A DNA stretch of 35,197 bases, from IMG/VR virus record IMGVR_UViG_3300050821_007874, positions 1-35,197 of that record, one strand, 5' to 3'. This DNA comes from a virus. Of this stretch, positions 1 through 35,197 are shown in pieces. A program made the translations under genes and the position numbers. Each line of letters begins with the position of its first letter. Position 1 is the first letter of the stretch. Below the pieces are notes generated by a model, which was not told the DNA's origin, searched no databases, and saw nothing but the letters and a program-made list of their open reading frames with translations.

Positions 1-1352
1 AGATATTTATTGTCGAAGGCAGCGTCGGGAAGAGTGATCCGGCGCTTTCGCCAGAAGTAATCGAGGCTATTTTTGTCGTACTGCTTGAGAATCGACCACG
101 CTTGCTCATAGACCGTGGTGGTGGAGTCTTTCGAGATCCGGGCACGCAGATCATTACTTTGCTGCATGACGGTGGAGATGGAATTGACTTCCGTCGCAGT
201 ACGGCTCTTATCTTGCGTGTTGGCATCTCCAATTCCAAAGTCTGGAATTCCCACACGTTGCTCGGCCAAGGACTTGTTATTCTGGACTTCCTGATCAAAA
301 TCTACCGGCGGCGGGGGTTGCTGGACCAGCTGAAGGATCGCGTCATAAACCGCACCCGGTTCCCACCTGATGTTTTGGGCGTTAACCGATCCTCCTTGGC
401 TGGAAAGAACCGGGCGGTTAGCGATACTCATATAATCCAGCTTCTCATTCCACATCTTTGTGGCGCTAGCTTCATACATCTGGACCAGTTCCATGACGCC
501 TCGGGACGAATAAAACATCTCGTCCAGCCATTCGTAAGGCAGAGCACAGATCGGCACCTGATGATGATCGTACGGCAGCTTGAAGGTGGCGCGGGCCGGT
601 TCGTCCGGCGCTAGCGGCGAAAAGGTCTGAACCTCAATGTTGCCGTCATCCAGCTTCTGATAAACTTCCCAGAGGATGATCAGATCTCGCAACCGGGTGT
701 AGCTGAGTCCTTCGGCCTGATAAGTCGATTCCCGATATTTATTGTCGGGTTTCCCGTCGCCTTTGATGGAATCGATGAAATCATCATCCATGTTGTACCC
801 GCAACTGGTCCCGCTCCGGCGGTAATCGGCTTCGCTCATGTGCATGACATGACAAACCCGATCGGCTTCCTGTAAAGTGGTGGTCCACGGCGGGACAATG
901 ACGAAATAGGGATGGATGCTAGCAAAGGCCAGCCGGTTCTTGGCGCCGTCCCAATAAGTCTTGATCAGGCCCATCCCGTTCTGAAGCGTCGAGTCCATTG
1001 CGCACATCATTGCGCGGGTAAAATTGGAGCGCTCGCGGACCTGATAATCGAACCATTGAGCAACGGAATCGGTGTACGAATCCCCCTGCGATTCCAACGA
1101 ATAAAAGGATGCTAGCAGCTCAGGCCCGAATACCCACTGCATGTAGTAGGCTTTCAGTTTCCCGATGGTGGTGTCACCCAGAGGCACGTGCATGTCTGCC
1201 GCGCCGGACCACGGTTTCCGCGCCCGGCGAACGCCATGTTTCCGCATCTTCCCCCAAAGGATCTGTCGGCCTTCCCAATCGGAACGGTCGTCAAGATCCT
1301 TCATGATCTTGCCGTACAACTCGTTATCGTAATTAGAGGAATCGTCAGACAA
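1..1352 (-). CDS. Portal protein, 3' end cut by window edge
   Basis: Forms the dodecameric ring at the capsid vertex through which DNA is packaged and ejected. About 450 codons are visible and the frame stays open to base 1, so the C-terminus lies outside the window. Portal-like blocks are a WSGAADMHVPL segment near the N-terminus, a central stretch with SSRGVMELVQMYE followed by ANRPVL, and TATEVNSISTVMQQS near the visible end. The start is uncertain. TTG at 1352 follows the preceding stop by 11 bases but has no clear Shine-Dalgarno sequence, and an in-frame ATG lies about 50 bases downstream. It ends the visible terminase-portal operon. Portal identity is from recognised sequence pattern, not a database search. 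Confidence 0.85.
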   Translation of the reverse strand, partial: MSDDSSNYDNELYGKIMKDLDDRSDWEGRQILWGKMRKHGVRRARKPWSGAADMHVPLGDTTIGKLKAYYMQWVFGPELLASFYSLESQGDSYTDSVAQWFDYQVRERSNFTRAMMCAMDSTLQNGMGLIKTYWDGAKNRLAFASIHPYFVIVPPWTTTLQEADRVCHVMHMSEADYRRSGTSCGYNMDDDFIDSIKGDGKPDNKYRESTYQAEGLSYTRLRDLIILWEVYQKLDDGNIEVQTFSPLAPDEPARATFKLPYDHHQVPICALPYEWLDEMFYSSRGVMELVQMYEASATKMWNEKLDYMSIANRPVLSSQGGSVNAQNIRWEPGAVYDAILQLVQQPPPPVDFDQEVQNNKSLAEQRVGIPDFGIGDANTQDKSRTATEVNSISTVMQQSNDLRARISKDSTTTVYEQAWSILKQYDKNSLDYFWRKRRITLPDAAFDNKY

Positions 1353-1363
1353 AATGAAAGGGG

Positions 1364-1618
1364 TCAGGCAACGCCGCTGCCTTTGGGAAGAAGAAGGAGG
1401 CCGCTAGGTTTGGAAACGGCGGTAACACCGAGCTTGAGCATGTTAGCACCGATCAATTTCTTGACGGTCCCGGTTAGCGTAGCCCCAGCGCTCTGGCCGG
1501 ATCCAACGGTGACAGTGAGAGGATCGCCTGCGGCGATGGCTCCTCTGGCAACCAAGGTCAGTAGCACCCGGCCTCCGGCCTGATTGGCGAATGCCGCCCG
1601 TTCAAGTGTGGTAGCCAT
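1364..1618 (-). CDS. Hypothetical 84-aa protein upstream of portal
   Basis: Not recognised. The protein is small, rich in Ala, Gly, Val and Leu, with alternating hydrophobic residues (for example GRVLLTLVARG and DPLTVTVGSGQ) that suggest a small beta-rich fold. The start is supported by AAGGAGC a few bases upstream of the ATG. It lies 3 bases after the preceding gene and just before the portal gene, so a virion or assembly role is possible but unproven. There are no cysteines, no signal peptide and no convincing membrane segment. It ends 11 bases before the proposed portal start. Confidence 0.7.
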   Translation of the reverse strand: MATTLERAAFANQAGGRVLLTLVARGAIAAGDPLTVTVGSGQSAGATLTGTVKKLIGANMLKLGVTAVSKPSGLLLLPKGSGVA

Positions 1619-1621
1619 CGC

Positions 1622-1957
1622 TTAAAGCTCCTTTGCGGTGATGGTTGCCGGAAGGACTGGACGAGCAATGATCGTGATCTCCATCACGGTATGAGAAGCT
1701 TCGCCTTCGAGATCGTCGGCGGCAGCTTGCCAACCGACTTGCCAACGATCAGCGGTCAATTGCCGGACGTAAGGATCGCTAGCTTTCAGATCGTCAGAGA
1801 GATCATAAGACGACTCGATCAAGGTCCGGATCGTCGAATCCAAGCTCAAGGTGACCCACGATTCAGGAGGCGTTTTTCCCTCTTCTTCGCCCCGGATGAA
1901 CTTGAGCGGATCAACGGCCAGAATCGGGATCAACCGATCTTTAGTTGCCGCGCTCAT
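1622..1957 (-). CDS. Hypothetical 111-aa protein in the terminase-portal operon
   Basis: Unrecognised protein. The start is placed at the ATG whose last two bases overlap the TGA stop of the preceding gene (ATGA), typical of translational coupling here; an ATG 18 bases upstream would add MGGGAS. The sequence has an acidic middle section (RGEEEGKTPPESW) and a C-terminal half with alternating hydrophobic residues (HTVMEITIIARPVLPATITAKEL), suggesting a mixed alpha/beta fold. Position between terminase and portal hints at morphogenesis, but no specific function can be given. Confidence 0.7.
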   Translation of the reverse strand: MSAATKDRLIPILAVDPLKFIRGEEEGKTPPESWVTLSLDSTIRTLIESSYDLSDDLKASDPYVRQLTADRWQVGWQAAADDLEGEASHTVMEITIIARPVLPATITAKEL

Positions 1958-2565
1958 TGACGCGCCCCCTCCCACTGCGCGGGCTGATCCGGTTGCGGCG
2001 TTTCTTTGGGCGGATCAAGCGGTTTACCTTCTTCGCGAGCATGAGCATCGGATCTTGCTTCCTGCTGTGCTAGCTCGCTCAACTCCGCTTTCTTCTTTTC
2101 GAACTGCTCTTTCTGCTTATCGAAAGCTTTATTGGCGGCTTCCTTCCCTTTATCGCCCAGCTGAAAAGTAGAAACGCCGCCCCAACGTCCGGGCCTAGCT
2201 TCGATCCGGATAATGACCATCGAATCATCGCTGGGAAAATAGAGACTGACTGTTCTTGCTGACTCGTACCGGACTTCAGGATCGCCAATACCATCGGCGA
2301 TAAAAAAAGCTTTCCCGATCAGCTCTTTGATCGAGGTATCGGCGTTGATGTCGTCCTGCTTTTTCGATTCTTCGCGCGCGGCATTGGCTTCTTCGGAACT
2401 GACTCCGTGCGTTGGAGGGTTTTCGTCGTTCCGGTCCTGATACAACTGCTCAGGATTAGCGGTCTGATATTCCTGCTCGGGCGGCTGCTCAACCACTGGC
2501 TGGATTTCTTCGTTGGTTTCCTGAGGGGTAGTCTCAGCCGGGGCGGAAGATGACACGGCATCCAT
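1954..2565 (-). CDS. Hypothetical acidic 203-aa protein
   Basis: Not recognised. The first 75 residues are low-complexity and rich in Glu, Gln, Pro and Asn, so probably disordered. Residues 80-140 look folded (KELIGKAFFIADGIGDP followed by beta-like TVSLYF and MVIIRIEARPG). Residues 140-175 are a charged, coiled-coil-like helix (KAFDKQKEQFEKKKAELSELAQQ), and the tail is Pro-rich. A disordered arm with a helical charged region is compatible with a scaffold or chaperone in head assembly, but this is inference from composition and position only. It is the first gene after a 150-base gap downstream of TerL and overlaps the next gene by four bases. Confidence 0.7.
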   Translation of the reverse strand: MDAVSSSAPAETTPQETNEEIQPVVEQPPEQEYQTANPEQLYQDRNDENPPTHGVSSEEANAAREESKKQDDINADTSIKELIGKAFFIADGIGDPEVRYESARTVSLYFPSDDSMVIIRIEARPGRWGGVSTFQLGDKGKEAANKAFDKQKEQFEKKKAELSELAQQEARSDAHAREEGKPLDPPKETPQPDQPAQWEGARQ

Positions 2566-2715
2566 GAAAACAAAGCTAGATCAGACTTGTCTAGAATTGT
2601 AAAGCCTGATATTTCGAAACCAACAACAAACAGATAACTCTGAATGCTTGTAATACGACTGCCAAACTTGTGATCATACCCGGCCCCGCGTGTGCGGGTG
2701 TCCGGGCCACAAGGC
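2566..2715 (-). promoter_or_regulatory. Gap after TerL with hairpin and candidate promoter
   Basis: This 150-base gap separates TerL from the next gene. Just after the TerL stop the leftward strand reads CCCGG-ACAC-CCGC-ACAC-GCGG-GG-CCGGG, an interrupted GC-rich hairpin (about 2680-2706) without a T-tract, so at best a processing or rho-dependent site. Further on, TTGGTT and TACAAT are separated by 16 bases (about 2585-2615), a weak sigma70-like promoter match pointing at the 203-aa gene. Both assignments are by eye. Confidence 0.3.
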
Positions 2716-4155
2716 TTATTCTCCGGCCCAACCGCCGATCTTTTTCTGGATCGAGACTTCCTTGGAGCCGCCAGCTTCCCTGAAATCTTCCGGCAACCCA
2801 TCGTAATACTGATCCAGCTGTTCCCACGGGTCATCGGTCTGCTTAACGAACTTGGCAAAGCTAGCGCTCCCGAGGGCGAACGCTCCGGCGACGGCATCGG
2901 CGCGGTCGGGCGATTTGAGGCCACGCGCTTTCATGTCATCCTTGGATTCCAATCGGACCCGGCCTTTCAAATCGTAAAAGATCCGGCGGGTGGTCAATTG
3001 AGAGATCAAGGTCGGATCATTGATCAAAACGATCTCACCTTTCTCGATCATCCTCGAGAGCTTCCCCCAAATCTCCATCCCTCTATTATAGTACACGTCA
3101 TTTCGGCCAGCTTTGCCGCCGAAATCGAACCGGTTAATCGACCAGCCAGCGTCTGCTAGCATGTCACACATAGGGGTGCCCATTCCTCCGGCATCCCCCC
3201 AGATCTGTCCGGCACGCAGATGATGCTTACGGAATTCGATGATAAAACGACCCACGCTGGCAGTCGTATCTCTTTCCCGCCAAGCGATGAGTTCCAAGAG
3301 TTTGTTTCCGGAACGTATCGCAAGAACGTTCTCGTCACCTCCGGCAGCAAAGTCGCAAAAAGCACTATAATCATGGCGTGAAATAAGGGCGCCGGGCGGC
3401 GATTCAAGGATCGCCATCAAGCGCTCGTAATTAACGGCCATCGGGGTGTTCTCATCCTCGGCCATGAACTCGCCATAAATGGTCGAGCGGACGAAGGGGG
3501 CGTGTTCGCCATAGGTATCGATGACATCCTGAATCCGTTCCTTGGAGATATGCGGACAATCAGGAAGCCCGACCTGTTCGACCAGCATGAATTGCTCCCG
3601 ATGGGTGGTAAAAGCGTCATAGAACCGGCCAGTCTTCAGGCCCGGCGACGAGATGAGCAGCTCGACATTGAACGAGCAGCGGTCAAACGCTTGAAAGATC
3701 TCGTTCTCGACCGATTTCGCTTCATCGATGATGATCAGGAGCGGGGAATGCAACGCTTTATGGTGACCTTCGGCCCGTGAACTCTCGTCGGTGGTAAAGC
3801 TGAGAAAGAAACCGTTATCATGGGTCTTGATCGTCCTCCCCAAGAACTCCCAAGCCGGGAACCTGCTAGCGTGCTTTTTCAACGCTGGCATAATTTGAAA
3901 GTCTATTTGTTTGGCATCCGCGCTGGTCAGGACAACCCGGCCTCTGGGGAAACGGTTGAGCCAGCGCAGAATAGCGACGCCGACCACCCGCTCCGATTTG
4001 CCAGCCCCGTTCGGCGCACTGACGGCGACCTTGACCCGATCCAGCTGAGAACATTTATCGACCACGGCAAGGATCTTGTGTTGCCAAGGATAAAGCGGCG
4101 TTTCAAGCCCGATCTCGGCAAAGGCGAGCACATCATCCAAGACCTTGCGGCCCAT
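2716..4155 (-). CDS. terL: Terminase large subunit (TerL)
   Basis: ATPase-nuclease motor that translocates DNA through the portal and cuts the concatemer. At 479 aa it has the normal length. The N-terminal ATPase has Walker A SAPNGAGKS (residues 46-54) and Walker B LLIIIDEA with D144 and E145. The C-terminal RNase H-like nuclease shows D268 in FCDFAAGGDENV, a second acidic block WGDAGG near residue 321, and SPDRADAVAGAF with D417/D420. The start ATG lies 3 bases after the stop of the 70-aa gene. TerS lies about 1 kb upstream in the same operon, with four small genes between. Recognition is strong. Confidence 0.95.
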   Translation of the reverse strand: MGRKVLDDVLAFAEIGLETPLYPWQHKILAVVDKCSQLDRVKVAVSAPNGAGKSERVVGVAILRWLNRFPRGRVVLTSADAKQIDFQIMPALKKHASRFPAWEFLGRTIKTHDNGFFLSFTTDESSRAEGHHKALHSPLLIIIDEAKSVENEIFQAFDRCSFNVELLISSPGLKTGRFYDAFTTHREQFMLVEQVGLPDCPHISKERIQDVIDTYGEHAPFVRSTIYGEFMAEDENTPMAVNYERLMAILESPPGALISRHDYSAFCDFAAGGDENVLAIRSGNKLLELIAWRERDTTASVGRFIIEFRKHHLRAGQIWGDAGGMGTPMCDMLADAGWSINRFDFGGKAGRNDVYYNRGMEIWGKLSRMIEKGEIVLINDPTLISQLTTRRIFYDLKGRVRLESKDDMKARGLKSPDRADAVAGAFALGSASFAKFVKQTDDPWEQLDQYYDGLPEDFREAGGSKEVSIQKKIGGWAGE

Positions 4156-4158
4156 AAG

Positions 4159-4371
4159 CTAGCGGGGCGACTCGCCCAGCACCTCGATGAGAGTTTTGCC
4201 TTTGGGGGAAGTGTAATTGCGGTCATCCTGCCGGACAGCAGCCCTAGCCCGAGCCAGCAGCGGGTCCGGTGACAGTTGAAATCCACTTGGCCTGATCCCG
4301 GTCGCTTCCCCATATTTCTCGATCCATTCCACCAGTTCCATCATGATCGCCTTCTCCTTTTTCGACATCAT
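4159..4371 (-). CDS. Hypothetical 70-aa protein before TerL
   Basis: Unrecognised. The protein has an amphipathic N-terminal helix (MELVEWIEKYGEATG) and a basic middle section (LLARARAAVRQDDRN). The start is ambiguous. The first ATG directly follows the stop of the upstream tiny gene, but AAGGAG lies about nine bases upstream of a second ATG-ATG pair at codons 10-11, which may be the true start. The stop TAG is the centre of a GCTAGC palindrome, 3 bases before TerL. Close packing suggests co-translation with TerL. Confidence 0.65.
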   Translation of the reverse strand: MMSKKEKAIMMELVEWIEKYGEATGIRPSGFQLSPDPLLARARAAVRQDDRNYTSPKGKTLIEVLGESPR

Positions 4372-4476
4372 CTATTTAGTCTTCCAGATCCAGTACAAGA
4401 AAGCCATCAGCAGGATCGCCATGATCAGCCGGGCAACCGGCGATCCAAATCCTCCCGAGCCAAGAACGGTGCTCAC
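4372..4476 (-). CDS. Tiny single-span membrane protein (34 aa)
   Basis: Small frame starting at GTG 4476 and ending at TAG immediately before the ATG of the next gene. The predicted peptide has a Gly/Ser-rich N-terminus (STVLGSGGFGSPVARL), one hydrophobic segment (MAILLMAFLYWIW) and a KTK tail, which is the layout of a one-span membrane peptide with a positive cytoplasmic end. It fills the only gap between two tightly packed genes, which supports it being real. A holin-like or membrane-regulator role is possible but not shown. Confidence 0.5.
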   Translation of the reverse strand: MSTVLGSGGFGSPVARLIMAILLMAFLYWIWKTK

Positions 4477-4480
4477 ACAC

Positions 4481-4732
4481 CTAAGTGATCGGAAACGGCA
4501 CCCATTTCCCATTGGAAAATTCCCGAATTACCCCGTCTTCCCCCAAACTGTAAACCAGAATGATCTCCCGCCCCTTCCCCCCGTCATTGGCAGGAGCGTG
4601 CTTGTCCAAAAAATGGATCACCTTGAAATCCACCGCCTTGATCCGTGGCTCCCCCTCCCCATTGGTGACCGGAGAAGGCGGAAATACCGGTGCCTCAGGA
4701 AACGCTGGACGCTGTATCGATGACTTAGGCAT
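4481..4732 (-). CDS. Hypothetical 83-aa protein
   Basis: Not recognised. The N-terminal third is Pro-rich (PAFPEAPVFPPSPVTN) and probably flexible. The remainder (IKAVDFKVIHFLDKHA, REIILVYSLGEDGVIREFSNGKWVPF) alternates strands and turns like a small beta fold with a WVPF end. Its start overlaps the end of the 81-aa gene by eight bases and its stop lies four bases before the tiny membrane gene, so it belongs to the terminase operon. Confidence 0.65.
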   Translation of the reverse strand: MPKSSIQRPAFPEAPVFPPSPVTNGEGEPRIKAVDFKVIHFLDKHAPANDGGKGREIILVYSLGEDGVIREFSNGKWVPFPIT

Positions 4733-4970
4733 GTTTCACCTTATACCTTCCTTTGGCCGGAGGCACCACATCCAGCATCCCGTCTGCCGCCTTCTCAGCC
4801 GCCTCAAGCGCTACCACGCTGTTCCGAAATCCCAGTCCTTCCGTCGAGCTGTCACCCTCATGAACAGTGTACCCATAAGAAAGTTTTGCCTCTGGGGAAG
4901 AAGGCTTGAACCAGAAAGCCTTCAACACCAAGCCTTTATAAATCTCTGATCGAACCACCTTGCTAATCAT
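4725..4970 (-). CDS. Hypothetical 81-aa protein downstream of TerS
   Basis: Unrecognised. I chose the ATG at 4970 (MISKVVRSEI) because upstream in-frame sequence is Pro/Arg-rich, GC-rich and does not read like protein. The protein is compact with mixed strands (GLVLKAFWFKPSS, AKLSYGYTVHEG), a helix (VVALEAAEKAADGML) and a basic end (KGRYKVKHA). The 214-base gap to TerS upstream contains hairpins, so this gene may have its own promoter or processed mRNA. Confidence 0.65.
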   Translation of the reverse strand: MISKVVRSEIYKGLVLKAFWFKPSSPEAKLSYGYTVHEGDSSTEGLGFRNSVVALEAAEKAADGMLDVVPPAKGRYKVKHA

Positions 4971-5184
4971 GGAAACTATAACTTGATTTTTTGCTAAAAA
5001 CCCCCTACCACCCCCGGCAGAGCCGCGAGTGCAACGAGCAAATCGCGGGCGCGGGGCAGCTTGCAATCTCTGCAAGCCCGCTGGCAAGTCTATAATTGCT
5101 AGAAAAGGCCAAAAATCGCCAATTTCGTATGAGGGCGGGCAGGGGAGAGCGGCCCGCCGCACCGGGGGTACGGGGCGTGCATGG
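4971..5184 (-). promoter_or_regulatory. Gap between TerS and the 81-aa gene
   Basis: No convincing gene here. On the leftward strand a GC-rich part near TerS is followed by an AT-richer part around TTTTCTAGCAATTATAGAC, where a promoter could sit, though no clean -35/-10 pair is visible. A perfect 7-bp hairpin GCTTGCA-GAGAT-TGCAAGC lies at about 5068-5086 with no T-tract on either side. Confidence 0.3.
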
Positions 5185-5781
5185 CTACCCTCTCTTCTTG
5201 CTAGCAGCGCTAGCTTCCCTCGCCAAGGCTCGTTTGCTAGGTTTCCTAGCAGGTTTGTTAACTGGCTTAGATGATGACGCGTCATCCTTCCCATTGGTGC
5301 TAGCAGTTGACTTGTCATCCTTGCTAGCGGTGGGATTCGGTCCGCTGCTAGCACTAAACTTGTCGCTAGCGGAGCGCTTGCTAGCTACCAGCTTCTCGAC
5401 TTGGGCGTCAATGATGCTAGCACGGCTCTGAAGCTCTCTGGCAGCTTCTGCGGTGATCACCAAGGTGTTGTTGGTTGTGCTGCTAGCGGTCAAGTTTAGT
5501 TGCACCTCAGGCTTGCTAAGCTGCGTTGCATATTGCCTCTCTAACATCCACGCAGCACCTTGCCAGCCTACGGCGCCATTCCAGATCTTTCTTCGGAAAG
5601 GCTTTTCGAACTCCAAACGCTTTTGAAGAATTTGTTGCCAACGTTCAGTCTGCTTGATTCTAGCTAGCGTCCGCTCTGAAATTCCGGCCAAATACGCTGC
5701 TTGACTCTCAGTAAAAGCGAGAAAAAGGGCTTCGGCAATGGCTGTCAAGGCTTTCTCGCTTATCTGTAAAGGCTTCGGCAT
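5185..5781 (-). CDS. terS: Terminase small subunit-like protein with Ala-Ser/Lys tail
   Basis: Probable DNA-recognition subunit of the packaging motor. Residues 1-60 look like a helix-turn-helix (ALTAIAEALFLAFTESQAAYLAGISERTLARIK). Residues 60-95 contain the block RKIWNGAVGWQGAAWMLERQYATQLSKPEVQL, which resembles other small-terminase-like proteins with a WMLERR...PEVQL region. The last 70 residues are a low-complexity, basic Ala-Ser-Lys-rich tail, plausibly a non-specific DNA-binding arm. Most Ala-Ser pairs in it are encoded GCT AGC, so the gene holds the densest cluster of GCTAGC in the window. It is the first leftward gene after the divergent control region and lies upstream of TerL. Function is inferred from pattern and position. 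Confidence 0.7.
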   Translation of the reverse strand: MPKPLQISEKALTAIAEALFLAFTESQAAYLAGISERTLARIKQTERWQQILQKRLEFEKPFRRKIWNGAVGWQGAAWMLERQYATQLSKPEVQLNLTASSTTNNTLVITAEAARELQSRASIIDAQVEKLVASKRSASDKFSASSGPNPTASKDDKSTASTNGKDDASSSKPVNKPARKPSKRALAREASAASKKRG

Positions 5782-5798
5782 AAGTACTTTACGCTAGC
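5200..5798. repeat. Dense cluster of GCTAGC palindromes in and beside terS
   Basis: Eleven GCTAGC sites start at about 5200, 5209, 5300, 5324, 5347, 5365, 5380, 5416, 5482, 5663 and 5793. Seven fall within 5300-5487. Near-matches (CCTAGC, GCTAGG) occur around 5227-5240. The window average is about 2.4 sites per kb, so about 1.4 would be expected in this stretch. Several lie in the palindromic 8-mer TGCTAGCA. The stretch covers the terS coding sequence, a common location of phage packaging signals. Confidence 0.85.
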
Positions 5799-6161
5799 GT
5801 GCTAAAAAAGATTAAAGAATCTTGAAAAATCGCTTTACGTTTTATCAAGTTTCGCCGATATAACTAGCAGTTGGTTGTTAGTAAAAACCAACTGGACGAG
5901 CGGAGCAATTCCAATCGTTGGCTGGCCTCTCCCCCCTTAGGTTGGTTAAAAATACGGTTCATTGACATCTTGGTTTCGGAATGCGCGTCATGCCAGCCCC
6001 TGCTGCTGCTTGGTTCTTCGCGAGAGAATTAAGTGAAACATCCGGAAAAGGAAAGGTAAAAAGACTCTTACTGATTTTCCGCTCATCGGTGCTTCACGGC
6101 TCGATGAGCGGTGTTATCAGCAAAGCGGTGTGTGAGCACCAATCTGTTCTGATAGGAAAAA
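5782..6161. promoter_or_regulatory. Divergent control region between terS and the AAA+ operon
   Basis: This 380-base AT-rich gap separates two divergent operons and must hold both promoters. Visible structure: inverted repeat AAGATT-AAAG-AATCTT at 5808-5823, just upstream of terS; hairpin CAGTTGGTT-9-AACCAACTG at 5868-5894; and hairpin CCGCTCATCG-13-CGATGAGCGG at 6079-6111 in the rightward leader. A TTGACA near 5962 could be a rightward -35, but no good -10 follows at the right distance. A 62-codon frame at 5981-6169 covers part of the region but does not look like a protein. Confidence 0.5.
6079..6111 (+). promoter_or_regulatory. Leader hairpin of the rightward operon
   Basis: Perfect 10-bp inverted repeat, CCGCTCATCG and CGATGAGCGG, with a 13-base loop, about 50 bases upstream of the first start codon of the rightward operon. 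It has no T-tract, so it is not a classical terminator. It may stabilise the 5' end of the mRNA or act as an operator. Confidence 0.5.
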
Positions 6162-7478
6162 GTGATTAAACAAGAAAGCAATAAGACAATGTTGGAAAAT
6201 ATCGAATTTGAAGGTCAGCAGTTGAACCGATGGGCACTGGAGCATTTGGAAGTCGATAAGCTGCGTAAACTGGTCCGCTTCTTTAAAGTGCAGCGTGGAA
6301 GCCTGATTTCGGGCCTTGCGATTGCCGGAATGAAGCGTGTTGAATGCGTTGACTGGCTTTTGCAAGTCAACGTCGATTTCGTTGAGGCCAAAGCGCAAGA
6401 CGCGGCTGAGACGTTGCAAGATGAAGTCGATAGCAAGGTTGATGGCAGGTTTAGCCCTAAGGCTCCTGAGGATCTTAACGTGCCGAAACCAGTCGATACC
6501 TTGAGCCGTGCTGAAGCGCTCCTCAAGGCAATGTGTGAAGCGTTGGCTGGCCAGTTGGAAGCTGGCAAGATCGATCAGGAACAAGTTGCCGGATGGGTGA
6601 ATGCCGAAGTCGCTTCCCAAGTCTCCGAGACGGAAGCGCGTTTGGCTGAACTGATCAAAGGTCAATCGCGTCACGTCATCTTAGAGAAGATTGAAACGGG
6701 CGAGAAAATTGATCTTGGCTTGCAGCATGAGCGCTTTGAAGCGCTTCTACTCCGTTGCCGGATAGCGCTGGCAGCTGCTAGCAAAGGCAAATACGTCAAT
6801 ATCTGGTTGGTTGGTCCCGCTGGTTCCGGCAAGACAACAGCAGCGGAGAACGTCGCCAAAGCGATTGCAGCGGACCTTGGCGAACCGTTCGAGTTCGAGT
6901 TCAACGGTGCGCTTGATAGCGAACATAAGCTATTGGGTTTCGTTGACGCGAACGGCAAGATCGTCTCTCGTCCTTTCCGCAAGGTTTGGGAGGAAGGCGG
7001 TTTGTACTTGTTCGATGAGGTGGATGCTTCCATGCCGGGAGCGTGCTTGGCCTTGAACGCGGCTCTCGCGAACGGTTACTGCGACTTTCCGGATGGCAAA
7101 GTCTATCGTTCGAAGAAAGCAGTCGTTATCGCTTCCGGCAACGTCTGGAACGGTGCGACGGAAGATTACGTTGGCCGATTCAAGCCAGACGCAGCGTTCT
7201 CTGATCGCTTCATGAAGTTCCGATGGGACTATGACGAGAAGCTGGAGCGTGCGATTGCCCAGAACGATGTCTGGGTCGATTACGTCATCAAGGTCCGCAA
7301 GGCCATCAAGACCTTGGGCGTCAAGCAGCACGTGGTTAGCCCTAGGGCTTCGATGTTTGGTGCTCTGATGCTGGCGGGTGGAGTGCCATGGCCAGAAGTC
7401 GTTGAGGATTGCGTCCGCAAAGGATTGCCGGATGCGACTTGGGCCAACATTACGCGAGCAGTTGACTCGCATGAATAG
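6162..7478 (+). CDS. MoxR/CbbQ-type AAA+ ATPase
   Basis: ATP-driven remodelling protein of the MoxR/CbbQ class. Residues 20-65 form a helical SAP-like segment (LRKLVRFFKVQRGSLISGL...CVDWLLQ). The AAA+ core has Walker A GPAGSGKTT (about 218-226), Walker B LYLFDEVD (about 281-288), a sensor-1-like VIASGN and a downstream FSDRFMKFRWDYDE segment resembling the arginine-finger region. These ATPases normally work with a VWA-domain partner, and the next gene fits. The start is either GTG 6162 with AGGA four bases upstream, or ATG 6189 without a clear ribosome site. Substrate unknown. The gene heads the rightward operon. Confidence 0.85.
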   Translation: MIKQESNKTMLENIEFEGQQLNRWALEHLEVDKLRKLVRFFKVQRGSLISGLAIAGMKRVECVDWLLQVNVDFVEAKAQDAAETLQDEVDSKVDGRFSPKAPEDLNVPKPVDTLSRAEALLKAMCEALAGQLEAGKIDQEQVAGWVNAEVASQVSETEARLAELIKGQSRHVILEKIETGEKIDLGLQHERFEALLLRCRIALAAASKGKYVNIWLVGPAGSGKTTAAENVAKAIAADLGEPFEFEFNGALDSEHKLLGFVDANGKIVSRPFRKVWEEGGLYLFDEVDASMPGACLALNAALANGYCDFPDGKVYRSKKAVVIASGNVWNGATEDYVGRFKPDAAFSDRFMKFRWDYDEKLERAIAQNDVWVDYVIKVRKAIKTLGVKQHVVSPRASMFGALMLAGGVPWPEVVEDCVRKGLPDATWANITRAVDSHE

Positions 7479-7500
7479 AAGCTAGGTTCGCGGCTGTCTG

Positions 7501-7526
7501 CGGCTGGCAAGTAAAATTGCCAGCCG
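7501..7526 (+). promoter_or_regulatory. Intergenic hairpin between AAA+ and VWA-like genes
   Basis: Perfect 10-bp stem CGGCTGGCAA and TTGCCAGCCG with a 6-base loop. TGCTAGCA follows about ten bases later and AAAGTGATT lies just upstream of the next start codon. No T-tract follows, so read-through to the next gene is expected. Confidence 0.6.
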
Positions 7527-7572
7527 TAGCAAGCTGCTAGCATGGTGCTAGATAGCGGAAAGTGATTTGATT

Positions 7573-8463
7573 ATGAAACGAAGAAGAAGTGCTTTTAAAG
7601 GCCAGCCGAAGTATCCAGCTTTCGAGCAGGTTCGCGACACTACGCATGAGACAACCTTGGCCTCTGGCGGATGTTATCAGGCTTTCAGTTCCCCTGAGGA
7701 TTTCGCCAGCATGTGCGAAAAGGTTGGCGTTCACTTTGACGCCTCTGGTTGGCGTTCTCGTGAGAGTTCAAGTCAAGCGCTTAAACTGGTCCGCCAAGGT
7801 GACGAGAAGCGCGTAGAGGCCGCACAAGCGATTTGTGACCAGTTCCAGAACGATATCGATCTGGGGCAAAGCTGGCCTCAATGGGAAACGGATGTCTGCG
7901 GTGCTTACCCTTGCGTGCCCAATTACTTGGCTGGCGTACCTGAAACCATGTACCGCAAGCAAGTCGTTCAATCGGACAGAGCACCGATTACCATCTGGGT
8001 CTGTGTGACATCGAGCGGAGGATGCGATGCGGATGCGCTGGAAAAGCGGGGCATCGCGATTCAAGCGCTGGCCATGGCCTTGAGCGTGACGCGTCAGGTT
8101 CAAATCAGAATCTTCTCAGGATTGGACGGCGGACGTAAGGACCATATCATGAGCGTTGACTTGCCTAGTCCAGCTGTCTTAAGCCAAGCAGCGTTCATGC
8201 TGGCCAGCCAATCGTTTAGCCGTGGGCTAACCTATGAGTTCCTCGAGAAAGCGACAGGAGCGGGGGGAGGATGGCCAAGGAGCGTCAGTCACGGCACTTA
8301 CGAACGGCGTGTAGCAGACTGGAAGAGTTTGCTTCCGATAGCGGACGTAGACCTAGTGTTTCCTCACGTCTTCTTCAATGATCCGGATTACGTCAAGCCT
8401 ATCGAATACTGCAAAGCGATATTCGACAAAGTGACCAGTGGAGAACTGGCCAAGGTCGAATAG
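7573..8463 (+). CDS. DUF7192/VWA-like phage protein, partner of the AAA+ ATPase
   Basis: Resembles a phage protein family with a von Willebrand A-like core (DUF7192), usually found beside a MoxR-like ATPase. Visible blocks are a middle segment VPNYLAGVPETMYRK, a metal-site-like strand ITIWVCVTSSGG (about 140-151), a helix RGIAIQALAMALSVTRQVQIRIFSGLDG, and a C-terminal region with HVFFNDPDYVKP. Strict MIDAS residues (DxSxS) are not intact: the strand ends TSSGG. I chose ATG 7573, preceded by AAAGTGATT; an in-frame TTG lies six bases upstream. Family assignment is from memory of the pattern; the pairing with the upstream gene supports it. Confidence 0.65.
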   Translation: MKRRRSAFKGQPKYPAFEQVRDTTHETTLASGGCYQAFSSPEDFASMCEKVGVHFDASGWRSRESSSQALKLVRQGDEKRVEAAQAICDQFQNDIDLGQSWPQWETDVCGAYPCVPNYLAGVPETMYRKQVVQSDRAPITIWVCVTSSGGCDADALEKRGIAIQALAMALSVTRQVQIRIFSGLDGGRKDHIMSVDLPSPAVLSQAAFMLASQSFSRGLTYEFLEKATGAGGGWPRSVSHGTYERRVADWKSLLPIADVDLVFPHVFFNDPDYVKPIEYCKAIFDKVTSGELAKVE

Positions 8464-8511
8464 CAGACATCGAGCGGAGAGAGAAAGCAAACTCTCCGCT
8501 CCAGTCTGCTA
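8461..8511 (+). promoter_or_regulatory. Long two-part intergenic hairpin
   Basis: Starts at the TAG stop of the VWA-like gene. Outer arms TAGCAGAC and GTCTGCTA (8 bp) flank inner arms GAGCGGAGAG and CTCTCCGCTC (10 bp), separated by small internal loops (3 and 2 bases) and a 10-base apical loop. TGCTAGCA overlaps the right outer arm. The next start codon follows after an unstructured A/C-rich leader. No T-tract. Confidence 0.65.
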
Positions 8512-8556
8512 GCATCAAGCTAGACAGAACCAACCAACCAAAAAAGAGATTAACTA

Positions 8557-8823
8557 ATGTACCCAAAAGGAAGAATGGAAAAGATACCAGACGGGAAAGA
8601 ACCGACAGAAAGCGATATCAGCGCTGTTTTGCGGATCATCAAGAAAGAGCGGACCGATCAATTCAGTGAAACTGAAATGCGGCTGATGATCGCGTGTTTC
8701 CGCAAAGGCGGTGAATCGGTCCGAGCGCTCCTGAAGGAGTTCGACAATGCATTGGATAAGCGGATCAAGGCCAAGCTTGGTTTGGCCGAAGCACCGAAGA
8801 CAGAAAGGGATCCTGTCGAATGA
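8557..8823 (+). CDS. Hypothetical 88-aa helical protein
   Basis: Not recognised. Predicted mostly helical with charged residues (SDISAVLRIIKKERTDQFSETEMRLMIACFRKGGESVRALLKEFDNALDKRIKAKLG). The ATG at 8557 is preceded by AAGAGATTA, a variant of the AAAGTGATTA motif seen before other genes. A second in-frame ATG at 8575 has AAGGAAG closely upstream and could be used. The stop overlaps the start of the next gene as ATGA. Confidence 0.65.
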   Translation: MYPKGRMEKIPDGKEPTESDISAVLRIIKKERTDQFSETEMRLMIACFRKGGESVRALLKEFDNALDKRIKAKLGLAEAPKTERDPVE

Positions 8824-9023
8824 GCGATTACGACCGCAACTACGATCATTGCCTTATCTATCATGACCCATACGCGGCTTGGATGGGCCAATGCGAATGC
8901 AAGCACTGCAAGCCTGCGCCGGTCTATCCGGAAACGGACGATAGCCTCGAGCGCGACGATGCGCTGGAGTGGGGAGGCGTCAGTCCAATTGATCCTCAGG
9001 AGTTCGATTCGGAAAGACGTTGA
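8820..9023 (+). CDS. Small Cys-rich acidic protein (67 aa)
   Basis: Unrecognised. The segment MGQCECKHCKPAP contains C-x-C-x2-C close to several His residues, which could bind a metal or form a half zinc ribbon. The C-terminal half is strongly acidic (ETDDSLERDDALEW). The start overlaps the previous stop (ATGA), indicating translational coupling. Acidic metal-binding micro-proteins are common in early phage operons and often target host proteins; that is a hypothesis here. Confidence 0.65.
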   Translation: MSDYDRNYDHCLIYHDPYAAWMGQCECKHCKPAPVYPETDDSLERDDALEWGGVSPIDPQEFDSERR

Positions 9024-9118
9024 TCCATCCATTCATCCATCAAGTAGCACCTCTGCTCTTGATGTTGGCAGGGCCATTGATTGGCGTCTTGCTCTGCATT
9101 CGTAACTGGAAAGATTAG
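9020..9118 (+). CDS. Possible tiny membrane protein (32 aa)
   Basis: Frame beginning at a TTG that overlaps the previous stop (TTGA) and ending at 9118. The peptide has one hydrophobic segment (VAPLLLMLAGPLIGVLLCI) followed by RNWKD. Its layout resembles the 34-aa peptide at 4372-4476. The non-ATG start and short length make it uncertain; an internal ATG at codon 15 would give an 18-residue peptide. Confidence 0.35.
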   Translation: MIHPFIHQVAPLLLMLAGPLIGVLLCIRNWKD

Positions 9119-9126
9119 TTCGCCGT

Positions 9127-9151
9127 CCGCCGGTGCTGCTAGCATCGGCGG
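9127..9151 (+). promoter_or_regulatory. Intergenic hairpin with TGCTAGCA near the tip
   Basis: Stem CCGCCG-GTGCT and AGCAT-CGGCGG (11 bp with one G-U) with a 3-base loop GCT. The apical part reads TGCT-GCT-AGCA, so the GCTAGC palindrome sits at the hairpin tip. It is followed by an A/C-rich leader and AAAGTGATTA before the next start codon. Confidence 0.6.
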
Positions 9152-9209
9152 GAAGCGGAATAAACCGCAACCAAACAAAACCAAAACAGAAGAAAGTGAT
9201 TAGCTAGTT

Positions 9210-9437
9210 ATGCCATTATTCCTTATCCCGTTCGTCATCCTCGCCATCGGCAACACAAGGATGCACCGCAAACAGACAGACGCAGCTTTGATGGAAGCTG
9301 AGACGCATCGCAAGGAGTACGAACTGCACCTTGCGGAGTACAACGCTGCTCATCCGGCCAAGACAACCAAAGCGCCCGTGACAGTTCACACTGTCCATCA
9401 CCGCTCGTTCAAGCCGGTTCAGACAGTTCAGAACTAG
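9210..9437 (+). CDS. Small membrane-anchored protein (75 aa)
   Basis: Residues 2-14 (PLFLIPFVILAIG) are hydrophobic and would act as an uncleaved N-terminal anchor. A charged helix follows (DAALMEAETHRKEYELHLAEYNAAH), then a Thr/Val/His-rich tail. An N-terminal anchor plus helix is reminiscent of small spanins, but no lysis genes lie nearby and it is shorter than typical i-spanins. The start follows AAAGTGATTAGCTAGTT. Function unknown. Confidence 0.6.
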   Translation: MPLFLIPFVILAIGNTRMHRKQTDAALMEAETHRKEYELHLAEYNAAHPAKTTKAPVTVHTVHHRSFKPVQTVQN

Positions 9438-9446
9438 TTCGACTGT

Positions 9447-9471
9447 CCGCCTCTGCTGCTAGCAGGGGCGG
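9447..9471 (+). promoter_or_regulatory. Second intergenic hairpin with TGCTAGCA near the tip
   Basis: Stem CCGCCTCTGCT and AGCAGGGGCGG (11 bp with one U-G) and a GCT loop. The outer and apical parts closely match the hairpin 320 bases upstream. It is followed by an unstructured A/C-rich leader and AAAGTGATT before the 59-aa gene. Confidence 0.6.
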
Positions 9472-9522
9472 AAAGAGGAATTAGCCTCAGGGAGTAGAAA
9501 CAACCAAACCAAGAAAGTGATT

Positions 9523-9702
9523 ATGACCAACCAAGAAAAGAAAGCGCTCCAGACAGAACTGGAACAGATCAAGCACGCGCACCAAGGCGATCCGTGCTGG
9601 AGACGGTATCAGGAGATTCACCAGCTGCTCGAAGACGAGCAGGAAGCAGAAGATCTCCACGCGGATTCCGTCAACGACCGGGTACGGGAGGAAGGACGAT
9701 GA
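9523..9702 (+). CDS. Hypothetical 59-aa helical protein
   Basis: Unrecognised. Almost entirely charged helix (EKKALQTELEQIKHAHQGDP, RYQEIHQLLEDEQEAEDLHADSV), so a small coiled coil is likely. I chose the ATG at 9523; a GTG six bases upstream is in frame but belongs to the recurring AAAGTGATT motif. The stop overlaps the next start (ATGA). Confidence 0.6.
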   Translation: MTNQEKKALQTELEQIKHAHQGDPCWRRYQEIHQLLEDEQEAEDLHADSVNDRVREEGR

Positions 9703-9896
9703 GCGAGGGAGAAGCAAGGGAGTCGCGGAAAGCATTCCGGGCCAAGCAGTACACGCTTGGCGCATTCAATAACGACGAGCTGCGAGCGCTCATCTACGGA
9801 CTGCGAGCCACTGCCAAAGGGAAAGGGCACGCGCTTCATGACGAGCTAGCAGAAGAACTGGAGATCCGTGGACATGAGGAAGGATTCACGCCATGA
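9699..9896 (+). CDS. Hypothetical 65-aa protein
   Basis: Unrecognised. Sequence SLG-type helix region YTLGAFNNDELRALIYGLRATAKGKGHALHDELAEELEIRG suggests two helices. I placed the start at the ATG overlapping the upstream TGA (ATGA), because the in-frame extension further upstream reads as Arg/Pro-rich noise. The stop overlaps the following ATG (ATGA). Short protein in a chain of coupled cistrons. Confidence 0.6.
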   Translation: MSEGEARESRKAFRAKQYTLGAFNNDELRALIYGLRATAKGKGHALHDELAEELEIRGHEEGFTP

Positions 9897-10456
9897 ACGA
9901 GGAACTCGACATCAAACAATGCATTGAGCAGTACGTTGACGCGCTCAAGACGCTGGCGGTGTTCCATAACGAAAGGCGCGAAAAAGAACACCACCTGACC
10001 GCTCCGGTCATGCTCCATGAGTTCGTCCTCAAATACGGCAAAGTTTACAAGGGCCAGAACCTGCCAAGTAAATATCGCCTCAGGCGGATCAAGGAATGTT
10101 TCAGAAACGTCAAGCTGCTGACAGAGCGGAGCAAGGTGCTGACCTACTGCGAGGGATTCGTCGCCAGCGCTGATCTTCCCCTGATCATCCATCACGCTTG
10201 GGCGGTCAACACCAAGGGCGAGGTGATCGACCCAACCTTGCGCGGCTACCAGAACCTGAACGTCAGCGGAGGCGAGCGCGGCCATTACATGGGCGTGCTC
10301 TTCCCGCACTGGTTCGTCAAACGGTACTGGGACGGCTCGATGCTGGACTCTGATTTCGGAATCAGACGAACCGTGATCGAGATCTACGAATCGATAGCAG
10401 CAGATGGTCTGATCGATTGCACTCAGGAAGAAATCGAAAAACTGGAGGCTTGCTAG
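9893..10456 (+). CDS. Transglutaminase-like phage protein of unknown role
   Basis: A 187-aa protein whose middle resembles the core of transglutaminase/cysteine-protease folds: YCEGFV (Cys about 87), HHAWAVNTKGEVIDPTL (His-Ala-Trp, then Asp-Pro-Thr), then HYMGVLFPHWF. A Cys...HAW...DPT order is the catalytic layout of that superfamily. In phage relatives I recall, the block is often Y-x-EG without Cys, so catalysis is not assured. The N-terminal 70 residues are helical and basic. The stop TAG is part of GCTAGC. Coupled to its upstream neighbour by ATGA. Confidence 0.6.
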   Translation: MNEELDIKQCIEQYVDALKTLAVFHNERREKEHHLTAPVMLHEFVLKYGKVYKGQNLPSKYRLRRIKECFRNVKLLTERSKVLTYCEGFVASADLPLIIHHAWAVNTKGEVIDPTLRGYQNLNVSGGERGHYMGVLFPHWFVKRYWDGSMLDSDFGIRRTVIEIYESIAADGLIDCTQEEIEKLEAC

Positions 10457-10457
10457 C

Positions 10458-10604
10458 ATGAAAGTCGGCGGAACAGGAATTTTCAGACTGGAACAATTGC
10501 CGGGCGGACGTGCCCGGCAACTCATTCAAACTAACAAGGCCGTGCTAGCAAAACCCAAGCGCGGCCCCAACCGAATCAAACCAAGAAAGAAAAGGAAAAA
10601 GTGA
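10458..10604 (+). CDS. Small very basic protein (48 aa)
   Basis: Starts one base after the preceding TAG and ends overlapping the next GTG start. The N-terminal half is FRLEQLPGGRARQLIQTNKAV; the C-terminal half is Lys/Arg/Pro-rich (AKPKRGPNRIKPRKKRKK), as in nucleic-acid-binding tails. A 9-bp hairpin, TTGCCGGGC and GCCCGGCAA with a 6-base loop, lies inside the gene at 10497-10520. That this hairpin occurs in coding sequence could mean instead that the stretch is an intergenic leader and the frame is fortuitous. Confidence 0.45.
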   Translation: MKVGGTGIFRLEQLPGGRARQLIQTNKAVLAKPKRGPNRIKPRKKRKK

Positions 10605-11266
10605 ATAGCGAAATGAAAGAAAGCAAAATGTTGGACGGCGTGCTCATCGACCCGTGGAAACAGGAAATCAGCCGGATCCAGATCAGCTCCGATACGGACA
10701 TCTGGCGCAAGGTATTGCGCTGCGACTACTTCGATTGCATGGCAATCAGCACCTCGGACGGGATCAGCATGGATCTCTGGTTCGATGACGAAGGGCGGAT
10801 GTACGATCAGCCGCTTCCCCGGTTCCGGTTGTGCCGTGGGGATTCGGTCGGCGGCGGCTGGATCGATATCTGTGGGTACGGACTGTTCCTGAGTTCGAAC
10901 AGTCAGGGGGAAACGATTGGCTTGCAAACCAACCCGGTCAGTCTTGGCCGCTGGATCGCGCTAGCAGGGCTGGCGTTTGAAGTGACCGAAGGCAATCCCC
11001 GGTTCAAGGGGCACGACACCGAATTCCTCGAGCAGAAAATGCGGCTGATCGAGAACGAGCTGCCCGGCAAAATCAAGATCCTTTCCGAAGGGGTGGAAGG
11101 AATCAAGCTGGTCAGGGTGGCTGAAGGCGAGATCAGCATTAAGCCGGGCGATCTGGTGGCTGAAGGCACGAGCTTGGGCGATGTCCTTAATCAGATCGTG
11201 GAACACTTCATGAAGGAGATCGACAAGGAGGATTCCGCCTCTGGGGAAGGAGAAGCTTCCAAATGA
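10601..11266 (+). CDS. Hypothetical 221-aa protein
   Basis: Not confidently recognised. The N-terminal half (GVLIDPWKQEISRIQISSDTDIWRKVLRCDYFDCM, then DLWFDDEGRMYDQPLP, GYGLFLSSNSQGE) resembles small phage proteins of the DUF3846 type, but I cannot verify this. The C-terminal half contains a helix (EFLEQKMRLIENELPGK), a beta segment (GIKLVRVAEGEISIKPGD) and an acidic tail. The start is GTG 10601, overlapping the previous stop; an ATG at 10613 is the alternative. The stop overlaps the next ATG. Confidence 0.65.
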   Translation: MNSEMKESKMLDGVLIDPWKQEISRIQISSDTDIWRKVLRCDYFDCMAISTSDGISMDLWFDDEGRMYDQPLPRFRLCRGDSVGGGWIDICGYGLFLSSNSQGETIGLQTNPVSLGRWIALAGLAFEVTEGNPRFKGHDTEFLEQKMRLIENELPGKIKILSEGVEGIKLVRVAEGEISIKPGDLVAEGTSLGDVLNQIVEHFMKEIDKEDSASGEGEASK

Positions 11267-11757
11267 ACGGCGAGCCAACGAACGGCGTGCGGGCCAGCGT
11301 CGATCCTGACCCCGTTCCGAGTATCATGGAGGCGGAAACGCCTTCCGACGCGCCAGAATCGATCCTAGAGCGTTCTAGCGATGTGGTCAAACGAACATAT
11401 AACCTGCCTCTCAAGCCGAGGGGCAGGCCGAGCAAACACCAGAAGAAAGCGGAAAAGAAGGACAGAGCCAAGAATCCGCCGCCGGAAAAACCTGTGCCTG
11501 TGGGCTGGGGTGGGAAACGCAAAGGTGCAGGCAGGCCGCGCCGGAATCGGGATCTCCCGATGAAAAAGAAGATGACGATGGTCCGGATGGACCGGGCGCT
11601 AGCAGCCAAGCTGGACAGTTTGCCGAGAGGCGAGCGGTCCGAATACCTGCGGCAGGCCGTTGAGCTGATGACCGACATCCAGCCGCCGGAAAAATTTCTT
11701 GCCTCTGGGAGGAAGAAGCGGGAAGCTAGCGGTGCTTCAAGCACACAAAGTCTGTAA
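11263..11757 (+). CDS. DNA-binding protein with AT-hook-like and RHH-like segments
   Basis: Predicted DNA-binding protein, last gene of the rightward operon. Residues 48-56 contain PRGRPSK, an AT-hook-like core, and GGKRKGAGRPRR follows around 84-95, a motif common at the start of phage regulators. Residues 103-130 (MTMVRMDRALAAKLDSLPRGERSEYLRQAVELM) fit a ribbon-helix-helix: one strand followed by two helices. The N-terminal 45 residues are acidic and Pro-rich. It is coupled to the upstream gene by ATGA and is followed by an intrinsic terminator. A leftward gene at 12428-12619 has the same GGxRxGAGRP plus RHH-like layout. Confidence 0.65.
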   Translation: MNGEPTNGVRASVDPDPVPSIMEAETPSDAPESILERSSDVVKRTYNLPLKPRGRPSKHQKKAEKKDRAKNPPPEKPVPVGWGGKRKGAGRPRRNRDLPMKKKMTMVRMDRALAAKLDSLPRGERSEYLRQAVELMTDIQPPEKFLASGRKKREASGASSTQSL

Positions 11758-11790
11758 CGGGACTTCAATTCTGGTAGTGTTTTCTTCGGT

Positions 11791-12024
11791 TCACTTCTTC
11801 TTGAACTTGCATATTGGCCTCCGGGGGTGGTTCCCCGGAGGCTTTTTTTGTGCCCTGATCCGTCGCCTGCGTGCTGCTAGCGTCCTGCACACAAGGCATT
11901 GCTTATGGCCTTTGTTCCATTGCCAGCTGCCCTCGAGGTAGTAATGGCCGTTGTTGCAGATCTCCCGGCCTCCTGCTAGCGCCCGGTCGAGGATCGCCTG
12001 CTTATCGCTTTTCGTCATCGTCAT
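11791..12024 (-). CDS. Small zinc-ribbon/HNH-tail-like protein (77 aa)
   Basis: Last gene of the leftward early operon. Residues 23-50 read CNNGHYYLEGSWQWNKGHKQCLVCRTLAARRRR; the Cys-x2-Gly-His...Cys-x2-Cys spacing resembles the zinc-binding tail of small HNH nucleases and related phage zinc proteins. No HNH catalytic core is present. The C-terminal 20 residues are Lys/Pro-rich and encoded across the rightward terminator hairpin. Two starts (MTMTKS, six bases apart) are possible. The gene overlaps the end of the upstream membrane-protein gene by 23 bases. Confidence 0.6.
   Translation of the reverse strand: MTMTKSDKQAILDRALAGGREICNNGHYYLEGSWQWNKGHKQCLVCRTLAARRRRIRAQKKPPGNHPRRPICKFKKK
11817..11849 (+). 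terminator. Intrinsic terminator of the rightward operon
   Basis: Perfect 10-bp GC-rich stem GCCTCCGGGG and CCCCGGAGGC with a 6-base loop, followed directly by seven T. It lies 60 bases after the last rightward stop codon. It also overlaps the 3' end of the convergent 77-aa gene; the leftward strand has no T-tract after the stem, so it should act on rightward transcription only. Confidence 0.95.
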
Positions 12025-12157
12025 CGTTGCCGCTGGGGCGCATGAATTTGGCGGCGGCGTAAAAGGTCACGGCCATCCAGAGCACCATTGCCAGCGCGAC
12101 AAGGAAAATCACGTCGGCCCAATGGGCGAGGATGAGGAGGATTCGCAGCTGGCACAT
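12002..12157 (-). CDS. Small single-span membrane protein (51 aa)
   Basis: Starts at ATG 12157, preceded by a strong GGGGAGGAAG ribosome site that also covers the preceding stop codon. Residues 4-36 are hydrophobic (RILLILAHW then DVIFLVALAMVLWMAVTFYAAA), giving one long or two short membrane segments. The tail is charged (KFMRPSGNDDDDEKR). Size and layout resemble small phage membrane proteins such as holins or antiholins, but no endolysin gene is adjacent. It overlaps the following 77-aa gene. Confidence 0.65.
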   Translation of the reverse strand: MCQLRILLILAHWADVIFLVALAMVLWMAVTFYAAAKFMRPSGNDDDDEKR

Positions 12158-12158
12158 G

Positions 12159-12431
12159 TTAGCTTCCTCCCCGGATGATGTCGCCTTGCTGGGTGCTGTA
12201 GTTGGCCCGCATCGATTCGGTCACGATCTCCCGGCGGAAGATCTCCATCTCCACCGCGCCAGCGTTTTCGTTCTCGGCGTTGACCGCGATCTCGCTCGAC
12301 TCGTTGAATGCCGCTGCCATCCCGGCGTAAAAGGCGAGACTGCATTCGCGTTCCTGTGCCTTTGGGAGAGGCGAATCCTTGGCGTAGATCGCGTCACGGA
12401 ATTCCTGCCAGAATTTTTGTGGCCGGTTCAT
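12159..12431 (-). CDS. Hypothetical 90-aa protein
   Basis: Unrecognised. Predicted largely helical: PQKFWQEFRDAIYA, RECSLAFYAGMAAAFNESSEIA, then an acidic stretch and GAVEMEIFRREIVTESMRANYSTQQGD. It overlaps the preceding gene's stop by ATGA and its own stop lies two bases before the membrane-protein start. Function unknown. Confidence 0.65.
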   Translation of the reverse strand: MNRPQKFWQEFRDAIYAKDSPLPKAQERECSLAFYAGMAAAFNESSEIAVNAENENAGAVEMEIFRREIVTESMRANYSTQQGDIIRGGS

Positions 12432-12619
12432 AGTTCGTCTCCAAGATGCTTGGCGACTACCCGGCTCAGGGTTACCCCCAGCCGGGAAGATTCTTCGACC
12501 AAGGCAGTGAAAGTCTGGACACTCACTCGCGTGTAGATGTTGACTTTCGGATCCTTGATCTTGGGTCTGCCCGCGCCTTCGCGGGCACCCCCTTTGCCTT
12601 TGTTTTTTACAGAGTTCAC
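12428..12619 (-). CDS. Small GGAREGAGRP / ribbon-helix-helix-like protein (63 aa)
   Basis: Residues 8-18 carry GGAREGAGRPK, the N-terminal motif of many phage and plasmid regulators. Residues 22-60 (KVNIYTRVSVQTFTALVEESSRLGVTLSRVVAKHLGDEL) fit a ribbon-helix-helix: a strand, then two helices. I chose the GTG at 12619 because it overlaps the previous stop (GTGA) and gives a clean N-terminus; an ATG at 12658 would extend into the upstream gene. Probable transcription regulator acting as a dimer. Confidence 0.6.
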   Translation of the reverse strand: MNSVKNKGKGGAREGAGRPKIKDPKVNIYTRVSVQTFTALVEESSRLGVTLSRVVAKHLGDEL

Positions 12620-13209
12620 GCTACGTTTGTGTCGAAAGGATTCGGTATACCATTCCACAGTTTGCCGAATAATTTCAAACCATCATCGTCAGGTGGCAGC
12701 ATCTGTAAAAGCTCAATGATCATTGTCTTGGCTTCGCGGGCCGTAAGGTGACCATTGAGCTTCCCTTGCCCTAAGCGCTCGGCGGTGCGTTTCCACGCCA
12801 TGCCGTGGCTCTTGGCACTGTGAAAGGTCATCAGCTTCCAAGCGATGTCGTTATCGCTTTCGGCCAGCCGGATTCCGTAGCGCTTCTTGCCGCTGCCGAT
12901 GGGAATGACCAGTAACGCTTCGGCCATATCCACCGGCTTGAGGTCGCGGAAGTTGTGCTCTCTGTTAGCAGGCTTGATGTACCATTCCCTCGCCACGGTA
13001 TGGATCAGCTTGTCCTCGCCTATCATATCGCGGATGCACCGCTGAATGGCTGGCAGATTATCCTGTACCAGTTCCAACATCGTCGGAGGAGGAGCCTTTC
13101 CATAGGACTCCTTCCACATTTCCTTGACGCTAGCGTCATCAATTCCCTTCCCTAGCAAAGATACCCAACCTTCGGCTAGAGCCATTATCCAAGGGGCGGA
13201 CTGTCTCAT
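12616..13209 (-). CDS. Hypothetical 197-aa protein downstream of parB-like gene
   Basis: Unrecognised. Helical N-terminal 70 residues (APWIMALAEGWVSLLGKGIDD, MLELVQDNLPAIQRCIRDMIGED), then a beta-containing region (LLVIPIGSGKKRYGIRLAESDNDIAWKLMTFHSAKSHGMAWK), and a C-terminal helix-turn-like part (LTAREAKTMIIELLQMLPP). The start overlaps the previous stop as TAATG. Its place beside ParB-like and replication genes suggests a DNA-related role, without direct evidence. Confidence 0.65.
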   Translation of the reverse strand: MRQSAPWIMALAEGWVSLLGKGIDDASVKEMWKESYGKAPPPTMLELVQDNLPAIQRCIRDMIGEDKLIHTVAREWYIKPANREHNFRDLKPVDMAEALLVIPIGSGKKRYGIRLAESDNDIAWKLMTFHSAKSHGMAWKRTAERLGQGKLNGHLTAREAKTMIIELLQMLPPDDDGLKLFGKLWNGIPNPFDTNVA

Positions 13210-14471
13210 TATTCCGCACCTCCGTTAGTCAGCGCACGATTGCTGCTAGCAACCGGCCTGATGGATTTTGCCTCAGGGGTGAAACGCTTGACGTAGATTT
13301 CCACGCGGGAGATCAAAGATCGCAGGGTCACCACGGTATCCTTGAGGTCGCTTTCCTCGATCTCGGATTTAAATTCGAGAATCGCGTCCAGCTTCTCCGC
13401 AATCAGATCCTGCTCCGGATGGAACAGTTTTCCGATAGCTACCTTAACTTCGACCAAGACCTTTGACAGATCTTTCCGTTCCCGGCTCTGGTGAGAGATC
13501 CGGCTGATGGCTTCCTTAGCACCGGCAGCACCTTTCTTCTCCACCACGATGGCGTGAACGCCCGCCTTGGTTGCCTTGGTCACCAACTCTTTGCCTTTGG
13601 CGCGAAGCTGCCGCTCGGCCTTCTCATGATGCTTGGCTTGGGCCAACGCCTCGGCCCGGCGTTCAGCTGCTAGCTTCTCGGCTTGATCAGCTTTAGCTGC
13701 GGCCTCTTCCTTGCGTTCCTTCCGGAACCGTTCTGCTTCGGCGCGAGCCTTGGCTTCTGCCTTCTCCAACTCCTCGGCTTTCTCGCGAGCTTTCTTGGCA
13801 TCGTTCTTTTGGATTGATGCTAGCAACTCTTCATCCTGCCTAGCTTTTCTAGCACCGGCCACTACCGCCTGAATACCAGAGGTCTTCAGATCCTTGAACT
13901 CTTCCAGTGTTACTAACCCTTCCTCGATATATTGAAGAGCAGTAAGAGCTATATCTATCTTGGAAGATACTTGGCCTGATTTTTTATCTACCCAACCTAA
14001 GAACTTCCCTATGGTTTGGGCATTGTATAACAAAGTAAAATTTTTACTTTGTTCAATCAGGAACGAAGGAGCGCAACGAGATCCGTTAGTTTTTCCCGGC
14101 TTCTCAAGCTTAATCTTTCCAGCGCCGAAGGCTTCCACCACGGCTTGAACTGTCTCCAGTTCGACCAGAGCGGACGTGCCCCACTCTTCCATGTTCTCGT
14201 TGGCCATCATCTGGATCATCGCGGTGTCGTCCAGATCCATGATGTTGAGGGTGATCTCATGGCCGGGTCCGTACTCTTCCTTGAGCGCTACCAGACGGTG
14301 ATGGGCAAACGGGATCTGAAATCGTCCTTCGACTTCGCGGGCCAGCAGCACTGGCCAGACGCCTGTGGTGCGGAAAGAGCTTTTCAGCGCTTCCACCTTA
14401 TCCCGGTGAATCGGATAATGTTCGATGTGCCGGAACGGATTTGGGTCAATATTTTTTAGCTTTACTTGCAT
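13209..14471 (-). CDS. ParB-like protein with long coiled coil
   Basis: The N-terminal 100 residues resemble the ParB/Srx nucleotide-binding domain: LKNIDPNPFRHIEHYPI, then KVEALKSSFRTTGVWPVLLARE and FAHHRLVALKEEYG, near the GERRxxA position of ParB (CTPase/nuclease motif), followed by VELETVQAVVEAFG as a linker helix. Residues about 215-310 are a long Ala/Glu/Lys/Arg coiled coil, which canonical ParB lacks. The C-terminal 100 residues are helical. I chose ATG 14471 (AAGGAAAC upstream) since upstream in-frame sequence is intergenic. No ParA is visible. It may act in replication, segregation or gene control. A 25-base near-perfect palindrome lies inside the gene. Confidence 0.75.
   Translation of the reverse strand: MQVKLKNIDPNPFRHIEHYPIHRDKVEALKSSFRTTGVWPVLLAREVEGRFQIPFAHHRLVALKEEYGPGHEITLNIMDLDDTAMIQMMANENMEEWGTSALVELETVQAVVEAFGAGKIKLEKPGKTNGSRCAPSFLIEQSKNFTLLYNAQTIGKFLGWVDKKSGQVSSKIDIALTALQYIEEGLVTLEEFKDLKTSGIQAVVAGARKARQDEELLASIQKNDAKKAREKAEELEKAEAKARAEAERFRKERKEEAAAKADQAEKLAAERRAEALAQAKHHEKAERQLRAKGKELVTKATKAGVHAIVVEKKGAAGAKEAISRISHQSRERKDLSKVLVEVKVAIGKLFHPEQDLIAEKLDAILEFKSEIEESDLKDTVVTLRSLISRVEIYVKRFTPEAKSIRPVASSNRALTNGGAE
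14029..14053. repeat. 25-base AT-rich palindrome inside the parB-like gene
   Basis: Arms AACAAAGTAAAA (14029-14040) and TTTTACTTTGTT (14042-14053) are exact reverse complements with a single base between. The surrounding 150 bases of the gene are also unusually AT-rich. Candidate binding site for a dimeric protein, perhaps the ParB-like protein itself. Confidence 0.7.
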
Positions 14472-14729
14472 GTTTCCTTGTTTGGTTTTTGAAGGCGGAC
14501 CCGGAATGGATCGGCCTGTGGGGAGAATGATCGGACGAAAATCAAAAGAGTAAAGAATTATTTTGATCAAATAATTCAGATAGCGTGCACCAAGAGGGCG
14601 TGCCGGGCGTTCGGCACTGAAGCCTCTGATGGTGCAGGTGCACACACTCCCTAAAGGGGTGTGCACCATGCACCAACTTCAGGTGCCTGTGGTGCACAGG
14701 TGCATGGGTGTGCACTTAATAACGCGCAT
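14472..14729. promoter_or_regulatory. Candidate origin: iterons plus AT-rich palindrome
   Basis: This 258-base gap lies between the ParB-like and RepA-like genes. GGTGCA or its complement TGCACC starts at 14586, 14631, 14637, 14662, 14669, 14691 and 14699 (and at 14733 in the end of the next gene), with variants GGTGCC at 14682 and GGTGTGCAC at 14707. Opposed copies around 14631-14674 can fold into a long interrupted hairpin. Next to them is an AT-rich stretch (about 14535-14580) containing the perfect inverted repeat GAATTATT-7-AATAATTC at 14555-14577. Repeats plus an AT-rich element beside helicase and primase genes is typical of an iteron origin; an operator cluster is the alternative. Confidence 0.55.
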
Positions 14730-15764
14730 CTATGCACCTCGAGTGTATCTTTTCGATCCCCATTTGTCGTCGGTTTTCGAGAGAAAGATCTTCCCCGCCT
14801 TCTTCAATTCATTGAGCTTTTTGAAGAAGGTGCGCTTCGCCCAGCCGAGTTCTTTTTCGGCCTTTTCCCATAACTCCATCGTTGACAGCTCGCCGTCATT
14901 CTCCTCGATCAGGGTCATGAGATCTTCCGGATCAAATCCGCTGCCACGCGGGCGCCCCGGAGTCTTGATGTCTTTCGGGTCCGAGCTGCACTTTTCCAGC
15001 AAGGGATAATTCCATTTCACCACGAACGGCTTGACCGGAGCGAAATCGCGGGTGGTCACGTCGCAGGTAAATTCACCGTCGTTCTTGTGCGCCGTCAGGC
15101 AGACCAGTGTGTCCGGATCACGGTTGATCGATCCGCCGCCCGAGATCCGGTCCAGCGGTTCTTTGCCGCTAGCATTGCCCTTGGCAAAATGTGCGCTCAT
15201 GATCACCGAAACACCGGTTACCCGGTTCAGGTAATCGAATGCCGCCAAGATCGGATTAAGATCGGACGATACCCGTTCGTCCTTGTCGCCCAACAACTTG
15301 TAGAACGGATCGATGTAGACCACCTTGCGCTTCAGCTCTTCCACCCGGTGTTTCAATTCCTCGATGAAGTCGCCCAGCTTGATCTGGTATCCGCGCAGAT
15401 TCCAGACGTGCAATGCATCTTTGTCCGGCTTGATTTCCTTGGCTCGGCAGATTGCTTGCAAGCGGTGCTTGAAGTAAAATTCTTTCAACTCGAAATTTAC
15501 GTAAAGACCGGGCGTGAACTCAGTATCGAATTCAAGCCAAGGAACTTCGCAAGCCAGAGATAATGCCATGTCACACATACTCCAGCTTTTGTAAGTCTTT
15601 GAACCACCACCGAATATGAGTCTGCTAGCACCGTCGAACACCCCTTTGATAATCGATCTGGGTTTTTCGACCGGCAAGACTTCGAAGTCGAGATACTCAA
15701 TTGGCGCCGGAAGTTTATTGGGGTCGGGTCCATACGTTTTTGGTTCGGGGGCGGCGGCATTCAC
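14730..15764 (-). CDS. RepA/DnaB-like replicative ATPase (AAA_25 type)
   Basis: RecA-fold ATPase of the RepA-like helicase group, expected to unwind DNA at the phage origin. Walker A is GGGSKTYKSW (about 52-61), Walker B KVVYIDPFY (about 146-154), and a SAHFAKGNAS motif follows (about 193-202), as in RepA-type hexamers. The C-terminal 80 residues (PEDLMTLIEENDGELSTMELWEKAEKELGWAKRTFFKKLNELKKAGKI) look like a winged helix. The start is GTG 15764, overlapping the primase stop (GTGA). The C-terminal end runs into the iteron cluster. Confidence 0.85.
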   Translation of the reverse strand: MNAAAPEPKTYGPDPNKLPAPIEYLDFEVLPVEKPRSIIKGVFDGASRLIFGGGSKTYKSWSMCDMALSLACEVPWLEFDTEFTPGLYVNFELKEFYFKHRLQAICRAKEIKPDKDALHVWNLRGYQIKLGDFIEELKHRVEELKRKVVYIDPFYKLLGDKDERVSSDLNPILAAFDYLNRVTGVSVIMSAHFAKGNASGKEPLDRISGGGSINRDPDTLVCLTAHKNDGEFTCDVTTRDFAPVKPFVVKWNYPLLEKCSSDPKDIKTPGRPRGSGFDPEDLMTLIEENDGELSTMELWEKAEKELGWAKRTFFKKLNELKKAGKIFLSKTDDKWGSKRYTRGA

Positions 15765-16717
15765 GAAGAGAATCCTTTCAAGACGTGCAGGGTTTGATCA
15801 GGAGGGTTTGCAGAGACGAACTCACACAAGTCTTTATACCCCTCGGGCAGATCCTGCACGATCACTTTATCCGCTCCCATCTCCTGTAGACGTTTCCGCC
15901 ACACCTCTCTAGCTTTTATACCATCCTTGTCGTTGTGCCCGATGATCAGGAATTCTCGGTCGCGAACGTATTTCCGGCATTCGTCGCCCGGTTTGGTGCT
16001 AGCACCTAACATCGAGATCACCCGCGCGTTGCTCGGACAGTCAATCAGCAGCGCTAACGCGGCGAAGAAGTCTGGAAGCCCTTCTACGACCACTATCTTT
16101 TTCATGGCGTTCCATTCCGGTCGGTCCGAAATCAGGCCGTAACACCAGCTTTTGCTAGTACCCGGCAAAGCGGCGGTTTTCTTCCCAGAGGCCGCGCACA
16201 TCTCCCCGGTAAAAGTCTTGCCTTCGGCACCTCGCCTGCTAGCATCGGTCAAGAACCATAACAGTTCCCCTTTATGTGTTCCAACCTTCAGAAAACCGAG
16301 GTTAGCTGCCAGATCAAAACATCCAGATGGAAGATTGCGAAGCATACTCAGCGACACACATTCCATCACCGTTGGCCTGCACAGATCATCCGGCCAATCG
16401 ATCAGTTTTTCTTCTGCCGGGATGTACTTGGCCGTAGGCGGTTTTGCTTCCCCGATCATGTTGCCCAGCTGTTCTACAGCCGCTTGCACCGTGACCTCTC
16501 TGGCCTTAGCCCAGAAGTCTACTACGTCGCCGCCAACGCCTTCTGCTTGATCATACCAGCGCTCTCCGCTGGCAGACATATAAACACTGAAGCTTGGTTT
16601 CTTGTCCTCCCGAAAGGGAGATTTACAGGTCCGGTTCGGACTACCCGGCAGACCTAATATTTTCCATGCCCAACCGATGGAACAGGCAGCACGGATCCGT
16701 TCTATTTTTGATGACAT
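15761..16717 (-). CDS. DnaG-like primase (zinc-region plus Toprim)
   Basis: DNA primase of a phage type. The N-terminus resembles the CHC2 zinc region (CKSPFREDKKPSFSVY, then WYDQAEGVGGDVVDFWAKA), though only one of the usual Cys/His ligands is obvious. A Toprim domain follows with KKIVVVEGLPDFFAALAL (about 208-225) and FLIIGHNDKDGIKAREVW (about 262-279), the DxDxxG-like block reading NDKDG. At 318 aa it is shorter than DnaG and lacks a helicase-interaction domain, fitting a partner role with the downstream ATPase. The start follows AGGAAAGTGATTAT. Confidence 0.85.
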   Translation of the reverse strand: MSSKIERIRAACSIGWAWKILGLPGSPNRTCKSPFREDKKPSFSVYMSASGERWYDQAEGVGGDVVDFWAKAREVTVQAAVEQLGNMIGEAKPPTAKYIPAEEKLIDWPDDLCRPTVMECVSLSMLRNLPSGCFDLAANLGFLKVGTHKGELLWFLTDASRRGAEGKTFTGEMCAASGKKTAALPGTSKSWCYGLISDRPEWNAMKKIVVVEGLPDFFAALALLIDCPSNARVISMLGASTKPGDECRKYVRDREFLIIGHNDKDGIKAREVWRKRLQEMGADKVIVQDLPEGYKDLCEFVSANPPDQTLHVLKGFSS

Positions 16718-16732
16718 ATAATCACTTTCCTG

Positions 16733-17110
16733 CTAGCGCCCGCCACGTCGGCGGTTCTTGAGATCGTCCAGTAGCCATTTCATTGCCTGAATCAGGTCCG
16801 AGTTCCTCCCGGTGCCGTCATCGCAATTCTGGGTGTACCAACGCATGTAGCCGGGGTCGATCTCTGCTAGCTTTTTCCCCTTGTACTTGCCGAAGGTAAG
16901 GACGATTGAGCCGGGCCAGTCCACTTGTTCCTGTGGAACCTTGAAGTCCGGCCCGCTCGGGTCCATTTTCCGCTTGATGCCGCCATGACCGTCCACTCCC
17001 CGCTCGCGCAGGGACTGGATCAGCTTCATGGCCGCTGTCGCCCACTCGCCCGGTTGCGCTGCATGATCGAGCGCAAGGGCGAGGAGCTTCTGTTCAAGCT
17101 CCGTGAGCAA
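16733..17110 (-). CDS. DUF3820/ExoX C-terminal-like protein (125 aa)
   Basis: The segment LTFGKYKGKKLAEIDPGYMRWYTQNC (about 70-95) matches the pattern of the small domain found at the end of exodeoxyribonuclease X and in DUF3820 proteins (FGKYKGxxLxEIPxxYLxW). No exonuclease catalytic domain is present. The N-terminal 45 residues are helical. The start is TTG 17110, four bases after the previous stop; an ATG at codon 28 is the alternative. The stop TAG is part of GCTAGC, 10-15 bases before the primase start. Probable nucleic-acid or protein binder in replication. Confidence 0.65.
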   Translation of the reverse strand: MLTELEQKLLALALDHAAQPGEWATAAMKLIQSLRERGVDGHGGIKRKMDPSGPDFKVPQEQVDWPGSIVLTFGKYKGKKLAEIDPGYMRWYTQNCDDGTGRNSDLIQAMKWLLDDLKNRRRGGR

Positions 17111-17114
17111 GGGC

Positions 17115-17486
17115 TTAGTTCTTCAGCTGGATATCATCCGGCTCGAGGTACGAACCAACCTTATTCCGCTTCTTGCCTTGCCACTCTTCAATGACGATAT
17201 GAGCGAACCCTTCGGCCCCAATCAGTTCCGATGGAGTAACTTCAACCTGCTCGTCCGGCAATACCGTCTCGCCGATTGAAATGCGGAATTGATCGATCTT
17301 CCAGCCCGATGATTCGGTGAAGACTAGATTGTCGATGGCCAGCCCGCCGTTCGGCAGACGCAACCATAACTCGATCATTTCGTTACCGTTGCTGCTGGTT
17401 TTGAGGATGGCTTTTTCGACGGTGAACTTGTAATCACCCTCAGACAGGACATCCCCGTTTTGTTGACCACTTTTATATGTAGGCAT
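17115..17486 (-). CDS. DUF669-like protein, probable single-strand DNA-associated
   Basis: Resembles phage DUF669 proteins, small beta-rich proteins encoded in recombination/replication modules and suspected to replace SSB. Visible pattern: LSEGDYKFTVEKAILKTSSNGNEMIELWLRLPNG, then IDNLVFTESSGWKIDQFRISIGE and GFAHIVIEEWQGKKRNKVGSYLEP. I chose ATG 17486, with AAGGAAG five bases upstream; a TTG at 17516 directly after GGAAGTGA would add ten residues. Context between nuclease/annealase genes and primase supports a DNA-binding role. Confidence 0.65.
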   Translation of the reverse strand: MPTYKSGQQNGDVLSEGDYKFTVEKAILKTSSNGNEMIELWLRLPNGGLAIDNLVFTESSGWKIDQFRISIGETVLPDEQVEVTPSELIGAEGFAHIVIEEWQGKKRNKVGSYLEPDDIQLKN

Positions 17487-17625
17487 AACTTCCTTTTCTT
17501 TTGTTTTTAACTGCAATCACTTCCCCTGCCGAGTGGCAGGACTTCCTCTTTACGATAAATTTTTCTTGATGTCCACTTGATTCGTGCGAATCTTGCCGCT
17601 GTCTGAAAGCTTCCTTTCTTGACAT
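17473..17625 (-). CDS. Possible 50-aa basic protein overlapping the DUF669-like start
   Basis: Frame from ATG 17625, preceded by AAGTGATTAGCTT, the initiation motif seen at other genes. The peptide is basic and hydrophilic (MSRKEAFRQRQDSHESS, FIVKRKSCHSAGE, KNKRKGSYAYI). It overlaps the DUF669-like start by 14 bases and spans the hairpin CCTGCC-ACTC-GGCAGG at 17525-17540. It may be a small gene or a translated leader controlling the next one; coding signal is weak. Confidence 0.35.
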   Translation of the reverse strand: MSRKEAFRQRQDSHESSGHQEKFIVKRKSCHSAGEVIAVKNKRKGSYAYI

Positions 17626-17640
17626 AAGCTAATCACTTAT

Positions 17641-17680
17641 CCGCCGCACTGCGCTTCCCAGAGTCTCGTAGTGCGGCGGT
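17641..17680. promoter_or_regulatory. Intergenic hairpin with 10-bp GC-rich stem
   Basis: Arms CCGCCGCACT and AGTGCGGCGG are exact complements with a 20-base spacer. On the leftward strand it lies between the tiny membrane gene and the next AAGTGATTA motif, the same order of parts as in the rightward operon. A short T-rich run follows on the rightward strand only, but no rightward gene is present there. Confidence 0.55.
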
Positions 17681-17687
17681 TCCTTTT

Positions 17688-17798
17688 TCAAGGGAAAGGA
17701 AAACGGTCAGTAACCACTGCGTACAGCATGGTTGCGCTGCATAGCAGCATGAGAATGACCAGTGCCCAGAACAATCGCCATTCTGCTTTTTTGCTCAT
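17688..17798 (-). CDS. Tiny single-span membrane protein (36 aa)
   Basis: Starts at an ATG overlapping the VRR-NUC stop (ATGA). The peptide has a basic N-terminus (MSKKAEWR), one clear membrane segment (LFWALVILMLLCSATMLYAVV) and a short TDRFPFP end. Translational coupling and the clean membrane segment support it. Function unknown. Confidence 0.6.
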   Translation of the reverse strand: MSKKAEWRLFWALVILMLLCSATMLYAVVTDRFPFP

Positions 17799-18202
17799 TG
17801 GATGTTAAAGAATTTCTCAATTTCGTTGGTTGCGTCCGCGTAGTTATAACAAACGCGAACCTCGTTCCCGTCTGTTAGCATCTTCGCGACTTGGTTCCTT
17901 TGTTCTTCGCGTAATTTCTTTTTCCCGATCTTGAATTCGATCCAGATAATCCGGCTGTTCCGATAAACTCCGAAGTCAGGCATTCCTATCACGAACGGCG
18001 ATTTTCTGTCCATCGCCGCGTGGTAATACCCGTACTCTTTCCGCTCCAGATACTGGATGAACAACTGGTGCAGCTCTTTCTCCAGCTGGATCTCCTGCCG
18101 CGACTCCAGTTCCTCCAGAGTCTCCACGCCGTACTTCTCCCGATCTTCCTTGCTCATCAGGCGGACGAGATTGCCATGAATCACCCGTTTAGGCTCAGTC
18201 AT
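17795..18202 (-). CDS. VRR-NUC domain nuclease
   Basis: Small stand-alone nuclease of the VRR-NUC (PD-(D/E)XK) family, which cuts branched DNA. Residues 85-120 carry GMPDFGVYRNSRIIWIEFKIGKKKLREEQ: D at MPDF, then E-F-K as the ExK motif, then the basic helix with EEQ. A Gln/Glu helix precedes it (QEIQLEKELHQLFIQYL). Length 135 aa is typical. Coupled by ATGA to the exonuclease gene upstream and to the tiny membrane gene downstream. Probable resolution of recombination or replication intermediates. Confidence 0.85.
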   Translation of the reverse strand: MTEPKRVIHGNLVRLMSKEDREKYGVETLEELESRQEIQLEKELHQLFIQYLERKEYGYYHAAMDRKSPFVIGMPDFGVYRNSRIIWIEFKIGKKKLREEQRNQVAKMLTDGNEVRVCYNYADATNEIEKFFNIQ

Positions 18203-19296
18203 TTCTTTTTATCCCTTACCAAGGAAGCTTCTTGCGTCCTGATCGTGATGAACGGTGCTAGCACCACGTTCACGTTCTGGGTCGGGGTCTTAGACATCAG
18301 CTCCGTGCCTTTCACCTTTTCCCATGCCGCTTCGATCTTGGTGATACTAACAGAGACGGAATCCCAGAACGCTTTGTCACCGATCACCGGGACCACGGCA
18401 TCCCTGATTTTGGCCGGTTGCTTCAGAATCCGCATCTGCTTCTCGATGATCTTCCAGCCGGGGATAGAATCCGGCTCTTTTGCTAGCACCAGCTTGTAGT
18501 ATTCGCGGACTTCCTTGATGTATTTCTCCATTCGCTCCAGCCGTTCCAGCAACTTGCCTGCGTTCTCCAGCTTTAGCTCGGAAGGATGCTCGCTCTTGGA
18601 TGCGGCTTCCCGCTGAATGGCCGGGCAGATCATCAGCCCGCCGCAATGCTTGCAGTAATCGCCGGTCTTCGGCTGGTTGCCTTCCCTCTCGGCCACACTG
18701 AGCATGGTCCGCAACTTGACCTCGTAATCGAGCACTTCCATCCGGTTGGCCAGATGCGGTTGATACACGTAATGAGGCGAGATTATTTGAAACGTAAACT
18801 CCTGCACCTCAGGCTCTTCTGCTGCTAGCAGGACCGCTTGGCTCCAGAGTTGATCGTTCTCGCGCGGTTCCGGCGCTTTGTTCCAGAGCGATTTGAAATC
18901 GATGATCGCGGCCCTTTTCCGGTTGGGTGAGATCCGGATATAATCCGGCCTGCCGGAAAAGATCGGAGTGATCTCATGATGCAACCACAACCGTTCCTCG
19001 CGGATCACGGTGTCATCGTTCATCGCGCCCCAGCCGCCGAGGAATTCTCGGAAGCGTTTCATGATCTTCGAATAATCCATCCGGTCCTGATCCGTCTCCA
19101 GATCAGCGGACGATTGCTTGAAAATCGCGTCATGCATGGCAGTGCCTTTGTCCCGCCACTCGTCGCCTTTGCCGCCGGATTCTCCGGCCTCCTGCCGCAT
19201 GGCCCGTGCTTTCAGGGTCATGCGGTGAGAAGCTTGGCATTGCATCAAGCGCTGGACGGCGCTAGCACTGGGTAAGCTGTCCCTATCTTGGTCCAT
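18199..19296 (-). CDS. PD-(D/E)XK exonuclease, RecT partner
   Basis: Probable 5'-3' exonuclease producing single strands for the annealase. Motifs: GTAMHDAIF near the N-terminus (a conserved GxxxH in Cas4/RecB-like nucleases), SGRPDYIRI (catalytic D) then AAIIDFKS (DxK), and a C-terminal CKHCGGLMICPAI cluster with three Cys (C-x2-C...C) compatible with an iron-sulphur or zinc site as in DUF2800/Cas4-like exonucleases. I set the start at 19296 (MDQDRDSLPSAS), overlapping the RecT stop as TAATG; a longer frame to 19404 runs inside the RecT gene and is unlikely. 365 aa. Confidence 0.8.
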   Translation of the reverse strand: MDQDRDSLPSASAVQRLMQCQASHRMTLKARAMRQEAGESGGKGDEWRDKGTAMHDAIFKQSSADLETDQDRMDYSKIMKRFREFLGGWGAMNDDTVIREERLWLHHEITPIFSGRPDYIRISPNRKRAAIIDFKSLWNKAPEPRENDQLWSQAVLLAAEEPEVQEFTFQIISPHYVYQPHLANRMEVLDYEVKLRTMLSVAEREGNQPKTGDYCKHCGGLMICPAIQREAASKSEHPSELKLENAGKLLERLERMEKYIKEVREYYKLVLAKEPDSIPGWKIIEKQMRILKQPAKIRDAVVPVIGDKAFWDSVSVSITKIEAAWEKVKGTELMSKTPTQNVNVVLAPFITIRTQEASLVRDKKK

Positions 19297-20300
19297 TAGG
19301 TCGTCGCTCCAGTTGCCGCCGCTGCCGCTTCTTCGGCTTCCGCTTTGGCCTTGGCTTCCTTCAGTTCGGTTAATCGCTTGGCTTGAGTACAAACCACGTT
19401 CCAATTCTTGATCAGCGTCTTGATTTTGGTTTCTGGCAACGATTCAAGCTTATGCTCCACGCCTCTGGGAAAGAGCCTCAGACCGTTGACAATTTCGATC
19501 AATAATTCCTCCGAAATATCGGACTTCTCAGACAACCTTTTCAGGTGTTCCAGATCGGTTCCATCGACCTTTTCCAGCGGGATTTCCTTGGCCGGGATAT
19601 CGGACGGCGCCGAGATGATCGGATGCTCGTGCGCCTTCGGATCGGTCGGGTCAGGCTCAAACGGTGCTGGTTTATCCCGTTCTGGAATTGTTGCAGATCC
19701 CGGCATCGACGGGTCTTCCTGACCTTTCGGTGGCGGTTCGCTGGCCGGGACGATCCTGATTTCCGGCACTTCGTCTGCTAGCTCTTCGGTCAGGTACAAG
19801 CCTTGCAAGACATCGTTGAAATCCTCCCGGTAGCAGAATCCCAAGGCCCGCCAGTAGAGCATCCGGTCAGGATAATTCGACCAGCCACTGCCGGGTTTAC
19901 CGGGATACAGACCCGCTTTCTTAGCTTCCTTGATCGAGAACTCGTTGGTGGTCTTGGTCCGGCCTTTACGCTTGACCGTGCAAACGCACTTGCGGCTTTC
20001 GCCTTCTCCCTCGTAAGACTTGGTTTTGTCTTCCAAGAGTCCGGACCGATCCACTAGAGCCGATGCTAGCGCCCCGTTGATTGCGGTCTTGTTGTTGATT
20101 ACCGAGATGTTCTCGAGCGATTCAAACATATCCAGCCCAAGGCGTTTGCCTTTGAGGATGATCAGGTTGATCTGGGACGGGTTGCCGAGCTTGGTGATCC
20201 CGGCGTTCATGATCTGGCGGGAGATCTGGGTCAGCTGGTCCCACTGGGTATAAACCAGTTCGCCATTTTCGGAGATCGGGATGATTGCTTCTTGGGTCAT
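19296..20300 (-). CDS. recT: RecT-like single-strand annealing protein
   Basis: Phage recombinase that anneals complementary strands. The core (residues about 35-175) has the RecT-type pattern: GKRLGLDMFESLENISVINNKTAINGALASALVDRSGLL, GESRKCVCTVKRKGRTKTTNEFSIKEAKKAGL, and YPDRMLYWRALGFCYREDFNDVLQGLYLTEEL. The C-terminal 100 residues are Pro- and Lys-rich and end in an Ala/Glu helix. It is coupled by ATGA to the ribbon-helix-helix gene upstream and by TAATG to the exonuclease downstream. The pairing of annealase and exonuclease is classical for phages. Confidence 0.75.
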   Translation of the reverse strand: MTQEAIIPISENGELVYTQWDQLTQISRQIMNAGITKLGNPSQINLIILKGKRLGLDMFESLENISVINNKTAINGALASALVDRSGLLEDKTKSYEGEGESRKCVCTVKRKGRTKTTNEFSIKEAKKAGLYPGKPGSGWSNYPDRMLYWRALGFCYREDFNDVLQGLYLTEELADEVPEIRIVPASEPPPKGQEDPSMPGSATIPERDKPAPFEPDPTDPKAHEHPIISAPSDIPAKEIPLEKVDGTDLEHLKRLSEKSDISEELLIEIVNGLRLFPRGVEHKLESLPETKIKTLIKNWNVVCTQAKRLTELKEAKAKAEAEEAAAAATGATT

Positions 20301-20521
20301 TTAACTTTCTTCTTGGTTCTTGGTGTGTTTTCGCCATCGACAGTGATGACGGTGAATTGAAACGGCAGGGTGATTTCATCCCTGCGTTTGTGGTGATCTA
20401 TGAGCGCTAGCCCACAGATCCTGAAAAAGGAAGCCATCGACTCGAAATGATAATATCGAACCGCTTCCCTTAATTCTTCTTTCCGGTCTTCAGGTAACCA
20501 GACGTTAGTGATACTTGACAT
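20297..20521 (-). CDS. Ribbon-helix-helix-like regulator (74 aa)
   Basis: First gene of the leftward early operon. Residues 3-9 (ITNVWLP) would form the DNA-contacting strand, residues 10-27 (EDRKEELREAVRYYHFES) helix A and 29-45 (MASFFRICGLALIDHHK) helix B, the layout of Arc/MetJ-type dimers. A basic tail follows (TPRTKKKVK). Its start codon directly abuts a strong palindrome (20523-20553), so autoregulation is likely. Identification is by predicted fold only. Confidence 0.65.
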   Translation of the reverse strand: MSSITNVWLPEDRKEELREAVRYYHFESMASFFRICGLALIDHHKRRDEITLPFQFTVITVDGENTPRTKKKVK

Positions 20522-20618
20522 CCCCCACTGTTACCCTCTAGGGTAAAGTGGGGCAAGTAAAAAATTAGGAAATTTTTATAGCGAGAGTTTTCGCAGAAAA
20601 GTTAAGTCTTTATTTTTC
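20522..20618 (-). promoter_or_regulatory. Candidate early promoter and operator/hairpin
   Basis: A 97-base AT-rich gap between the virion genes and the early genes. Next to the downstream ATG, arms CCCCACTTTACCCT and AGGGTAA-CAGTGGGG pair over 14 bp with one extra base; the core TTACCCTCTAGGGTAA is a palindrome. The leftward strand also contains GCTATAAAAAT (about 20572-20582), a possible -10, with only a weak -35. The structure may be an operator for the RHH protein, a hairpin hiding the ribosome site, or a terminator remnant of the virion operon. Confidence 0.5.
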
Positions 20619-22208
20619 TCAGTGTCCCACCTGCGCTTGGTTCCGGGTCCGGTGCGGGTCCGGATCCTTAACCGCCTTGGGGTCAATCCCCGTCAGGAAA
20701 GAGACGCCGCTAACCATTGCCGCCCGCATCCACATCGAAGCATCCTTCACGCTAGCACCGGCATGGCGCAGCTGGTCGTACACGTACCCGGCACCGGCAC
20801 TTAAAAAGATTGGTGCTTTGCTAGCTGCGTATTCATCCCAATGGACAGGCGGATGCTTGGCATCTCCCTTGTCAGTGACCCAAGGAAACGGCAGCGGTCG
20901 CTTCTCCCAATCGTGTCCGGTGATCAGATCTTTTGCTATCTTATAGGCCGGAGTCGCCTTGTTCTGGGCATAATCGAATAGCTGGCGAGCAACATATTCT
21001 TCCCTTAGGCTCATCAATCTCGGTGTGGAAATAGCACCTTTGGGAACCGAGATGCCCACCTTTGCCAAGTCTCCTGCCTTCATCGACTGAGCCGCCACGA
21101 TCTGGCCGATCAGGTTGATCTCGGAATGCATCGCACCCGGCAATCCCCATCTAAATCCGCCGTATTTAAAGGCCAGCCAGTCGCTCTGGGACGGGTCGCT
21201 CCAGTTGATCTTATCTTTTTGATTAGTCGCTGCTAGCAATGCTTGATTAGCTAGCAGCATCCCGGTGTAGGTAGATGCCGCCGTTATCGCGCCCTTCAAA
21301 CGGTGCATGGAAACCACTTTTTCGCCTTCTGTCGCATTGCTCCAGTTAGCCCAAGTTCTAAGTGTCTTGAACGGATCGCCAACCAGTCTATTCCAGTAAG
21401 ACTGTGCTAGCTTCGGGCCGAAGAACGCCGGAGAAATGTATTTGTTGGTGAACACACCTTGGCCGCTGCCGGTAGCGTGATTAGCCCAGACTGCCAGTTC
21501 TTTACCAATCGAGTCCGTGTCTTCTTGTGACATCGCGGGATTAGTGTGCCGTTCCATGGCCGCATCCCACAGGCGATACCGAGTCTCAACCAATGCGCCC
21601 CAAGTACGAGCAGAAAGATTTCCGCCGCCTGTCTCCGATCCGTGCGTGCTTAAATCCAGACCTGACCTTTGAGCCATCGTAAAGCGCGGACTCCGGGCCA
21701 TCGTGTCTCTCAATCTTTCAGCTTCAGCAGGACTGGCGTTTTTCCATGTGTGAACGACCATCCTAGCGAATGCGTGCCATTTTGTCGGGTTAAGCAGCAA
21801 CGCCCCTCCGTGAGTGAAGGGGAAGACAAACCCATGCAACCCTCCTCCAACCGCGACGTATCTGGGTCCGGCAATCACTGCATTGAAACCTTTCTGCAAG
21901 AGATCAGCGTTTTTATCGGTGACCGAATGCTTGGCTTGCTGCTGAATAGCTCTGCGTCTTGCTTGCTTGGCCCAAGCGGCATCAGAAAGTCGTTTGAAAG
22001 GCGTTTTACGAGCAGCTAAAAACTCGTTGATCCATCCAGCTTTTTCACCGCTCAAGCTTCCGTTGAAATAATGGTTATTAAACTCTTCGTGAACCTTCTC
22101 AAGAGGCATTCCTCGGTCGATGGCGTTATCCTTGATCCATTTCCACATTCCCATCCGTTCGGCGTCGGTCAGTTTCCCGATGGGATTTGATCCTGAGTAG
22201 CAGCTCAT
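20619..22208 (-). CDS. Large internal/ejection-type virion protein (529 aa)
   Basis: Not recognised as an enzyme. It reads like the C-terminal part of very large phage polyvalent/ejection proteins: N-terminal helices (DAERMGMWKWIKDNAIDRGMPLEKVHEEF), a central part with RYRLWDAAMERHTNPAMSQEDTD, Gly/Ala-rich hydrophobic helices (GAITAASTYTGMLLANQALL; FLSAGAGYVYDQLRHAGASVKDASMWMRAAMVSGVSFLTGIDP) that may be membrane-active. It starts 3 bases after the stop of the 1294-aa gene, and together they may correspond to one protein split in two. Last gene of the leftward virion operon. Confidence 0.6.
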   Translation of the reverse strand: MSCYSGSNPIGKLTDAERMGMWKWIKDNAIDRGMPLEKVHEEFNNHYFNGSLSGEKAGWINEFLAARKTPFKRLSDAAWAKQARRRAIQQQAKHSVTDKNADLLQKGFNAVIAGPRYVAVGGGLHGFVFPFTHGGALLLNPTKWHAFARMVVHTWKNASPAEAERLRDTMARSPRFTMAQRSGLDLSTHGSETGGGNLSARTWGALVETRYRLWDAAMERHTNPAMSQEDTDSIGKELAVWANHATGSGQGVFTNKYISPAFFGPKLAQSYWNRLVGDPFKTLRTWANWSNATEGEKVVSMHRLKGAITAASTYTGMLLANQALLAATNQKDKINWSDPSQSDWLAFKYGGFRWGLPGAMHSEINLIGQIVAAQSMKAGDLAKVGISVPKGAISTPRLMSLREEYVARQLFDYAQNKATPAYKIAKDLITGHDWEKRPLPFPWVTDKGDAKHPPVHWDEYAASKAPIFLSAGAGYVYDQLRHAGASVKDASMWMRAAMVSGVSFLTGIDPKAVKDPDPHRTRNQAQVGH

Positions 22209-22211
22209 AAA

Positions 22212-25200
22212 TTATGTGCGGCAGGGTAGATCTTTCATTATTGCCATTAACCGGGCACGAATCTGATCGTCGCCCGGAAGGTTTTTCCCGCGAGTTTGAC
22301 GTTCGATTTCCTGACTTAAATCGTTCAACGCCGCCCGTTCTGCGTCTGCGCTTTTGTTTACCAGATCAGACATCCGTTGCAGTTTAGGCTCTAATGTAGG
22401 TGGTACTTCTTTCCCATTTCCTTTCCCTTTCAGGTAAGCTTCTTTCATTCCATTCAAAGTGGTGTAATCGAGCGGAATCTCCCGCTGCAAAACTCTGCCG
22501 GAATCGCTCCAGATTTTTTTGAATTGCTTGATCGGTCCATTATGAAAAGCGGTCACCGCATCTAACGCCGCCTTGGCGTTAGCTTGCAGCTGGGGATTGG
22601 TCGGATCAGCTTCTAATGCTCGAGAAGCATCTCTTGAATCCAAGCTCAGGATGGATTCCTTAGACCTGATTGCCGCGCCTTGCTGATCGAGATCGCCGCC
22701 TTTTCCTTTGGTGAAATTATCGATCAATCCTTCCCTTTGCGCCGGACTCATCTTCAAACCCTGCTGAACCATTGCCTCGGTCGATTGCCCTTTACTGGGG
22801 TCAATCTGCCCAAGTTCACCTTCCAACATCCGCTCGGCAGTATACCTGTTAGCTATCCTTGAAACATAAGGATCAGCTTCGCTTACCCGCGCATCGCTTA
22901 CCCGTGCCGCCTGAGCCGCTTCCTCTGGAAGCACCCGCGCTTGTCCCGCCTGCTCCTGTGGAATCTGTACCCGCCCCGCTTCTTCTGCCTGTGCTCCCTG
23001 CCCTCTGTCGATCTCGGCCTGCTGCGCTTCGGCGCTATCGAGGAACACATTGCGCTGATTGAAATCGGTCTGCGGTGTTAGCCTTGCGGCGGCTTCCTGA
23101 ACCTGTTCAGGGGTGCCGGACGGCAAAGTTCTGGTGGCTTCTGCTAGCTCGGACGGCGTGAACGCCGTTCGTTCGGTGCCTCTGGAGACAATTGGTCCGG
23201 GCTGATACCACGGCACGGAAGTGTCCGGCACGTTCGGTCCGGTTGTTTCTTCTGGGGTGACCGGCTTGAGGCCAAGCATCTGGTCGCGCTCTTCCGGTGT
23301 TGTCGGGACTCGCGGCTGTTCCGGTGCCGGTGCAGCTTCTGGCGCAACGACCGGCTTGGGCGCTAGCAGTTCGCCAGCACCATGCGCTACACCCATGACT
23401 CCACCTTGAATCGCTCCGGTCAACGCCGCTTCACCTAGCCCTGTCTCGGCTGGCCTACCTTCCGCGACGTTGGTTGCTGCGGTGGTGCCCACGTTAATCC
23501 CCATGTTGGAGAGAGCACCGATCCCGACCTGTGCTATCGCCCGTTGCCACGGTTTCGAAACCGCATTCAGTAAAGTTCCGGCTCCATGGGTCATCAGGCC
23601 AGCAGCGACAGTGTTCCCGGCGATCTGAGCTAGCGCTGAGTACGCTGATTTATCATCCAGCGTTTTCTCGTCCCAATCGGGATGTTCCTTGGCCAGCCGC
23701 GCCCGGACCTGTTCCGAAGCTTGTGCCGCTCCGATGATAGGAATTCCGTAATAAGCCAGCAGCTGTTCGGGCACTCCTCCGAGACTGGCGAGAGCACCGC
23801 CAACTGATCCTTTCAGGCGGATGTCTTCGGCGCTAGCTTTCTCGGCAGTCGCCCGCGCTTCGGCCAGTTTCTGGGCTTCTGCGGCCTGAAATCCGGAGTC
23901 CGACAGATGGTCAATGGCTGTTAGCACGGCCATCGGATCGTTGCCGCGTTGTCCTGCCTGAGGCGCGGGAAGTTGCGAGGCGATGAACGGTCCCTGCTGT
24001 TCGCGCGGCAAAGCGTGGACCTTGGCAAGGAACGCTTCCTTGTCGGCGTCGCTAGCGCCCGGCATCACGTTATCGAAGAAAGCGTTGACCTGTTCTTTGT
24101 CCGGGGATTTCTGGGCAAAGACCGGCGCTAGCTGGGCAAAGGAGCCGGTCAACTGGTGCCAGCCTTCCGCCCCGATATCCATGACGCTGGAATCTTCCTG
24201 CGATTTCTTCCATGCCACGTCCGGCGTCATGTCTGGAAACCGGCGCATCATTTCCTGTGTGATCGTGTTCTGTAAACTCTTCTTGAAGCTGTCCACCACC
24301 TGCTGATTCATGCCTTTGGGTGGATCAGTATTCAGCTGCTTGTAAAACTGGATCAGGTTTCCGGACTGCTCGAGGCTGTCTTGCAGCTTCTGGGTGTCGG
24401 CAGTTGAGCTAGCAACCACTTCCGGAGGCGGTGCCGTGGTGCCCACGGCGGATTCAGGAACCAGTTCAAACTGTCGGTCTCCTTTGGCGGTGCTAGCAGC
24501 TGCGGCCGGCGGTTTTGGTCTGGTATCGGCTCCGGTCATTAATTGCCGTTGCTCGGCAATAAATGCCTGTGGATTCTTCTCAACGTCCGGCCCGGCGTTG
24601 GGGATGATCTTGAATCCGTAAGTCTCCTCGCCGGTATTTCCCAGAAGCCCGTGCAGTTTCTGGGTGAAATCCGCTGCTACCCCGCGCTGGGGCGAGGTGT
24701 CGCCCGGCCCCAGATCGACGATGGGAACGAGCATGTGGCGCCCGTCCTTGGTCATCACATCGACACGCGCTTGCCGCCACGCCGCCGGGTTAGCACCGAT
24801 CTGCTGGCGCAATGCCTGTTCGGGAACCGCGATGCCGACCAGATCCGGATCATTAGTCTTGATGGTGCCCAACCTAGGTGCGCCCACGCCCGGATCGCCG
24901 GTATCTTTATACCCGAAAGTCGTGGCCTTACCGGTGACGTACCCGGCGTTGCTAGCATCCGCGGCCTGGCCGCTAGCAGCAGGCCCGCCAACGCCGCCCC
25001 ATTCAAAATGGCCGAGATCGCCAAAGCGTTCGCCGCCGTAGATGTGCCATTTCTGTTCAGCCGCTTGCAACGCGCCCGGATGAGTCTGGAGCCATTTCTG
25101 GAACTCCGGCGAAACCTCGTCGCGCCCGTTCTGACTGACATCGATGGCGCCTCCATAAGCGTGTTGCGATAAGGTGTTGGTCCCGGAAATCACCCGGTTG

Positions 25201-26096
25201 TTCCAGCCGCCGTCTGAACGTATCGGCGCACCCTGATCTGCTAGCTCGCTCAGAAACCCTTGGAAATAAGGAGCCGCCGCTTTGTGAACCTGCCATTTCT
25301 GGTCACCGACATTGACCGTAGTCAGGCGCCCATCGTTCGGGTCAACGATAGGCGCCGACCCGCTCTTACTGAGAAAATTAGCCACTCCAGTGGTGTCACC
25401 TTGAGGCTCGGCGGCAACTGGCTTGGGACTTGGCGTTGGCGCCGGGCCGGGCACTGCGGCTCCCCTGACTGGCATCCCGAAAACCGTAGCTGGTGGCGTG
25501 GGCGAAAGTGGGGGAGTTGAAATTTCTGGAATTTTTTCCGGGGGAGGTCCGACTTGATCCGGTGCAGTGACCGGCAGCGCTTTTTCGACCTGATCCAGTT
25601 TGTCCGGAGCGGGACCGGGTAACTTTACAAGGGTCGCACGCTCGACTTGATCCAGCTTGTCCGGCGCTGGCTGGACCGGCGTGACTGGCTGGGCTTTCTC
25701 GACCTGTGCTAGCGTGTCTGGTGCCGGTAATACCTGTTCGTCGGTCTTGGTGTCGAGCGGCGGCGTCGGTGCTGGCGTGGGGGCAGGCGTTGGTTGTGCA
25801 ACCACCTGCTCATCAGTGATAGTATCAAGCGGTGCAGGTGTCGGTGCCGGGGTGGGTGCTGGCGTCGGCGGCGTCGGCGCGGCCTTTGGTGGAGTTGCTT
25901 GTGCCTCAGGAATGAGTTCGTATTCGTGCCCTTTCTTTTTCCCGAGATCGATGGGCGCAGGGGTAGGGTCCGGCGCAGGAGTAGCATCCGTGGTGTCGGT
26001 TGGCGCATTAATGGCGTCGGAGAGATCAGAGGTATCAGGGGCCAGCGCATCTGCTGCCATCCTCTTCCTCAACTCCTCGGCCAGATCCACCGCCAT
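22212..26096 (-). CDS. Multidomain ejection protein with M15-like and DPBB domains (1294 aa)
   Basis: Large virion-associated protein, probably ejected to open the peptidoglycan and conduct DNA. Residues 1-235 are Pro/Ala/Thr-rich and disordered, with APDKLDQVE-type repeats. Residues about 250-370 resemble M15 peptidases: SQHAYGGAIDV (H312, D319) and GHFEW (H363, E365) are zinc/catalytic positions. Residues about 388-500 (GKATTFGYKDTGDPG ... VDLGPGDTSPQRGVAADF) resemble an RlpA-like double-psi beta-barrel. A second ELVPE segment repeats the early ELIPE. Residues about 780-920 are Gly/Ala-rich helices of membrane-inserting type, and the C-terminus is helical. It follows the 333-aa gene by one base. 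Confidence 0.75.
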   Translation of the reverse strand: MAVDLAEELRKRMAADALAPDTSDLSDAINAPTDTTDATPAPDPTPAPIDLGKKKGHEYELIPEAQATPPKAAPTPPTPAPTPAPTPAPLDTITDEQVVAQPTPAPTPAPTPPLDTKTDEQVLPAPDTLAQVEKAQPVTPVQPAPDKLDQVERATLVKLPGPAPDKLDQVEKALPVTAPDQVGPPPEKIPEISTPPLSPTPPATVFGMPVRGAAVPGPAPTPSPKPVAAEPQGDTTGVANFLSKSGSAPIVDPNDGRLTTVNVGDQKWQVHKAAAPYFQGFLSELADQGAPIRSDGGWNNRVISGTNTLSQHAYGGAIDVSQNGRDEVSPEFQKWLQTHPGALQAAEQKWHIYGGERFGDLGHFEWGGVGGPAASGQAADASNAGYVTGKATTFGYKDTGDPGVGAPRLGTIKTNDPDLVGIAVPEQALRQQIGANPAAWRQARVDVMTKDGRHMLVPIVDLGPGDTSPQRGVAADFTQKLHGLLGNTGEETYGFKIIPNAGPDVEKNPQAFIAEQRQLMTGADTRPKPPAAAASTAKGDRQFELVPESAVGTTAPPPEVVASSTADTQKLQDSLEQSGNLIQFYKQLNTDPPKGMNQQVVDSFKKSLQNTITQEMMRRFPDMTPDVAWKKSQEDSSVMDIGAEGWHQLTGSFAQLAPVFAQKSPDKEQVNAFFDNVMPGASDADKEAFLAKVHALPREQQGPFIASQLPAPQAGQRGNDPMAVLTAIDHLSDSGFQAAEAQKLAEARATAEKASAEDIRLKGSVGGALASLGGVPEQLLAYYGIPIIGAAQASEQVRARLAKEHPDWDEKTLDDKSAYSALAQIAGNTVAAGLMTHGAGTLLNAVSKPWQRAIAQVGIGALSNMGINVGTTAATNVAEGRPAETGLGEAALTGAIQGGVMGVAHGAGELLAPKPVVAPEAAPAPEQPRVPTTPEERDQMLGLKPVTPEETTGPNVPDTSVPWYQPGPIVSRGTERTAFTPSELAEATRTLPSGTPEQVQEAAARLTPQTDFNQRNVFLDSAEAQQAEIDRGQGAQAEEAGRVQIPQEQAGQARVLPEEAAQAARVSDARVSEADPYVSRIANRYTAERMLEGELGQIDPSKGQSTEAMVQQGLKMSPAQREGLIDNFTKGKGGDLDQQGAAIRSKESILSLDSRDASRALEADPTNPQLQANAKAALDAVTAFHNGPIKQFKKIWSDSGRVLQREIPLDYTTLNGMKEAYLKGKGNGKEVPPTLEPKLQRMSDLVNKSADAERAALNDLSQEIERQTRGKNLPGDDQIRARLMAIMKDLPCRT

Positions 26097-26097
26097 G

Positions 26098-27099
26098 CTA
26101 AGAGCCTTTCACGCCGATCATGTACTTCTGCTTGGTCACCGGATCGACCACCCATGTTCCCTGAGGCAGCGATCTGACTTGCAGCTTGGTGGTCATCGGC
26201 AAAGGGTTATCCTGCGTGCCAGCACCGCCGAGATTAACGGTGAACGGAAGCCCGGATTTGCGTTTGTAGGCATTGATCCGCTGGGTATAGATGTCGCCTT
26301 CGCCTTTGGGAATAGTCAGTTCCGGCGGCGGTGGTAGCGGTTGTCCGTTAGCATCGGTGCCGCCGGATCCTTTGCCGGGGATGATATAGTTTCCGTTGGC
26401 ATCGACTTGAGCGCTATTGGCGAACTTGTGGAAGGTTCCGGCGCCATGCAACGCCTCGAAATCAGCCTTGATCTGGCTTGCGTCATCGGTGCTCTCATCG
26501 TTCTCGTAATCGCCTGAACCGGCCACGTACTTCTGCGGTTTAGTCTGGCCGGTCTGACCAGTCTGACCAGTGGTGGGAGGAGGAGTGATGGCGTTGCCTC
26601 CGGGTTGATTCCATAGGCTGGTTTGGCCGCTGACCTGAACACCTTGCGGTGCCGGGGTCGCGCGTTTAGCGAACCGGCCAGTCCCAGCTGCCTGTGCTAG
26701 CTTGTCGGCCAAAGATGCCTGCTGGATCTGATCTGCCAGCTGGCTTTTCTGAAATTGCTGCTGAAGTTTCATCCCGGCCACGCCGCCGGTAAACGGCGTG
26801 GGATCCTGTGTGCCGCTGGGGTCGGTGGCAGCGGTCGGATTCAGGTTGTCGGTGCCGTCCGGAAGAGGGTCCGGGTCCGGATCAGCTTGCGCCTGCGCGT
26901 TAGCATCAGCCGTGGATTGCTGGTTCATCAGCGCGTTAGCAGCAGCATCCTGCTGCGAGCTTTTGACCGCGCCTGCCACGCCGCCGATCAGTTTCCCGAT
27001 GGATTGCCCAACCTGCATTCCACGGGCCACGTCATCGACCGTGCTTCCCCGTCTTTTGGCCGGAACAAAATGATAATAATTTCCGCCTGAGGAAGGCAT
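26098..27099 (-). CDS. Virion/ejection protein with glycine-zipper helix (333 aa)
   Basis: No known family recognised. Residues 28-47 (MQVGQSIGKLIGGVAGAVKS) form a Gly-x3-Gly helix of the membrane-inserting type seen in ejection proteins. The middle is low-complexity: Gln/Ala/Asp/Pro-rich with TGQTGQTGQT repeats. The last 60 residues look folded (PLPMTTKLQVRSLPQGTWVVDPVTKQKYMIG). It lies one base from the 1294-aa gene and one base from the 61-aa gene, in the virion operon. A structural or ejection role is inferred. Confidence 0.65.
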   Translation of the reverse strand: MPSSGGNYYHFVPAKRRGSTVDDVARGMQVGQSIGKLIGGVAGAVKSSQQDAAANALMNQQSTADANAQAQADPDPDPLPDGTDNLNPTAATDPSGTQDPTPFTGGVAGMKLQQQFQKSQLADQIQQASLADKLAQAAGTGRFAKRATPAPQGVQVSGQTSLWNQPGGNAITPPPTTGQTGQTGQTKPQKYVAGSGDYENDESTDDASQIKADFEALHGAGTFHKFANSAQVDANGNYIIPGKGSGGTDANGQPLPPPPELTIPKGEGDIYTQRINAYKRKSGLPFTVNLGGAGTQDNPLPMTTKLQVRSLPQGTWVVDPVTKQKYMIGVKGS

Positions 27100-27100
27100 A

Positions 27101-27286
27101 TTAAGGAGGGGTAAGGTAACTCTTCAGCGGTTGAGTGATCTTGTTGATGGTCCCTCTTTTCAGAGGTTGAACCACCGGTTTGGTCGCGAATTGTTTCAAG
27201 GATTGTTGCGGGGTCAGGACCGGCGGCGGAACAACCTTGGCTGGTTTCACTTTGGGAAAGAGCGGCAACTGTTTAGCTTTTGGCAT
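27101..27286 (-). CDS. Hypothetical Pro/Lys-rich 61-aa protein
   Basis: Short protein with a simple composition (MPKAKQLPLFPKVKPAKVVPPPVLTPQQSLKQFATKPVVQPLKRG), rich in Pro, Lys, Gln and Val and probably disordered. It lies between virion genes with only one to seven bases on either side, so it is likely translated with them. No function can be assigned. Confidence 0.6.
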   Translation of the reverse strand: MPKAKQLPLFPKVKPAKVVPPPVLTPQQSLKQFATKPVVQPLKRGTINKITQPLKSYLTPP

Positions 27287-27293
27287 ACGTTCC

Positions 27294-27458
27294 TTATAGG
27301 TAACTCTTTTTCTTTTTCGGGTTTCTCGCGAAGTCTTCGAGCTGTTTCTCGCTCATCTGGCTCGCGACCTTTTTGGCCTCAGGGAAGGTCTTGGCGCCAC
27401 GTTTTGCTGCTAGCGCGGCTCCCATTAACCGCCTCTGTGCTGGTGTTTTTGATGGCAT
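27294..27458 (-). CDS. Small phage protein of the MPSKTPAQRRLMGAAL type (54 aa)
   Basis: The pattern MPSKTPAQRRLMGAALAAKRG followed by SEKQLEDFARNPKKKK resembles a common small basic phage protein family (DUF3008-like) encoded beside structural genes; its function is unknown. Very basic, mostly helical. It starts two bases after the stop of the 505-aa gene and ends seven bases before the next gene. Reading frame and position are well supported. Confidence 0.7.
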   Translation of the reverse strand: MPSKTPAQRRLMGAALAAKRGAKTFPEAKKVASQMSEKQLEDFARNPKKKKSYL

Positions 27459-27460
27459 AA

Positions 27461-28978
27461 TCAGGAATAATATCCGCCCAGACCTCCGGCAATAGCCCCA
27501 ACTGCACCGCCGATCACCGTGCCGTATCCGGGCACAACACTGCCAGCGGTAGCACCGGCAGCAGCACCGCTCAAGGCGCCGGTCGCCGCGCTGACTGCTT
27601 GGTTCTTGGTTGATCCAGTTGCACCGCCGCCGTAAGCGTTGTTCAGCGAGTTGAAGTAATTCTGGGATTGGTTGCCGATATCCAGTCCGTATTGCGGTGC
27701 CTGCTGGGCTGTCCCGAGATTGCCAGCACCCAAGCTAGCAGGGTTATAGACCGGCCCGCCTTGCGCGGCAGTAGCGGCGTTAGCGTTAGCTTGGTTCAGG
27801 TACGAGGCGCCGGTCTGATACGGCGTCGCGCCACTGGTCAGGTACGAGAGAGCACTTTGCTGGGCGTTAGCTTTGTTCTGCTGGCCTTGCTGGTAAAGCT
27901 GCATCGCGGTATCGCCAAGGCCGAGTCCGGCGCCCAGATAACCTTGTTGCTGACCAAGAGCACTGGATAACGCGGCTTGTCGCTGCTGAAGCAGAGCCTG
28001 ACCAGCCTGACCGGTGGTCATCGCTTCCACCGCCGCCTGCCCGCTGCCGTACAGGTTGCCACGGTCGGCCTGACCTTGCCGGGCCGCTTGCTGGACTTGC
28101 ATCGCGGTGACCGGATCAAGCTGCGACCCTAAAGCGTACTGGTCTTGCACGCTCTTGAGGTACGAATCCATCGAGGTCGCTAGTCCCTGCCGCTGGGCGT
28201 ATTCCTCTGGGTCAACCTGCTTGAAGGTATCCAGATAAGACTGGTATTGACTGGCATCCGGATGAGCGGCAGCAGCTGGATCGGTGTAACTAGCAGCAAG
28301 CTGGTTTCGTAGGTTCTCGCTGACCGGATCTGTCTGGGCTTGCTGCTGCAAGGCCCGCTGTTCCGGGGTCAGTGCAGCTTGCGCGACACCGGCTTGTACC
28401 TGATCCGGGTGCGCCTGCTCGTACATGGCCACGGCAGTGGCCGGATCAACATTGGCGTTAATCCCTTGTTGCACCGCCCAGTTGATGGCGTTCTGGGTGG
28501 AAACGCCGCTAGCGCCGAAGCTCGGATTCTGGGTCGTGAAATACGACATTGCCGTCGCGTCATCCGGCGCGGCAGATCCGTGGGTCGCCAAGTAATAGTA
28601 CTGGGCTTGTTGCGGCGTGACCTGTGCTTGGCCCGTGGTCGGGGATGCGATGGATGCCATAGAAGTGCTTTGGGTGGTGGGTGCTGCCCCGGTTAGGTAG
28701 CTTTGAGAGGTGTTGAGAGTGCCAGTTTGTGGTGCCGCTTGTGCTTGATTGCCGCCGTACTTCTGGATCAATTGCAGCGTTTGCAGCGTTTGAGTCAGTT
28801 CGGGATTCTGGCCGTAAGATCCTCCGGCACTCATCCCGTACTGACCACCCTGACTGTTAGCCGTCCAGACTGGCGGATACTGAGCTAGCAGAGCCTGATA
28901 ATCGCTGAGTGAAATGCCATAGGCATCAGCTTGCTGCTGCTGAAATTCAGTGCTGTCAGGTGATACGACAGAAGCCAT
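27461..28978 (-). CDS. Gln/Ala-rich ejection protein with glycine zipper (505 aa)
   Basis: Probable DNA-ejection (internal virion) protein. The whole protein is rich in Gln, Ala, Gly and Ser, largely helical with few charged residues, as in podovirus internal proteins. The C-terminal 40 residues (ALSGAAAGATAGSVVPGYGTVIGGAVGAIAGG) form a glycine-zipper hairpin that could insert into a membrane. It is immediately adjacent to the 176-aa gene upstream, with start and stop one base apart. No family name recognised. Confidence 0.7.
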   Translation of the reverse strand: MASVVSPDSTEFQQQQADAYGISLSDYQALLAQYPPVWTANSQGGQYGMSAGGSYGQNPELTQTLQTLQLIQKYGGNQAQAAPQTGTLNTSQSYLTGAAPTTQSTSMASIASPTTGQAQVTPQQAQYYYLATHGSAAPDDATAMSYFTTQNPSFGASGVSTQNAINWAVQQGINANVDPATAVAMYEQAHPDQVQAGVAQAALTPEQRALQQQAQTDPVSENLRNQLAASYTDPAAAAHPDASQYQSYLDTFKQVDPEEYAQRQGLATSMDSYLKSVQDQYALGSQLDPVTAMQVQQAARQGQADRGNLYGSGQAAVEAMTTGQAGQALLQQRQAALSSALGQQQGYLGAGLGLGDTAMQLYQQGQQNKANAQQSALSYLTSGATPYQTGASYLNQANANAATAAQGGPVYNPASLGAGNLGTAQQAPQYGLDIGNQSQNYFNSLNNAYGGGATGSTKNQAVSAATGALSGAAAGATAGSVVPGYGTVIGGAVGAIAGGLGGYYS

Positions 28979-29509
28979 TTAGGATGTCAGGTAGCTGGTG
29001 GGAACGGCGTAAGGAACACTCTTTGGATGGGCTGGACCGGATAAGACCGGATTGGTTCCGGACTTGTTGACCGCCGCCGTAGAAAGAAGCGAGGCAATGG
29101 CGCTAGCGTTGCCTTTCAACTGGTTCAGGTCCGGTAGATCCGAGGTTCCCGGTACGGCATACGTGTTGGCTGGAGTCTGGTACTTGAACGCAGTCGGATC
29201 CACACCGTACAACTGTCCCAGCCGGGCGTTAGCAGCATTCATCCGCATCTGCCTCTGGGCATAAGCTTGCGGGTCAACGCTGCTCTGGATATCCATCTGC
29301 TGCTGCGCACCTTGCTTGGCCGCGCGGCCTGCCAGCGCTTGCTGCGCCTGCATCGCTGCCGGTCCCAGCGCGATGGTGTTCATCAGGTTGCCGTACTGAT
29401 CTACGGGCTGATTCGCCACCGACATCATTTCTCCGGCGGCAGCGGTGCCCATCGCTGCTTGGGCGGCTTCGCCCGGGTGAACTACATCAGGCGTTTTGGA
29501 TGATCCCAT
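28979..29509 (-). CDS. Small Ala/Gln-rich virion protein (176 aa)
   Basis: Likely a second internal or ejection protein: N-terminal Ala/Gly/Met helix (GEAAQAAMGTAAAGEMMSVAN), then MNTIALGPAAMQAQQALAGRAAKQGAQQQMD and an Asn/Ala/Gln-rich middle, similar in composition to the downstream 505-aa protein. The C-terminus (GPAHPKSVPYAVPTSYLTS) is extended. Its start overlaps the end of the 151-aa gene by 23 bases. Confidence 0.65.
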   Translation of the reverse strand: MGSSKTPDVVHPGEAAQAAMGTAAAGEMMSVANQPVDQYGNLMNTIALGPAAMQAQQALAGRAAKQGAQQQMDIQSSVDPQAYAQRQMRMNAANARLGQLYGVDPTAFKYQTPANTYAVPGTSDLPDLNQLKGNASAIASLLSTAAVNKSGTNPVLSGPAHPKSVPYAVPTSYLTS

Positions 29510-29942
29510 AACTTATTCTCCTTGCTAGCTTCATGAATTGATCCCAGCGGAACATCCGTGGGCATCCGTTTTCCGTCCGTGTTCCGCGTTCCCACATCAC
29601 GATCTTTTGCGGACCCCAAAAATCGACCAGACTGTCACAGAGTTGCCCGGTGGTGATCGGGTCACCGGAAACCAGCAGCTCGATCATGCAAAACTCGCCG
29701 CAAGGATCGTGAGCGTTTGGGTCTGTAAATTGTTCAATCTTACGGAACAACCGTATCAGGCAGACACCCAACGGCTCTTCGGCGTCGGTGATCACCCATG
29801 ACATTGTGCCCCGGTTCCAGTACCAACTCATCCAGTCGCAGAGATCATCGAAGCGCATCACTGCTAGCGGAGGATGAGTGCGCAAGAGCGGTTTCAGCGT
29901 GTTGATGATCTTCAGGAAATTAGGATGATGCTGATCTTTCAT
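29487..29942 (-). CDS. Hypothetical 151-aa protein, possibly GNAT-like
   Basis: A compact folded protein unlike its low-complexity neighbours. Strand/helix order (PPLAVMRFDDLCDWMSWYWN, MSWVITDAEEPLGVCLIRLFRK, GEFCMIELLVSGDP, TGQLCDSLVDFWGPQKIVMWERG) recalls the small GNAT-type proteins found among podovirus internal virion genes, but the acetyl-CoA loop (Q/RxxGxG/A) is not visible, so this is a weak suggestion. Its start overlaps the upstream gene by ATGA. Confidence 0.55.
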   Translation of the reverse strand: MKDQHHPNFLKIINTLKPLLRTHPPLAVMRFDDLCDWMSWYWNRGTMSWVITDAEEPLGVCLIRLFRKIEQFTDPNAHDPCGEFCMIELLVSGDPITTGQLCDSLVDFWGPQKIVMWERGTRTENGCPRMFRWDQFMKLARRISYGIIQNA

Positions 29943-31495
29943 CGGACAGTCAGTGGTTCAGCCTCGAAAGCCGTCAATTTCAGCTGGTACAAACTCCAGT
30001 TGCCGGTGCCTTCCAGCTGGAGTTGGATTTCAGAGCAGATACCCACGTTCGAGAGCGACATCGGCAGGTTGTAATAGCCTTGCTCGACCAGATTGAAGGT
30101 GAATCCGGGGATTGGCAGGGATAATCCTTGCTGTCCGGTTGGGGTGTTTACCTTACGCAGCTTGATCGTCCGATCTGATATCACAGTGACATCAACCGGA
30201 TCGTTGGACTCGAGGAACTGGATCTTGGCCGTGTGCGGCTGGATCTGGTTGTTTGATTCCGAAAAAGTGAACGACCGGGAACGCAGACTGCTCTTGATCG
30301 GTAACCGGGTGACGCTATCTGTTTTCAGATCCCAGTACTGCCGGTCGGTCGGATAAGTCTGTTCGGAAATGAATCCGTCAATCGTGCCGTAGAGGAGCAG
30401 GGTTTCGGCCACGTTGGTCCGGTCGCGGGCCGAATCGCGAAAGCCATAGCCCACGCCGTCACCGTCGAAATCGAAGGTCCAGACACCTTGCCAAGCGTTC
30501 AGCGTGACGCTATAAGCGAAAATAGCGTTGTTGAACGTCGAGTCATCAATCGGGACCGATAAAATGTAGAGATCCTTCCAGTACGTTGCCCGCGCCTGAT
30601 CGGCTTGCGCCCAGTTGATACGATCAATGTACCGTTTGATCGGTTGACTGATCGGTTGCCAGACTCCCATTTGATCGGAGGTCGGCACTTGAGAAAGCGC
30701 ATAGACACCCCTTCCCGTCTCCGAGAGGAAAAACACGTCGACACCGCATTGGACGATGGTCCCGTGAGAACAGCACCCCACCGTGGCGCTGGCACGGTTA
30801 ATCTCCCAATTGACCACATCGAGGTTAGGGCCGGTTTCGATAATCCATGTTGAGCCATTTCTGAATACTGCCAGTGTTTGCCGTTGCCAGATCACCATCC
30901 CGGTGATTTCGTCGGAGGCTACCGGATCCAGCGTGACGCTCTGGAGCACCGGGTTCCACACCTCAGGCGAGAGGATGTTGGAAACATAAAGGTTATTGGC
31001 CATCGCCACGATCAGCCGGGCAAACGCCCATGTCGGATATTTGCAGATGGTGGCAAACGGCGCCGGAGTGGTCACGGCGGCGAAAGTGTTGCTAGCAGGG
31101 GTGTATTTGTAGAGTGGCCCGCCGCGCGAGAAATAGAGCACCTGATCGCAAAGCGCCGAATAGATCTGGTCGCCATGCGCCCATGCCGGTCCGCCGGTCA
31201 CCGCGTTATTGGCTACTGCCCGGCTGTCGTAGAGGAACCAGCTGCTGGCATCGTTCCAGAGGAATTTGCCGGTCCCGACATGGTGAATACTGTCGAAAGA
31301 GACAGGTGTTTTAATCCTCTGCCTGAGGCCCGGCCTTGGCCGATTGACACTATCAGGTTCAGCCAGCCGGTTCATGGCATCTTCAGCTAACGTCTGGTCG
31401 ATGGTGCTGGGCGGCTGGGCGTTGTTCACCCCGGCAATCGGCACGCTGCCGTCTGCTAGCACCTGATCGTCCAACTGGGCATTATATTCCGGCAT
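29939..31495 (-). CDS. Tail stabilisation/tubular protein, P22 gp10-like
   Basis: Probable tail component that closes the portal channel, similar in plan to P22 gp10 or tail-tubular B proteins. The N-terminal 60 residues have the arm pattern TLAEDAMNRLAEPDSVNRPRPGLRQRIK. The remainder is beta-rich with repeating blades (GTGKFLWNDASSWFLYDS, GDQIYSALCDQVLYFSRGGPLYKY, TGMVIWQRQTLAVFRNGSTWIIETG, CGVDVFFLSETGRGVYALSQ), as in a beta-propeller. 518 aa. It is 3 bases downstream of the 333-aa adaptor gene. Confidence 0.65.
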   Translation of the reverse strand: MPEYNAQLDDQVLADGSVPIAGVNNAQPPSTIDQTLAEDAMNRLAEPDSVNRPRPGLRQRIKTPVSFDSIHHVGTGKFLWNDASSWFLYDSRAVANNAVTGGPAWAHGDQIYSALCDQVLYFSRGGPLYKYTPASNTFAAVTTPAPFATICKYPTWAFARLIVAMANNLYVSNILSPEVWNPVLQSVTLDPVASDEITGMVIWQRQTLAVFRNGSTWIIETGPNLDVVNWEINRASATVGCCSHGTIVQCGVDVFFLSETGRGVYALSQVPTSDQMGVWQPISQPIKRYIDRINWAQADQARATYWKDLYILSVPIDDSTFNNAIFAYSVTLNAWQGVWTFDFDGDGVGYGFRDSARDRTNVAETLLLYGTIDGFISEQTYPTDRQYWDLKTDSVTRLPIKSSLRSRSFTFSESNNQIQPHTAKIQFLESNDPVDVTVISDRTIKLRKVNTPTGQQGLSLPIPGFTFNLVEQGYYNLPMSLSNVGICSEIQLQLEGTGNWSLYQLKLTAFEAEPLTVR

Positions 31496-31498
31496 CGT

Positions 31499-32500
31499 TT
31501 AACTCCACGGATACGAACTGGTCACACGGGTGTAATCGCCTTCGTTCAGGTAATCGCCGGTATCGTACAAGGTCGGAACCACCTGCTGCCGCATCTCGGA
31601 CTGGTTCTTTTCGATGTTCACCGCCGCTTGGATATGGGCGATCCCTTTCTGTTCCGAGTTGTCGGCCTTGGCCAGTTGTCGGCTCTTTTTGTAGAGTGCT
31701 GCTAGCGTGAACTCGATTAAGGCATCCGTGACATGCGACACGCGCGGGACCGAATAATCGCTGTCCAGCGGGTCTGGCTTGAGCTTGACCTGTATCCGGT
31801 AAAAGATCTGCTGGCTTGCCGGAGGTGCCGGATAAAGGACCAGATGGGTGTAAACCGCCGCGCTCATGCTAGCGGGGATAACGGACGGCGCCGAAGCACC
31901 CGGAAACTGGGGTAGAACCGTCAACGGCTGGGTTGTACCGCCTTTGGAGAGCACGTTGATCTGGGCGAACGAATTGACAGTGGTGACGATGGCCGGATTG
32001 GTGGTGGTATCCGGGTTGATCGCCGCCTGCATCTTGTACGTCTCCTGCACCGTGTTGCCGTTGGCATCGAGTCCGGAGATGAAAAGGATGAAGAGTACCG
32101 GGTCGTAGGTGGTAAAAGTCAGTTTCCCCGGATTAAGGTGCGGCCACGCCAGATTCTCGGCCCGGTAATAGAACGGCTGGCGACCGGCCACGCTGGCAGC
32201 GTTTCCTCCAAACCGCTCGATCCAATCGCGTTCCCGATAAGCTAACCGGCTGTAGTTCACGCCGTCCGTGGAAAGCGAAAGAAAGATCACCTCTTCGGCA
32301 TCCAGAGGCAGGAAGATCCGGCCATTGCCGTCCGGATCCAGCGGATACCCGTCAAGGAGCCTCATGCTTTCCCGCCAAGCATGGGAATCGTACATCGTCT
32401 GGTACTTGAGACGGACCGCTTTCTTGGCGAAATCCATCGTCTCAGGACTGATATCGCCAACGGTCTGGCAGGCGAACGTTGCTAGCTCAAGTACAGTCAA
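31499..32500 (-). CDS. Head-to-tail adaptor, P22 gp4/tail-tubular A-like
   Basis: Probable ring protein between portal and tail. The N-terminus (LELATFACQTVGDISPETMDFAKKAVRLKYQTMYDSHAWRESMRLL) has the short helix pattern of tail-adaptor proteins, followed by beta segments (RIFLPLDAEEVIFLSLSTDG) and a C-terminal helix (VTDALIEFTLAALYKKSRQLAKAD). The start is TTG 32500 with GGAGG ten bases upstream; the ATG at 32508 gives a three-codon frame only. The homing endonuclease gene lies directly upstream on the other strand. Confidence 0.65.
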   Translation of the reverse strand: MTVLELATFACQTVGDISPETMDFAKKAVRLKYQTMYDSHAWRESMRLLDGYPLDPDGNGRIFLPLDAEEVIFLSLSTDGVNYSRLAYRERDWIERFGGNAASVAGRQPFYYRAENLAWPHLNPGKLTFTTYDPVLFILFISGLDANGNTVQETYKMQAAINPDTTTNPAIVTTVNSFAQINVLSKGGTTQPLTVLPQFPGASAPSVIPASMSAAVYTHLVLYPAPPASQQIFYRIQVKLKPDPLDSDYSVPRVSHVTDALIEFTLAALYKKSRQLAKADNSEQKGIAHIQAAVNIEKNQSEMRQQVVPTLYDTGDYLNEGDYTRVTSSYPWS

Positions 32501-32535
32501 GTTGTCATACCTCCAAATCTGGCTAATTTTTCCAG

Positions 32536-32943
32536 ATGCTGCCAGAGCGCATTCTGAAAAGGATAATTTACGTAGACGATTGCTGGATATGGACCGGCTG
32601 TATCATCGACGGGTACGGAAGAGTGTCGTGGGAAGGGGTGAACCGCCAACTTCACCGGGTGCTTTATGAACTCTTCAAAGGCGTGACGAACAGAGAGCTG
32701 CATCACACATGCCTGCGTCGGGCCTGCTGTAACCCGGATCACCTTGAGCCAATCCTTAGCAAGAAAGAGCACAAAGCTCTTCATCCACAGACTCGACCAA
32801 CCCATTGCAAGAACGGCCATCCATTCACCAAGATGGTGTTCAACACTACTCATCCAAATGGCCAGCAGGTTTGTCATACTTGTCAGTTAGATTTTTTGAA
32901 AGCGTATCGCAGGAAGAAAAAAGGTCAGACTTTAATGATTTGA
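32536..32943 (+). CDS. HNH homing endonuclease, opposite strand to the tail operon
   Basis: A free-standing HNH endonuclease of the phage homing type. Motifs in order: CWIWTGCIIDGYGRVSW near the N-terminus, ELHHTCLRRACCNPDHLEPIL as the HNH core (HH...C...CCNPDHL), then CKNGHPFT and VCHTCQLDFLKAYRRKKK as a zinc-binding tail. 135 aa, full length. It is the only rightward gene among the tail genes; its 3' end overlaps the end of the collar-fibre gene by 19 bases, tail to tail. This pattern fits insertion by homing. Confidence 0.85.
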   Translation: MLPERILKRIIYVDDCWIWTGCIIDGYGRVSWEGVNRQLHRVLYELFKGVTNRELHHTCLRRACCNPDHLEPILSKKEHKALHPQTRPTHCKNGHPFTKMVFNTTHPNGQQVCHTCQLDFLKAYRRKKKGQTLMI

Positions 32944-33788
32944 TACATTGAAATCCACGGAGGAAGAATCGAAAACGGCGTCCAGCTGCCGACCGCTTGC
33001 GTGGTGTTGATGTTGCTGTAGGCGTTGGAAACGCTGATCGACGCATACCCTACCGCCGTCGCGGCGTTTACGGGACGCACCGCCCAGTCGCCGCCGCCAG
33101 CCTGAATCTGGGGGCCGGGAATGTTGGTTGTTTGGTAGGTATGCTGGTGACCGTTATCGGATGCCGTGTGACCGTGAAGCTGATCAGTGATCGGGTGTGC
33201 GTGACCGGGTAAATTCGCAACCGACAATTGCACGGTGCTAGCACCTCCTTGAACTCCCAAATTAGAAATCCAACCGATAAATTTGCTCACGCAATTCGGG
33301 AGATTGAAGGTGGTTGAACCGTCGCCCGCCCCGTAATACCCGCCGATGGCGGCGAACAAATTGGAGTAAAGCGTTCGACTGACTGCGGTTCCGTCGCAAG
33401 CCAGCCATCCGGCAGGAATATTCGGACCGGCGTAAGGAACGACAATCCCCGGCGGCAAAATGCTGGATACCGGGTGACAATTATTGTCGCCTCCCACGAA
33501 ATCCGTGGCGTTGCCGGAAAGCTGCCGGAGCATTCCGTTCTTGGTGTTGTCTGCTAGCGGGAGAGCGGAACTGGTTGAATTAACGATGGTATCAAACCGG
33601 GCGCGGGCCAGCGTGTTGTCGGTTTTCAGGATCAACATCTGATCGGCTACGTTCAAGGTCGAGCTAGCAACCTTGTTGCCGATCACGTCGGGCTGGATCC
33701 GTCCACGGCCCATGATTCCGTTCATGTTGCTGGCAGCAATGTTCTGCTGTCCGTCCGTAAAGATTTCGTCCGTGATTAAATCGCTCAT
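32925..33788 (-). CDS. Tail fibre with phage tail-collar domain (287 aa)
   Basis: Probable receptor-binding or fibre protein. Residues 110-165 carry the phage tail collar pattern (PYAGPNIPAGWLACDGTAVSRTLYSNLFAAIGGYYGAGDGSTTFNLPN). The C-terminal part is Gly/His/Asn-rich (HAHPITDQLHGHTASDNGHQHTYQ). Residues 75-105 (ALPLADNTKNGMLRQLSGNATDFVGGDNNC) match a segment in the upstream fibre gene. I set the start at MSDLITDEIF, four bases after the upstream stop; earlier in-frame ATGs lie inside the upstream gene. Confidence 0.8.
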   Translation of the reverse strand: MSDLITDEIFTDGQQNIAASNMNGIMGRGRIQPDVIGNKVASSTLNVADQMLILKTDNTLARARFDTIVNSTSSALPLADNTKNGMLRQLSGNATDFVGGDNNCHPVSSILPPGIVVPYAGPNIPAGWLACDGTAVSRTLYSNLFAAIGGYYGAGDGSTTFNLPNCVSKFIGWISNLGVQGGASTVQLSVANLPGHAHPITDQLHGHTASDNGHQHTYQTTNIPGPQIQAGGGDWAVRPVNAATAVGYASISVSNAYSNINTTQAVGSWTPFSILPPWISMYQIIKV

Positions 33789-33792
33789 AAAT

Positions 33793-35082
33793 TTACCATC
33801 CAGTGTCTGCCTGCCAATGCCACATAGCGATCCAAGCTGTCGTAGGAGGCCCGGAAACAAGAAAGCCTCCGAAACCATTTGTTCCATTCCCCTGAACGCC
33901 AGTAATCGACAGATTGGTTGCTGATGAAGCATTGGCTACCGTATTGGGAATTGTTCCATAATTGCGCGGCGACCAACCGCTGACCGCAGTCGGGACTCTA
34001 GCCAGCGATTTGCGATATGGAGTCCAAAAATAGGGAGTCTGAAGTCCGGCTCCCACGCCGCAAATCACCGAACTCGCATCGGTAACTGTGCCGACAGGAG
34101 TCGCGTAATCATAAGACTTCTGAAAATACCGCTGACATTCGTCGAGGTTCTGGGCAAACGGTTTATCAATCAATTGCCCGCATGTCGGTCCCGGTTCATG
34201 CTGAACGAAAGCAAAACTGAATGTTGCCCCGGCATTTGCCAACCAGTTGGAAGCACCGGCTACGGTCAGGAAATTGCCGGTCTGCCATGTATTAGCAACT
34301 GGTGTTGTATACGTGGAGCCTGCCCCCAGACAGATTTGAAGATAATAACCTATTGTTCCGGCGCTAGTATTCCAAGTTACTCCTCCCGGCCACACCGGCA
34401 GATTCGGCAAGGTGATCAGAGTATAAATATTTCCACCGGGAACTGAGCAGGGCAGTACCAAAGATTTGACACTGGTGGAATCCGTCACGGCAACCGTGAA
34501 ATTCAAGGCGACAGAAGAAGACACCAGTAAGGAAATCGAGTGAGTATCACCAACCAATTCACGCAACATCGGACCTTCTACCGGCTGATAGATTTCAACT
34601 AATTCTCCTGCTGCCAGCGTTGCCTGCGCGGTGGTAACGTTAAGAGTCAGGATGGAATTGGTAATAAAGAAATTAGTTCCCGGCAACCTGACTGCACCGC
34701 CGTTAAAATCTTGTTTCTGAGCAGTGAAAGCTCCGGTTGCTGTAGTCTTATTTACACGCCAGCGATCACACTGGTAGTAATTCATTGCCCCTGATACCGA
34801 GAAATTGCCTGTCGCACCACTAACTCGTTGATCAACCTCAAAAGTCGGGTTGCCAATGGCGTTGTATCCACGCGATCTGATTAATTGGATCGCGCTTACG
34901 AGATCCTGACAATGATTGGTTCCATCGACGAAATCGGTGGTTTTGCCGCTGATCTGGCGCAATAAACCGTTCTGGGTGGTGTCTGCTAGCGGCACGGCGG
35001 TTCCGGCATCACCTTTCGGCCCCTGTTTACCGCCGGGGGTAATCAGTTTACCAACGCCTATGACTTGACCGGGAGTAGCCAT
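33793..35082 (-). CDS. Tail fibre/receptor-binding protein (429 aa)
   Basis: Probable tail fibre. The N-terminus has a short collagen-like GGKQGPKGDAG stretch, then the module VPLADTTQNGLLRQISGKTTDFVDGTNHC also seen in the downstream protein. The C-terminal two thirds is beta-rich and has the fibre pattern NPTFEVDQRVSG...YQCDRWRVNK and LDECQRYFQKSYDY near residue 315, which I recall from many tail-fibre receptor domains. I chose ATG 35082 (MATPGQVIG), just after the upstream stop. The last leftward virion gene visible before the collar fibre. Confidence 0.75.
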   Translation of the reverse strand: MATPGQVIGVGKLITPGGKQGPKGDAGTAVPLADTTQNGLLRQISGKTTDFVDGTNHCQDLVSAIQLIRSRGYNAIGNPTFEVDQRVSGATGNFSVSGAMNYYQCDRWRVNKTTATGAFTAQKQDFNGGAVRLPGTNFFITNSILTLNVTTAQATLAAGELVEIYQPVEGPMLRELVGDTHSISLLVSSSVALNFTVAVTDSTSVKSLVLPCSVPGGNIYTLITLPNLPVWPGGVTWNTSAGTIGYYLQICLGAGSTYTTPVANTWQTGNFLTVAGASNWLANAGATFSFAFVQHEPGPTCGQLIDKPFAQNLDECQRYFQKSYDYATPVGTVTDASSVICGVGAGLQTPYFWTPYRKSLARVPTAVSGWSPRNYGTIPNTVANASSATNLSITGVQGNGTNGFGGFLVSGPPTTAWIAMWHWQADTGW

Positions 35083-35083
35083 T

Positions 35084-35197
35084 TCAAGTTGTCTCGTAAA
35101 CCGCAAACCCGGTGTAGTTAATTGAATTAGTCCAGACAGGGTTACCGTTAGTACCTGCCGCGATCAACTGTCCAGTAGTGCTAGTAAGAACCAGAGA
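35084..35197 (-). CDS. C-terminal end of a virion protein, cut by window edge
   Basis: The last 37 codons of a leftward gene that begins outside the window; it stops at TGA 35084, one base before the tail-fibre start. The visible residues (SLVLTSTTGQLIAAG, PVWTNSINYTGFAVYETT) are beta-like and similar in style to fibre and tail proteins. No further assignment possible. Confidence 0.5.
   Translation of the reverse strand, partial: SLVLTSTTGQLIAAGTNGNPVWTNSINYTGFAVYETT

Follow-up and report, generated by a model that had tools for sequence, protein, structure and literature searches.

HGCTAGCD, a HIP-like iterated palindrome present in some members of a phage family and probably kept by selection

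Introduction

HIP1, an iterated palindrome of cyanobacteria, has been known since 1995; to our knowledge, no function has been settled for it. Other short DNA signals that bear comparison are Chi sites, which as far as we know are directional and not palindromic, and the stoperators of mycobacteriophage L5, many copies of a protein-binding site spread over the genome that are longer and asymmetric. HIP1 has the sequence GCGATCGC, and alternate HIPs include TCGATCGA, GGGATCCC, GGCGCC, rCCGGy, and GCsGC; HIP densities range from about 300 to 2,700 8-mers per Mb, and near-misses of HIP1 deviate mainly at the first and last base (PMC4390886).

The window analyzed here is the whole of IMG/VR record IMGVR_UViG_3300050821_007874, a phage contig of 35,197 bp with a GC content of 54.6%; its genes were called from open reading frames, and the soil label of the samples was read from the collection identifiers. 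An original prediction, made from the letters of the window, had described GCTAGC as an iterated palindrome comparable to HIP1 for which no equivalent had been described, and had listed a methyltransferase target and a product of mutation bias among its possible roles. The likeness to HIP1 holds descriptively, the palindrome being dense, genome-wide, and conserved, and no published over-representation of GCTAGC or GTTAAC in bacteria or phages was found in the literature searched; the proposed role of mutation bias, in the form tested, fared less well and is considered below with the other explanations.

Excess of GCTAGC in the window

A recount returns exactly the predicted 85 GCTAGC and 28 TGCTAGCA in 35,197 bp, where base composition predicts 10.0 and 0.5 (an excess of about 8.4- to 8.5-fold and 54-fold, respectively). 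GCTAGC ranks first among all 6-mers of the window, both by count and by the ratio of observed to expected (O/E), and the counts correspond to about 2,400 GCTAGC and about 800 TGCTAGCA per Mb. Just 37 of the 122 CTAG lie outside GCTAGC, so that CTAG is depleted elsewhere. The sites have a mean spacing of 411 bp (CV 0.89) and scatter approximately at random, with the exception of one cluster (Table 1). Within this cluster GCTAGC is in frame as Ala-Ser codons, where the small terminase subunit has its low-complexity tail; the related phage G001 has an equivalent nine-site cluster at positions 13078-13350 of its own sequence.

Table 1. Iterated sites and selected genes of the window
Feature	Position	Strand	Basis or remark
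GCTAGC sites, 85 (28 of them TGCTAGCA), consensus HGCTAGCD	1..35197		whole contig, dispersed
Densest cluster, nine GCTAGC in 288 bp	5200..5487		small terminase subunit gene
Large terminase subunit, 479 aa, used for kinship	2716..4155	-	tblastn, best Akkermansia phages 35%
Small terminase subunit, 198 aa	5185..5781	-	PHROG 4102, E 4e-4; holds cluster
Small gene, 125 aa, ExoX-like C-terminal domain	16733..17110	-	domain match
SSB-like protein, recombination module	17115..17516	-	PHROG 2698 and 378, weak match
VRR-NUC / Holliday-junction-resolvase-like nuclease	17795..18202	-	similarity
PD-(D/E)XK exonuclease, recombination module	18199..19404	-	PHROG 69, Pfam DUF2800 + PDDEXK_1
RecT-like single-strand annealing protein	19296..20300	-	Pfam RecT, PHROG 561, HMM search

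The excess persists under a null model that keeps both proteins and codon usage, in which synonymous codons were shuffled within 32 chosen genes of the window phage (300 shuffles). Coding DNA holds 69 GCTAGC, as against 13.1 ± 3.3 after shuffling (maximum 22 in 300 shuffles; z about 17, 5-fold), and 20 TGCTAGCA as against 1.3; a codon or dipeptide origin is ruled out by this shuffle. The original prediction would have been undone by a codon-corrected model that matched the count or by many other 6-mers in equal excess; just one further 6-mer, CTAGCA, has a codon-aware excess of similar size, and it overlaps the GCTAGC motif. A fourth-order Markov model expects 79.5 GCTAGC in the window, which is no refutation because the sub-words GCTAG and CTAGC themselves arise from the motif. 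GCTAGC can be read as Ala-Ser or x-Leu-Ala, the third frame giving a stop, and the coding sites fall on 36 Ala-Ser and 33 Leu-Ala pairs. The sites run through genes and intergenic gaps alike, as had been claimed, with 69 in 29,565 bp inside the 32 genes and, at a similar density, 16 in the 5,955 bp outside them, part of which is the portal gene, at the window's left end.

Flanking bases and near-miss sequences

The true motif is HGCTAGCD, in which T/A flanks are favored and G/C flanks are excluded. The base 5' of GCTAGC is T in about 60% of cases, otherwise C or A, and almost never G, and the 3' base mirrors this preference; codon-aware enrichment is 10.5-fold for T|A flanks, about 5-fold for A|T and C|G, and 0.1-fold for G|C. 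The proportion of flanking T reaches 73% in the weakly marked relatives G024 and G027. Other NCTAGN sequences are twofold depleted in the coding DNA of the window phage and G001 (39 vs. 79.8 expected). Sequences one change away from GCTAGC are depleted when the change is at an outer position (0.48-0.85), while inner transitions are raised (GTTAGC 2.1, GCCAGC 1.6). Such graded, symmetric flank specificity resembles that of a site recognized by a protein or enzyme, and mutation pressure would be a less natural source of it.

Conservation in a close relative

G001 (IMGVR_UViG_3300050821_007105; 37,152 bp) is 83% identical to the window phage over the alignable 20.8 kb and contains 95 GCTAGC and 25 TGCTAGCA. 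Forty-six of the 58 aligned window sites (79%) are intact in G001, as against a mean retention of 43% for all 6-mers and 35-51% for the hexamers beside the sites; GCTAGC ranks first in conservation among 206 common 6-mers. Conservation of the sites where their flanks diverge, a check named in the original prediction, is borne out.

Several other palindromes are common in one of these phages and nearly absent from its relative: CAGCTG (26 in the window phage vs. 0 in G001), CCGCGG (1 vs. 35), and GTCGAC (1 vs. 16). These contrasts fit differing restriction pressures. The window phage and its relatives have many near-absent palindromes, and these differ between sister phages.

Distribution across the phage family

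With the major capsid protein of G001 as query, a scan returned 55 related contigs, many of which come from the same metagenome, and a terminase scan returned a further set. When the count was repeated in these relatives, as had been proposed, O/E was 3-9 in some and showed no enrichment in others: GCTAGC is strongly enriched (7- to 9-fold) in G001, L348, L352, and L391 and moderately (3- to 4-fold) in G024, G027, and L366 (G024 and L366, both weakly marked, being fragments), and enrichment is absent from the remaining related contigs. The latter include G023, which lacks the mark despite 96% capsid identity to G001 and an origin in the same metagenome. In the capsid tree the marked phages are not a single clade and belong to separate sublineages (several deep forks of this tree are poorly supported). 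In counts that control for codon use, GCTAGC ranks above every other palindrome in the window phage, G001, G027, and G024. G025 carries an excess of GTTAAC instead (44 vs. 16.4), whose flanks favor T/C in the same way, so that both palindromes share a TG-Y-TA-R-CA frame; no comparable palindrome was found by these counts in G023, G026, or G031-G034. Among unrelated viral contigs, 24 of the densest among the matches listed were counted whole, and none equals the window phage. The mark is confined to part of the phage family and differs between close relatives; this distribution suggests rapid gain and loss.

Ala-Ser dipeptides are raised in the window phage, G001, and G027 (1.26- to 1.43-fold), compared with 0.76- to 0.99-fold in unmarked relatives. 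Amino-acid identity to G023 is 0.36 at GCTAGC-coded Ala-Ser and 0.43 at other Ala-Ser; an argument from protein cost stays weak because the former value is not clearly lower than the latter.

Marked phages also lack another palindrome. Among contigs of 5.5 kb or more, GCCGGC occurs once or not at all in 6 of 6 marked contigs and in 2 of 33 others (p=8.6e-6, with no correction for kinship), and CTGCAG is low in marked phages in a similar but weaker way. The common absence of GCCGGC could reflect a shared restriction environment, i.e., one host group.

Gene content and the RecT module

The window phage encodes a recombination module that includes RecT (Table 1). By HMM search of ten larger genomes, RecT is present in the window phage, G001, G027, and G025 only, and an iterated palindrome accompanies it in 4 of 4 cases, as against 0 of the 6 genomes without RecT (G023, G026, and G031-G034). 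The association comprises about three independent lineages and is confounded with host, and the gene absences carry the caveat that these are metagenomic contigs, some of them incomplete; it is a lead only. The small gene with an ExoX-like domain was found, among the relatives examined, in the window phage, G001, and G027 only. In place of RecT, G023 has a polymerase/helicase module and G026 has Sak4; G023 shares capsid and terminase with the window phage and G001. Scans with RecT and the exonuclease for more phages bearing the module returned only members already known.

A ParB_N-like gene of the window phage (positions 13209-14669) is unlikely to encode a reader of GCTAGC, since G001 has no homologue. 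Neither Pfam nor a motif scan recognized a methyltransferase in the window phage, so the predicted role of GCTAGC as a methyltransferase target would require a host enzyme.

Search for a host and precedent in cyanobacterial phages

The density of the mark was sampled in about 1,900 genomes of six groups: Alphaproteobacteria (385), Rhizobiales (397), Acidobacteriota (347), Cyanobacteria (194), Planctomycetota (294), and Gammaproteobacteria (274). None of the sampled genomes is comparable to the window phage; the maximum for TGCTAGCA is about 60 per Mb, vs. about 800 in the window. A pattern scan of a genome collection gave a maximum of 219 TGCTAGCA per Mb among the matches listed. A Campylobacter metagenome-assembled genome with many TGCTAGCA was set aside, as it has a general excess of CTAG. 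The protein similarities of the window phage point several ways and do not name a host: the terminase resembles those of Akkermansia phages, and the ATPase, exonuclease, and tail proteins weakly resemble those of Rhizobium and Sinorhizobium phages.

Phages can share iterated palindromes with cyanobacteria that carry HIP1. Three of the four cyanobacterial phages counted (Nostoc phage A1, Planktothrix phage PaV-LD, and Nodularia phage 2AV2) have 16-18 HIP1 per 30 kb, where 0.1-0.2 are expected; the count in Microcystis phage LMM01 is zero. Carriage of HIP1 by these phages supports a host-linked reading of iterated palindromes in phages.

Explanations for the mark

We regard the mark as real and HIP-like, and as probably selected, lineage-specific, and switchable. 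Our preferred explanation, held tentatively at a probability of about 0.42, is that HGCTAGCD is an iterated recognition mark kept by selection, carried by part of the phage family, and read by a protein that the host most likely supplies. From conservation and flank specificity we infer selection in preference to biased repair; that a reader protein exists, and that the host provides it, would be further parts of the same proposal. A sequence-specific protein would recognize HGCTAGCD, with TGCTAGCA as the optimum; candidate readers in the host are an orphan methyltransferase, a nucleoid protein, or a recombination protein. Selection for recognition would keep about 2,400 sites per Mb; lineages living in this host group would gain GCTAGC wherever their own proteins tolerate it, and lineages of other hosts would be without the mark. 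The carriage of HIP1 by some cyanophages may be a parallel.

The mark need not come from the host, because it accompanies a phage gene module. A protein of the RecT-type module (SSB-like, resolvase-like, exonuclease, and RecT) might read a mark of the phage's own, such as a Chi-like or protection signal, with the version of the module setting the palindrome: GCTAGC in the window phage, G001, and G027, and GTTAAC in G025. The co-occurrence of RecT and palindrome, the shared flank preference of GTTAAC in G025, and the unmarked state of G023, with its polymerase/helicase module behind the same capsid and terminase, and of G026, with Sak4, all favor this account. It is possible but unlikely, given how few lineages are independent of one another and of host, the lack of early regions in G024, L348, L352, and L366, the failure of the scans to add module-bearing phages, and, for a Chi-like signal, the general knowledge that known Chi sites are not palindromic. 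The narrower version is likewise possible but unlikely: TGYTARCA would be read by a protein from the RecT/exonuclease module, with GCTAGC or GTTAAC preferred according to the version of the module, and dozens of sites would have evolved as a palindromic Chi-like or self-recognition signal.

Other explanations dispense with functional selection. The GmeC model proposed for HIPs, in which a methyltransferase drives biased mismatch repair or gene conversion, is an improbable source of GCTAGC, even though the palindrome shares its G..C-flanked form with HIPs and, like the alternate HIPs, switches between relatives (PMC4390886). GmeC predicts sequences one change away mainly at the first or last base, whereas it is the inner changes that are raised and the outer ones that are depleted; this prediction fails for a mismatch-repair model with a CTAG core. 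The sites moreover align to sequences that differ at several positions in unmarked relatives, although these relatives are distant. Two transitions would turn GCCGGC, or another avoided palindrome, into GCTAGC as a by-product of restriction avoidance or mutation, and the inverse abundances of GCTAGC and GCCGGC across the family and the frequency of GCCAGC as an aligned precursor are in keeping with this. Site-by-site alignment rules out the conversion of GCCGGC and leaves the wider proposal very improbable: at GCTAGC sites, unmarked relatives have GCCAGC or one of many diverse sequences, never GCCGGC (0 aligned sites), and their own GCCGGC sites do not map to GCTAGC; avoidance alone would take one change instead of two; and the flank rule is left unexplained. 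The diversity of these aligned sequences and the sharp flanks are also what tell against the mutation-bias role in the original prediction. Chance, codon or dipeptide usage, or an artefact of assembly is practically negligible as an explanation; that all coding sites are Ala-Ser or Leu-Ala pairs is offset by the synonymous shuffle and the similar density outside genes, by conservation in the separate contig of G001, and by absence of the mark from close relatives in the same metagenome.

Comparison with known systems

Relatives that share most structural proteins and differ in the mark, with two sequences (GCTAGC and GTTAAC) between them, are a natural experiment on the origin and readers of iterated palindromes, at genome sizes workable in the laboratory. 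The mark may also be a host-range signature, as it accompanies a common set of avoided palindromes.

Restriction-site avoidance is represented in the same genomes by near-absent palindromes that differ between sisters; GCTAGC has the opposite sign, being enriched and conserved. The stoperators of L5 are likewise dispersed in many copies, whereas GCTAGC belongs to an 8-bp palindrome located mostly within genes. Like Chi, GCTAGC is an over-represented short signal and accompanies a recombination module; it differs in being palindromic with symmetric flanks, so that it lacks the orientation-dependence of Chi, and the window phage has its own RecT/exonuclease.

The closest likeness is to HIPs: a short palindrome, recurring genome-wide hundreds to thousands of times per Mb (the density of TGCTAGCA falls within the HIP range), that varies between close relatives and, in the case of HIP1, is also carried by some phages. 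GCTAGC differs from HIP1 in that its sequence is new, it is found here in phages only, it has no known methyltransferase, and its presence varies among phages with near-identical capsid proteins; in addition, its outer one-base variants are depleted and its inner ones raised, whereas the outer bases of HIP1 vary most. Because of these differences, GCTAGC is called HIP-like here and is not assigned the repair mechanism proposed for HIP1.

Palindromes and Avoided Words in the Window and Its Relatives

Palindromes switch between near zero and enriched in two phages that are 83% identical over their alignable 20.8 kb, the window and its marked relative G001 (IMGVR_UViG_3300050821_007105): CAGCTG occurs 26 times in the window versus 0 in G001, CCGCGG once versus 35 times, and GTCGAC once versus 16 times. 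The iterated palindrome of another relative, G025 (L407-L408), is GTTAAC (48 copies); its codon-aware count is 44 versus 16.4 expected, and the sites show a T/C-flank preference.

Under the codon-aware null, CCWGG is very strongly avoided in the window (CCAGGC, 1 observed versus 32 expected; CCTGGA, 0 versus 25), as are GCAGCC (2 versus 27), CAACAG (1 versus 18), and the palindromes CTGCAG, CGATCG, CGGCCG, CCGCGG, and CCCGGG. This pattern of avoidance resembles that expected from a host with many restriction systems. GATC is also raised in the window (332 copies, 2.5-fold; 285 observed versus 215 expected under the codon-aware null), and is at 1.6- to 2.5-fold in most relatives counted.

The 486-aa protein of the window is without a homologue among the relatives examined; the chitosanase-like gene of G001 may hint at the habitat or at the cell envelope of the host.

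Individual genes in the window and in G001
Feature	Location	Strand	Remarks
486-aa protein, weak ParB N-terminal match	window 13209-14669	-	coiled-coil-like Ala/Glu/Lys-rich middle
GH75 chitosanase-like gene of G001	L203 73-744	-	

Palindrome Counts in Other DNA

In an uncultured Campylobacter MAG (G013, L430-L434), excesses of GAATTC (8.4-fold), GCTAGC (7.5-fold), and TCTAGA (5-fold) sit within a general 2.6-fold CTAG excess. CTAG is generally high (2-fold) in a different viral contig, L148 (IMGVR_UViG_3300035698_012997), which has 44 GCTAGC in 19 kb; TGCTAGCA, the 8-bp best form of the mark, is absent from the portion counted.

The cyanobacterial iterated palindrome HIP1 (GCGATCGC) was not found in Microcystis phage LMM01 (L428); counted over the first 30 kb, it occurs 16-18 times, with ~0.1-0.2 expected, in Nostoc phage A1 (L426), Planktothrix phage PaV-LD (L427), and Nodularia phage 2AV2 (L429).
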